Below are positions 1-64,000 of a DNA stretch of 64,000 bases, in pieces. Within the stretch, counting starts at the first letter, position 1, and every line of letters starts with the position of its first letter. This stretch comes from Cyathus striatus (lineage: Eukaryota > Basidiomycota > Agaricomycetes > Agaricales > Nidulariaceae). The stretch is from the NCBI GenBank assembly GCA_025738555.1, contig JAOVFP010000001.1:1054001-1118000 (forward strand), read 5' to 3'. Under the pieces are notes generated by a model that was given only the letters and a program-made list of their open reading frames with translations, made no database searches and was not told the DNA's origin. A program made the position numbers and the translations under genes.

Positions 1-99
1 AGTTCCAGTATGAAGGAATGTGATAAATGAATCAAGGAAGCATCTGCTAAATCATCTGAGCCAACAATTCCCTACTCTCCAATGAATCACCAAATACTT

Positions 100-3000
100 C
101 TAGCACTTCAGTGTGCTGATAGCATGCAACCATTTAATATGGTAAACAACAAGTTCTTTCAAATGCAAGTAGAAATGCTATGCCCTGGAACACAGCTTCC
201 ATCTTGTACTACCATTCAGCAAGACACTATTAGTCTTTTTCAACTGTTGTCATTACATGTTCAGGAATATTTCCAGGTGTGTATTTATTTTAATGTGCAC
301 TTCTTTCTATGTCAATTTACTTTATATATTATATTAGAAACTCAATTCTTCATTTCATGTTGTTCTTGATGGGTGGACTGCTCCAATTACTGCTTCATTC
401 CTTGGACTTGTTATTGTTTGGTATGAAAATGGAGATATTCATTGGGCAATACTTGATTTTATTCAGTAAATTTGTGTTCTTTGAGTTTTGGAATTAATTT
501 TAATAGTTAAAATTTAGATTAAAGGAAAAACATACTGGAAAATACCTGGCAAAGGAACTTGCTGCATGTTTGAAATGATATGGCATTGCTCGTCTTGTAA
601 GTTTAATTTTATAGTTACTATTATTAATCTAATATTTTGTAAGCTTCTTTCTGTTGGTATGGACAATGCCAGCAACTGCAATAAACTTGCAGAGATTTTA
701 CCAAGATTTATTCCCACATTCTGTGGCCCATCAGTAAGAGTTCGGTGCACTGCACATATTCTAAATCTTGTTGCCAAAGTAAATACTTTATTTATATTTG
801 GCTTTTACTAATTTATATTTTAGGCTTTCATGTCCTTTTTTGCCAAGTGCTCACCAAATAAGAAAACTAATGTATCAAATGATATATTGGTTGTTGAGCA
901 TGAAGTGAGACACCTGACGAGCATACACTACCTATAGTCGTGGATTTTAGCTTTTTCTATACATGTAATTAGTACTCACCAAATGGTAACAAACATGGGT
1001 TAGTTACAGAATTGGAGTGAGACCCGAGCTGCCAGTTAAAAGTACTAAGAAGTACACTTACCAAGGGTGTGAATATGACCAAGCCTAAGGTAGTACTACG
1101 TGCAGAAGAGACAGATAAAGCAGCGGCGCTAAACTCAGCAACTAAATGGATAACAGCCAGAATGCGTCTAAACAATGTGCGAAGGTCACATGATGGAACA
1201 CGATCACTGCCCAAGAGAAGCAAGCAATGACGAAGCACCTCACTAGACGCCTCGGCAAACCCCGGAACTCCGAGCCAACTGATCGACTTCTCTCGGAGTA
1301 ACTGGCAAAGCGATGCATGTTCAATTAAAGTAATAAGCCCTGAGCCCTGATAGATCTTTGTGCTATTCTTAGCACATCCACGTGTAGCCAATCCCATTCT
1401 GACTGAAGGAATGCATGCGGCGCCATATCCCCCATTGTGCAACCTCATATGACAGATGCATGACCCCCTGTCCAGCACACTCCGTGAGCATACGGCTTTC
1501 CCTTGTCAGTGACGTAGTTTATGAGCCCTAGTACCCCGAATGTACCTATCTAGCACCTATACAGTACCATCAGCCACCATATTTCCAGTAGTATATAAAG
1601 TAGACGAGTTTTGCCATGTAGACCCAAGCTATCCCCCGCGCAGCTTCCATTATAAAGTACTTTGACGTAGTGTAGTGAAATAAAGCATATTTTCCAAGAT
1701 CATTGATTAGTAATTTGATTTGAGTCTAGTAAGAAGAAATCGCAAACTCATAGAGAATCGCGTGTTTACCTCGTACATAGCCAGAGACATTATCTAACCA
1801 CTACTTAGTTATTCCTTAACCTTCCTACACATCCCCCTTCCACCCCCTTTTGCCCGGAAGCATCCTTAATACCAATCTTCTGCGAAATTCCCTCCAAACT
1901 CACCACCCCGTTATGTTGTTTTAGGAGTAAGTAGTTATTATTACATAATCTAGCTACTATCACCCCATTGTAAACATCACTAACCTCTTAGAAGACATTG
2001 ACACTAATGAAGTTCTGGATCATGAACTTGAGATTGATGATACATCAATGGAAGATGATGATGGACATGGTATTTATAACCATGTAGTTGTTACCTCACT
2101 ACATGATAAAGCAATTCATTTTATGCGAGGAGAGAACATTATTGTTCCAGAGAGAGAGAGAAAGGAAGCTTTGCTTGTAATGCCAAAGGTGAGTGGAATA
2201 ATTAAATTTGAATATATATATTTATTAATTTCGAGGTTTTGGGACTTGCATGTCATATCAACGATTCTCCTACACTACGTGAAGAGTTTGATAAGTTGGC
2301 TGGAGCAAATCGTAATCTTGATGGATCAACATGTAGCAACCTGCTGGAACTCTGACTTTCAATGCTTAGTCTCTTACATGTATTTCTGGAAAGAAGTGGA
2401 GCAGATTACTGCAGCAACTGACAATGATCTCACTGAGTATCAGCTTACACCTACTCAGTGGGGTATTGTTAAAGATTTAATTGATGCACTTGAAGTATAC
2501 CTTTTTTTCTTTTATATACTTAATGCTTACTTATTTTTATTTAGATTTTTAAGGATGCAACTGATCTTTTTTCTCAGAAAGAAGTTCCATTAATAATGGA
2601 TGTTTTACCTATTTTCTTTGATATTCAATATTCCCTTACAGGTCTATTGGAAGATAAGAAAAATAATATCTGACCACTTCTTAAGGTGGCTGCCAAAGCA
2701 GCATTATTAATGATTGATAAGTACACTTTTTTGACAACAGAGTCAGAGGTGTACTACATTGCTATAGGTGAGTGGTTTTCATAGTGTCCAATTTCAATTC
2801 TTTTTCTGATTAAACATTAGTCATGTGTCCAGATAGAAAATTGGACTGGTTTAAGGACCATGAATACAGTGAGGAGTGAATCACTGAGATTAAAGAGCTA
2901 GTTATAAAGTGATGGAATGAATCTTATCATAAGGAAGAAGATGAACTATATGAGGCAGAGCCAGAGGTTTGATTTAAATTTTATTCCAATCAAATAATAT

Positions 3001-3552
3001 TTATATGTCTACTGCAGAAACCCACTAGTCAATTTGTTCACAAGGCCAGTGTTAGCAAAAAGCCCAAAAATTTGGATACAATTCATTCATATTTGCATGA
3101 GTCACTGGTAGATGAAGGTACCATTCAAGATATGGGGGGGTACATGAAATTTTGGACATTTACTACCACAAGTCACCCATTGGTATCCCAGATGGCTTTA
3201 GACTATTGCAGTGCACCAGGTATGTAATTGCTATATTATCTGCATCTAAAATTTAACATGTTACATAGCTTCTACTGTTGATGCAGAGCGAGCATTTTCT
3301 ACTGGTCATTGACAAATTAATTTCATGCAACACAGCATGACATCCAACACATTCAGGGCAAAGATGGCACTTGGATCATGGTCAAATGGCCCCTTGTTTC
3401 CTGGCTTTCAACATATTTCATCACTTTTTGAGCCAAAAGTGATGACAACCCAGCTGAAACTCGGCCTGGGGTTTCTGGTCCTGATGTAAGCTCTAGTGGG
3501 GAGGAATTTGACTGGGGAAATACTGATGAATCCAGCAATGAGAGTGATTGAT
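100..3552 (+). pseudogene. hAT-family transposase relic (multi-exon, many TGA stops)
   Basis: Hand translation in shifting frames gives landmarks of the hAT transposase in order. A FLDGWTAPITASFLG-like block lies near 365-410. The LLSVGMDNASNC...RCTAHILNLVAK block lies at about 640-778. A long middle region follows, with 'LLEDIDTNEVLDHE' and 'LTPTQWGIVKDLIDALE' at about 1990-2495. The C-terminal dimerisation block is at about 3285-3460 (DAERAFSTGH then QINFMQHSMTSNTF). Short AT-rich GT...AG introns separate several exons. Stops inside the reading frame include four TGA codons (within NNI*PLLK, YSEE*ITEI, VIK*WNE and TGH*QINF); in the last the family normally has Arg. The RNase H-like catalytic core is broken, so no active product is expected. 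The assignment rests on motif order, not on an alignment. Confidence 0.8.
912..1985. mobile_element. GC-richer insertion nested in the hAT gene, unclassified
   Basis: The hAT reading frame is lost after 'NDILVVEHE' (about 905) and resumes with 'LLEDIDTNEVLDHE' (about 1990). The DNA between is visibly richer in G+C than the hAT on both sides. It contains a TATA-like TATATAAAG near 1595 and an AATAAA-like word near 1680, as an LTR would. No clean TG...CA ends or target duplication were found, and neither the 169-residue minus-strand frame at 969-1478 nor plus-strand frames match a family I know. A degraded LTR-retrotransposon piece is the likeliest guess. Confidence 0.4.
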
Positions 3553-3615
3553 ATATAAAATCACGACTTGTATTGCCACTTTAGCCATCCTCATCAGAAT
3601 TTGTTGTACTTTTAA

Positions 3616-3885
3616 TATGTAGCTATGATCCCCTTTGTTTTATGATTTTATACACCCAGAAATCACAAAAATCAATGAAGAATTGCATGAGATACATTAG
3701 AATTAAGTTGAATTTTCTATAAAACAAGCCTTACATTGCACATTTAGCTATATTTTAAATTTATGAGCCATTATTTTCGTATTTGTAGTATGTAGTTGTG
3801 AACCCCTGATTTTTACGATTTCAACAACCCAAAAATCATAAAAATCAATGAGGAACTGCAAGAGATACACTTGAAATACTATAAT
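3616..3885. repeat. Two direct copies of an ~80-bp block, ~172 bp apart, at the hAT 3' end
   Basis: A block beginning TATGTAGCTATGATCCCC at 3616 recurs in diverged form at about 3789 (TATGTAGTTGTGAACCCC). Both copies contain AAAATCAATGA and GAGATACA at matching offsets. It is the non-coding 3' subterminal part of the hAT element. Confidence 0.65.
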
Positions 3886-4034
3886 ACTGACAGCTTGGTA
3901 CCCAGTAAATATAAGTTAGCACAGATGAGAGCCGAAATCTGCAGATCCATCCGATCTGTATCTGAATTTAATTTTATCTGACAGATATTATCTGGATCCA
4001 TCTGGATCCATCCATGACCAGCCCTAACTCTCTC

Positions 4035-5180
4035 TATTGCCATTAAACTTATAGCAAAAATGGAATACAGAGCTATATTTTTAGCTTGTAATTATTCTGG
4101 TGCATCTCTCTTATGAATACCTACAATGATATATGGTAGTATCATTGATCATCAATATCATGCTATGTATCAAAAAAAAAAATGTTCAGAGAATAAGTTG
4201 TGGGTGGTGGTTTGGTTGAACTGCATCTGTTCAACCACTCACATCACCATTGTTTTCTTCAAGTCCAATCTTTCTTTTTGTTGTGTATGCTTAACCCACA
4301 AATGTCTTCTTACCCTAGCTTTCATTAAGGTGTACAACATTTCCATAATTAAAAGAACTTTTAGCTAGCTGCAGTACACAATCCAAGAACAAAAGCCAGT
4401 GCTGATGTAGCCTAACTGTTCTTAACATGCACTTTGATGGTGCCTTATAGATTCCACTTTATATTGTCACTTTTAGTGGTAATGTTCAGGTTGAACACTT
4501 TTCTTTGCCTGTATTTGATAAGCACATTGATTAGATAAGTGGGTGGATGAGATTAGTTATATCTCTAACCCTGCTACTGATATCAAACAAATGTTTGCAA
4601 TAAACTTTGGTGCCAATAAATATGTATGACTATGAATTGCAAGTGGGGTGTGCTCAAACTGTAAGTCATACTTCAATATAGAGGTGCTGAGGTTCGATAC
4701 AACTTAAAGAAGGAGACTTGAAACATCCATCTACTATTTTGTATATTTACATATGGTAGACTCATTCAAAGTAAAGTTCAAATTTATTCAAATTTATGTA
4801 CATACCTGTGACTGTGTACCTCTTCTAGCTTGCATTTACAGTTGCATAGATAAAGTAGTGTATCCATGATTTGAAGAGTTTTCAATTGGAATAACTACAC
4901 AATACTAAAGCAGGTTTTAAGTGGCGACATAGTGAAACTGACAATACAAGACAGGGTTCCACATTGAAGTGGATGAGTTTAGTACTCTTGTTGCCACTTA
5001 TTATGTAGCCTTGTATAACAGTATATATGTGAAAGTGCATTTTACCACTGTTCACAAAGAATTTATAATAAAAAACTGAATTGTAAGTGACAATTTACAG
5101 AAACTGTAACTTGAACTTCAGATACAATCTTCAATTTTGCCTGGTTGCCTGAGTTTGACACTCATTGTAAGCACTTTATG
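4035..5180. other. AT-rich stretch with no supported gene
   Basis: Nothing coding could be supported here. The 80-residue frame at 4126-4368 is AT-rich, lacks a recognisable motif, and has no flanking splice logic. No terminal repeats were seen. Confidence 0.6.
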
Positions 5181-5182
5181 AC

Positions 5183-5425
5183 TGGTCCCCCATATGTTTA
5201 CATGGACTCCATGTGGACTCCATGTAATTTTCCAGGAGCCTACATGGAGTACAGAAGGATTGATACAGAGATAAGTCTGCTTACAAACTCTACATGAACT
5301 CCATGTGGAATACAGGGAGGGTCAGTGGACTCCAGGTAAATTTACCACATAAAGTACATGTACACTCCATGTAAAGTCCACATAATCCTTGTGTACTCCA
5401 TGTAATCCCTGTTCACTCCTTGTGC
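5183..5425. repeat. Minisatellite built on CTCCATGT and its complement
   Basis: The word CTCCATGT or the longer TGGACTCCATGT recurs at irregular spacing, mixed with the inverted form ACATGGAG. The region can therefore fold back on itself. Spacing is too irregular for a clean monomer length. Confidence 0.6.
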
Positions 5426-6579
5426 ACTGCTAAAGTAAACCATTCTTTACTTTATTATAGTAAAAATAATACAATTAATATACTGTATAATTTCAACCAA
5501 CTGTTTGGTCACATGTCACATGGGGCCATGAACAGAACAGATTTAGCTGTTGGTCATGCATCACAAAGACCCATGAACACAGGTACAAGGAAATCGAAAA
5601 AATGTGAAAAATCATTAAAATATAGAATAAAATTAGTAGTGATATTTAAAATAGTTTTTATACCAATATATACATCCTGAAGTGTGTAATGAGTATAGTA
5701 AGTGCAGCTGAAAGTCATTCTAATCTATTCCTGCTTGAATTTTGCTTGTCCAATGGCTTAGGCTGCAAACAGTTCACTTCAGGTGTCACGTATTCTATAG
5801 GGCTGTGAACAGAGGTTTGGACCATCACACCTAAAAGGGTCTGAACACTTGGTTGAACTTATCCAGTACTATGAAATGAAGTTGCAAAAAGAATTATGTG
5901 TGTAGCTAGCATGGTTGAGGCAGGAGGTTGATTGGATGTCTTGTTTGTAACAGGTTGTAATTATGTAATGACTAGGGGTAGATGACTGTACAAAGTAATA
6001 TCAGCATCTACATGTCCAATGCTTTAGCAAATTTCTCCATTTTCTTCTTTTCTTGTGTGTCATTGCAAGCATTTCAATGCCAGCTAAGGTATCAGAATGC
6101 TCTTCACCTAGAATTCTTGTGCTCATCTCCAGCACCTGAATCTGCAGCTTCTTTGCATTTGTCCATTTCCCTTGATTCATATATGTTTCTGCAAGATATC
6201 ACACCATCAATGATATATTCTGTGCCCTCCTTGAATCTCCACTGTGACTCATTTTCATATGTATCATTTCTAAATCATTCAAACTACTGTATATGTCTTT
6301 GTTGACAGTTACAGTTTTTTCCAGATTGTACTTCAAAATTCCTAGTCTATATCTTTCTTCAATACCATACTTCCCTACATTTTTCAATATCTTTGCTAAT
6401 ACATTAAATAAATCTTCATAGTATATTGTTGGATAAGACATAGTATATTTCTCTTGGTTTTTAAGAACATGAGGTATAATTGAATTTTGATATATATATT
6501 CTTCAATAGTATCCTCAGGAGAAACTGAGCTTAAAACATAAGTGTCAGCCAAATTTTTTCATATAAACTCAAGGCTATA

Positions 6580-7181
6580 TGATCATGTGTTCTTATAAGC
6601 ACTGGGTCTAATGATCACCTCTAAATTATATAGTATTCTATACTATTAGTGATTGTAATAGTGATCATAAATGATCATTTAGGGATATAGATGGCATATT
6701 GGGGTACTTACTAGTACTAATAGGTTTCTATGGACTATTACTTGTTCTAATGGATTTATAAATGATCATAAGTGATCATTGAGTGATGCAGGTGGTGTAA
6801 TGGGTTATTAGTGATACTAATGGATTTGTAAGTGATCATATGTGATCATTGAGTGATAGAAGTGGTGTATTGGACTAGTACTGGTACTAATGGGTTTGTT
6901 AGTGATCATAAGTGATCATTAGATGATATAGGTGGGATATTGAGCTAGTACTAGTACTAATGGATTTGTAAGTGATCATAAGTGATCATTAGGTGATACA
7001 AGTGGCATATTGGGGTATTAATGGTACTAATGGATTTGTAAGTGATCATAAGTGATCAATCAGTAATAGAGGTGGCATACTAGGTTATTATTGGTATTAG
7101 TAGATCTTAAATGATCATAAGTGCTCATTAAGTGATACAAAGGCATATTAGACCACTATATTAGTACTAATGGATTCGTAA
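6580..7181. repeat. TE1 left arm: ~65-bp tandem repeat with TGATCA palindromes
   Basis: About seven units of the pattern TACTAATGGATTTGTAAGTG ATCATAAGTGATCATT plus a variable tail are visible. Nearly every unit has two TGATCA palindromes ten bases apart, about fifteen in this arm. The inverted counterpart is at 9747-10345. Confidence 0.85.
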
Positions 7182-7640
7182 ATGGTCACACATATCACAT
7201 ATGTGACACATGTGACACACGTCACACATGTCACATTTTGCACGCTGTCACAGTTTGTCACATGTGTCACATTTGTCACAAAATTCATGTTTGTCACGTA
7301 TTTCACATTTGTCACGTATGTCACGTATGTCACGTATGTCACGTATGTTACACATGTCACGTATGTTACACATGTCATGTATGTTACACATGTCACATAT
7401 GTTACACATGTCACATTTTGCATACATATCACAGATTGTCACAGTTGTCACATATGTCACACACTGTCACACTTGTCACACACTATTACAGTCGTCACAC
7501 ACTGTCACATATATCACAGTTTGTCACACATATCACAGTTGTCACATATGTCATATTTTACATGTATGTCACACATGTGACTATTTGTTGTCATATCTGT
7601 CACATTTGTCACACCTTTCACATTGCTGCATCAGTTACAC
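7182..7640. repeat. TE1 left arm: TGTCACA / CACATGTG word array
   Basis: This is a dense run of TGTCAC followed by short purine-pyrimidine spacers (ATATG, ACATG, GTATG), without a fixed period. Because the array is so simple it stays open in several frames on both strands, giving meaningless proteins of repeated Cys, His, Val and Thr. It continues inward as more degenerate copies. Confidence 0.85.
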
Positions 7641-7775
7641 TTTATTCATATATCACATTTGTCATATTTGCTTGTATGACCCTCCTGTTATGTATATCAC
7701 ATATATCACATTCTTCATATATCACACATGTCACACTTCACTTGCATGTAACATCTGTTGTTATATTTTCAGTCT

Positions 7776-7939
7776 TGTTAGATATTCTGAGTTGCACAGT
7801 CTCTGATTCAGACCTTGGTTGGACTTTGGTTGGACTTTGGTAAACACCTTTAGTATATCTGTATTTGTGTTTGAGTCTTTGCTCCATTATCACACTCTAT
7901 TCTCTCAACCACCTCTTTCCACTCTTGTTACTTCTGACA
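7776..7939 (+). mobile_element. Short solo LTR inside the TE1 core
   Basis: The segment begins TGTTAGATATTCTGAGTTGC and ends ACTCTTGTTACTTCTGACA, so it has TG...CA ends. It matches, with an internal deletion, the solo LTR at 47166-47489; both share the start, the CTTGGTTGG...ACTTTGGTA block, and the CTCTCAACCACC block near the end. Flanks are AGTCT (7771-7775) and ATTCT (7940-7944), a 5-bp duplication with one mismatch. It therefore entered the TE1 core as a normal LTR retrotransposon and then recombined to a solo LTR. Confidence 0.75.
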
Positions 7940-8069
7940 ATTCTTCACATTTGTTATGCTTTTTACACATGTTCCATATTCTGACATATTACATATGTTA
8001 TATATCTCTCATTTGTAATACTGTACCATTTAAATCAGTTTGGGATGGTCAAAAATTTGACATGATTTA

Positions 8070-8885
8070 GCATCCCAATGTAGGTATATAAAGTGTATTA
8101 GCTGAGAATAATAACAGGAATAAAGGTGTTGAAAAGTCATAATAGAAGTAATGATGACATGCAAACAGAATGAAAAATATAGTAGTAACATAATGATACT
8201 TTGATTGAGTATAGAAAGTGTCACAAAGAGATAGATGATGTGACAACAGAAGGAATAATTGAATGGAAGATATAAATAAGACAACATACCAGACTAGATT
8301 ACTGAACATGTGATGAATAGACAGAATGAAAATATGACATGTGGCAAGATGATGAAATTGTCAAGACTGTTTCAAAAGTTAAACTCATAGAACATATGAT
8401 GACTGATGAAGGTTGGACAAAATTAAAGGCTGAGTACAGTTATATCTACTATAAGTAACTTTAATCTGATCTGTGTCTGATATATATTTAACAACCAAAT
8501 TAGAACTGGATAAAGAAGGAAATCTGACTGTCAGAAAGCAGTACTGATGAAATATGATTTCTGGCTAGTGTTATGAATATCAAGTTCAACCAAGCACAAG
8601 TAAACAGCAAGTGAAAATATGAAAAATATGATTCTCTTAAAGTAGTCTAGTGCTTTTCATGTGATCTTTGAGTGTAATAAGAACAGTAGTGGGAGTGGGA
8701 AGTGAAGATGAGAGCATGAACTTGATGATAGTAGAGACATCAAGATATTAAGAATGGTGGGACAGTGAATGAGAATCAGGGGGTGGATAAAATAAAGGGT
8801 TCATGTGATTGTGGGAGTGTGCACATAAAAGTCAAAAGTGCAATCTATTTTTTTGAGCTAGAAAGTACCTTAAGAAGAAAGGCAA
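8070..8885. other. TE1 core, unique non-coding sequence
   Basis: This is AT-rich DNA between the LTR and the right array. Frames on the minus strand (8030-8309) are poly-hydrophobic by composition and lack any motif. No hidden transposase fragment was recognised. It forms the loop of the TE1 hairpin. Confidence 0.6.
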
Positions 8886-9746
8886 CATGCAAATGAAGTG
8901 TGACATGTGTGATATATGAATAAAGTGTAACTGATGCAGCAATGTGAAAGGTGTGACAAATGTGACAGATATGATAGCTATACCAAATGTGAAAAAGTAA
9001 CATGTGTGACATGTATAACAAACATGCAAAATGTAATATACATGATATATGTGACATTGTGACACATGTGACATGCATAACAAATGTGATATACATGATG
9101 AAATATATAACAAGTGTGACATGTGTGACATACATATAAAATGTGACATACATGACAACTGTGATATGTGTGACAAACTGTGATATATGTGACAGTGTGT
9201 GACGACTGTAATAGTGTGTGACAAGTGTGACAGTGTGTGACATATGTGACAACTGTGACCATATATGACAACTGCGACCATATGTGACCTCTGTGACCAT
9301 TATATAATATACATGACATATGTGATATGCGTAACAAATGTGATATACATGATGAAATATGTAACAAGTGTGACATATGTGACAACAAATAGTCACATGT
9401 GTGACATACATGTAAAATATGACATACGTGACAACTGTGATATGTGTGACAAACTGTGATATATGTGACAGTATGTGATGACTGTAATAGTGTGTGACAA
9501 CTGTGACAACTGTGACAATCTGTGATATGTATGCAAAATGTGACATGTGTAACATACATGACATGTGTAACATACGTGACATGTGTAACATACGTGACAT
9601 ACGTGACATACGTGACAAATGTGAAATACGTGACAAACATGAATTTTGTGACAAATGTGACACATGTGACAAACTGTGACAGCGTGCAAAATGTGACATG
9701 TGTGACGTGTGTCACATGTGTCACATATGTGATATGTGTGACCATT
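8886..9746. repeat. TE1 right arm: GTGACA-word array with an internal duplication
   Basis: This is the inverted counterpart of the array at 7182-7640, but about 400 bp longer. The block around 9120-9250 recurs at about 9394-9520, with shared strings such as GACAACTGTGATATGTGTGA and GACTGTAATAGTGTGTGACA, so this arm expanded by a segmental duplication of roughly 270 bp. Confidence 0.8.
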
Positions 9747-10345
9747 TACGAATCCATTAGTACTAATATAGTGGTCTAATATGCCTTTGTATCACTTAAT
9801 GAGCACTTATGATCATTTAAGATCTACTAATACCAATAATAACCTAGTATGCCACCTCTATTACTGATTGATCACTTATGATCACTTACAAATCCATTAG
9901 TACCATTAATACCCCAATATGCCACTTGTATCACCTAATGATCACTTATGATCACTTACAAATCCATTAGTACTAGTACTAGCTCAATATCCCACCTATA
10001 TCATCTAATGATCACTTATGATCACTAACAAACCCATTAGTACCAGTACTAGTCCAATACACCACTTCTATCACTCAATGATCACATATGATCACTTACA
10101 AATCCATTAGTATCACTAATAACCCATTACACCACCTGCATCACTCAATGATCACTTATGATCATTTATAAATCCATTAGAACAAGTAATAGTCCATAGA
10201 AACCTATTAGTACTAGTAAGTACCCCAATATGCCATCTATATCCCTAAATGATCATTTATGATCACTATTACAATCACTAATAGTATAGAATACTATATA
10301 ATTTAGAGGTGATCATTAGACCCAGTGCTTATAAGAACACATGAT
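9747..10345. repeat. TE1 right arm: inverted TGATCA tandem repeat
   Basis: This is the reverse complement of 6580-7181, apparently without substitutions over the stretches compared by eye, including the irregular GTGCTCATT unit. Such identity across both arms suggests recent formation or arm-to-arm gene conversion. Confidence 0.85.
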
Positions 10346-11815
10346 CATATAGCCTTGAGTTTATATGAAAAAATTGGCTGACACCACTCCTTAAAATCAA
10401 TCCTGCAGTGTTGAACAACCATATTTTTGCTTCTGTTAGTGGTAATCTATCTTCACAGCAGGATTGTACCAATGGATGAATACTGTATATTGATTTGCTC
10501 TTAGTTTTCTTTATCAATGAAAATGACAGAAGCAATCCAATACTTTCATTAAAAAGCCAGTTGTTCCAGTCACCATTCTCATCTATATTTAGAACTGAAC
10601 CATTTATGTTGGGAAGATATGTACATTCAGTGTCATTTGCAAACATTTCTACATTTTTTACATAATTCTTGACAGCTCTTTCAAACATTGTTTGAGAGAT
10701 GTTTTCATGACACATATATGCAAATGTATTGAGTAAAGTTATAGCATATTCAGCTGCAGCTGCAGTCAATTTATCTGTATTTTTTTTTCATTTCCAGTAT
10801 TTGCTGAATGGAAATTTCCCATGTCTTATACACTGATTTGTTGTATTTTGATGATCCTTGATATTTATCATCATTAAATAATTTTGGACTATACTTGTTG
10901 TAAATTTTGATAAATTCTTCAAAGTTGCACTGTGTTCTAGTAATATATGCACCTGCCATGTCAATGGCTAATGGTAAATAATATAAGTTGCTGACTATCT
11001 GTTGTGCCTCCTTTTGATATATATGTGATTGTCCACTTGTTTTCAAAAGCAACTCAATTGCAGTTGTTTCATTCATTTCAGTCACCTCCATTGAATTAGC
11101 ATGAGTGGCAATTCTTCTAAGTGCAGGATTTCTGCTTGTTATAAGAATGTTTCCTGGATTCCCTGGAGGTAGATACTTTTCAACCATTTCTGGGGAGTTG
11201 TCTGCATTATCAAAGATTAGAAGCCATTCAGGTTTAACAGATGAAATCTGCTGTAAGACTATAGCAGTTGAGAACTCAAATGCCTGAGTACCATGATTTG
11301 CAAATTTTGTATAAATATCTTTCAGACTTTGTATAACTGTATCATCAGATGTTGTGTCAACCCAGAAAATATGAGAAAAACTGTAATCAGTAAGTCATTT
11401 CATTATTCACTACAAAAATCACAGGAAATACCTACTATTCAGCCATTTGATCACAAAATTTTAAACAGATTTGTGTCTTTCCAATACCCCCCATTCCATG
11501 CAGAAGAAACATTTTTCTTCCTAAGTTATCCACAGCATTACCAGTACAATAATGTTCACAAAGTTTCTCAAGATATATCTCTTGTCCCACAAAGTTTGAA
11601 GTTGTACAAGCCATAGTATTTTGAAGTTGAGGAACCAGATCAGCACTTGGATGGTTTGTAGATATGCTTATAATCTGTGAATAATAATCAATTTAGAAGT
11701 AGGATTCATCAATTGCAGTATAAATTAGTATAAAGATACCTGAATTTCTCCTCTGATGTCATTCATTTGTGGTTGATTAACATTGAAGTTATGAGCATTC
11801 GCAAAAGTATGGAAA

Positions 11816-11914
11816 CCCGGAGCACCACGCTCAGAAGCATCAAAATATTTAGTGCTCCAAGCGATGGCTGCTCAGCAGATCGCTTGTGCCTTCACTTAGA
11901 TATCTGTGCTCCGG
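11816..11914. mobile_element. Possible ~100-bp MITE with CCGGAGCAC / GTGCTCCGG ends
   Basis: The inverted words CCGGAGCAC (11817-11825) and GTGCTCCGG (11906-11914) bound a GC-richer segment. Inside it a second pair, AAGCGAT and ATCGCTT, strengthens the fold. It lies just upstream of the first surviving exon of the NB-ARC gene and may explain the loss of the gene's 5' part. No target duplication was identified. Confidence 0.4.
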
Positions 11915-11975
11915 TAATGAAATTCGGTAGCAACTCGCCTCAGTGAGGTTTTTCGCTAGGCGATTACATAAGCAT

Positions 11976-12018
11976 GGTCACGAGTGTCATTTCTACAAAG
12001 GAAACGACGCTCGTGACC
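11976..12018. repeat. Perfect-stem hairpin GGTCACGAG / CTCGTGACC
   Basis: The arms GGTCACGAG and CTCGTGACC pair exactly. Extension to GGTCACGAGTGTCATTTC against its partner gives 16 of 18 pairs around a short loop. Its function is unknown; it could be a transposon subterminal hairpin. Confidence 0.5.
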
Positions 12019-12059
12019 TGAGTGATAGACTGCACCTTGGCCTTCTTATAGTTATTCAT

Positions 12060-13430
12060 GTAAGTAAATAGCTATACAGTTGCTTTTTACATTAGTTATA
12101 AAGGTAAAAATTGAAAAATTCAATATCAGGTGGTATATATATCAAATATACCAAAAATACGAAAATTAACTCCAATTAACTATGATTTTGGCAGATCAAT
12201 TTACTTGATAATACCACAATCTGAATATGGATATATAAAGAGGTATCTATACTTGTTCTACATTAAATTATGTGTGGAAACAATGAAATTTGGGTGCAGG
12301 AGAATCCAAACAATTTGAGGGTATAAAAAGCATATATTTTATTATTCAAGCTGTATCTTCCTAACCAAGCCAGATGGATACATAGTTAAACCTGCATAGC
12401 ACTTTAGAATGTAGTACTGTATATGAGCAAATAATTGTATTGAAAAGACAAGATATAAGCTTGCTAAATGTAAAAGAATATAAGCAAAATATGTAAATCA
12501 GCATGAATTTGTGTTAGACATTCTACAAGAATACTTCAAATTACATCCTCATACTATTGATAGATATAGACATCTACAGTTAAAATGTATACTAAAAGTA
12601 TTGTAAGCAGCGAGTGTCTATTTGTGATTTTAGAGCAGATTCCTTTTTACTGCTTCTGATAAATAGACACACTCATTCTTTTTGCATGCCACTGCATTAA
12701 TATCTATGCCTGTTTTAAACAACTAGTTTTATGTATGTAACACATCTTACTAATTTTCTAATAGAAATGTCTGTAATAAAATTTTCCTTGAGATATTCTT
12801 GAGATATGGTCTTTCTAATATACACTATAACATATTAAAATATAAATTGAAAAGGACATTCCAATATGAAAATATGACACAATAAAAATGAGCTTTCATC
12901 TTCAGGTCTGTGAAATTCAGAAATCATGATTTGTGCTCTTTATTAGCTGTTGGAATTGCTCAGCATTTCATCAAAATATGTGTGAGTTATGCTGTAAATA
13001 ACTTATGGTTGGGCACAGTGGTATTGATTCAATCTAAGAGAAATATTCTGTAGTAGAGGATGAAGCACATAAGTGAACTAAGTGTAATAAATATTATGAC
13101 TCTTATTTCTGGTTGAAGACTTGCACAATATCTACATAATTTTGGTTTTAGTTATAAGACATACATACTATGTCTCATAAAAAAATTATGGCATTCCGAA
13201 GCCCACATAAAAAAATATCAGTCAATCAGTTATTTACAGAATGAGATAGCAGACTCATAAGGAAATGGCTTATAACACACCACTAAGTTATTGTATCACT
13301 ATGAAATTTGGGCATCCTCCTTATACAGATATGCACTACAGATATATAAAGTTATAAGTGATTCAGAGTGTTGTGTGATATCCTATACCCCAGACAACAT
13401 GATAAGTATGTCTCCTGAAGTGGGGTAAGA
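12060..13430. other. AT-rich gene-free stretch with one inverted repeat
   Basis: No gene is supported; the 62-residue frame at 12130-12318 shows no known motif. GTGTCTATTT (12614-12623) pairs with AAATAGACAC (12661-12670), giving a stem of ten pairs around a 37-base loop. Confidence 0.55.
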
Positions 13431-13439
13431 AAATACAAC

Positions 13440-15510
13440 GCGCAGGGCTTTATATATATTGACACACCGTCGTGGTCTATTCTTAAAACTACACAAGGAA
13501 ATGCGATTGAGTTTGAAATGGTGATGCATTATTTTTATCTACGCTAGTTGTCTCTGAAATAAACATACCACTATAAAACTTCTTAAACACACGTTCCTTT
13601 CTATCCGCGCAGATATCGTGGTCAGTTGACTTTTGTATTCCACCTTGATCTGATAACCTAATGGACTGGCTCTGATGATCAAGATGCGCACAATGGTACA
13701 AACGTCGAGATAATCTAATACTGTCTTCCTTAATTTGATAGTCCTTGTGATTGGAGCATCTTCAAGAACTTGCTATGATTTATACACCAACACAGTAATA
13801 CACAAAATCTACAGCGTGCATGATTCCCACAGGAGACAATGGATAAGCTGGTAGAGTCTCCCAGATCCCCCTCTGATCCCCTAACTGTTTCAAATTCTCC
13901 TAGATGACCCCCTCATCACTCGTATCCCCCACACTCTGCACATCCTATCGCCTTCCTGATCGCCCGTCAACCCCTTACCAAGTTCGATATCCTCGTCCCG
14001 CACACCTCACTCAGCGCCCATATTCCATTCATCCCCCACTTCATACTAAACTTTTACATTCTCCTCATATCCAACCTTCCCCTGTATCTCATACTGCCGT
14101 AAAACGGTAACGACTCCTCCCTCTCGATCTCTCGATCTTCACGTAACAATGAGGCAGGAGTGAGGTTTGGCGTGGGGTGGTATCCGTTGTAGAGAAGCGC
14201 TGTGTAGGGAAGCGGTGTTGCGAATAAAGGGTACGCTTGTAACGGCTGACGACACCAGCAGGCAACGAGTGGCTAGATGGCGAAGTGCGGTAGCGGAAGG
14301 TGAAGGATCATAGAGACAAGGTATGGCTGAGGTTTTGCGAGTGGTAGATAATGCATTTGAGCAGTGTCATAAAAGTATACACATTACCGGCGCGAAAAAC
14401 GAGAGGAAAGGCTTGTAAGTGAGAGGTAGGAGCCCGGAGATAATGCAGTTTAGTCCCCCGAAGAAACACATTGAGGTTTCTCATTGAGCGGGAGGGAGGA
14501 TGGCGGAATGGCGGATGTCACAATGCAGCAGGCAACGGACAGCTGCTGGGATAGCAGCCACGTTCGCATCGTCTCAGCGTCTTCCTCATTCCTATGCCCT
14601 TGACATACTCCACGTTCGCCTCATCCGATACGCCCGCCTTAACTTATCACCTTCGCCACCTTCGCCCTCACCCCTACATCTGCCTCATACTCTGTGTCTT
14701 CTTCCATAAGCACATGGGAAACGTAGAGATCTGACATGGAGTTGGCGGTGGCTTCACATAGCATTGTAACGGTGGAGCAGACGCCAGCAGAGGCATGGTA
14801 TGGCAGAGATGAGAGAATAGCTGACGATGTATAGCTACAAAGTATTAGAAGGCAGTGGGACGAAGAGATTGAGAGATTGACCTGTTTTGTCGTGAGTAGT
14901 GAGTTGTAGGTGCTTGGAGGAGTGGGGCGCACGAAGCTATTCGTTTAACTGAAGGGACAAGACTATCTCATCCTCCTGACGAATCTTCTAAACGGAGGGC
15001 GGGTGCAGTCATCAGCATATGCTACCCTTGATCAGATAGCGCTTTCGACTATGCTCATCGTGTAACGCAGTAGAATCAGCGAGGCTGTGGACTCGGAACA
15101 ATCCAGCGATAGCTGCAAACGACTCCTTGATATCCTGAGCCAAAGTAGTCGCAAACAGTGAATGGAACATACCATTGCTCGCAGGCATGCTCCTTTCCAC
15201 CCAAATATATCACACTCCATCCTTCCACCGCAGGCTTCTGTTCCCTCGTATCCTTAACTCTTTCGGTTCTCTCTTCCTTTGTGTGGTATCCCCTGGTATG
15301 AGTATCCCTTTGGGAAGCCACCTATTAATGGATCAGTTGAATGAAAAGCCGTGAGCGCCTTTTACAATGTGGTCTGAAAGTTGAGGTGAGCTTTTATCGT
15401 GAAGACTTCCAGGCGGCACATGTGTAAGTTCTTGAATGGTTGTTTCTCGTGTTGACGGAGATGAGATGGGAAGAATAGTGCAAGTTGACAGTAGCGAGAC
15501 TGTGAGAGTC
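13440..15510. other. GC-richer stretch, no confident gene
   Basis: Composition changes sharply at about 13430. A minus-strand piece at about 14675-14845 (AILSSLPYHASAG, then TMLCEATANSMSDLYVSH) follows a CAG acceptor and reads like a real exon. I recognise no family and could not join it to other exons. The frames at 13904-14110 and 15012-15321 look like by-products of composition. Confidence 0.35.
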
Positions 15511-16710
15511 TAGGAAGATTGCAGGCTCCTAAAACCAGCACGCTCGTATCTCGCTACAACCTCCTTAGGTAAACAGAGTCAAATATTTGCTTAAGGCAAA
15601 TAAACCTAAGGGAGGTTCTGCTTGATAGAGCAGCTGGCACAAGTCGTCATCGAAATTTCCCCGCGGACCCTTGCCATCAACAGGGAAATCGACGGCGGAG
15701 CACGCCGCGTTCCCACCTCATACTTACCTGCTCGCGCTCATGAGCACAATGATCTACTACAGTTATCTGAGCCTCATACTCTCCACATACTTAAGTATTC
15801 TAAAATCCAATAATATATTTTTGATCTTTCTTGAACTATGCTTGTTGAATGCTGTACTTAATACTTGTATTCCAGTGGAGTGTAGAATAAACTGGATTTT
15901 TGAAAGTTATTGGCCTATAAATGTATATGAACTGGAATGAAAGATTAAAAATAAAGTATCCTGTAGGTATGTACTTCACCGACAGTTAAACAATAAAATA
16001 ACTCAATGCTGAATGCTGGTTGTAATGGAATGACGTGCCTATAGAATAGTTATGCACTATAATAGGTAATGAATGTAAGTAAACGGTATATCAGGCTCTA
16101 TGTGGCATAAGTTCAGCTCACCTTTGCTCTCATAAGTCAAGAGACAACTGGGGAGAGTGGATGACTTCTTAATTTACTTATATAAAAGAATAGATCAAAA
16201 TTTTAATTACTAAGTCGCTGTACCAGATCAATTGGCAAGGAAAGTGCGGCTCCTACCTAAATGGTACGGTGCATTAATAGCACACAGATTGCATAAACAA
16301 TGCTTGCGCTCCAACAGGTTTCCTGCCACCAAAGGCTCATGATACAGAGTCAATAGTGTATACTCAGAAGGTACTTTCATCAATCTATGAAGAAAGACTT
16401 ATAGTGTAATCAACCACAATACAGATATTGCAATAGAAATTATTTTAATATTTAGCAAGATACAATGATGAATACACCAATGGACTCTTCAGAGCATGTG
16501 TTCAGTACTATATGTAACAAAATTTAACAGAGAATGACCACTGATACTTTGAAAATGAAAGATGTTCCACATTGTATTTAAGAACCATGTAAGCCTGATA
16601 CTTATCCTAAGCGATAAGTAGTACATATCAGTGCTGCAGTCAGCAAGCATAGCTCATACTTAAGTACGTGGAGAGTATGAGGCTCAGATAACTGTAGTAG
16701 ATCATTGTGC

Positions 16711-16928
16711 TGTTAAAACTATTGGACTGGACAGGGATTGAACCTGTGACCACCCGTACTCATGACTAGGCACTCTTCCAACTGAGCTACCAGCCCTTGC
16801 CTATACACAAGCAAGAACAGGTACTTAACCAGTTGAGTGGGCTACCAGGCTCATCACCATGGCAGGAGTGCTCCAATATTATACACCCCCATAACCCAGT
16901 CAAGGCTGTCAACCTTGCCAATCCAACA
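16711..16928 (-). mobile_element. 218-bp LTR-like insertion with embedded tRNA-like sequence
   Basis: On the plus strand it runs TGTTAAAACTATTGG...CCAATCCAACA, giving TG...CA ends with TGTT/AACA palindromy. TGTGC is exactly duplicated on both sides (16706-16710 and 16929-16933). The left arm of the host foldback element (15522-15795) shows the empty site GAGCACAATGATC without the insert, so the boundaries are firm. Its minus strand carries a tRNA-like sequence, plus a second A-box-like stretch (CCTGGTAGCCCACTCAACTG, near 16835). A solo LTR of a small (TRIM/SMART-like) retroelement and a tRNA-derived SINE are the two readings; the TG...CA ends and 5-bp duplication favour the first. Confidence 0.7.
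16724..16796 (-). tRNA. tRNA-like sequence (probable pseudo-tRNA / Pol III promoter)
   Basis: The 73-nt sequence has a 7-bp acceptor stem (GGGCTGG with CCAGTCC, one G-U pair), a D arm with canonical A box TAGCTCAGTTGG, and a T arm ACAGG-TTCAATC-CCTGT containing the B box GGTTCAATCCC. The predicted anticodon arm CCTAG-TCATGAG-TACGG does not pair properly and position 33 is not U. It is therefore unlikely to be a functional tRNA. The intact A and B boxes could still recruit RNA polymerase III. Confidence 0.6.
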
Positions 16929-17181
16929 TGTGCTCATGAGCGTGAGCAGGTAAGTATGAGGTGGGAACGCGGTGTGCTCCGCTGTCGATTTCCCTGTTGA
17001 TGGCAAGGGTCTGCGGGGAAATTTCGGTGATGACTTGTGCCAGCCGCTCTATCGAGCAGAACCTCCCTTAGGTTTATTTGCCTTAAGCAAATATTTGACT
17101 CTGTTTACCTAAGGAGGTTGTAGCGAGATACGAGCGTGCTGGTTTTAGAGCCTGGGAAGATCGTAGATATTCCAATAAGAT

Positions 17182-17248
17182 AATAAGGCCGGCAAGCGGC
17201 AGGGCCCACTACCTTCCCCTCTTGCTGTGTCGTGAAACTTTAGTGGGC
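17182..17248. repeat. Motif AAGGCCGGCAAGCGG...GCCCACTACC with hairpin
   Basis: AATAAGGCCGGCAAGCGG followed by GCCCACTACC recurs at 46750-46793 with a longer spacer. Here GCCCACTA (17204-17211) pairs with TAGTGGGC (17241-17248). Two distant copies in one window suggest the end of a dispersed transposon family; no partner end was identified. Confidence 0.5.
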
Positions 17249-17637
17249 TTTCACTGGTCTTGTGAGCAGTACTTGATTTTTTCAAGGACTGGTAAAGGTT
17301 TAGGAAGGCTGACAGCGGGTGATTGATATATCCTTAGATGATGGAGTGTTTGTTGAACAGGCTCAAGTCTGTGAGAATTACTGGCAAGATATTTGGACTA
17401 ATGGAAACCGCATTAAGTGTGTAGATGTGACGAAGAAGCCATCATATATATTTTTAAAAAGTAAATAATACAAGGGTGGATCTTTATTTATACAGTTAGA
17501 ATTCGACAAAAGTAGAAAAATATGTTAGTTGTAGATTTTTTGGAGACATTAAGGAAAGGGTTTTTTGGGGGGGGTGGAAGTGGATAAGTAGGATAAGAAA
17601 TTTTAAAAAGCGGAATTGTACTAATTATCAATTTTTA

Positions 17638-19113
17638 CTATGTGATGTGTGATGTGTGAGATTTGAATGATACGAAAAGGAAATAAACATACGCTTCGTC
17701 GATTTCAGTGCTCTTCGCAGCTTTTCGACCTTTCTTGTTGCCAGAGGTGCTTGTGGTAGGTTTATCTTCAGTGGTTTTGTCTTTGAGGGAAGATGTGGTT
17801 GATGCGCTTTGGAAGGTTCTTAATGACCTGAAACGACGTTTGCGTGGGATAAGAGGTTGTGCGTGAGAAGGACCGTTATTGTCAAGTTGTATCAATTGGT
17901 CGGGGATTTCAGGAGGCAGGTTGGATTTCGCAAACACTTCTAGATTTTCAATGATCAGGTGAAATGTCTACGTCATTTATGAGATGGAATTATAACAAAT
18001 AGAAAATATACAATATTTTACCTTTTGTAGGAGCGATGGGTTGAAACGGTCCGGAATAATCCATTCGATAAGCGAGGCATCTATAACGACCAAAGTTCCA
18101 GGGCGAAGTTTGTCATGCACCTCCCAAGGACAAATGGTTTTGCCATCAATATCGTCGAAATTTTGCTGGACCAATTTTGCTTTGTCTAGTTGGAAGTAAG
18201 AACCTTGGTAGTCAGGCAACCTGGATGGTTCATAGAAGGACTCGATTTTTGACTCTTGGTTATTATTACCTGAAATTAAAACGAAAATGTTAAGGAAAAA
18301 ACATGGAGATAGAAACAAGTAACGCACTAGCGGGTTCCGGAGGTGGTTCAGAATCCAACACCATTTTTCAGGTGGTTGGTACAAAAGTTTCTTTTTCTTA
18401 GGTACGGAGCTAGGCTTATTGTTGGAGTTGGTAGGGGGAACCTGGATAGACACGATTAGAATGTTATTAACAGTGTGTAGTGATAGCAGAACTCTGTATT
18501 TCAAAGGAGTGATGAATTTGATGAGTGAGAAATCTTCTTGAGGAGTTGGTCGCATGATTACGGGAATAATATCCTGAATTATGCCGAAAAACGTCAAAGA
18601 GAGACAATGGTACGAATGTAAAATGGTTACTTTGTTAGTGCTTGAAACGCTATCGATCTCAGCTTCATAAATTTCATACAAGACAGCGATTTGATTGTTA
18701 TATGCCGATTTCAGTTCAGGAGTGGCTAAGGTGGGAGGTTCCACAACGATAATATCTTTGACACTGGTGGAGTCCATGATAGGCTATGAATATAGCATGA
18801 AAGTAATGTGAGGATGAATATGAAGTTAAGGTGTTAGACTTACACCTTTACCGTTGTTTCCCTTAGCAGTCATTTTGGTGCCCAATTCTTTACCTGCGAT
18901 CTGACCAAAAAGTGTGAACACTTTGTCGGTTTCTTTGGTTTCTGCATTTCTGCCATAGAAGACACGTTTGCTGTCAGTTTCGTGTGTTGCAAAAAGGTTT
19001 GAGCCATAGTTAAGCCCTCCTTGTGCAGGGGTGGTATGTTCATCGAATCCCATCATCTCTTGGTAGAGAAGGTCAAAACAACCTTGACGAAGGCGGTCAG
19101 TGAAACAAGCCAT
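17638..19113 (-). CDS. Unrecognised multi-exon fungal gene
   Basis: The ATG at 19113 opens MACFTDRLRQGCFDLLYQEM. The exon ends GNNGKG and splices through a GTAAGT...ATAG intron into PIMDSTSVKDIIVVEPPTL. Further introns can be placed at SSTNK/DIIPVIM (GTAACC...TCAG), NHLRNPL/GNNNQES (GTGCGT...TCAG) and SLLQK/VFAKSN (GTAAAA...CTAG). The product would be roughly 330 residues. It ends in a Ser/Thr/Lys-rich basic tail (RKRRFRSLRTF, GNKKGRKAAK) that looks like a nuclear localisation region. Consistent splicing with no stops implies a recently functional gene. No domain is recognised. The nearby minus-strand paralogues suggest a cluster of lineage-restricted genes. Confidence 0.6.
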
Positions 19114-19195
19114 GTTGTGGCAGTAGCAAGCTTAGGAGAGGAGGGGGGGGGGGAGAAAGAAACAATGTTGGCATAAATTTGTGGAGACCGTAATT

Positions 19196-19410
19196 TGTAG
19201 ATCAGAAATAGTGGACAAGAAATACGATGGAAAGTGAGTAATGGTGGAGATAAAAGTTCTTGGTAAAAGGCGTGATGAAAGAAAAGTCTAGACCATAATA
19301 TGTAGATCAGAAATAGTGGATAAGAAATAGGATGGAAAGTGAGTAATGGTGGAGATAAAAGTTCTCGGTCTATGTGTTCGAAAAAGACATGACGAAAGAA
19401 AAGTCTAGAC
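19196..19410. repeat. Tandem ~106-bp duplication
   Basis: The sequence starting TGTAGATCAGAAATAGTGGA at about 19196 recurs at about 19301 with few differences. Each copy is followed by AAAGTGAGTAATGGTGGAGA and by GAAAGAAAAGTCTAGACATA-like DNA. It lies between two minus-strand genes and is non-coding. Confidence 0.75.
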
Positions 19411-20195
19411 ATATGTCATCACAGAAAAAAACAGGGGAAAGATATGAGGATGCGAATGAATACACAAGTCTGTATAACCGCTGATGTACAGTACGGCTAC
19501 TGAAACGGTTGACAAAAGCCAGAGAGATAACATGAACGTGGAGGCGAGTGATTGAATTAGTGAGGGGCGTAGTGTGCCACGGGTGAGGTTGGGGTTCTGA
19601 GGATGGAGGTACTGGGGTATGTTAATATTCATGTTCAAAGCAATACAGAAAGGACGTACCATGCGATAGATAAACACAAAGAATCCTGTGATGCATGAAA
19701 TGAGACCAATAATTCCAAAAACTTCTAGTGTAGTATTGATCGAGCAAACTTGCAACAAGGGTTCCACAACGATGTTAAAAGCGAGCGCTATAATCGGGAT
19801 ATGGATATATAGAGGCTTTAGTACCAAAGTCTCGTCCACAGTTTGGGAAGTCAGAGCCGACTCATGGTTATCAACCTTCTGCAAATGCGAACGGTCCACC
19901 GATTCCATGGGCTTTTCCTTTTCAACAACCCGGTATGGAGACGAGTCACGTATCATACTCTGCACCTTTCTGATTTGCGGCTTAAAATCTATAACTGCTG
20001 AATTAACCCTCTCCTGTCGTGTTCCAACTTCAGTAGTCTGTTATTGGCGTCACGTAGTCGTTGAATAAGTTGCTCGGATTCTGACGGTAAAGAATTGGGA
20101 TGTGCAGCCGTAGTAGTAGTAGTACAGTCAACATCGTGATGAGTTGCGTTGGTTGGTTGAACGAAGGCATTGGCAGAGTTGTTCTGATCCTGCAT
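19405..20195 (-). CDS. Predicted membrane protein with N-terminal coiled coil, unrecognised
   Basis: From the Met at 20195 (MQDQNNSANAF) a polar Thr-rich segment leads to a short coiled coil (SEQLIQRLRDANNRLLKLE). The frame then shifts by one base near 20020 into ERVNSAVIDFKPQIRKVQSM and the rest of the protein. Three hydrophobic segments follow: LYIHIPIIALAFNIVVEPLL, FGIIGLISCITGFFVFIYRM and TFMLSLWLLSTVSVAVLYIS. The shift may be an unrecognised intron, an indel or a sequencing error. The frame stays open upstream to 20408, so the start is uncertain. Topology suggests an integral membrane protein; no family is recognised and no function is proposed. Confidence 0.5.
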
Positions 20196-20409
20196 ATGTC
20201 TATGGGTGCAAACCGTCTGATAGATCTCAAGCCTACGGGAAACCGTGCCTCTCTTTAGATATATACAAGATAATGCTGCCACTCTCATGTTATTATGAAG
20301 GTTCCAATCTATAATACCAATGTATTTTACAAAAAGATAGGCAAAATTCAAAAAGACCGGAATGTACTGGTGATGATTTCTTCGGGTTGGGTTTGACAGG
20401 TTATACACT

Positions 20410-21140
20410 CCGATTTGTGCTCTTCAATGCATCCTTGAGAGAATTTGTGGCCTGGACAAAGGACGTGTAAGTGGCACTCATTGTAGTAGCTAGCATGAAA
20501 GATAGAGGTAAGATGTACCACAAGTTAGAACAAGGACTGGAAGTTTGTATTCCTTAGAACAGTTGTCACACAGTCCTGAAGACATGGTGGTTTATAGAAA
20601 GGGGTGATATTGGGAAAGACTCGCAAGTACTAATGATTTATATATTGGACAACTAACAAAGGGATACCGCTTAGATGTCTGAATGGGTGTAAGTATATCG
20701 TGCCACTTGGGTATAATCCTACAAAATACATAGTAGATTGCGTTGTTTTTGAAGATGTCGTAGTCGAAACCTGAAGAGAATGTGCAAATAGATGAGCGCT
20801 ATTGTAACTTATTGAAATATCTACCCCACCAACATTTACATTGACAGGAGAAGGCGACTGAGAGAAGGGACAATGGGGAGAGGGGGTTTATTATTGAGTG
20901 TTTGTCATAGGTGAAGGGGGAGGGGGGGGGGAGGGGAAGGTACGCTTACACGAAGTGATATGGAATGAGTTATAAGTAGGATGTCATGAAACGACCAAAA
21001 GATAAATCATGTATTCTATGTTGGAATGTGATTTGAGGTGGTTGGTGGTTGTTAAATAATGTATCAATGGTTAGAGAATTACTACACAGGGTGAAATGTA
21101 TATATTTAATAAGAAATAATTATTTATTACTTGTTTTATT
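20410..21140. other. No supported gene; G-rich runs
   Basis: No exon could be supported. A G-rich stretch (about 20870-20940) contains runs of eight or more G. Composition resembles the neighbouring unrecognised cluster. Confidence 0.5.
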
Positions 21141-21145
21141 GTTAT

Positions 21146-22160
21146 TTATACATGACCTTGTTTCTCGGTGGTAGGTTTAGGTGTGGGAGGAGGGGTGATG
21201 ACATAGGGGGCAGGGGGACTGATGATGATATCGGGAGGAGGAGTAATGACATAGGGGGAAGGAGGAAGGATTGTGTAGATTGCTACCAGGTCGGCTCTAT
21301 ACAGATGGAAAGGTCTACCATCTCGAGTTACATTGGGAATTTTCCTGTGACTAAGTTCAAAGTGAATTTCTGCAGTGGAATTGACAAGGCATCATTGATA
21401 ATGAACAGGATGAATTTTAATTTCGTTGATGTCATAGACTGCAGGACAATTGATACTATGTGTGGCAAATAATTTAGGCATGGCGTCACGAGCGGCTTTA
21501 GTGGTAAGAGGCCAAGTGTGTATATCAAAGAAATCTAAGGATAAGATTAGGATATGCTTTGTTATACAGCAAATAAATGTACCAACAGGATAATGTGGAT
21601 TGAAACTTTGTGGTTCAGCCTTCATGAGAGAAGTATTAAATAAGAGAAAGTAAATTGAAAGAAATGAGGTTTACATTGAACAGCTGATGACCTATTTTGA
21701 TTTGAGGTGCTGAACGGGGACCAACGAAGAGTCCACGATTCCGTGTTAGGCTGAAAATAGAGGTTTGATCGAGAAGGCATTCAATGTTATCAAGTACTTT
21801 GGTATATTCACTTTTAAATGGTTCAACTGTTGGGCAACCTCCAGATAATGTCAGACACAGATCTGCAAAGTTTGGTGTCGATTTTGTGGTGTCGGTAAAT
21901 CCGCCATCGGAGGAAAAAGAAAAGTCTCGTTCTGAAATATTGACCACAGCGATGAGACTTGCGATAGTTGGTTCAGAGAACCACATCTCATCATCGTTCT
22001 TGTTCAACTTTAGTGTTACTTTATTGACATCATTGATTTTCTCCCATGACATGATATCGCTGAAAAGATCATTTGCAAGGTAATTCCTGGTTGACGAAAG
22101 GCCTTCATGTACATATTTTAGGTGTTGATCGATGTCGAAATCAGAGGACATGATGTTCAT
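21146..22160 (-). pseudogene. Unrecognised gene, copy 1 of a tandem pair (one TGA stop)
   Basis: The start is placed at MNIMSSDFDIDQHLKYVHEG. The first exon runs to SAPQIKIGHQLFN (21675), followed by a GTAAAC...AAG intron, a mini-exon AEPQSFNPHYPV, an intron GTACAT...TTAG, and an exon DFFDIHTWPLTTKAARDAMP. Copy 2 next door shows the same layout, with shared blocks GLFVGPRSAP/GLFVGPSSAP, HTWPLTTKAAR/HSWPLSNKTAR and IYTILPP/IHTILPP. At 'HPVHYQ*CLVN' copy 1 has TGA where copy 2 has an Arg codon in HPTEYRRYLVN. The tail is Pro-rich (VITPPP repeated). About 270 residues when joined. No known domain; two homologous genes imply a real family. Apart from the stop it looks intact. Confidence 0.6.
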
Positions 22161-22727
22161 GATGGAAGATTTAGGAGAGGATGGTGTGGAATATGCCAAC
22201 GTCAGTCGGGACGAGCAATGAAAACATAAAGAGAGAGCTAGATGAGGCCAGATTTAGAAGGTGGAGGTTGACAAATGTCGATAAACATGTAAAGTGGTAT
22301 TGAGAGGGTTGGAGTTGAGAAACACCCTCAATGTCATGTGTTCGGAAAATCTAGGAATGTCAAATTGAATGTTTAAGGATAGTGATTGCGATAAAGGTTA
22401 CGCAAGATCTGTGGGTACAAAATTGTGTACAATGATCATATACATTTGTTGGTTGTTGTGACAGGATGATATAATAGTTGAGAGAGGGAGAGCTTGGGAT
22501 GACATATTGATTTGCATGTAGATTGATGAGCTTCTGATGGGTAATGTTTAGAAATGGGTGGAAAATAGCAAGTAATTACAGCCAATCAGCATGTACGTAT
22601 TCAACAATAAATGAGATTTTGCATAAATTGATAGATAGACACGATTCATATATTGAACAGTTGGGAATTTTCAATTAATAATGTTATAGTGATTTACAAA
22701 GGGAGAGAGATAATTTTATATTTAGAA

Positions 22728-23735
22728 TTAGATCTCAACACTAGTGCTTCGGTAACTTTTATTTTCTGTGTTGGCAATAGTTGTAGACATTGTAGGAGGG
22801 TCAATGACAGCAGGAGGAGGAAGGATGGTATGGATAGCTATGAGATTGGCCGAGCAGGGGCCATACAGTATACCATCGCCTGTTACATAGGGGGTTGGTG
22901 AATGAGTAAGTTCGAAATGAACGGCTACCGTGGCATTGACGAGATAGCGACGATATTCGGTGGGATGAACTTCAGATTCATTGACGTCATATATCGCAGG
23001 ATGATTGATACTGTGTGTAGTACAAAGGTTAGATATAGCATTGCGAGCAGTTTTATTGGAAAGAGGCCAGCTGTGCAGTTGAAAGTGATCTAATGAGAAT
23101 ATTAATATATGTAGTTCCATGAAAATAAAACATACCTAAAGGGTAACATGGGTTAAGACATTCAGGCATACTCTGTAGGAGAGAAGAGAAAGTTAGATGG
23201 GATGGGTAAATGAAAAAGTAACATACGTTGAATAGTTGATGGTTTATTTTAATTCGAGGTGCTGAAGAGGGACCAACGAAGAGTCCTCGTCTAGGTGTGT
23301 ACCTAGAAACTGGGGCTTGATCCAGAAGCCATTCCAAGTTTTCAATCGTCTTCAGATATTTGGTCTTAAATGGCTCGACCGTTGGACAGTCACCGGAAAA
23401 GGTAAGACATAGTTCAGCGAAGTTCGATGTGGATTCATCGGTATTAGTGAAATTGCCATCAGGGGAAAAAAAAAGTCCTCTTCGGAAATCTTAACGACAG
23501 CGATGAGACCGGCCACTGTTGATGCAGGGGGTTGAATGACGTTGGGGTTGGCACTGCTGGTGGGGACAATGTTAGAGTTATCAGTCATTTGAGTAACTTT
23601 ATAGAGATTGTCGATGTTGTGCCAGCTGATGATTTGGCTAAACAGATCATCTGCAAGGTAGGTGCTGGTTGTGAAAAGGTATTTGTGTACTTGATGAAGA
23701 TGTTTGTCGATATCAAAAGCTGAGTGTAAAGTCAT
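22728..23735 (-). pseudogene. Unrecognised gene, copy 2 of the tandem pair (homopolymer frameshift)
   Basis: It opens MTLHSAFDIDKHLHQVHKYL and parallels copy 1 throughout. The frame breaks after KISEEDFFF, in a run of nine T on the coding strand (23466-23474), and continues one base out as PDGNFTNTDESTSNFAELCL, matching copy 1 DGGFTDTTKSTPNFADLCL. It then reads DCPTVEPFK, EWLLDQAPVSR and GLFVGPSSAPRIKINHQLFN, followed by the mini-exon SMPECLNPCYPLG and a final exon ending in KSYRSTSVEI. The single-base shift in a homopolymer may be a consensus error, in which case the gene is intact. Function unknown. Confidence 0.6.
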
Positions 23736-23945
23736 TGGGGAAGGTCAGAGTGAAAATGGGGTGGGGTCATTGATGTTATAAGCACAGATGGCATACTGAA
23801 TGCGTCTGTAAGTATCACGTCATGGATAAAACTGATGAAAGGTAAGAAATGTATTCAATTGCAATGAATAGCAATCAAAAGGACAAAAGAGCAAGTAAAG
23901 AATAGGGGTGAATGATTTATTTATTTAAAAAAATTGAATATTTAT

Positions 23946-24447
23946 TTATATTCTGGGGTTAAGTATGAATATGGCGGTTTTTATCATTGCTGGCATGGGT
24001 AGAAGAATAGCGATAGAGTTTTTTATTTGCTGTGTTGCTTTTTCAAGGAGGTACAATGGTTTTGCTAGTAAGTGAGCAGTTAATATGTCTGTAAATGTTG
24101 TCATATCAACGTACCTGTTGTTTGCTACCATGAAGACTGTGTGACTTTCGAACGTCATCTCGTGTTGCAACAAATTCTGCAGAAGAGCGATGGACTGAAT
24201 CTGTCTGCAGGCCTTTCTCGGCCCCAAGATAGTAAGAGATGAACAGTGGCCAAACCTTCACAAATAAGGGCAATGGCGGTATTTTCAGTTTTATTGAGGT
24301 ACAGGCTGCCAATAAATCCACTGGGTTTATTGATGGTGTCAACTTCAAAGTCAAGATGGTGTTGCGTATATTTACGCATGGCAAATTCAAGCGATTAATT
24401 GCCATAAGGCTCACTTTTTCAGAAGGGTTGCATGTGGCTGAAGGCAC
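23946..24447 (-). pseudogene. Unrecognised gene remnant next to the tandem pair
   Basis: Two frames join end to end: HLDFEVDTINKPSGFIGSLY and ENTAIALICEGLATVHL in one, then ILGPRKACRQIQSIALLQNL and VANNRYVDMTTFTDILTAHL in the next. This suggests a one-base indel near 24235. Gene-like signals continue upstream: a minus-strand frame at 26396-26110 (FMVQNNVKFAATPVDI, TAG, AGTVFLLCAKSQMTTAKMGF) and a possible start at 25588 (MEHQVILGSQMLKLVFHAER). Whether these belong to one gene could not be settled. No family is recognised. Confidence 0.35.
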
Positions 24448-24489
24448 ACGAATACCTAAAATAAAAGATCAGTTATTGATCAGATGAAT

Positions 24490-26700
24490 GTCCAATGTTA
24501 AATACCTGTGAGAACTAATGTCAAAGTTTGAATATTCTTGGGAAGGAATATCATTATTGAGGGCCCTTAAGCTCTAGCGCTACTATTACATGTTGTTGAC
24601 ATACCTGAATCGGGAGCATGTGGGAAAGTATTTGACCAGACCTGGGATTCGATCGAAGTGCTTAAATCCATTCAAGAATTGAGTAGCAAAGAGGTCGACA
24701 AATGTGCTTGGAATAGTGAAACATGCCATTGACCACTGTGTGGAAAGTTCAGAACGACATCAGCGATAAAGGAACCCCTCACCCACAACGACTGATATCT
24801 TCGTCTCTCGAGTCTATGTCCCCTTTCATTTTAGTTTGAGCAAAAGCAAAGCTCTCAGTACCACCTACACACACAATGTTGGCTTTCAACACACTTGAGA
24901 CCGTCTACCATGGTTTGCTCTCCATTTCAATTCATCATGAGCCACATTGTAGGCATAAGCCGGAAGGATGTCGGAAAAAGGACCAGGAACGCTCTCTGTG
25001 AAGGAGCAGGCATCTCGAAGGGCATGGGTAATGGTGACGGTGTATACGTTGGAAATGACACTGGAATGGCATGTAGTGAGGATGCAGCTGCTCGTTTGTA
25101 GCCTTGGTGGCATGTTTGGGAGGGATTGTAGTGCGTAAAGCATAAAGGAAGAATCCATAGAATCATTTCTTGAATGATAATGGTTATATGTGCTGCAGAC
25201 TGCAGAGATACGTAAGCGTGAGCAGGGAGGGGCGAAAGGAGAGAAGCATAACACACCAGTTATGTTCACAAAGCCATAAGAGCCCATTTCACGCCATGCG
25301 GCTCATCAAATTCGACTGTTGGGTATTTGACTATGTAAGTGCGTTGTCCTGTGAGACAATGAAAAATTAGTGTATGATGAGGTGACAAGTGGAAGTAAGG
25401 CCAGCATCCAACATCGAGGAATGGACAATGAAGAGTGGAGAGAAGAGATGGCACTTACTATATAATACCCAACATTTGCTGCTTCTCTCCTCTCTACTCT
25501 TGTAAGTCTCGACCGACTGCTGCTGCCAGCGTTCAGCATGGAATACGAGCTTTAACATCTGAGAGCCTAAAATGACTTGGTGCTCCATATCGTTGAAGTG
25601 TCGTACTTTCTAAGATTGTTTAACGAGTGCGGTATATGAGTGACTGGTGTAGTAGAAGTGGGATGGATGAAAGGAAACCATTAACATGCTATGTTGGATA
25701 AAATCATACAGCTTCTGGACATTGCCCGCCAAGCCAAAGTGTACAGGCTCATGTCGTTTCCGAGAATGTAGGATGGCGACCAGGACTCTGTGAGATGTTA
25801 TGATGTGGGGAATGATGCATGTCTTTGGGTTGATGCTGCTATACTAGCCGTTACATATAGGTGAGTGTAGGGGCAGAGGGTGAAGGGATGGGAGATGAAA
25901 TGTCAGTGTACACATCACTGGCCGTGCTTGTATCGGGGTTGACATTGCTACACATGGTGCTATGCGCATCACTTGCTAGTTAAGTGCTTGACGCCATGTT
26001 TGTCGCTTAGAATGAGAGGGGGGGCAGTCAGGGGAGAGGGAGACGAGATATGTCGTAGCTGAACTGGGCAAGAATTTCACCCATGCAACTTTAACATTCA
26101 GCTTCCTGACCCTCAGTGCCAGAAGCAATGATGAGTTCGAAGCCCATTTTAGCAGTGGTCATTTGAGACTTAGCGCATAACAGGAAAACAGTCCCAGCCT
26201 AGATGTCCACAGGGGTTGCTGCAAACTTCACATTATTCTGCACCATAAAACATTGGCATTGAATAAGTGTGAGGGTCTTGAAATCATAGAAGATCTCTGG
26301 ATAGATTGATAGGGTGTTGGTGGAAAGTGGTGTAAATAGAGTCGAGTAAGTGACATCTAAAATAGTGTTAAGTATAGTATCACAGCAAGATAACACATAA
26401 AGACGTACCGCATGTCAACACCGTTTTTGGCAGCAGCAGTTTCTGTGGGCCAGTGATAGAACGAACTCCTAGCAAATCAACACAATATCATTGTGTCTGG
26501 TGATCATTACGTATTCAATGACATAAGGGAGATGAATAACAATATGAATCAGACTGAAGAAAACATACTGGTATAGTATTAATTCTGTGGTCACTTAATA
26601 CGTTAACTACCAGCCCTTTCATGTTTGGTTTCTTTGGTCCTTGATTGCTCTTGAGTCAGAGGAGGTTACTTAGTGGAATGTCTTACTAAGTTTGCTTTAT
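24490..26700. other. Poorly resolved stretch with scattered minus-strand exons
   Basis: Apart from the fragments at about 25490-25588 and 26110-26396 mentioned under the preceding gene, nothing could be supported. Many overlapping small frames on both strands at 24886-25539 are mutually exclusive and show no motif. Confidence 0.35.
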
Positions 26701-26764
26701 TTTTTCGATGTCGGAAATGTGTGCTTGTGTAAATACTGTGTTGTTGCAATCCAAAGTGATAAAG

Positions 26765-28897
26765 TTAGTGTTGGGAACATTTTGATGGTCTGTCACTGTT
26801 TAGTGGTGTTTTTTCAGGTACAGGTCTTGAGCATTTGTTGTTATGATGAGAATTGGAAGATGTTTCTTGGTTAGATAAAAATGAAGGATCGTGTTGTAAT
26901 TCAAGCAGTAATTCTGAATAAACAGAGTTATCCAAGGAATGAGAATTGATGAGATGTGTTAGTGTGGATTTTTCTAATGAGTGTAAGCGTCTGTATTCGT
27001 TACATAGTTCTTCAGAGGGTCTACAAGTGATCTTATCAATTCTGAAAGGACAGAGAATAGCAAGACCTTCGAGAGATTTGACTCTTGATACCATAACATA
27101 TGGAGACTCTGAACCTTTACAACCTTCTAAGTCAATAATGGCCTTCTCCATTGTTTGACCCTGAGCTTTATGTGTCATCATTGCAAAAGCAGGAATCAAT
27201 GGTAGTTGGGTCCGTTTTATAACACATTTTTTCTGGGAATGTGGATGAGTAAAATTCATTTCAATAGTATCTGCAAGAACTACAGCTTGATTGGTTTGTA
27301 AATGAGGTAAAGGAGGGGCAGTCATATGTGCACATTCCACAATACATGAAACTGCCTCCCGTTCACCTAAAGAATTGACAGTATATCATATAGAAAGGAG
27401 AGATCCAATTGATCCATTTAAAATTCCACCACAAACATCATAGTTTTGTGTAATCATTACAGGCATTCCTTGTACCAGAGGTATGTGACCAAGTCTGTAA
27501 TTAGTACATGCAGAATTAAGTGTAAAGAGATAATTTCTTAGATCTTGATCCATTATAACTCCATCCTTTCGTGAATCAATTGCATGATACCAATGAAGTT
27601 CTGTGTTGTGAGTACTGGCATAGTTTTCAGCAGCTTTGTTGTTTAGCAAATCCTTTGTTAGATTGTCATTGACAATTATTGGTGTATTTTCCCAATCTAG
27701 CCAATTTAGTGGGTTGGCTTGGATAGTTCGAGATTTAAGAAGGTTGTAATCAGTGTATGTGCAATTACCTTGTCTTAAACATTCCAGTAAGTCTACAAAA
27801 CAGGAATTCTCTGTACCACTCTGGCACATAACTTGTTTTAGAATAATAACTGTATCAAATGACAGCCAAAGCAATTTCCCACTAATATTTTTTTGACCTT
27901 GGTTGGTAGCAGAATGATATTTTGTAGTGTCTATATTACTATATAGTTTAAGCTGTCCCACAGGTGGTAATTGAGCAAAATCTCCTGCAAATATGACATT
28001 GATGCCTCCAAAAGGAGCTGTGTTTCCTTTTGCTTGTATTAATGTTTTACTAATGTCATGCATCATAGAACATCCTATCATGGAAATCTCATCTATAATT
28101 AAATAGTCAACACCTTCCCAAAGGGCTACCAAGTTTTCAATTGTTTTGGAATTATTTGCAGATTTGTTATTATGATTTAAACAGAGTGCAGCATGTAGAG
28201 TCATTCCCAAAATATTTTGAGCAGCTGCACCTGTGTATGAAGCTAATCGAAAACGTCTTTCTTGTTTGCGTTGGATAAAAAATTCTCGTAAACAATTAAA
28301 AACTCTTGATTTTCCTGTTCCTCCTTCACCTCCTAGATACATTTTCAACTGCTCAGGTTTGTTCTGTAGGCTATGTTTAGCAATAGTAGTGAAGGCAATA
28401 TTTTGTTCAGTATTCAAAGTAAAACATGTTGATAAATTCTGAATTACAATATTTCCATCTGGTGTGATTCTATCAGTGAATCTAGATGATGATTGAACAT
28501 GTTGTTCTGAAATGTTTGAGATTGAGGTAATAAGATCAGAAGAAATTTGTGAACTATTACTGCTTATTGAAACTGGAACAGACAGATTAATTTGGTGAGT
28601 AAGTTCAGAAAATTCATATGTTGAGCTGAATTTTTGTTTCCAACTTTGATGACAGGTGTCATAGGTCTTGCTCCATAAATCTTCCAAAGATGTATCAGTT
28701 GCAATAGTGTCAAAAGGTGTATTGTCACTATTAACAGAGGATGTTTGTGGTTGAAATTGATTAGAAATGGAGTTGAACATACCAGCAGCCACTGCATGAT
28801 TTACACAATCATTAGCATTTTGGTCTTGAATTGAGTATTTCTGAGAATTACAATTTGTTATGGATTCTAAGTGTGCCAGAATATCTTGTAAACAGCT
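26765..28897 (-). pseudogene. PIF1-like helicase C-terminal part, Helitron type
   Basis: The frame is open from about 28897 (SCLQDILAHLES, upstream of the first usual start) to 27389. It meets a single TGA at 27386-27388 and continues in the same frame to 26765. Helicase motifs are in order: Walker A GGEGGTGKS (about 28320), YTGAAAQNILG, Walker B DYLIIDEISMIG (about 28090), FAGDFAQLPPVGQ (about 27975), and after the stop AFAMMTHKAQGQTMEKA and YVMVSRVKSLEGLAIL. These are the SF1B motifs of PIF1. In fungi such frames with a Gly-Thr-Gly-Lys P-loop and 'THKAQGQT' are the helicase half of Helitron Rep/helicase proteins. The Rep (HUH) half is not visible; 28.9-30.0 kb shows no gene, so the copy is 5'-truncated. 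The stop most likely replaces Arg (CGA to TGA). No Helitron terminus was identified. Confidence 0.85.
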
Positions 28898-28899
28898 TT

Positions 28900-30070
28900 C
28901 TCACAACGGGCAGACCTGACTTATCCTTCTACCAAATATTTGTAAAATATACATATGATATGACATGTATTAATCTCTACAATATTGCTTTAATATTTAA
29001 CATATCCTATAGAATAATTGTCCAACTAATATCACATATATATTATAAACATTCTGCGGGTGAGAGCATTTAAGAAAGTACTTAATTATTTAGAATATTT
29101 AGAAAATATAAAACAGTTACTCAACGGCATAATATCTTGAAAAGTCCAACTTTAAATGTTTCCAAATTTTTCGTTAATTTATTTTCATTTTTAAGTAGTA
29201 TTTTGGAAATGTTTCACCGCAAAATATTTTACATGTTCTTCGGAGAAGTTTCTACAAAATATTCTAATAATGTTTGCTTATCTAAGATGCTGATGGGAAC
29301 GATCAGATCATCCGGGATGATCCAACTTTGATCCAACCACCATCGCAACCAACAGCGCATCATCGTGTAGCGACACGTTTGTGTGGGAATGTGGAATCAT
29401 TTTGTAAGCCGCGACTCGTGATATTATCAGAAGAGCGACGAGATTGTGATTAAAGTTAGCAATGCAAGTACAAAATGCTAAATTACTCGGAAAAATGTAA
29501 ATAATGTACAAGTAACTTTGAAGTAAATGTAAATATACAAGAGCAGTGTGCGGCTGAATTCGTTAATGGGTTCGTTCGGTGCTGAGAAACTCGATAGGCG
29601 CTCCATATATCCAATAATAATATTATAATCACTTGAAATCAGTCAGACTGCTACTCAAATCTTTCTATGTTCTAATTTCTTTCCTCCAGTTCTAGTGAAG
29701 TATGATATGAATTGAAATGAGGGGAAAGTAACCTGAATTCACTGAGTGTACGTATGCCAGTTTAAGTAGGTAACGAATGCAGTATGTATGAATGTCCCAG
29801 CTCCTTCCATTCTATATTTTTGTACGTCAAGCAAAAATTTTGAATAAAAATCAGTGGCTGAATCGTGAAAGCTAAGTCATTTAAAATGTTCTAAGAATCG
29901 GGACGAATCTTATAGGATGATCTCCATGCGTAGGCTGCAAGACTGTAGTAATTGTCTGGCATTGAAGGGAATGCGACTGATTATTTATTTAGCTGCTGTG
30001 ATACGCAGGTTAGCAACTATCAGATGATTACTATCAGAAGATCCGAGTAGTCCCAACATGGAGGCCGTGA
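28900..30070. other. AT-rich gene-free stretch
   Basis: No coding signal or terminal repeat was recognised. A palindrome-like GATCATCCGGGATGATC lies at about 29305-29321. Confidence 0.5.
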
Positions 30071-30071
30071 A

Positions 30072-30490
30072 TCAGATAGGAGTAATAGTGTTGTCGCCAT
30101 CTAGGGTAAGTTGTATATTTTGCGTTCCAATGGGCATAGCTGTGACAACTGGTATAAGTGTGGAACCGCGTTTGATATATTGAGGCAAGTGCCAATGGAC
30201 AAATATATGAGACAACCCATGAGTGATCTGTACGGTAGCTTTTCTAGTTGTGAGCATGTGTTGAAATCGAATGATAATTTATCTGGGCGGCGGAGCTTGA
30301 GACCAGGTTCCATGAGCGTGCTGACCGAACTCGTGTCGATTTGTCCAAATTGTGATACTATCTTATCTATTAGATTGGTCTGAGAGAGAAATACCTTATG
30401 GTTCAGACCATCCCATGTCACCCCTATACCGACGATGTGCTTAATGCCGCCAAGATCAGAGATAACCCACTGCGTATCACTCCCACGCAC
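30072..30490 (-). pseudogene. Ty1/copia reverse transcriptase fragment
   Basis: The reading frame contains WVISDLGGIKHIVGIGV, FLSQTNLIDKIVSQFGQ, EPGLKLRRPD and LPYRSLMGCLIYLSIGT. This is the conserved series at the C-terminal end of copia RVT_2 (LSQ..YI..IL..F, YRSLVGCLMYL, T.P.I). The next motif expected, RPDI..AV..LSQ, is degraded (CLNISNAVPHLYQLSQL). Neither the YVDD region, integrase nor gag is present. It is a truncated relic. Confidence 0.85.
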
Positions 30491-30722
30491 CCGCGCCTAT
30501 TGTTTCTCACGCACATCCTACCGCGGCGATATAACGCCCTACCATCCATCCCGTAGAGTAGTCAATCTGCTCTATCCAATTATTATCGTTATTCATCTTT
30601 GTTTGGAATGCAATGCCGTTGATAAACAACTTCGTCAGTGCCAAAATCTTCTACCATTGGCGACGGTATTTTTTACTTGACCATTTTCGTTATATGCTAA
30701 CTAATATCTTCTATTCTTGTAG

Positions 30723-31083
30723 ATGCCCAAGAGGATCCCACCTATTCGACATCCCAAGTACGAAGAAATGTTAGCAACCTACGAAGTATGTGTTTAATTT
30801 TGCTCCTTTTTGAGCTAACATGTACGTAGTGTGGAAACCGTGTCATGATACTAATCGATCAAAGATACCACAGAGGTCGTAGACTTGGACCAATATGGAG
30901 GTCAGGAACGGTGGACCAAATTATCGAACATAAAAAGAATAAATATAAAGTAAGTGATTCATTTCTATTACTAGTACTCGATACTTACACATTGAATCCT
31001 GTCAGTACCTCGAATTTGTCGTCCAGACTGGAAAGCGTACATATCGCTCAGTTGGCTGGGATCATATTCGTTACCCTGTGTAG
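30723..31083 (+). CDS. Small three-exon basic protein (family shared with 52253-52832)
   Basis: Exons 30723-30785, 30830-30949 and 31006-31083 are bounded by GTATGT...GTAG and GTAAGT...TCAG introns. They give about 86 residues: MPKRIPPIRHPKYEEMLATY, then GNRVMILIDQRYHRGRR, IWRSGTVDQIIEHKK, and the ending YRSVGWDHIRYPV. The splicing is clean and no stop intervenes. An acceptor-like CTTGTAG immediately precedes the ATG, so an upstream exon is possible. The ending (RTGK/QTGKR...W..IRYP) recurs in the gene at 52253-52832, so this is a family. The mix of Arg/Lys and aromatic residues hints at nucleic acid or chromatin binding; that is a guess. It lies between copia debris and the convergent Tnp2 transposase gene and could be accessory to a transposon. 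Confidence 0.65.
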
Positions 31084-31762
31084 TAAGTACTTTCGTTTTA
31101 TACTCTCCCAGTCCTCAACTTCCTATAAGACTTGAAATCATTTTCTTTTGACTTTATACGTCTTTTTGTTGCATGTACTATTATTGTATTATACATTTTC
31201 GGTACTTCTTGACTGTATCATTAGTACCGTATTTAGTTCTTGTACGCATCGGAAATATTCCTTATCATACCCTCACGAAATATTATGTTGTCGTCTTGGT
31301 AGCGTTGGTCTGTAATTCACTTTCAAGGCATGAGTATTGATATTATAAGATTCTCAGTCTATAATACATACGTAAGCTTGAATTTGGCGTGAATAGTAAT
31401 ACCTATCACTCTCACAATCAAAACTCAATTATAATGAATGTGAGCATGAATACATCCATGTTCATGTTCATGCCCAAACCAAACAAACTACTGACTAGAA
31501 TAATAGCTGAGCTCCCGGCAATCTCTAGGGTTCAGAGGACATAAAATCCTTAATGCACGATATCACTTACAGATTAATAAATTCACCGTAGTTAAAGCCT
31601 GCGCCGTGACCCGGTGTACCGTACTTAGGTGTCACCGTAAACTCAGAACCGGTTCATTTTTCACTATTTTAAAGATAAATCTATTCGATGACTTTTTGCA
31701 GCCTCGAAAATCTCTGTTTTTATTCCCATACTCATCAGACCGTAAATCCAACCTCATTCAAC

Positions 31763-32265
31763 CGTACTTCTGTTGAGCTTTATGGACCATCAACTCAGTA
31801 GCATGGTCTCGTAGTGTACGAAGATCCCATGGCTGACCAGCCTCCACGTCGCATTTTGACCAATCCAAAGTGTGACTTCCTGAGTGGGGTTCAGGGGTTG
31901 CTGCTGTTTGCCCACATCCTTGTAACATGTGTGCCTTCCATTTGAACGTTGTCGAAGGGTATTCATATTAATATAAATTGTTTATATATGAGCTACGACA
32001 CAAAATGAAGAAAAAATTCAAGTAATAGTTAACTTACATCGTATGCTTTGGCAGCATCTCTCCAGAATTTGTAAGTTCCATCCCTTTTAGCAGCAATTGC
32101 AGCTAGGATGATTTTCTCATAATCTTCATCGTGAAACACATGACTTTGGCTTCGCGAACTGCCGTTAGCCATAATATCCCAGAGGCTTGAGAGCCAGCCC
32201 AAGCGCTTAGTGTCGTATGCAAGTATCGACTTTAAACGTGGACACGTGATGTTTGACACTATCAA
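31763..32265 (-). CDS. Unrecognised two-exon gene, possible small DNA-binding protein
   Basis: The first exon includes FHDEDYEKIILAAIAAKRDG and YKFWRDAAKAYD, ending at a GTAAGT donor (about 32040). A second open piece at about 31946-31763 reads FKWKAHMLQGCGQTAATPEP and WDLRTLRDHATELMVHKAQQ before a stop. 'AAIAAKRDGTYKFWRDAAKAYDV' resembles the Psq/CENP-B-type helix-turn-helix at the N-terminus of pogo transposases, but is too short for a firm call. It sits just beyond the 3' end of the Tnp2 gene in the same orientation. Exon joining is tentative. Confidence 0.4.
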
Positions 32266-32269
32266 AAAA

Positions 32270-32950
32270 TGATCATTTCATTAAAATTCCGCTCAGCCGT
32301 AACACGGCCAGCGTGACGACTTCCAAAAACATAAACACAGTAAATGGGCTCATACTGACAAAAAAAAGTGGTATTCGTGTTTATTGAAGTAAGGAATAGT
32401 TGTAAGTGAAGTTTTGAGAGAAATAAAGGTCGGGAAGGTGATCAAAAATGCCGAACACTAACCCCTGATGAACACTAAGTGCTGATTGACGATAGAAATG
32501 TAATATATAAGAATTAGGACTGAAAACGACAGCATAGTCTTTCTAAATTTTGTATTGTATGGATGTGTCTAAAAAACCATACCAAAATAGGCTTTTATTC
32601 GCCTATATTTATTCACAAACAATCTCAATTACATTGAGAGTGAACATGAGCGTGATAAGTTAAACTTATATATTTATGCTCAACACGCATAGGTCCTTTC
32701 GCATTGAGAGCAAGTTGAAAGTGAACCTGAATAAGCATTAGTACTATATTAATGCTCGCGTAAATAGCCACATGTCGCACTCAACCAAGTTTCATGCTCG
32801 CAGTCAAATTATAACGAACACAAACTGTGGATTTCTATGTTCTGTCCAGCTTTCCATACTAAGTAAGCAAATCAGACATTAAATTAAGTAAGAAATCAGT
32901 TAAAAAGTCTGCATTTACAACAATCCCAACATTTATCTCGCTAACAACTA
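32270..32950. repeat. Subterminal-type repeats downstream of the Tnp2 gene
   Basis: Short related words such as CATTGAGAGTGAACATGAGC and CATTGAGAGCAAGTTGAAAG recur in direct and inverted orientation at about 32580-32820, with relatives at 31400-31480. CACTA elements usually carry such subterminal motifs, so this may be the 3' end region of the Tnp2 element. No terminal CACTA pair with matching target duplication was found. Confidence 0.4.
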
Positions 32951-32954
32951 TGAT

Positions 32955-35900
32955 TCATTCTTCCAAATAATAAAGATAAGCGGCGAAGAAAAGTACTAAT
33001 AATGCATGTGTGCTCACTCTGTTTAATGATAATATGACCTTCGCTGGTTTTGAAGTCGCAGGATCGCCATAAGGACATGTAACAACATGGCAAATCACAT
33101 CCTCTTCGGCGATGACAAAGATATTGTCATCAAAATCACTGTATGTCAGCTGAACCTGTAACAATGGATTCAGGCGGTAGGGATCCAGATGTTCATCATC
33201 CCGGGAAAGTTCACAATATTTCCTAACAGTAAGAAAATATTCTGCCTTATTACCTTCACGTAACTGCCGTTTATGAACAAATATCTTCTCGATTTGCCCA
33301 GCAACTGCACAGTTATTAGTCCTGAATAATATTTGAGAATTTCCCGCTGACTCTTGCGCCGTACAATACGCAATGCCCTGGCCCCTTAGCCTACGATATA
33401 GTTGCATGTAGGGGCTTAAAGGAAATAAATCATCAACGCGAGCGGTTCTGTGGTGGGCATATTGAAAACCAGCAGTCTTCCCGTTTAGCATCACGAGAAA
33501 CTCTTCATATTCTCCATCGGAAAGAGTACTGACACCCTTGTTCTCATACCACACCGCTTGTTGTATAAGTTCGCCACTTGCCCCAAGTGCAAGAAGATCA
33601 CTTGTCAATGTTCCCTTCAACTCTGTTCCAAAATATTGCTGAAAGGCGGGCTTTAGTTGCTCTAGCACGTCTGGGATACCTTCACACGTCATCAAGGCCT
33701 TAATATTTCCTCCGCGGCAAAAACTTCTTAAAAATGTCAACTCTAGCTCGCCTAATTATATTGAAGAGCTTTCAGAACGTATTTAGTATAATTTAAAGTA
33801 ACAACGAACCGAATTTGCTATTGGTGTTCATTTTTTGAATTATACCGTTGTATCGTTCAAATGCAAATGTCCACCAACCATGCACTGGTCCAAAATTTCT
33901 CATGCATTCAGCCAGATGTAAGCTGAGGTGATGATTCGGTTTCAGTTCTTCAGCGGAGAATAGAACTATAAAAGAACTTAAATAGGAATGTAGATGTTTT
34001 TCCACAATCTGGATATCTTTCTCCGACATCGACCGCATGGTACTCCACCTGATGGCAATGACTAAGTCAATGAAGTTTTTCAACAAATCTTTATGGCAAG
34101 GAGACGCTTCCTCTCGGCCCCACAGGCATGTGAGAGTAATCACCAGACACACCGTACAGAGAGTCCTCCACTGGTCTGCGATTAATTTTCCACCTTTCCT
34201 TGTGCCTAATTCCTGAGGGGGCCTGGTAAGCCAGGAAGGAAAAGTCGTGTTCTTAATATCTGTTGTGATCTCCGTGATCACTGCCTGGTCCAAAACTATC
34301 GGTCTCTCCCCTGGAAGAGGGAGGTTGTAGACGGGCGCTGTGTGAGCCATGGGTACCTTGATTTCAACGTTGGGGTTCTCTACACGCTAAGTGATAAAAT
34401 TAATGAAAATTCGGAAGAAAAGGTAGTCAGATGTACCCATTTTATGAGTGCTTCTACCAGCTCTTTGCTCGGTGGGTTTGATTTCTTGACGTAAACTGAA
34501 TTCTCACGAACGAAGGCAGCTATGTAGGTCTTTCTATGTTCGAGGATAGCATTTCTTGATAACATCTGTATTCCTCGAAGCACTTTCTCGATTTCTTCCT
34601 TTTGTTTCTCAGGGGAATGTGAAAGCATACGTTTGTCGGGAGCAACACTGCTATCCATCCCCCATGAAACGCGGCAGTGATTCTGTAGAATTCCAAGAAA
34701 TAGATTATGCATAGAATCTACCACAGCGTAGCGCGTTGGATCCCAATATGGGAGGCGTAAGAGTTCGGACCACCGTATACCGGATTCTTGCAGCCCAATA
34801 AGACGTGTTTCACGATTCGGAGCATCTCGATATTTGTGTGCAGCTGCTAGGTGTTCCTCGCGTGTACGGCGTTCCCAGGTTTTGTAATTTAAATTGCTAA
34901 TATTGCTTCGAAGCAACTTGCAGAAGGAACAAAAGTGGTGTGCTGTATGAGATACAAATCCTGAAACTTTCTGCAGAGCAGGAAGGTCGGACACCACTAT
35001 GAGTAGAGCACATCATACAAGATATGCGTAATGATGTGAGGCTGGCCATTTAAATTGAATCCCAGGACTCCATAGCTTTAGCAATGATTCAACTAAAGGA
35101 TGTAGTATGTGATTCATTGCATCGACGTCTGGTTCATTCGGACCCGGAATTATGCCAACCAGATAGACATTTTCTATCCTATAACATAGGTGGATGGGCA
35201 AATTCATACAAACCATATATATTCCGCCAACAGAGCTGTGTTTTCCCGCCTGCTTTCGACCGAATGGATTAAACCAGTCAACATTAAGAGTAAAGCTGAG
35301 ACGTAACTCGCCCTCGGTACTATTGAAAAAAAAAATTCTATCAGGTCCTAAAAATGAGCGATAGGCGGTGCCGTCGAATACATCTTTTCGGATGGCTGAA
35401 GGATCGCCTTGAATATTTGGTATATTTTTTAACTTATCTATGTATCCTGGCCGTGACAGGATTCGCACTATCCAAGACTCCATGGGCTGATATCCATAGG
35501 GCATGATTGGCACAGAAGCTGTACCCCGATCCTTTTTCCGCGATATATCAGCCCCGCAAAGATCATCCCCAGGAAACGCTTGAAATGTACAAGTTCCAGG
35601 GTACATATTTACACCCAGATTTGAGGAACGCGGAGGATATAGTGCATAACATTTAGGACAGCATGCATACGTTATGACATCAGGATTGAGCTCGAATTCG
35701 TCCATCGCAGTGCGTATGTCAATCGGAAAGCTAGAGGCCCCACCTACGATCTTTAAAGGATTTCCTTGGGTGGGTTTGAACAATCCAAGCTTCTGCACGT
35801 ACGTAATACAAGAGCTTGCCACAATTACTTGCAAAGCTACGAGAAGGAAATTGCTACCAGGGCGGGCTAAACCTGATAATAGATGAAGAATAACCGGTGT

Positions 35901-36916
35901 CGCAAGACATGCTAGCAGAGGTCCTGGTATGGCTTCCATACGAGACCAATGTCAGTGAAAGCGCGCTTTGCTAAAATGAGCTTGAAACATTAAGGTGAAA
36001 TAAAATAAGTCTCACCGCAATCAATGACTTGAGGAATCTGCGAGTTATCTCCAATTTTCACAGAGCACCAGTGCTTCCACGCTGTTCGTATAGAATCATT
36101 CAAGGTTGCCAGATGATTTTGCATATCTTGTATGATTTTCAACTTCGCTGATTCAAGTTCGATATCATCTGGATACATTGCTTCTTCACCAAGGGAAGTT
36201 ATTGCGTTCTCGATCCAGAGCTTATGAAGACTAAACACACAATTTCTCTTAAAAAATATTTCAGGAATCGCATCCTCAGTATTTTCACCATCTTCGTTTT
36301 CAAACGTAATATCAGAATAAGTGAATGAATAGCTTCGACGCTCGAATTCTTCTTGATAGGTACGGATCAGGACAAGTGCGTTGGTGCCTACGTGCTGTTT
36401 AGAATAATCTACATACGTGTAGAGAAAGTATCTTACGTCTTTGTTCTAGGGTAGGTAGGAAATCACTCCGAGGTACGATCGGTGCGGGTTGGTCTGTACA
36501 TTGTTTACAATATTAATAAAAATCGTATACATGAAAGACTAGTGCTCACCTCCCTCTGGAGCGCGAGGTGTATCATTATTTTCCTCCCTTTCGTCGTTCC
36601 CAGCAAATCCTTCAACTCCATCTATGTCCATCTGATCGTCTCTGATCCATCTGGTAGAAAATAAGGGGTTATCGGCTGCAGCAGGCCTTCCTTGGCCAAT
36701 TGTTGCGTTCATGACAGCATCACTAAATTCCTCTCGGAATGTCGCCTCTAAGTTATTTTTCTGCCATTTAGCAAAATTCTTTTGATGGATCACCCAAACT
36801 CCTCGCTTTAGTATCAATCCTGGCACCCTTTTCTTGGACTCTGCGTCAAACACTGTATGTTGAGTACAGATGTTACATTGGCAAAGTCTCGGTGTGCTAG
36901 CGTCCAAAGGAGCCAT
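32955..36916 (-). CDS. Tnp2-type (CACTA/EnSpm) transposase, nearly intact, one TGA stop
   Basis: The start MAPLDASTPRLCQCNICTQH begins a Cys-rich N-terminus. Exons continue through QPAPIVPRSDFLPTLEQR, the block FERRSYSFTYSDITFENEDG...SLHKLWIENAITSLGEE (about 36350-36190), and the long core exon (35939-34380). That core carries YACCPKCYALYP, the VDWFNPFG block with its Asp, YMVCMNLP, NVYLVGIIPGPNEP, and VVDSMHNLFLG with the second acidic residue. The next exon (34378-33793) has HLAECMRNFGPVHGWWTFAF and ERYNG with the Glu, then NTNSKFG, which splices to GELELTFLRSFCRGGNIKAL. Introns are short GT...AG. The only defect is TGA at 35013-35015 in 'AYLV*CALL', where the family has Arg. A product of about 1000 residues would cut and paste a CACTA-like element, so this copy was active recently. 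Confidence 0.85.
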
Positions 36917-36999
36917 TGAAATGCAAACAGATTGAATATGCTATCAGCTTGGATTGAATTCAGGTTGCAGTGATTAGTGACTAGGAAGCGACAGGGGAG

Positions 37000-38400
37000 G
37001 AATTCGGTATTGGGTAAAACCAATCGCCGTTATTGAGGTTTCAATAAAGATGCCAAGAACTCCAGAGTTGATGTGCAATATCGATGACAAAGATTGGCAT
37101 ATGATAGATATCGACAGAAGTTCGTTAGGGTTGGGTGCATATGGTAAAATAACAGATAACACGGGAATTGCATGAACATCAAGAAAGCTCCACGACCTGC
37201 CCCGACTGGCTACAGTCTACATATGACCAGACGATTTCAACAGTTACACTGATATTATCGACCTAGAACCTTAAAGAACCATAGCGAAAACAAAACTACG
37301 TCTCCTGCACTTCCGGATACCAAAACATTTATCTTCAGCACATTTTGTTTGTAGCCATGCGGGAAGCTGTTCGCACCCTGGGACTCGGATTTAATAAAAC
37401 ACATGTGCTTCGATGATTATCATAGGCTTGCCTCGGTTAGAAGGCTTGCACCGGTAACTCCAGTACATCAATATATTTCAATAACCATGCATTTATCGAA
37501 ACAAGTGCGTGTCTCGTGTGTGTCCCTACATAACAAGAAGCCTATCTTGGATTGTCCACTTGGTCTCGTTATAGATACAATACATTATTATACAACTGGA
37601 ATACAGACTCATCTTTCATATATCTATACTAGATGTGATTTCTCCACCGTAGTACAGGAATTCTCCCACTCACCAGTTTGTAACTACGGTCAAGTAGGCA
37701 TACAAATCTTAGTATATCAGTGGATCAGCAGGGAGCGGGTAATTGAGGGCCAGTCCCCCGGGTTATCAAACATCGTACATAGCTTGAGTGTGGTCGTCGC
37801 TGCCTTTATAGTCTTCGTCGGTCGTGGAGGTGGTTGGCGTCATATATGAAGACTGGGAGAAATAGGCCCGATAATATATTACACTTACATCTGTATTGAA
37901 GCAAGTTAAGACTTTCATAGCTACTATGGTTCAAGTGCATCTCGAAACGCCAGCGACAATTATGGTAAGTGAAATGATTAGAATATTGTTGGCTGGCAAA
38001 ATTGTATGGTATATACTCCCAAGAATTTCATTCGAAGTATATAGACAGACCCTTTGTATATCATGGTGCATCTTTACATAATTAGATGTCAGAGGGCTTG
38101 CACCAGTAACCGTTAGCACTGCCAATCGTACCGTAACGGTATATGGCCATAGACGGTTCAAGGCTTTCATATATACTTAAATTATGCTATTTTCGAACTT
38201 GAAAGAATAAAATGAGAGTAATAATTCAACAGGTTGAAGAAAAAGGAAGGTCAGAACAAACATAAATGTTAAACAAGACCGCTAACCAGTGAGACAGTGT
38301 TTCGTTTCCGATAAATCGGATTCATCTTCGTTCGTGTCTTAACTGGCCTATTGTTTTCTTCAGAATCCTATTGAATATATCAGATAACTATAAATCGTTC
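37000..38400. other. No supported gene; weak direct repeat
   Basis: The 148-residue plus frame at 37403-37849 has no motif. GGCTTGCACCGGTAAC (about 37442) recurs as GGCTTGCACCAGTAAC (about 38095), about 650 bp apart, perhaps decayed LTR ends. Nothing else was recognised. Confidence 0.4.
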
Positions 38401-38419
38401 AAAAAAAAGAAGGAAAAAC

Positions 38420-38806
38420 ATACCAGCAGATGGGGTCGCACACTATCACTGGAATTATCACGACGACTCTTCATCGCTGCCAATTTCTTAGAAGCTCCTG
38501 TAGTACGCTTCCGCTTAGAGGGTAGCTTACTGGGCAGGAGAAACGGCTATCTAAGAAGCAATTTGTAACTGATACACATGAAGGAGAACCATACCTCTTC
38601 ATTAGTGATGATAACATTGTCACTATCATCCTCCTCTGCTCCTTCGGAGTCTGATTTCTCTAACGACGGAAGAAACTCGATATCAGTCAAATCATCGTTG
38701 GCATTGTTGGCAGTCTCAAACTCTACATGACTTGGATTTGGCTTTGGCTGACGTAGTTTAATCGGATTCCGGGGCCTGAAGCGACTCTCAAGCTTTCCAG
38801 ATTCCT
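38420..38806 (-). CDS. Acidic/basic unrecognised gene fragment
   Basis: An exon reads ESGKLESRFRPRNPIKLRQP, then LTDIEFLPSLEKSDSEGAEE and DDSDNVIITNEE, up to a GTATGG donor (about 38596). A second piece reads LPSKRKRTTGASKKLAAMKS, ending at GTATGT near 38425. The order acidic stretch then Lys/Arg-rich stretch suggests a nuclear protein's disordered region. No family is recognised. It may be the 5' exons of a gene broken downstream, or belong to the CACTA neighbourhood. Confidence 0.4.
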
Positions 38807-40699
38807 AGAGTTTCACCAAACAATATACATGTAGATCGTGTAAATACTATACATCAATCTGAAGCCCGTAGAACGCAGACTAGATTTCGTCTATCTGATC
38901 AGTATATACATATACCTGTATGCGAACATCCTCTCGTATTATTTGTGTATTATAGTATAGTATGTCATATTAATTCTAATAGTGCTTATGGTCAAAGATA
39001 TAGGTATATCTCCAAATGCTACATGTTACTTCCCCAAAAATACTCCAAGATCATGAGTTGGTATATTTTTCCTCTTACTGTTTTCATATCTAAGCTTTCC
39101 TTTCCAAGGATGGACTGTGGTCTCATCCCCGTTCATTGCATATACCTGGAATTCTTGTCCAAATAAAGCGAAGTTTCCTGGATTCACTACTATGACATGT
39201 TGGATCATCCTATCCGGAGATACTATCTGTACAAATCTTGCGGGTATATCAATGCACTCTTCAGGGCCGGTAGGATCGGCATCTAAGTCAAGTCGGAAAC
39301 ACTTTGTGGTATTCACCAACTCGACAAAGTTGCCAATTCGGTTTTCATAACGTCCATTTTCAAATCCTGCATCGTCGGGTGTCGGAAAGGAGCCAGCAAT
39401 AATAGTATGTAGTTTTTTCCTTTTTAAATCCGATTTATATTCGACTAGCTGTGTGATCCAATGTCCTGTATTAATATTGTTAGCATTGACATATCGTCTA
39501 TTGCTGTACAATTACACACCATCGAAACAATCTGATGAGTCGGGTCCAGCATTGGTGGGAATGGTTGCAGTGCCTGCTACAAACATACCCATTGACTCCG
39601 GAAGCGAAGCAGACGGTTGCAATGGAAGATGTGAAGGGTTGTTCTCAGGAACTATGAATGTATCTGGTAAGTCTCGTGAGTTTGTCTAATGATCTGAAGA
39701 ACTAACTACGATGACGAAAAGATAACAATTCAAGATCTTCGATATTGGAACTAGAACCTGGCTTCATGTGGTGTGAGATGGTAATCAAATAATAATGTGA
39801 TAAAGCTACCTGTGGAGTTTTTGAACTGGGATTCCACGCAGGCGTCTGTGATCCAATCCCATAATCGTGTTCCCAATGTGGTGTTGAACAAGGAGGTAAT
39901 GGTTGTTCAGGAAGACTTCTGGAATCTGGAACATTTGTCGTCAAATTATTAAATCTGTAAAGTATTATTAGATACTGGCGGAAGCATAATGTACTGTGTA
40001 GATACCGGGGATGAATATATCCTTCAATGACACGCTCTCGCAGCGATTTGAAGTCATCAGATGCGTCTGTATCTCCACTACTGCGACGCCATTGAAATTT
40101 ACATCTTGTAGTATTCCAAGCTCTCCTTTCAGAGGACCAGCTTTGATTATAATGTAACGCCTATATAAAGATTTGTAGCGATCGTTTCGCATGAGCCTGT
40201 CATCTATTGAAACGGGCTCAGTACGATTGCTAGATGAGCTTGCAGGGAATCTGCCGAAGTCGCTATCCTGCCACCTAAATGTCGTATTTCGATGAACTTC
40301 GTCGCAGAAGTCTAAATTCGAAGATAGGACCTGTATGTGATTACTCTACGTAATATTAGAATATATATATGATGTTATTCCCCAGGTGAATATTACCTTC
40401 TTTAGCAGAAAAGTGACCATCATGATATTGTCCTCTCCAATCCTCCCATATGGTTCACTGTTGATAACCATTCCAACCGATCCTTCATGCTCGCCAGAAA
40501 TCACTCGAACACCATCTCCGAGCTTAAAGCATTTCTGCAACAGACTTAACGGATATACGAATACACCTGTATGTGAATTGGCGAGTGGTGTCAGCCAATT
40601 TATTCACAAATTAGCCTGAAAAAATGAGTGCCACAATCATATTTTCCAGGCAAAATTGAGTGCTGTTTTTATAAGGCATATTGAGTGAATGTAATGTAA

Positions 40700-41150
40700 T
40701 AGTGATCATTGGCACTCATTTAGTTATTATACTTCATTATTGGACTGTAATATTATTGAATATGAGGGCACTCAAAAGTGATCATTTTAAGAATATTAGA
40801 AGGTGATCATTGGCACTCATTTATGTATTGGTATTGATTACTAGGGAATTATATTAGTATAGTATGAGGACACTCAAAAGTGATCATTTAAAGAATATTA
40901 GAAGGTGATCATTGGCACTCATTTATGTATTGTTGTTGATTACTAGGGAATTATATTAGTATAGTATGGAGGCACTCAAAAGTGATCATTTTGAGAGCAT
41001 TAGGAGGTGATCATTGGCACTCATTTATCTATTATTGTTGATTACTAGGGGATAGTATTAGTATAGAATGAGGGCACTCAAAAGTGATCATTTAATGAAT
41101 ATTAGGAGGTGATCATTGGCACTCATTTATGTATTGTTATTATTGATTAC
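40700..41150. repeat. TE2 left arm: ~115-bp tandem repeat with paired TGATCA
   Basis: About four units contain ACTCAAAAGTGATCATTT, AATATTAG, AGGTGATCATTGGCACTCAT and ATTACTAGGGAATTATATTA. Each unit has two TGATCA words. The inverted copy is at 44225-44680. Confidence 0.85.
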
Positions 41151-41157
41151 TAGTTGA

Positions 41158-41790
41158 TCTGCGCTTCACATATTTCCCACGCTTCGCATTTGTCACACAC
41201 TTCCCACTTGTCACGTTGGTCACACATATTCCCGCGCCTCATGTTTCTCCCACACATCGAATTTGTCACGTACTTGATGTGCGTCACGTTCGTCACACAT
41301 ATTCCCGCGCCTCATGTTTTTCCCGCGCATCACATTTGTCACGTACTTGACGCGTGTCACGTTCGTCACATATATTCCCGCGCTTCATATATGTCACGTA
41401 CTTCACACGCGTCACGTCCGTCACACATATTCCCGTGCTACGCATTTGTCACGTACTTCCCGCGTGTCACGTTCGTCACATATATTCCCGCGCTTCACAT
41501 TTGTCATAATTTTCACGTGTGTCACGTCTGTCACAAGTCTCTCACACTACGCATATATTGCACATGTCACGCTTTAGCGCGTTTGTCACGCTTTAGCGCG
41601 TTTGTCACGCTTTAGCGCGTTTGTCATGCTTTGCATGCTTTGCATGCGCGTCACGCGTCACGTTTGTCACGTTCTTTATAAGCGTTACGCTTTTATTCAT
41701 GTCACACATCTCACACTATTTGTCACACATTTCACACTCGTCACACGTGTCACGTCTTTGAGGCGCGTCACGCTGTGACGATCTGCATGC
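41158..41790. repeat. TE2 left arm: TGTCACG / TTCCCGCGC array
   Basis: The repeat is TCCCGCGCNTC then ATTTGTCACGTACTT and CGCGTGTCACGTTCGTCACA, with a period of about 70 bp. It then collapses into GTCACGCTTTAGCGCGTTT three times, and short TCACAC words. It is much more GC-rich than the TE1 array. Open frames here are artefacts of the repeat. The inverted counterpart is at about 43580-44222. Confidence 0.85.
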
Positions 41791-43159
41791 ATGTCACACT
41801 TTTATCAGATTTTTCTGTCTCTACCACTATTCAAGTTGTCATGAGAGTGGAGTAAGTATGTAATAGTATAGAGTGAATTATATATGCAGAGGAAACAATA
41901 TGTACTTGTAGAATAGAAGATTGTAACATGGAAAATGACAATTAGAAAGTTATAGAAGTGTGGTAATGACAAAAAACTAGAATGAAAAATGTAGAGTGTA
42001 TATGTAGTAGAAGTCTTACCCCCACTGACAGAGCATGAGAAATTTGGAAATGGGATGATATGATATTCAATAATCAGGACTAGAGATGTAATGAAATGAC
42101 AAAGTAAAAACTATAATAGTTAGTCTGAATATGAGAGATGATGAGGTGATTATGATAGAAATGAATATTTGGAAATATTTAACAATGTCATGTCTCATTC
42201 TATTCCACTAGGGATAAGAACTGCAGAGGAGATAGTCTAGGTAGCAGAGTAACCAGTACACATTATTAAGGTGCATGGAGGTAGTGAACAGGTACAGAAG
42301 TAGTGGAACATTGGCTTCAACATGTGTGTTGTGCCCCTTGGACTTCCAGTTCTGTATTTAGAACAAAGCAGAGTAAGTGACAAAATAGCAGAGTTGGCTG
42401 AAGGCTGTAGACCATAGTAAACTAGTGATGCACCTCTAGATTGTAGTCATATGTAAAATGGCCAAGGCTGGAGAATGAGGTAGAACAATAATAAAGAGAA
42501 GGGACAAGTAAACAGTTACAAGTAAACATTAGTAAGGAAGAGTTTGATATATAACATACACAGTCTGGAGGAAATGTACATAATCTGGAGTAAACCTGGA
42601 GTTGACTTCAATGGTTTGGGAATTGTCATGGATATGACAAACAACTGAACAGAAAAGGACATATACTGAAAGAACTACATATGGATAACAAATCTGAAAG
42701 AATGGTGAGTCTGTGATTCCACATCACATCAAACTCACATGTCTCAGTCATTAGATGATCATGATTCTTGCATTAACCATTGGTTATTCTTATATCTTCA
42801 ACACACATTATTAAGTCACATCTATGCTTACTCTATATGATTACATGATACTTCTACACTGTCATGTGTTTCACATCTCTGATTTATGTTATATAGTTCC
42901 TTTAGTATGAGTATCCATTCATACATATGAAATCCCCTCCTGTACCCCTCTCCACTTTCTTGCTCAGTGGCCATAACTTGCTTTTCTATTCTTTATTTTA
43001 GTGTCAACTACATCATCACCTTTGTTTCTTCTTGTTCTCTTTTCTGAAGGCCTACTTTGTCTTTTCTCCTTTCTTGCCTAAGAAAAACTTACTGTCATTT
43101 TTCTATAGTCATGTGCAGTATTGTCATACAGGGTCTGAATCAATGACTGACTTGTCAAT

Positions 43160-43299
43160 AGGGAAGTTCAATCTTGACCATTTTGTCACATTGCTACAGA
43201 TCAGTCACTAAAGCAACACTACAATTGTGCCAAAAAAGTTTAGTGCATGTTACAAAACAGTTGTAGCTGTATCATGTATCATCAAGATTGAACTTCCCT
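43160..43299. mobile_element. 140-bp MITE inside the TE2 core
   Basis: AGGGAAGTTCAATCTTGA (43160-43177) pairs perfectly with TCAAGATTGAACTTCCCT (43282-43299). The flanks are AAT on both sides (or TA if the terminal bases are counted as target), as for Tc1/mariner- or PIF-type MITEs. It has no coding content. Confidence 0.7.
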
Positions 43300-43579
43300 A
43301 ATGCAAGAGGCTGAATTACACTACTAAGTAATGAGCTATAGGTTAAATGTGGCATCACTGAGTGCTCTGATTCCTTGGATATGAAAGATACAGAAAAATT
43401 TTCATTATAGACATGTTGGAACCCTATCAACATGTCACAATCATGATACACATGCAAGCATGATGTGCTTGAAATGTATTATACATCTCAAAGATGTGAC
43501 AAAAGTAACACTTATGATGTGTGTAAAAAGCATTATGAAAGCCTCAAAGACATAATGAATATGATGCATGTGCAAATCA

Positions 43580-44222
43580 TGAGAAACAGATGTGACTTAT
43601 GTAACGAACGTGACAAATGTGACGCGTGACGGGCATACAAAGTATGACAAATGCACTGTGATGAGCATAAAAGCGTGACAAATAGATGTAAGATGTGTGA
43701 CATGCATAAAAGCGTAACGCTTATAAAGAACGTGACAAACGTGACGCGTGACGCGCATGCAAAGCATGACAAACGCGCTAAAGCGTGACAAACGCGCTAA
43801 AGCGTGACATGTGCAATATATGCGTAGTGTGAGAGACTTGTGACAGACGTGACACACGTGAAAATTATGACAAATGTGAAGCGCGGGAATATATGTGACG
43901 AACGTGACACGCGGGAAGTACGTGACAAATGCGTAGCACGGGAATATGTGTGACGGACGTGACGCGTGTGAAGTACGTGACATATATGAAGCGCGGGAAT
44001 ATATGTGACGAACGTGACACGCGTCAAGTACGTGACAAATGTGATGCGCGGGAAAAACATGAGGCGCGGGAATATGTGTGACGAACGTGACGCACATCAA
44101 GTACGTGACAAATTCGATGTGTGGGAGAAACATGAGGCGCGGGAATATGTGTGACCAACGTGACAAGTGGGAAGTGTGTGACAAATGCGAAGCGTGGGAA
44201 ATATGTGAAGCGCAGATCAACT
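43580..44222. repeat. TE2 right arm: inverted GTGACA/GCGCGGGAA array
   Basis: This is the reverse complement of the left array over the parts compared by eye. At its inner edge it grades into single-copy DNA with isolated TGTGAC words. Confidence 0.85.
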
Positions 44223-44224
44223 AG

Positions 44225-44680
44225 TAATCAATAATAACAATACATAAATGAGTGCCAATGATCACCTCCTAATATTCATTAAATGATCACTTTTGAGTGC
44301 CCTCATTCTATACTAATACTATCCCCTAGTAATCAACAATAATAGATAAATGAGTGCCAATGATCACCTCCTAATGCTCTCAAAATGATCACTTTTGAGT
44401 GCCTCCATACTATACTAATATAATTCCCTAGTAATCAACAACAATACATAAATGAGTGCCAATGATCACCTTCTAATATTCTTTAAATGATCACTTTTGA
44501 GTGTCCTCATACTATACTAATATAATTCCCTAGTAATCAATACCAATACATAAATGAGTGCCAATGATCACCTTCTAATATTCTTAAAATGATCACTTTT
44601 GAGTGCCCTCATATTCAATAATATTACAGTCCAATAATGAAGTATAATAACTAAATGAGTGCCAATGATCACTATTACAT
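44225..44680. repeat. TE2 right arm: inverted ~115-bp tandem repeat
   Basis: This is the reverse complement of 40700-41150, unit for unit, including unit-specific differences such as GAGCATTAGG in one unit. Confidence 0.85.
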
Positions 44681-46339
44681 TACATTCACTCAATATGCCT
44701 TATAAAAACAGCACTCAATTTTGCCTGGAAAATATGATTGTGGCACTCATTTTTTCAGGCTAATTTGTGAATAAATTGGCTGACACTTATGAATTGGCAA
44801 GTCTTAACATTGCACTATCTTCTTGGATATCCTGAATGGAAGCAATAGAGTATGTTCCGTGATTTAGTGATACCTTTACCTGATCACCTATTCGTATGCT
44901 TGACGCCAGTATTGCGCGTCTCGTGTGGTCCAGAATTTGAGCAGGTACATGCCTGCAGTTCTGGAAAGCTCTTAGCTCTGTCATTGTTGGAATCGCTTCA
45001 ACCTGGTAGAATTTTTCGATATCGAGTTTTCGTCGTAGAATAAATCCTTCCATCGTATAGAATGAACCGCGAAAAAGATATCCAGTGATAACATTTTTAT
45101 CAGAACCTTCGTGTTGAACCACAAATTTATCTGGGCTTGTCTTTCTTGCGAGATCGGGGTTAAACAGATTACAGTGTGGGTGAGACTGTGAAGAGCCTGG
45201 GGACCGCTTTCGTTTCAAAGATCTCTTGTAGATCACTTGTGGAAGATGAATAACGTCAATCTGCAGAGTGCACTGGCATACATTCGTGATGAAGGCGAGG
45301 TCGTAACAGTATTTCCCTTTCAACCTTACCCAAGTGTGCTGAGAAAGTATGTATGTTGACCCGTTAACTTTGTAGAAAGAAACCCACGCCTCTGTCGGCG
45401 CTGGGCGGATGTATTTGGAATATACGTCTTGATAAATAGAAGTGACGGCCTGAATGTCACTAATGTTATGAGCCTCGACATATACGTGACCCGGAATAAC
45501 CACTGATGCAAATGCACTGCGTATATGCTTTGAGCCAGCTTGATATGAGAGTGCGTGTACAATAAGTTCCTCTGATCCATCCTGTGAAATCATATTACAG
45601 TTGTTTTCAACATAACAAGCTCGAATTCCACTTACCTTCACTGGAACATCAAATAACGGCCAGTCATCGTCACGTATTCCCTCGTGGCTAATAGAATGCT
45701 TGCTCTCGGTAAGCTGTGAATTGGTTTCCTTTGGCGATTCGCTACTTCCTTCATTGTTCCCGTACTTGTCGAGCAAGTATGCAATGAAACCGTGGTTTGG
45801 TGCTGATTCAACAGCACGTGTTAATGCCAGCCGGCTGATAGGGATATTATCTTCGTCGTCCGTGCCATCGATATCCTCGTCGTCGAAATGGTCGTCGATG
45901 AAGTCGTCTACGCAATTAGCATAATATTACCTCTTGAAGGTCATAATACATACCGGCACGGTCTGTGTCCGCTTCATCGTCGGTGGGCGACTCTGTCGAT
46001 ACCTCAGCTTCCAAATCTAAGAATGACTTCTCTTCATTAGCATCAGGCCCAATATCTTATACTCTTCAGCTCTTACCTCTACAAGCTGTCTCTTGGTTGT
46101 TTTCTTTTTCATACCGCTCACACTAGGCGGTTGAGAGATAGGTATTTCATCGTCAGGGTCGTTGTACCACGTAATGTCGTGTGCCTCCTTCAATGTGCCA
46201 TTTTGATTTAAAGCGCAGTTTTCTTCACTCATTGTATATACTATCCTAACTACGCTGAATACTACTTTTCCGGAGTCGATGCGAATAGAGTGGAAGAAAA
46301 AAATTAAAAAGGCGAGGTTCAATGAGTTAATCCAAAATC

Positions 46340-46356
46340 ATCTTCTTGAGGGCAGG
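46340..46356. repeat. Copy of a MITE terminal sequence, 107 bp upstream of the SPT5-like start
   Basis: ATCTTCTTGAGGGCAGG is identical to one end of the 95-bp MITE at 55262-55356. Only this end was found here; the following bases loosely resemble the MITE interior (GTTGAACGTTGAACC, ACCGGCG). It is likely a partial or diverged copy in the 5' region of the SPT5-like gene. Confidence 0.5.
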
Positions 46357-46750
46357 TTGAACGTTGAACCGTCACGTGATGACGTCGAATTTCGACCGGC
46401 GTAAGCATTCTGTGATTTGGTTGTGATACTTACTCCATCTAATGAATTAGCTCGACGTTGTTCATTTAGCCATGTGCAATAAGTGTGGTCGTAATATATT
46501 CACTTCTGTCTAATAGATACATATGGTAATACTGTAGATAGATATATTTGTGAAATTGACATAGACGCCTACGACGGCTTTTTGAGGCTTTGGTAATTGC
46601 CGTTATAATCCCCACGATCTCAAAGCATTCACCCAAGGGCCAATGTTGCTCTTTGTAAACATTGCCGGTATTTATATCATGAACTCAGTAATTATATTGA
46701 AAACTATTAACTTTATCTAAGGTAATGGTGTTTGCTTTTAAATTGATAGA

Positions 46751-46793
46751 ATAAGGCCGGCAAGCGGGCGCCAGTGCGGCACAGCCCACTACC
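46751..46793. repeat. Second copy of motif AAGGCCGGCAAGCGG...GCCCACTACC
   Basis: It matches 17182-17213 in the same orientation, but with a 13-base longer spacer between the two conserved words (GGCGCCAGTGCGGCACA here). See the entry at 17182. Confidence 0.5.
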
Positions 46794-47165
46794 GTTAAAT
46801 ATATGCTAAGTATTGATTCGTGGTCATTATAGTGTAAAGTAAGGAGTAGAGACCGCATAAACGGTGGTTGCCGTAGTTGTCTTCAAAATATAGAAAGCCG
46901 TTGTCACCATAATAGTACTGCGGGTAAGATGATGTAGAAGATGTTTCCGGGTTGAAGGAAATTCCAAAACAAAGAATTTGCAAGCAGATAGCACATCCGT
47001 CTATCGACAGGTCCTAGTGAGGGGTCAAAGTAATCTGTATTCAAAGAATGTAAAGTACTGTACTTAAATAAGTACAGAACAATGTAAACAAGCAGAGAAC
47101 TAAAAAAGAGAAACGAGGCCGATTCTACGGTACAGGCAAATTGCCTGCTCTACAATGATTCGAAG

Positions 47166-47489
47166 TGTTAGATATTCAGGGTTGCACAGCTTCTTTGACA
47201 GCTGTCACTTGTCACTTGTCATACTTGACAGTTCTGTGATTGACAGATATGTGATTGACAGATTGACAGCTGTTAGTTACCTTAGTTACATGGACCTTGG
47301 TTGGGACTTTGGTAGACAGCCTTAGTATATAAACACTCTGTAACTTGGTAGTAGTAAAACAAGTTTCCTCCCCATCTGTGTCTGTGTCAGTGTTTGTGTC
47401 TGAGTTATTTGCTCTCTTATCACTCTCTTTGCTCCTTTATTACTCTCTATCCTCTCAACCACCCTCCTTTATTCTTGTTACTTCTGACA
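47166..47489 (+). mobile_element. 324-bp solo LTR with exact CGAAG target duplication
   Basis: It starts TGTTAGATATTCAGGGTTGC and ends TTGTTACTTCTGACA. CGAAG is duplicated exactly at 47161-47165 and 47490-47494. A TATA box (TATATAAAC near 47323) and CT-rich DNA (47370-47470) follow the usual LTR plan of promoter and R/U5. The 5' part contains a local repeat of TGACAG/TGTCAC words. No internal region remains, so it arose by LTR-LTR recombination. A shorter copy lies in the TE1 core. Fungal superfamily not determined. Confidence 0.85.
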
Positions 47490-47708
47490 CGAAGAGCTCT
47501 TCTTTTCTCTTTAAACTTAATATCTTAGGAAAGAGTGGGTCTTCCATGTATGCATTAGTCCGTCGTTCTGGTTCATCTTCTCTTAAACTTACTAACACAC
47601 TATATGATTTGATACTCTTCGGTATTCTGTAAAGGTATCTCATCAGTATACAGTTCAATGGGCTTTGAATTACTAGACTGAACGGGTGCGGTTGCAGCCG
47701 TCGGTGGT

Positions 47709-48140
47709 CTATTTTCGAATTTTGGTCCTAGCTCTTCGAACATAAGTATTCCGTAAATGATCATCGCTTCCTTTCAAAGTCAAATATTCCGAATCATCCG
47801 TTGTTGGCCCAATTTGCAAAGGAGTATTTCTTCGTAGTCGGGACAACAGGTCTACATTAGAGTGTATACGACCTGCTCTATGGATAAATTTCATATTTGG
47901 AAAGCCTGAGAATACTCACCCCCAGGTTAATAATTGTCGATTTACATTTTGAAAAGTACGGCTCCATGTTAAGGTTGCGCGATCAGTTATACAAAATATA
48001 TACTCACCTTCTAAAATTGGCTGGAATTTAATGAGACCCTTCCTCAATGCCAAAGTCTCTCGTTCCGTTGGGGAGTAGTTTCGTTCAGCTGGCTGTAGGA
48101 CACGAGACCAATAAGACACTACTCTTTCAATATGCACTAC
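47709..48140 (-). pseudogene. Ty3/gypsy RNase H fragment
   Basis: The frame reads HIERVVSYWSRVLQPAERNY, SPTERETLALRKGLIKFQP, FCITDRATLTWSRTFQNVNR and LLTWG, then TGA, then MKFIHRAGRIHSNVDLLSRL. This is the RNase H end of a Ty3/gypsy pol: 'YSPTEREALAL', 'ITDHAALTW', 'H..GR.HSNVD.LSR'. The catalytic Asp of 'ITD' is kept. Reverse transcriptase upstream and integrase downstream are absent. It lies in the same orientation as the gag relic at 49629-50192, so both may be parts of one collapsed element. Confidence 0.85.
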
Positions 48141-48189
48141 AGTGTCTTCAAATTTTTTAAATACATATATATACGTACCATTAGATAGA

Positions 48190-48380
48190 GATGCACCTCA
48201 GTCGTTATATCATACAATAACACTAAGGTGAGACTTATAGCTTACAATCTTTATATCACATACTGACAGTACATGTAGTTTACTATTACTCACTATGTGT
48301 ATAGGTACAGTTGTTATATCAGTTATATCATACAACAACACTGAGTTTACCATTACTCACCATGCAACATGTATAGGTTA
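48190..48380. repeat. LTR-like repeat block with an inverted copy at 50330-50375
   Basis: CCTCAGTCGTTATATCATAC and AATAACACTAAGGTGAGAC here match the reverse complement of 50330-50375 (GTCTTACCTCAGTG, GGTATAACGACTGAGG). Within the block the words GTTATATCA, ACAACACT and TACTATTACTCAC recur. It is probably broken LTR sequence on both sides of the gypsy gag remnant. Confidence 0.55.
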
Positions 48381-48675
48381 TTCCTTTCGACGCAGTCTCC
48401 TTTCTGTGGTATATCAGTCGTTTTGGAATCTTTGACAAGGCTAGTAACAAGATTCGGTATCGATTCTCCACCTTTAAATGCCTTCTCTCCAATCTCTCAT
48501 ATACCTTTGTTCCTCTCAGATCTCTGATGTAACAATTTAATCATATCGTCGTGGGTCCTGGTAATAAAGCATGATCTCCAGTTGCGTTTATTGCGATGTC
48601 ATTTCCCTCAGTGTATGACTCAGTTATTAAGCTCTAGATGTGCTAGTACCTTGAACGCACGTCCATTTTCATTAA

Positions 48676-49060
48676 TTAATGGAGATGATGATAGTGAATT
48701 ATCAACCTTGAGCTTTCGACCACAATCACCGAACTGAAGATAGGTTTTGGTAGGTCCTCACACAATAGATATGCCATACTGGTTGTAAAGGTGAAAGTAG
48801 CTTGAAGTCGAGCAGCAGGCTGTCCACCGGTGCCAGCACACGCTTGCGTAAGCCCCTCGACTACAACGGTTTCTATCTGCCCTATCACAAACTCAAGCAA
48901 GGGCTTGCTTTCGGGTAGACACCCTGTCCGCGAAACCACGCAATTTTTCCGGATCAACCTGTTCAACAAAGTAGTCACGCCATGACGGGCAGTACACGTC
49001 ACCCAGACACGATACACTCCAATAGAGCAGTTCTGACAGACTATCACTAGTCCAATCGAT
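48676..49060 (-). pseudogene. Unrecognised coding relic within LTR debris
   Basis: One frame reads DWTSDSLSELLYWSVSCLGD, YFVEQVDPEKLRGFADRVST. A second frame continues with ALLEFVIGQIETVVVEGLTQ (adjusted at the frame change) and PAARLQATFTFTTSMAYLLC. Both have convincing protein character, implying a one-base shift near 48895. I recognise no family. It could be part of a retroelement polyprotein or a captured host fragment. Confidence 0.35.
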
Positions 49061-49628
49061 GAGGTATGCAGTTCGTACTACCGATTCGACTTTATATGTA
49101 TCATAGAGTTAAAATTCCGCGGTCGAAAGTTACTGTACTACTAGAGCGATGGTACAAATACAGTATTGAAGTCGCAACAATTACCGTTTTGTATCGCATT
49201 CGTATATAATGTTAATCTTTTGTCTATTTTGCTTAAGTTATGACGATTACGGAAGAACTTAGATTATCAGAGATTGTAAAAAAAAATTGCATTTGGTAAA
49301 TGCAACAGTGGTGCGAAAGTAGGGCAGTGAGCTTGAGAAATTGGCGCGCACATCCAAAATATGGCGCAGAGTTGGTGTAGAGCACGCAAACTGGCGCGCG
49401 TGAATACTAAAAAGGGATGCTGGACATATCTCTGAGGAGTAGCGCTACCGAGAAGAAGTGGCGTGGGAAATGATTAAATGTGCGGTTTGAACGCCATATT
49501 GCATCATTGCTTAGGTGCGCCATCCATAATTTCAGATATCATTTGACAATCAGTATAATTATAAATGAAGTTGAGAAGGTGTCTCTACTATAGCCTTGTT
49601 CTCGGTAATGTGTTCCCGTTGCAAGAAG

Positions 49629-50192
49629 TTACATTTTATCATAATATATTTGGTTCACGTAATAGTCACCGATTGCCTCACGCAACGTTATCCAACTTGC
49701 TTCGATTTCGGCCCTAAAGGCAGGAAGCTGACTGTAATACCAAGTTTCAGCGCTACCTGTTAGGCGCGTAGGAACGAGGTCACTGAGTTGCCTTTCAAGC
49801 GCCTTCGAACGCTCGCTCAAACGATTTACCTTATTCATTCAATGATGCAAATTGTCAGTATTTCCATCCCAACTCAGTATAATATCAAGTTTAAGTTTAT
49901 AATCAAATTGTGGTTCATGACTTACTGTAAAGCTCGGCTCCTCGTGTTCAGTATTTCCTTGATTACTGTCCTTCGTCGACCGGGATGATTTTCGAGGTGG
50001 CCTTGGATGAGATTTGCGTCGATCATTGTTACCGGAATCTGATTTGCCATCCGATGCGTTAGGATCAGGGTTGCCGTTATTAAGTAGCACTTCTTTGTAG
50101 TTTGGTGGTTTCGACGGGTGGAGCTGGTTCTCGACCGAATAGACGTTGTACACCGCTAGCATTTGTATAGTTTGTCGAGTTCGAGAGGGCAA
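49629..50192 (-). pseudogene. Ty3/gypsy-type gag fragment
   Basis: A hydrophilic segment rich in Ser, Arg and Lys leads into YKLKLDIILSWDGNTDNLHH, an in-frame TGA (49841-49839), then MNKVNRLSERSKALERQLSD and LTGSAETWYYSQL. 'F.G....L..W...V......L..L......LTG.A..WY..L' is the Retrotrans_gag pattern. The TGA stands where related gags have Trp (TGG to TGA). The end continues as AEIEASWITLREAIGDYYVN. It is a capsid-like structural domain of a retrotransposon and non-functional here. Confidence 0.75.
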
Positions 50193-50549
50193 AAACTTAT
50201 CACTTAGGGAAAATATGTGTCTAATAGTCTCGTATTTCAGGAACTCTAAAGTACAGGGTACTCACCCGCTGTAAGTATTCTAATCTACGTGTGATATCAG
50301 TACCTGGATTTAATAGAAAGTATACTAAGAGTCTTACCTCAGTGTTATTGTATGGTATAACGACTGAGGTATATGTGTATCTACTGGTAGGTGTTTATAT
50401 GTATCTGCAGGTGGCTATAATATAAAGATATAAAGAGAACGTGTAAGTAGGTAGAAAGGTATGAAAGGTTAAGTAAAAGGGAGAAAGGGGACACGTACAT
50501 ATGTGCGCTTATAGTTACACGGTGATACGAACGTTAAGTCCATTTCATA

Positions 50550-50995
50550 TCAACACTCCTCGCATGGAGTCTTGGGAGACAGAAATTCAAGGCCTAGGAA
50601 TGTGCGTAGTTGATTGAACTGTGGTCCGGGTAATGGTTTCATAAAGATATCGGCGATGTTGTCTTTTGTAGAAATATAAGACAACTCGATGTTTCTATTT
50701 TGTAAGTTGTGATTGTTCGCGAAGGAAATGAAATTATGCTTCATGCGCACGTGGAGTAATGGATCGTCGGATAATGTGATAGCAGCTCGGTTATCGCATA
50801 GGATAGGGGTGGGTTTGGTGGTAGGCATATGTATGCCGTCAAATGAATGTTTGAGTCATATCCCTTCTTTGCACGCTTCGAATGCGGCCATATATTCAGC
50901 TTCACACGAAGATCCTGCGACTGCTTTTTGTTTTTTGGAGCTCCAAGATACCATACCAGAACCTAGTGTGAATCCATAACCACCAACGCTACGAC
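50550..50995 (-). pseudogene. Ty1/copia RNase H fragment
   Basis: Upstream of the frame at 50828 the translation reads SVGGYGFTLGSGMVSWSSKK, QKAVAGSSCEAEYMAAFEAC, KEGI, TGA, LKHSF. It continues as PILCDNRAAITLSDDPLLHV, RMKHNFISF, ISTKDNIADIFMKPLPGPQF. This is the copia RNase H domain with 'SWSSKKQ..VA.SS.EAEY.A', 'DN.AAI', 'H.R.KHI' and 'ADI.TK.L'. The TGA replaces the usual Trp. It matches the opposite end of the domain order found at 30072-30490 but is a separate copy. Confidence 0.9.
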
Positions 50996-50999
50996 GAGT

Positions 51000-52200
51000 A
51001 AAGAGGAAAAGAAACGTAGGGACGAGAGAGAAAGGGGGGGGAAAGCTGTGAGTTGAGGTGGGTGGTTTGGGGATGTGCGTTCTACACGAAGTAGACAGGT
51101 AGAGACGGGCGAAGAGAAGGGAGGGAGGGAGGGAAAAAGAGGGTGCATACCCTCATGACTTGAGGGAGGGGGGGCGAGGGGGGGAGAGGACGCTTGACCT
51201 CGTTACCTGCAAGACGAGGGGATGGGAGGGAAGGAAGGGATGACGAAGTGGTGCTCGTCGTCATGATATGATGGTCCCTGAATCTACGCCCGTCACTTGC
51301 AAGGCGAGAGGTAGGGCGTTGGGTGGGGACCATAGGGTGGCGTTAGTCTTTGTAGTATTGCTGGCCTAATGCCGCTCGTCACTTGGAAATCGGGGGGAAT
51401 GAGTTGAGGGGGAGGAGGGGAGGGGAGGGCGATGGCGATGGTGCGATGCTCGTTCCTTGCAAGAAGAGGGAAGGAAGGGGTTGGTCGAGGAACTATAGAC
51501 GGGGGCGTGTGTACGAGTGGGGGTTGGGGAGGGGTCGGATTTGCGAGCGATGTTAGCAGCGTAGAACATTGGAAAAGGAGACAGGGAAGGGTGTACCACG
51601 CATCGTCAGCACGGACCGAGGATAAGGAGGGATCTAAATGGGCTCGAGTAATGAGTAAAACGAAGGTAGGGAGGACATACAATGAATATGTAAGGTCCTT
51701 TGCCCCAAAATTCAGCGATCGTCGTCGAATGAACGTCTTCGTTGCCCCGCTATCCCCCTACTAGCCTTACAAACGCGGCGCCTCCCTCCGACTATACCCC
51801 TCATCATATCCCAACCCACACTTCCAGGCCTTGAAAATGGACACTTCTGCGGTGGTGGGTGGAAAACCAACTCGGGTATGAGCGCTGAATTTGAATGCTG
51901 ATACTTGTGGTGTTGCTAGTCAAGGAGCGCCATTGCTTCCTGCTGAGGTAGAAGGACCGAATGCAGGGTTTGGGTAAAATGGTGGGCGTGTTGTATGAAG
52001 AAACATGAACTCGTTGTCGGTGGGCCATGGCTGGAGGCAGGATGGTGGGGCTGTGGACGTACGGGTGGGGTATGAAACCAGGGCGCCTTCTCCAAACAGC
52101 AGCAGCAACGCGGTCCTTCCCTTCTTCCTGAACCCAGCTATCGTTGTCGTTGTTGGGCGAAATGATGAGAGGAAGGTGGTATGTGTAGTTAGAGGCGGGA
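51000..52200. other. Purine-rich low-complexity stretch
   Basis: The plus strand is dominated by GGGA/GAGG runs (for example AGGGAGGGAGGGAGGG at about 51119). Long frames on both strands arise from composition: Pro/Ser-rich on minus, Gly/Arg-rich on plus. None has a motif or plausible splicing. A weak repeat of CGTCACTTG(C/G)AA recurs near 51290, 51376 and 51450. Confidence 0.55.
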
Positions 52201-52252
52201 ATGATTGGGTAGAGGCACGAATGCGTGTGCTGGAGTTCGAAATAAGCTTTCA

Positions 52253-52832
52253 ATGGATTCAAAAGCTACTATTCATCTTCCTGTATTTTGCAACGAGCCG
52301 ATACCTATCGCTACCAAGTTTTCAATCGTTGCTGAGGTGAGTACATATGATAGAGCTATACTAGCGAGTTACCTCAATATTATGATAGGAGCATGCCGAG
52401 AGTTGTTGAACCTACCTTCATTGCCTATGATCTCCAGGCTACATTTTATGAGGTACGTTCGTCTTTATTCGTTACATTTCTCCCTCCTACGGTAGACAAA
52501 CATTTGTAGGTAGGCAATCGGGTGATGGTCCGCTGGGGAGGACGTTGGAGGGCCGCAGAATTGATACGCGTTGAACATATGGTGCACTGGAGAGGAGGTT
52601 GGAGGGATGCAGAGTCAGTACGTGTCGAACAGCGCAGGAAGACAAAGCGAAAGAACTCAAAGAAAGGTAACGGTTGCAAAACCAAAATGAAAGAGGTAAG
52701 TCGCCGGTATTTCGCAAGCTGTTGAACACTTACTTTTATTCGTAATAGAAAGTAAGTTTCTACGTCCGTACAGGCAAGACATCCAGGAGTTGTCACACTG
52801 TAAACTGGTACAACATCCGATACCCCATGTAA
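52253..52832 (+). CDS. Small multi-exon basic protein (family shared with 30723-31083)
   Basis: A start MDSKATIHLPVFCNEPIPIA ends at a GTGAGT donor (52337). A middle exon of uncertain limits (LLNLPSLPMISRLHFM) ends at GTACGT. A main exon from about 52510 reads VGNRVMVRWGGRWRAAELIR, HMVHWRGGWRDAESVRVEQR, RKTKRKNSKKGNG and ends at GTAAGT (about 52695). The last exon reads KVSFYVRTGKTSRS, VNWYNIRYPM, then TAA. The pair GNRVM...(R/Q)TGK...W..IRYP is shared with 30723-31083, in the same exon order. It is more Arg/Lys-rich and longer than that copy. Function unknown. Confidence 0.55.
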
Positions 52833-53129
52833 GCTTTTCTTGAATTGCGTTACCTTATACATGCTTATATTTTCAGTGCAAGAAAAAAGAGAAATTAAGA
52901 CGTGTAATTAGTTGACCGTTAGTGTAGATAGTTGACCATTACATTGCAGAAGTCTTGATTGAGGCTAGTAGGTATATTTTGTAGGGCGAATACTGTGTAG
53001 GAATGAGTGAGTTTTTTGCTCTCTTCGGCTTAATTTGATAAACTTACAAACTAATCAAATTGACGCTACCACCCCCGCTATTCTATGTGAACATCCCTAT
53101 CGAGTAATGAGAACGTGACGGATGGTATG

Positions 53130-53430
53130 GGTCGGTGAACGAGAAGTCGATTTGGGGAAACGTACCAATGATCCTGACGTTGTGTACGTCCTCGAATAAA
53201 AATGACGCTGTCGCCAAAGCACCAAAGAGTAAGTCCCCTCCCTCCTAAACGGGCATGAATAAATGATTTGACCTGTATGTTACTGTAACGCGACAAATAA
53301 GTCAGTAGACAAATCTGATTCGGGAAAACGTACCAATGATTCTGACACCGTGTACGTCGTCGAATCGTCGTTGAATAACAACAATGCTACTACCAACGCA
53401 CCAAATATCACTAATAAAGAGTAAGTCATT
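53130..53430 (+). repeat. Diverged tandem duplication of an exon-like unit
   Basis: AAACGTACCAATGATCCTGA (about 53158) recurs as AAACGTACCAATGATTCTGA (about 53324). GTGTACGTC...TCGAAT and CACCAAA..AGAGTAAGTC also recur, so about 90 bp was duplicated. The second copy is open as KRTNDSDTVYVVESSLNNNN, ending at a GAGTAAGT donor. The first has stops in that frame. It looks like an exon duplicated in an unrecognised gene. Confidence 0.55.
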
Positions 53431-53439
53431 CGAATACAG

Positions 53440-55250
53440 CAGTTCTCGAAATAGAAATAGACATACCTTATGTCTCTGTATATGCTCTCTTTTATACGAG
53501 CACCATTTAACACGACATCAGCACTCAGCAGTGAGTCTCTTATTCATATTCATAATAGACTGTCGATTTCTACAAACGGGAAAGACACCCATTAACTGAT
53601 GCGTTATATCTATCTTACAGGCTACGTACACATCTCACACTTCTCTGTCGTTGTCATACCAGGATTTCCCACTGTTCTTCTCTTTGGTAATGATAGAGGT
53701 ACAGGTATATAAACCATGTAAGACATTTCTTGAATATAGCTCAATACGACAAATAGGCATTGTGTTACCGAAGGGTTCTGTGACTTGTAAGCAGAAAAGA
53801 TTACGGATAGATATCTTGCATTTCAGTGAGATACACAGCAGATTCCTTCGGCTTATTTCCGTTTCGTCCGTCTATTGCAAGTTGTCTAAAGCTTTCTGAC
53901 GAGAATATGGAGTCGGGGATGGTCGTATTAGGGTCTGGCACTAGCTTTCCATCATTCGTCGTTTGAACAATACGTCGGCGTCAGACTGCGCTCGATTCCT
54001 CACGGAAGTCATCTCAGTAGTGCCTAAGTTTTAATTGACCACGATCGGTTTATTAATTACTTTTGACCTATTATTAGTCCAAGCTATTATTATATTTCGC
54101 ACTTTGAGGGATGACTCTGAGTAGCTCCGAGTTCGAAACCCACTTGGATAGACTTGAACGCAATCCAAGACATCTTTCGGAAGCGGGTGTTTACTTGCAT
54201 CTACGCGCTGATTTGGAATCACATGCGCGAATTGATGGTGTGATTGAGCATGATAGTTGGATTATATAGGACACAAGTGATTTCATCATGGCCAACTTAA
54301 ATACGAGTAAAGACATATCGAGACGGCCCACGGATGTAACACGCACGTGGAAATTATGATACCACTAAGCAAGTGTAAAGGTGGTGGTTAAGTTGGCGCC
54401 TAAACAAAGAAATATAAATAGAGCGAGTTGCAAGTGAGTTAAAGGAGATGGGATCGTAGATTTTGGAAGGGAAATGGGAAAGTGTGAAACTTAGATCATA
54501 GAATGAATTGAAAGAAAATTTGAAGAGTAAAACTGAGAAAGGGAGACATGGAGCAGTGACACGACCTTTGGTAAAGCAAATTGCGCATTCAGTGGGTCTT
54601 GGTAGTGCGCGATGTCGACGATCTTGAGTTGCTGTTGAGTAATTGTGACATTTCGAACAGTGTATGTGTGTCAGCGTTGGATGGAACCTGCGGGAGAAGC
54701 CAAGTGAGAGGGGGAGAGCGAATGCGAATAGTGCGCTCTACTATAAGCAATGAAGAAACAAAATTAAACAAAATCAGTTACAAAACGCATTCGTTGAGTA
54801 GAAAAAACAGTGCTCACTATTATGTATCCTTCCGCCCTGCCCCGCATTTGTCGTTGCTAATTAAGTCAAGCTGGTGTACAAGCAGGGGGTTATTAATGTT
54901 ACACGGGCAGCGTTGGTAGAGATAATGCAAGACTAACGGCTTGTTCGATCGTCAGAAGATCCAATGGGGCGGCAAGGTCAACATAGAGCCTGGTTGTCCG
55001 ATATTTAGCGCCACCTTAATCTTATAGTATATCTTGCTGGAGATTTCTACACAAGAAAAAGAATATATTGGAAACTTATCGAGGGATATTTATTAATTCT
55101 ATTGCTACCTTACTATACCAATCAAGCCCAAGTACATAAACAGAACGTTTGCAAGCCTCATATTTGCACGACTGAACCTACATAGTGCATGAAGTGCGAG
55201 AGGCTGGTGGGAGAAAGGAAAGGGCATACGCGGCAAGTCCTGGACGCGCT
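53440..55250. other. No supported gene
   Basis: Frames at 53384-53899 are open but motif-free, and those at 54581-54919 and 55105-55365 follow composition or a MITE. A few GT...AG pairs around 53600 could mark exons of the gene containing the duplication just upstream. Confidence 0.4.
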
Positions 55251-55261
55251 TAGGCAATTTG

Positions 55262-55356
55262 ATTTTCTTGAGGGCAGGTGGCTGGTAGCGGCGCCGGCCG
55301 GTAACTATTCCGTTACGTAACATAACGCGACGCGTTACGCCTGCCCTCAAGAAGAT
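55262..55356. mobile_element. 95-bp MITE with ATYTTCTTGAGGGCAGG ends
   Basis: ATTTTCTTGAGGGCAGG (55262-55278) and CCTGCCCTCAAGAAGAT (55340-55356) are inverted copies with one mismatch. The core is GC-rich and palindromic (GCGCCGGCCGG, GTTACGTAAC). One end also occurs upstream of the SPT5-like gene. No clear target duplication was seen. Confidence 0.7.
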
Positions 55357-56144
55357 GGGACCCACTTTTCAACGCATGTGTAGGCGTGCCTCTACTCCCT
55401 TTCTAGTCGCACATACTCTGTAGATTATAAGTAGTAGTAAGATGTGATGTACACGCTACTTTACGCTACTGTCGGTCTGGGGATATATACCATAATTTTG
55501 AAGGTCTACAAGCACGCTAAACTTGGGTAAAGCAATGAGAGTCGGAGGGAAGGTGAAAGGCACTGGCAGGAATATTGATCGACAGGAGATAACTGTACCA
55601 TTTCAGCCAAGTTGAACCTAGTGTTCAAGGGTAGCTGTGAAACACATCAAATGGGGTATTGGTTCACAACCGTTAACTGAAGGGGTGAGGGCTCGTTGAA
55701 CAAGTTGTCGGGATAACATGTATGTCCCCTCTTCATATATCTGTAATCGTTTCTCAGTCTACTAATCTTCAGCATAAACAGCCATTTCGTAGTACATACC
55801 AAGTGTTGCCGTATTGGTTGGGATTTGATAGGATCAAGAAAAAATGTATGTTCCATTTCTTACTGTCTTTTCGACATGCTAACACTTCGTCTGCATGTTT
55901 CTTCACTCTATTTCGAGCTCTCTATCCACAGAATATGTTTCTGCTATGCTGTTCAACGCCTCTGCTCCTTACACGCTGTGGAGCTTCTCTACATGAACAA
56001 TCCACCCCAACCCCTTTCGTCGCCACTGTGCCTCATATATCACTCCAAGACGTGATCTACTTCACCTTCAATTCCCTTCGTGCTCGTTATTGATCTACAT
56101 GTAATATAGGGTATAAATATACTGTCCTTGAAACCTCTATGCCT

Positions 56145-56580
56145 GAGAATGAACATATTCAATGTACTTCAACAACTTAAGCGAGTTGTCGCGTGCCTCG
56201 CCTCCCTCTTCCCAAGCAGCATCGAGTGAATCGGCCATCTTAGCAATGTTCACGTCAATCTTGGCCCCCCCCCGTCCTTGTTGAAGAAAGCCTTTTGGAA
56301 CATCTCCTTAGCCTCGAAGGTGACGTCCTCTATCATCCCCGTGGGTGTCTGCCAAGTGCTAGCACGGTACTTCAGCCCATAGCCCAAGCGCACCTGCGAT
56401 AGCTCAGAACCGCATCCATACACCTGGGAGACAAGGATGGAGAGCAAGGGCTCTCTGCGCGAGCAATGCCCTGCAATACTAACAGGCATACATACACAAT
56501 ACATTATTGAAAAGTGGTAAGCATGCTTAGGAAGTTCTTCAGACTCCCTGATGCTTTCGCATCTGTCAACATGCCACAAC
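56145..56580 (-). pseudogene. Unrecognised gene fragment with poly-G frameshift
   Basis: Minus-strand translation reads EPLLSILVSQ, YGCGSELSQVRLGYGLKYRA, TWQTPTGMIEDVTFEAKEMF and FFNKDGGG. A run of nine G (56265-56273) breaks the frame. With one more G it continues AKIDVNIAKMADSLDAAWEE and ARDNSLKLLKYIEYVHSQA to a stop at about 56145. The clean protein character on both sides argues for a real, perhaps intact, gene with a consensus error. No family is recognised. Confidence 0.5.
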
Positions 56581-57160
56581 AGTCAGATAACCGAAATGCA
56601 TTACAGTAGACTAATTCGGCACTCTAGTCTGACTATTTTATGACGCTGAAGAACATTATTCATGAGGTATATGATTATCCATATTTACTGGTACGAGTGG
56701 CGTCTCTGGTGCAGCTGATTTCGTCCTTGATGGTGTTGACAACGTCAGTTCGACTCCCTAAGCTGAAGGTGTACAGATACGTGTACGGAGTGCAGTAGCG
56801 TCCATCTACAGCTTTTACTCTAACTGGTTGTCGAGATAGGGGAAACGTCCTGTGGGAAATTCCGAAGAGCCAGAGGAAGGCCGCTTGTCCAGTAAATCAA
56901 TACACACAAACACTTCTCATAGCGCTGGGACAGGTAAACAGTGAGTATAGAATGCTCTCTTGTAGTCAATGAGCTGACCGCAATTCTTAGGTGGATGTGA
57001 TGGTTCTAATTCTAGTTTGATCCAGCGATACCATTTGCTAATTGAATATAGAAACCTTGTCGTTGGTCCTACGGAGCCATCTGTAACTGAGTCATGTATG
57101 CCCTGTCACCTTCAGTAAAAACGCTCAGTCACTAATACATAGCGATTTAGTCATCATGGG

Positions 57161-57220
57161 GTCACTATTGATCTAATGGTGACGAAGGTGTCATTTTTTT
57201 AAACTCAAATTTGACTGTTG
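57161..57220 (+). repeat. 60-bp direct repeat, copy 1
   Basis: The block from GTCACTATTGATCTAATGGT to CTCAAATTTGACTGTTG recurs at 57591-57650 with a single substitution (59 of 60). Copies are 430 bp apart in non-coding DNA. They may be short terminal repeats of a small element or a recent duplication. Confidence 0.8.
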
Positions 57221-57590
57221 TGTGATATAACTATTCTAATGCCTCCGTATTGTAAAATTTAAAAAAATATTGACTTTAGAGGGACTTTCTAACTAATACT
57301 GTTGTTTTGTCACCCACTGAAACAAGATACGTCACACATCACTATACATTGAGCGGCTAAGTCATCGATTGGTTTCCAGAGATGATGCGCCGATGTGCCG
57401 ATGCATATGTAACACATTATGTAACTGTGACATTGTTTCCTATGTAAGCCTACCCCAGCTAAAAAAAAATAGACTGTGCACCCGAACAGGCCCGAGTACT
57501 TTTAGATAATACACTGCCAGAGGCTTGCACGTAGGCAAACTGTAAGCTTGTTTGTACTTAGACTGTAGTTCGGACTGTAAGCAGACTAGA

Positions 57591-57650
57591 GTCACTATTG
57601 ATCTAATGGTGACGAAGGTGTCATTTTGTTAAACTCAAATTTGACTGTTG
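57591..57650 (+). repeat. 60-bp direct repeat, copy 2
   Basis: This is the partner of 57161-57220. The outer flanks differ (TCATCATGGG before copy 1, AGCAGACTAG before copy 2) and no short target duplication brackets the pair. Confidence 0.8.
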
Positions 57651-57659
57651 GCTGACCGT

Positions 57660-58830
57660 GCATAATTTTGAGTAGTCTAAATTTGTATACAAGAAGTCTC
57701 ATAGAGTACAATGAATAGTCAATCTAAGGTTCTCCAGAAGTCATCGCTTTGTCGTGTACTAGTCAAAGTCATAAAGCAAAATCCCAATGTAAGCACATGT
57801 ACTTAGAAGGGGCAAAATAATGGGTGGGGGTGTCATAGGGAGGAAGTTTGCACCACTTGGGATAACCTGGTCTTATACATATAGGCATGAACACGAAGCA
57901 GAAGAAATTGGAACATACAATGTGAACAGACTGACAGCAGCATCTCCCATCACCATCTCAACCCGTCTAACTTTGCCGAGGATCCGACGCCTATGAGATT
58001 GTAGGTGGTGTACACGGTGATGAGTCGGTCTTGATGAGGTTGTCCTGCAGCCTAAATTGAGGGCTTGTAGAGGAAGGGACACACAGGGTGGGGGAGGAAA
58101 CGAGTGGGAGAAAGGCCTCTAAGGCGAAGAGAGGGAAAGGGCATCAGCTGCTGAAGTTCTGCTCAGTATAAGTATATTTAGCGGATCTGGAGTTTCAAAT
58201 GACTTGTTTACATATGTAAGCTAAGTACTTAGCTAGTTTTAGATCGGAACCGAAGGCTCGGCCCTCCAAATATGTAGTGCAACTTAGCGAAATTACTCTT
58301 GCACTCTTGAGTCGACTCTTAGATACAGTTACGCATACATACATATGTATATAACATAATTACTTGGCATCACGGATCGGATTTCGATGTTTTTGTGCAG
58401 AGTTTACATTTGCATATATTTAATATGCTGTTACTTCAATATTAGTTTTCTATTGCTTTGCAAGTGTAGGTGATACATAGGAAAGACTCATCGAAGGTGA
58501 ACATAGTACACTTATGTTTAATCACACAATAATGGACAAAAGTCAAACTAAAGGGACTGAAAGCTTACTCCAAATAGCGGCGTGAAACAGGCTATATTGA
58601 CTAAATCACTACCCTTGTCGGATTAATATCCGACTATTTACAGACTTTTGACAAGTAAGCGACTGTGGGTTGGCTGGCTTCTGGGTGGTTGTCATCAGGT
58701 AGATGATTACGTCTGACCAGCGTCTGACTGAGTGTTTTTACTGAGTGTCACCATTCATATCCCGGGTTCGATTGTTATTTTGTGCATCCATTCTTGCATG
58801 CATTTCTCAGTGAGTTGAAGATCTCTTAAC
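57660..58830. other. No supported gene
   Basis: The one frame (57873-58082, minus) shows no motif. A short palindrome GTCGGATTAATATCCGAC is at about 58617-58634. Confidence 0.5.
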
Positions 58831-58845
58831 ATTTCCACTAACTTT

Positions 58846-59215
58846 AGTTAGTAGGGTTATAGGGCTCGAGCTCGAATTTTCTTGACAGTAAATTATAATA
58901 CACGTGTTCTTGTTTGAATTCTCAGCAGTTCACATTCTCTCTTGTTCAGCTTCATTCAGGTCTGTGAGGTCAACCTCTGCGGCCTGCATGGCAATTATAA
59001 TAAATTTTGTACATACTAAGTATGCACGACATTTCTCACAGGTTTTACGCTCGTGTTGACTATTAGTATAAGTGAATCTACTTATTTGTAAGTTCTTTCC
59101 TTACTTGCGTATAGTTTCTGGCGATAGCCAGCCTTATTTGTTATTCCCACTAACTTTAGTTGGTAGGGTTATAGGGCTCGGGCTCCAATATTTTTTGGCA
59201 GTACATCACATTTTG
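58846..59215 (+). repeat. LTR-like block repeated ~297 bp apart
   Basis: CCACTAACTTTAGTTAGTAG GGTTATAGGGCTCGAGCTC at about 58848 recurs as CCACTAACTTTAGTTGGTAG GGTTATAGGGCTCGGGCTC at about 59145, followed in both by a TTTTT-GACAG/GGCAGTA tail. These are probably decayed long-terminal-repeat fragments. The hydrophobic frame at 59072-59476 overlaps the second copy and the next MITE and is not a gene. Confidence 0.55.
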
Positions 59216-59364
59216 TTTGCACCTGTTAAATATTTCGGCTTTTCGGCTGCTCCTTTGTTCTTCGTTTATTTAGTTAACCTCTACATTCGTGCTCGTGAAC
59301 TCCTCTTATCTTTTCGGGAGCACTGCTTCAGCAGTTGGTATCAATTCCCGTTCGTATTTATATA

Positions 59365-60041
59365 CAGTGTTGGGGTGTTCCTTGACACACGGACACTCCT
59401 TGACACACTTTCACAGATTTTATTCTCCAGCCTTGTATTATTGTTGTATTGCTTTGAAAATTCGCATAAGTACTAATATACATACTATTTTATAGAAAAC
59501 AAATTTTAGAGTGTATATAAGAGAAGGTGAGGAAGCTAAGGCAGGATTACTGCAAAGTCAGGAGAAATTGTAAGCTTTTTCCTCTTTTATTTGCCACTTT
59601 AAGAGCTTCTATGCCATTCTTACATTTTGAAAATTTTGTGTTAGTAAATAGAATATATAAAGCAACTTTCTTCCAAATTACAACTCAATAGACATATAAA
59701 TGCGGTGACAAAAAAAGATACAAAGATAAATCGTGCAAAAGTGTGTCCCGCGCATGACAAATGCGAATCACACGCTCTTGATCCCACTTAAAATAGCTGG
59801 TGTGAGCTAATGTGACACATGTGACACTACCGTGTCAAGTTCTGTTTGTGACCCAAAAGTGATTCTCTCATTAATCCAACTTCTACGCTACATTCTACAT
59901 CTATACCTACATTTAAACTTTGTATTTTGCATCCCAATATGTTCTAGAGTATTTATATCAACTTTTTATAGGTGTTTTCCACTTTGTGGATGATTAAATC
60001 CAACTTTAAAAGTGGGTGTGTCAAGGAATGCCCCAATACTG
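59365..60041. mobile_element. ~677-bp MITE with CAGTGTTGGGG / CCCCAATACTG ends
   Basis: CAGTGTTGGGGTGTTCCTTG at left matches the reverse complement of the right end (CAGTATTGGGGCATTCCTTG), followed in both by ACACAC. CAGT-type termini and a TA before the left end suggest a Tc1/mariner- or pogo-type element, but the right flank is TT, so the target duplication is not confirmed. Near the left end TCCTTGACACAC occurs twice. The interior (59697-59850) contains GTGACACATGTGACAC, similar in style to the TE1 arrays. No gene is inside. Confidence 0.6.
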
Positions 60042-60049
60042 TTGTGATT

Positions 60050-61040
60050 CGGATTTTATTTACCGGTGCCCTCTTTTAATGTATCTACATAAATTAACGC
60101 TTCCACTTTGACAAGTACTGATGCTTTCGGTTATGAAACCTATCAACCTTGCTTAAGTACTTATTATTCGTATTATAGTGTTTTTTCCTTTCCCTTTCGC
60201 TGTCGCGGAGGGACAACCAGAGGATACAACACTATTTGTACATCTTTGGCAAGAGCTTTATTTTATTAGTAAGCATTATACATACCATCTGAGCACGTAC
60301 GACTTAGAAACAGAAAACAACGGTTCGACTTTGACGTATCTGTTCTCACGTTGCTTCCCCGACAGCTATCCCAATGAATACATGTTTTCTATATTCTCAT
60401 ACTATTGTGATACTTATGCAGAATAAAATTAGTTGATAACATTTTATTACTCGACATTGACATCTACTACTACGGGACCCGGGTACTTTCCTAGCGATAC
60501 CTCACTCTAAGTTACCCGCCACATCGAAGTATGATAGAAAAACGTGAAAGAGAGGGAAAATCAAGAAGAATAGAGAGATAATTACTAAAAACTGGCACCA
60601 TAAACTAGTTAATGAGTCCCTATCAAATTGGAACAGGAAGAATGGCCATTATGCTGAGCCAGAAATATTTCGGAACGATATAGAGTGATCAGTAAAGTGG
60701 AATTTCAGAAGTTGTTAGTCGATAATCAAATGGAAACCGGTAAAAACACCGGTTTTAATTATCTCGACAATTGGAAACAGAATTTCAATACAGAACGAAA
60801 TTTTCTACATTTCTATGTACCTTGTAGCAGCCTTAGCTTGCAGTACCGCTTTCCTCCACTTGTAAATCTAAGGCAGAATTCAGCGATATAGTATCGGACA
60901 CAAAAAGCCAACACATACATATGCTAAGATGTAGAACAAAGCAGAATAATACAACACTAAGATCATCAATGCTTTGATAGCTCATCGAGTTAGGCCCTTG
61001 GTTTAGGTTTTAGAATTTCGCGTACAAATTACCAAATACT
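60050..61040. other. No confident gene; two unassigned frames
   Basis: The plus frame at 60178-60426 (FAVAEGQPEDTTLFVHLWQE...) has protein-like composition and might be an exon, but no partner exon or family was recognised. The frame at 60685-60891 is weaker. Confidence 0.35.
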
Positions 61041-61049
61041 TGAGTACTT

Positions 61050-62425
61050 ACAACGTCATGCACTCTCTCAAGAATACTTTTGGGCCCTAAAATTTATATC
61101 AGTATGTATCCGACTAGGTTATAAATAACTTACTTAGAATAGCGCTCCAGATTGAAATCTTTGGGTTACGCCCATTTGATGCTGCAGCAATAAATTCAGT
61201 TCCATTAATGCAAAGGGTCTGTCGTATACATCAAAATCAAATCAAAATACTCGAGGTATGAAATACCTCTAACGTGTTGGCTGATGATTCTATATAGACA
61301 TGTTGTAAGTCGGAAATAAGGACCAGTAACCAAATACTAACCGTCAAACCCCAGTGTCTGAGATACAGCTTGCAGATTGGTATCCCAGATTTGCAGACGT
61401 CCCTGTCTCGAACCGCAGATGTGCTTTCCATAGTTCAAAAATAAGGAGCTTACTAGCTCATTTTGAATTCTCCTAGGAGCCCCTATCGTAGGGCCTTGAC
61501 GCAATTCTCGCAAGAGGTATGTTACCATGTAACCCTCATGGTTAGATAGAAGGAGGCGATCTTTGTCAGAAGAAAGAGAAGAGATTCCACTATAGATCGG
61601 TGGGATGAGTAATGATAGTATGATAAACAATAATGATAATATAGCTTACATGTTTCGAAATGGAGGAATTATCCTCCATAGTTGAGTATTGCTTGATAAG
61701 CACCAGCATCTATATATATAATTATATATGGTTAATCCCACAAAACGAAATGAACCTACACTACGCCGTGGTTACGATAAGTTACGATGAGCCGTTTGTC
61801 ACCCCTTCCATAGAAATTTAAGGATGAAGCACGAAGGCCATTGCCACTTTCAATCTCGGGATACAGGTCATTCGGGTTTGGGAGAATGTTGTCAGTGGCG
61901 AAGAGTCCTTTCCAGTGTTAGAATAGAGCCAATAGCCAATGGAAGAAAACACACCATGGCGAAGCCACGTAGCCACGTGAACTTCTGATCCAACTCCGAG
62001 AGCGAGCTTTCGGCCTGATCCAGAGACATCGATGGCATATCCGGGAGCATTCGCAGACCCAGTCAGGACAGCAGTCAAGTTCTAAACAACATAAGACTAG
62101 TAATATCCGACACAAAAGAATATACACATACGTGAAAATTGGTTAGTGTATAAATCCCGCGAGCGGAACCGCAGTAAAGCTCTTGGTGAAATATAGGATC
62201 CCAGGCCAGAGAAAGGACAGGAGAATGGATCGGGACGTAATAAAGTAGCTCCCCAGATAAGACGGAGTAAATATACACATATCCATCTCCACCACCGCTG
62301 GCCAGATAGTGCCCATCAGGGGAGAATTTCAAAACTGTGATGGATCTGTTGTTGCCTCTGCGAGACCAGGCATTCACGTAGGTAGGATCCATAATTGTGC
62401 AGATACGTGCTTCCAAACCACGCAC
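61050..62425 (-). CDS. WD40 beta-propeller protein, multi-exon
   Basis: The first exon (from about 62425; true start uncertain) reads NRSITVLKFSPDGHYLASGG, GDGYVYIYSVLSGELLYYVP, HSPVLSLAWDP, two successive WD40 blades. Introns (GTATGT...TTAG; GTGTGT...AAAG; GTAGTG...CAG) lead to NLTAVLTGSANAPGYAIDVS, GLFATDNILPNPNDLYPEIE, DKRLIVTYRNHGV, SGISSLSSDKDRLLLSNHEG, GKHICGSRQGRLQIWDTNLQ and finally INGTEFIAAASNGRNPKISI with WSAILS. The D-x-x-IW/VYIY signatures mark at least four blades. No stop interrupts the spliced frame. WD40 proteins are scaffolds; Agaricomycetes have many of unknown role resembling this type. No partner domain (caspase, NACHT) is visible upstream. Confidence 0.7.
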
Positions 62426-63072
62426 ACATATATACGAGAAAACTGCGAAAGATCGCCGATTGTCGCACCTGAATCGATTACTAAAATATTTCTCAAGTAG
62501 AATAATTTAAATCACGAAGCAGCATTTGGACACTGTGATAATCCCCCAAGGAAGACCCCGAATACCAGAGAGTTTAGACCATGAGTTTACGAATAATTTC
62601 CACCTCATGCTTCACCGTTTCTCTTTCAATAACCCCGGAAGTAAAACATGTTACTCCATGTTTATCTGTTGCGTGAGTCAGGTGCCGCGGCGTTATGGCA
62701 TGGGCGGGCCTAAAATATACAAAGCAGAAGAGGAACTTCAGTGATGCAGATTGTCAAAAATCTTTTCAAGCCTTATTAATCATTTCTCGTAGTTTAATAC
62801 TCAATTCTATGGCTTTAAGTCAATCTCTATTTGTAAAAGTATTATATTGAATCTCAATTTCTGTGATGTGCTTAACCAGCTCAAATGAACAAAAATAGAG
62901 ATCAGCTCCGACGCTAAGAATTACAAAGTACACTAATTATCTACTGTACAATTCTTCGGGAAACACGATGGGCGTCCCATCTCTCTCAGCCGGAACGATT
63001 GCCTGTCGGCAACACATTAAAAACCTAACACGGTGTTCAGGAAAATATGCAAGCTGTAGCACGGTGTGAGAC

Positions 63073-63450
63073 CTACACGTTAACGGCCTTCTTTGCCACC
63101 AACTTCTGTTGTCTCGACCGGATACTGACATATGACCTTGTTGAGCCCATTTTGAGGACTAGTAAGTCACCATGCCAGACGGTGAGACCAGTCACTAGCT
63201 TTGCGGTGTAATTTCTGGTTGAAAAGTTACCCTTTCGGTATCGGTATATCACCCTGTAGGTGTGCCTCTTTGATCCATCTCGGATGTTCACAATTGTCAA
63301 CCGTACAGGGACGGTCAAATAATTCGTTAGAACGACTTCAGCTGCGGGAAAAGCAGTATAAGGGTCGTCGGGCGAAAGGTGAAGTGGGATATCGACAGAT
63401 TGGGCGGTCCGAGGGTGAAAAGAAGGGTAATAGATGCCTTTGATGGTGAG
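63073..63450 (-). CDS. Unrecognised gene, terminal exon
   Basis: After an acceptor TTTAG at about 63450 the frame reads LTIKGIYYPSFHPRTAQSVD, IPLHLSPDDPYTAFPAAEVV, LTNYLTVPVRLTIVNIRDGS, YRVIYRYRKGNFST, LVTGLTVWHGDLLVLKMGST and RQQKLVAKKAVNV, ending in a stop at 63073. The exon is about 125 residues with good protein character and a basic end, and is intact. Upstream exons in 63500-63950 (for example YQALTEPEIMTNVRLCSISL) could belong to it, but frames disagree. No domain is recognised. Confidence 0.5.
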   Translation of the reverse strand, partial: LTIKGIYYPSFHPRTAQSVDIPLHLSPDDPYTAFPAAEVVLTNYLTVPVRLTIVNIRDGSKRHTYRVIYRYRKGNFSTRNYTAKLVTGLTVWHGDLLVLKMGSTRSYVSIRSRQQKLVAKKAVNV

Positions 63451-63499
63451 CTAAATAAAATATTATTCACTCAGGCTCAATAAGTCGTATCATAAGGAG

Positions 63500-64000
63500 G
63501 CAAATACGAACCATGTTCAAGGTTTACTAGGATGAAGATGGGAAAACAGAAACGCAGAGTACAGCTGTCTCCTTCCCCATAAAAGCTCTTCGATATCGTA
63601 CCTCATTCCACATTAAACACACCTACTAGTGCGACTACTCTAGAGCACTTGAACGTGGATAGTCTTTTGGGGTACTCCATGAGGCCTGTCTTTGTCTTCA
63701 GATAACACCACTGTTTCACATTGCTTCATCAGCAGGGACTTCGATCGGTGGAACCCAAGGAGCCTGTTGAGAAGCCGAGAGATATAGAACAAAGGCGTAC
63801 GTTCGTCATAATTTCGGGTTCGGTGAGTGCTTGGTACCAAGCTTTTATGACCATATGATTACCTCTTGAGAGAAGTGAATCTAAAGCTACAATTAATTTG
63901 AATATCCACATTATAGTGCGAGATTCCTTTCGTAGATTCTGTCGGGATTATACTTAAATGAATTTTACTCGGTAGACCCGGACCGAGATGCTCTGGCCAC
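63500..64000. other. Window edge, unassigned
   Basis: Short minus-strand frames at 63640-63911 overlap in different phases. One may be an upstream exon of the preceding gene, but no splice model was convincing. Confidence 0.3.

Follow-up and report, generated by a model that had tools for sequence, protein, structure and literature searches.

The window, a 64,000-nt stretch of the Cyathus striatus genome (assembly GCA_025738555.1, contig JAOVFP010000001.1, forward-strand positions 1,054,001 to 1,118,000), contains two palindromic elements, TE1 and TE2, with the organisation of foldback elements: a short non-coding middle enclosed by long inverted arms that are themselves internally repeated. 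Their arms are near-identical, as the first-pass annotation had stated (858 nt at 97% and 1026 nt at 100%). TE1 (6537–10389; end family A) reads CATAA...CACTC and lies between two copies of CTTAAAA (6530–6536 and 10390–10396). Its left, C-type tip consists of the pentamer CATAA followed by GTGTCAGCCAA (6537–6552, + strand), and its right, G-type tip of GAGTG followed by GTGTCAGCCAA, read on the − strand (10374–10389). Inward of the tips lie the tandem repeats of the end modules, the left one made of 6.5 copies of a 70-bp unit and carrying the gapped word TCAT-N6-TCAT (6731–7188, +), the right one at 9790–10191 (−). They are followed by TGTCAC arrays, both directed inward (7185–7624, +; 9043–9742, −), and by the core, defined as the longest stretch without an inverted self-match (7750–8884). 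TE2 (40583–44791; end family B) reads GAGTG...TTATG between two copies of AATTGGC (40576–40582 and 44792–44798), with the G-type tip on the left (GAGTG plus GTGTCAGCCAA, 40583–40598, +) and the C-type tip on the right (CATAA plus GTGTCAGCCAA, 44776–44791, −). Its end modules contain 4.3 copies of a 102-bp unit on the left (40702–41141, +) and a tandem repeat with TCAT-N6-TCAT on the right (44221–44672, −). Between them, an inner cassette (41133–44241) comprises a left TGTCAC array (41161–41753, +), a core defined in the same way (41746–43150) and a right TGTCAC array (43609–44212, −).

TE1 and TE2 thus have a common plan built from unlike repeat units (70 and 102 bp). The succession of tandem repeat and TGTCAC array is found in both, which upholds that part of the three-layer arm plan first proposed; the word TGATCA, taken then as the mark of the repeat, is not universal, since the representative of family D has no copy of it in its outer arm, and TCAT-N6-TCAT is more widespread. 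The interiors hold just low-complexity array ORFs, and by ORF content alone both elements are coding-free, as had been claimed. The ends are indeed shared, GTGTCAGCCAA being present at all four. Each end extends 5 nt beyond GTGTCAGCCAA, which corrects the boundaries drawn by the first-pass annotation to 6537–10389 and 40583–44791. The target duplication, described at first as 8 bp, has to be shortened to 7 bp: at both sites, deleting the element together with 7 bp reopens a reading frame, and deleting 6 or 8 bp fails to do so. Natural empty sites exist for both elements, at C1:622504-622754 for TE1 (97% over 251/251) and, for TE2, in an uninterrupted paralog at C1:1148392-1148697 (identical at 306/306 nt).

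All comparisons were made within this one genome. GTGTCAGCCAA occurs 764 times (370 + 394), against 18 (10 + 8) for the reversed control pattern, which places the shared ends far beyond chance. Three TGTCAC words spaced 9 bp apart are found at 271 + 548 places (versus 0 + 1), about 56 of which form a single simple array at C1:4758743, outside the tip pairs examined. What had been presented as a family of two elements is still a palindromic, coding-free and layered one, with hundreds of ends across the genome and, in our own grouping, at least seven end families. Forty-two end pairs were tested, a non-random sample of about one tenth of the ends. When duplication length and offset are scanned together, the signal is strongest at 7 bp with an offset of 5 nt at either side, and 8-bp matches reach at most 5/42 pairs at any offset. 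An exact 7-bp duplication flanks 24 pairs (shuffled flanks: mean 0.57, maximum 5), all 24 being different, and 31 have one with no more than one mismatch; the duplication recurs in other copies.

The pentamers outside GTGTCAGCCAA differ between the two ends of an element, one being of CATAA type and the other of GAGKG type. With up to one mismatch tolerated per pentamer, 39 of the 42 pairs are heterotypic in this sense; 31 of these have the duplication and 8 lack it, as against none of the three homotypic pairs (Fisher P 0.014). Two further heterotypic pairs, L022:4824-8603 and C14:2821628-2849837, were left out of the 42; both are without duplication, and their addition brings the count to 31/41. 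The second was considered as a 28-kb element and rejected: the tips are there, and the duplication has 3 mismatches.

Long elements with ends of the same kind and 7-bp duplications do encode a transposase domain, and they provide the autonomous relatives for which the first-pass annotation had suggested a search. KDZ (PF18758) was found between the ends of two of them, the only KDZ-bearing elements for which both tips and an exact duplication were verified, TE1 and TE2 themselves being gene-free. C13:1906110-1924089 is flanked by AATATTA and contains CxC2 (PF18803, at L051:3433-3681, E 1.4e-20) besides KDZ. Its ends form inverted repeats of 673 nt at 96.4% with tandem repeats inside, and their stretches are 82–84% similar to TE1. 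C3:1980708-1998016 is flanked by TCTACAC and has its KDZ match at 1994249. TGTCAC arrays occur on one side only of the C13 element and are absent from five sampled stretches (about 2 kb) of the C3 element. Over the terminal 220 nt, four foldback families cluster with KDZ-linked ends; of the six terminal clusters with several members, E and F lack such a partner, as do L022 and one end of L011. For the family of TE2 the link consists of single ends, 76–78% similar. As a complete autonomous partner of TE2, C2:1201755-1218948 was rejected: it lacks a duplication, and a 501-nt sample of it showed no arrays. Among the 27 KDZ loci listed on C1–C3, six are followed by a closing end at a distance of up to 6 kb (uniform expectation 0.56, P 2.7e-5) and 21 have none within that distance; a single end in the wrong orientation lies near these loci. 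Two other candidates were set aside as autonomous elements: C8:1661712-1673506, whose long ORFs between the tips resemble a retroelement by eye, and C8:2711034-2718545, which is not among the KDZ matches listed and whose tested ORF has no Pfam match.

In all likelihood, TE1 and TE2 are non-autonomous foldbacks that depend for their movement on KDZ transposases supplied in trans by the same genome, with a 7-bp duplication created at insertion. Other sources of mobility appear far less probable. One would be an element of hAT7 type, or another generating 7-bp duplications, whose ends came to be common to KDZ elements only through nested insertion or capture. hAT elements with 7-bp duplications are described in rust fungi (PMC12730594), and nested insertion does happen, as the retroelement-like ORFs on C8 illustrate; even so, each of the two KDZ-bearing elements has its own tips flanked by an exact duplication, and their likeness to the foldbacks spans the end modules, which makes this reading very unlikely. 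Membership of the P superfamily, as for Galileo, seems slighter still as a prospect. Duplications of 7 bp, and foldback-like members whose arms are internally repeated, are features of that superfamily too; Galileo itself combines these with duplication-free chimeras and with common centres bearing different arms, and four matches to P-element-type domains occur in the genome. By coordinates, however, none of the four lies inside the elements examined, and the coding elements with matching ends hold KDZ and CxC2. Least credible of all is the view that the copies are immobile and have spread chiefly by segmental duplication or palindrome recombination: despite the 3 homotypic and 8 heterotypic pairs without duplication and one C3 KDZ end that has its flank in common with another copy (L053/L056), insertion is required by the dissimilar flanks (no similarity at 12/12 TE1-related loci tested), the 24 distinct exact duplications and the empty paralogous sites, and immobility is refuted as the main explanation.

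Mobilisation by KDZ is also consistent with a polar motif common to foldbacks and KDZ elements. TCAT-N6-TCAT points inward 38 times and outward once over representatives of the seven families; it is the sole gapped word with three or more copies in six of them, the seventh having two, and it is present in all six KDZ-element stretches tested. The reversed control, TACT-N6-TACT, reaches 5 and 6 copies in families D and G. Outer modules are distantly related among A, A2, C and G, and likewise between E and F; the seven families therefore amount to about four independent groups, and because of this kinship the sharing of the motif may be partly inherited. L039 and L040 share a stretch of 895 nt at 99.8% identity that runs in opposite directions in the two, the interior being flipped with respect to the tips. 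Among 237 cross-family pairs, 11 share the core without detectable similarity of the left outer module, and none shares both. The array-core-array of TE2 matches that of L016, a family D element, in pieces, with 94% identity in the core, while the outer modules are unrelated; modules thus reassort between families whose ends are unrelated, and evolution of these elements seems to proceed through the exchange of parts.

These features can be assembled into a mechanism. Each outer end module consists of a 5-nt tip, GTGTCAGCCAA, a family-specific sequence and a tandem repeat with TCAT-N6-TCAT, and is of the kind also found on KDZ-encoding elements; the end modules enclose the inner cassette of array, core and array. 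The CATAA-type and GAGKG-type tips would let the transposase tell left from right, and the TCAT repeats, 10 bp apart, are its candidate binding sites. Recombination between the long arms would flip interiors relative to the tips, and cassettes would acquire end modules from other families, probably through ectopic recombination or conversion near the boundary between the TCAT and TGTCAC layers. More speculatively, and with rather less likelihood than not in its favour, the inner cassette might be a parasite of transposons, one that persists while swapping both end modules to change KDZ lineage, with only combinations of a CATAA-type and a GAGKG-type tip staying mobile and the TGTCAC array serving as recombination adaptor.

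Coding KDZ members have already been described in fungi (PMC12730594, PMC12810828), and the elements studied here can be placed among them. The CxC cysteine cluster associated with the KDZ superfamily is present in the C13 element as CxC2. Kyakuja elements of Agaricomycetes likewise have a KDZ-type transposase and a 5' end starting with CA, and duplications of 7 bp are reported for those of Laccaria; the termini described for the latter are CA..TG, inverted repeats being absent (Kojima 2025, PMC12730594), whereas here the termini are CA..TC, the ends of the C13 element are inverted over 673 nt and gene-free palindromes are numerous. Zisupton differs by its 8-bp target duplication (PMC12730594), a length that our pairs do not support. 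KDZ1-3 of Cryptococcus, of about 9–11 kb, also have the KDZ domain, a CxC-type cluster (CxC1 instead of CxC2) and inverted repeats, the latter of 139–241 bp, with duplications of 8 bp (4–8 bp for KDZ2 and KDZ3); the consulted parts of that account describe no foldback derivatives (PMC12810828). In the mushroom Marasmius oreades, a terminal inverted-repeat motif of KDZ elements has been characterised (PMC8290104). The closest analogue is Galileo of Drosophila, with its 7-bp duplications, repeated arms, duplication-free chimeras and shared centres with different arms (PMC3573991, PMC3688188). Its transposase is of the P-superfamily THAP type, unlike the KDZ and CxC2 of the C13 element, and the consulted parts of these papers describe no requirement for two different pentamers, the tips nearly always differing here. 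Because TE1, TE2 and their relatives look like Galileo-like foldback derivatives of KDZ transposons, the first-pass remark that their plan could not be named was too strong.

KDZ elements have been called understudied (PMC8290104), and the literature consulted chiefly concerns their coding members; we recognised no description of KDZ foldbacks among the open-access papers that the literature searches brought up. The present elements suggest that evolution in the manner of Galileo, with foldback arms, module exchange and duplication-free chimeras, arose with an unrelated transposase. They also offer testable candidates for end recognition, namely the 5-nt code of left and right tips and the pair of TCAT words, spaced by 10 bp, that recurs in the end modules. 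Separately, inverted Spt5-like pairs were noted, for which a giant-element reading was considered.

Both palindromes of the first-pass annotation were confirmed, with corrected boundaries: TE1 (window 6537-10389) has inverted arms of 858 nt at 97% identity, and TE2 (40583-44791) arms of 1026 nt at 100% identity. GTGTCAGCCAA was found at all four ends, and the arms hold tandem repeats (units of ~70 bp in TE1 and 102 bp in TE2) plus TGTCAC arrays, of which the ORFs within the elements are low-complexity translations. Flank comparison showed that the elements run 5 bases past GTGTCAGCCAA at each end. These outer pentamers are unlike, one end carrying CATAA (variants CATGA, CACTA, TATAA; C-type tip) and the opposite end GAGTG or GAGGG (variants GAGTA, AAGGG, GAGGT; G-type tip). 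Directly outside them lies a target duplication of 7 bp rather than the 8 bp first annotated: a scan of 42 end pairs over lengths of 5-10 and offsets of 0-8 was maximal for a length of 7 bp and an offset of 5 on both sides, where 24/42 pairs were exact, as against 5/42 for the best 8-bp setting. Shuffling the right flanks among pairs gave a mean of 0.57 exact 7-bp matches (maximum 5), and 31/42 pairs had the duplication when up to one mismatch was allowed.

The insertion sites agree with this length. Removal of TE2 plus 7 bp restored a 454-codon ORF, and removal of TE1 plus 7 bp a 242-codon ORF, neither of which was restored with 6 or 8 bp. The ORF interrupted by TE1 (window 6202-11394 (-)) adjoins an NB-ARC ORF; its site has uninterrupted paralogs up to 97% over 251/251 nt and 38 other matches in the genome at 72-97%, and thus belongs to a large gene family. 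In the ORF interrupted by TE2 (window 40349-45926 (-)), one part matches Spt5-NGN weakly, at E 0.003, which does not reach the cut-off. A natural empty TE2 site at C1:1148392-1148697, on a contig of the same genome, matches the joined site over 306/306 nt, and ten more uninterrupted copies show 90-98% identity. Besides the window's own, this 306-nt site thus has 11 uninterrupted copies (90-100%), on contigs C1, C7 and C9, and 10 of its 12 places are arranged as five pairs, inverted and convergent, whose members lie 34-74 kb apart (C1:1094424/1148392, 1990184/2024273 and 6056548/6110195; C9:1651661/1697741; C7:623582/697252). Such pairs may mark the two ends of some very large unit, mobile or duplicated, and window 40.4-64 kb would then form a part of one.

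In the 107.45-Mb genome, GTGTCAGCCAA occurs 370 + 394 times and its reversed pattern 10 + 8 times; CATAAGTGTCAGCCAA was found 329 times and GAGKGGTGTCAGCCAA 230 times, with 0 for the controls of each. C1 has 29 adjacent convergent end pairs less than 20 kb apart; after nine with a tip of neither strict type were dropped, 17 of the remaining 20 were heterotypic (one tip of each type) and 3 homotypic (P 0.0026). The 42 pairs read by sequence, a non-random sample of about one tenth of the ends picked by proximity, TE1 similarity or KDZ linkage, include 39 heterotypic pairs, 24 with exact duplications, 7 with one mismatch and 8 without. The homotypic pairs (those of copies L021 and L045, and C1:7619715-7622866) had a duplication in 0/3 cases. 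Two extra heterotypic pairs outside the 42 (L022:4824-8603 and C14:2821628-2849837) lack it as well, which gives 31/41. We take this to mean that neither tip can replace the other and that the homotypic pairs are recombinants.

Coding relatives between the same kind of ends, which had been envisaged at the first pass, do exist, with exact 7-bp duplications and a Kyakuja-Dileera-Zisupton (KDZ) transposase domain. The element at C13:1906110-1924089 has tips CATAA and GAGTG, the duplication AATATTA, and CxC2 and KDZ domains; its end repeats (96.4% identity over 673 nt) contain 70-bp units bearing TGATCA, and its end stretches match TE1 at 82-84%. Two ORFs within it, on the strand that does not carry the transposase (L035:8114-8780 (-)), gave no match in a Pfam search and are a possible accessory gene. 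A second element, at C3:1980708-1998016, has the duplication TCTACAC and one KDZ match. KDZ (PF18758) has 159 matches in the genome, many fragmentary, and the 14 control genomes gave none. The KDZ query's named homologues come from fungi, many of them from Agaricales (Amanita, Pholiota, Cyathus), which makes a mushroom host very probable. When the terminal 220 nt were clustered (at least 120 nt at 75%), KDZ-linked ends grouped with four foldback families, A (TE1), B (TE2), C and D, the link of B consisting of single ends (L058 and L059, 76-78%); clusters E and F and two single ends were without KDZ-linked ends. At 6 of the 27 KDZ loci listed on C1-C3 a closing end (5 G-type, 1 C-type) lies within 6 kb downstream, against 0.56 expected under uniform placement, an excess that genomic clustering of transposons may inflate; a wrong-orientation end was seen at 1/27. 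An ORF at L047:32-751, ~4 kb from a CATAA end for which no partner was found in the stretch read, has a CxC6 cysteine cluster, of a kind associated with KDZ transposases.

The outer arms share a polar word. In an unbiased gapped-word search with one representative from each of seven families, TCAT-N6-TCAT was the sole word with at least 3 copies in six families, and it had 2 in the seventh; over 30 shuffles, the best word was common to at most 2 families. Its copies in the representatives run 38 inward versus 1 outward, and it is present in all six KDZ-element stretches tested, one of them from the interior of the C3 element (9, 10, 7, 3, 2 and 1 copies; outward 0). For the reversed control TACT-N6-TACT the counts were as high as 5 in family D and 6 in G, since a tandem repeat raises the count of whichever words it contains. 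Outer modules are distantly related among A, A2, C and G, and likewise E with F, so the seven families represent about four independent groups. With its 10-bp period, close to one helical turn, the word is a putative site for protein binding along one face of the DNA. TGATCA, annotated earlier as a feature of the tandem repeats, proved to be only their commonest version: family D has TACTCATAAGTACTCATT, and its outer arm has no TGATCA. In the arms of 28 foldbacks (83 kb) TGTCAC occurs 1413 times, mostly on the inward strand, versus 47 for the reversed word. Its array sits inside the outer repeat in most copies; it is absent from the left of L011 and the right of L025, and the left half of L012 gave no pair of TGTCAC words. 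An almost perfect 9-bp array of TGTCACAGT, ~520 bp long, lies at C1:4758743-4759261, outside all tip pairs seen.

Cores are common to most families' members, with unrelated flanks and varying orientation relative to the tips: flanks matched at 0/12 TE1-related loci, and 27/39 within-family pairs had a core match of at least 150 bits. The interiors of L039 and L040 agree at 99.8% over 895 nt and run in opposite directions, and further flips were seen in L009/L027 (96.2%), L013/L025 (97.7%) and TE1/L010 (86%); they would be the expected outcome of recombination between a palindrome's two arms. Cores and ends can be discordant. TE2 and the family D element L016 match piecewise over positions 546-3654, in collinear pieces (left array 83.6%, core 93-94%, right array 89.6% and 74.6%), and their left outer modules give no match (0 bits); in TE2, the left-hand series of TCAT pairs has its last member beginning at 525, and the right-hand series its first at 3660. 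TE2 and L014 both have family B ends and match at 84% in the outer 548 nt, their cores at only 78.5%. Among 237 cross-family pairs of 24 elements, counts that are approximate because the middle third of the array-core-array cassette served as the core and the rule for the boundaries did not work in L012, a core was common (at least 150 bits) in 11, only 4 of them above 200 bits and none with a left-outer similarity of 100 bits. Outer similarity occurred in 60 (among A, A2, C and G; E with F), none with a core at that level, and 0/237 shared both. In family E, L019 and L024 have outer parts 95% identical and unrelated cores.

A KDZ transposase probably moves the foldbacks in trans, presumably by binding TCAT-N6-TCAT. 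Recombination would keep the two arms alike, selection for mobility would maintain the two unlike tips, and cassettes could acquire new ends through ectopic exchange. This mechanism is least secure on what the TGTCAC array does: the C13 KDZ element has the array on its CATAA side only and the C3 element in none of five sampled stretches (~2 kb).

Published passages on Galileo (PMC3573991, PMC3688188) describe 7-bp duplications, transposase binding sites in the tandem repeats of the arms, chimeric copies that have no duplication, and one central region common to copies with arms of three subfamilies; by analogy, the present foldbacks would work in the same way. The KDZ domains of their coding relatives keep them from being filed as Galileo. 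Among KDZ elements, the duplication length of 7 bp agrees with Kyakuja; the foldbacks are not filed there either, because the published Kyakuja of Laccaria (PMC12730594) end in CA..TG and lack inverted repeats. A study of Marasmius oreades (PMC8290104) characterised the end motifs of KDZ and Plavaka elements, and among the papers listed by an open-access library none on KDZ foldback derivatives was seen.

Other elements accompany these foldbacks. Between TE1 and TE2, a Transposase_21 match (E 6e-11) with sub-threshold Plavaka and DUF4218 matches (window 33793-35951 (-)) identifies, by sequence, a CACTA/Plavaka-type element, and a PIF1-like helicase ORF of 504 aa (27386-28900 (-)) is possibly part of a Helitron. 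A third inverted repeat (15529-17148; 220-nt arms, 96%, 1180 nt spacer) is probably a different element, because its printed ends are without GTGTCAG. Elsewhere in the genome, P-element-type transposase domains were matched at C6:2481791, C20:2208968, C10:302152 and C20:1447211, one of the four in a 393-aa open frame.
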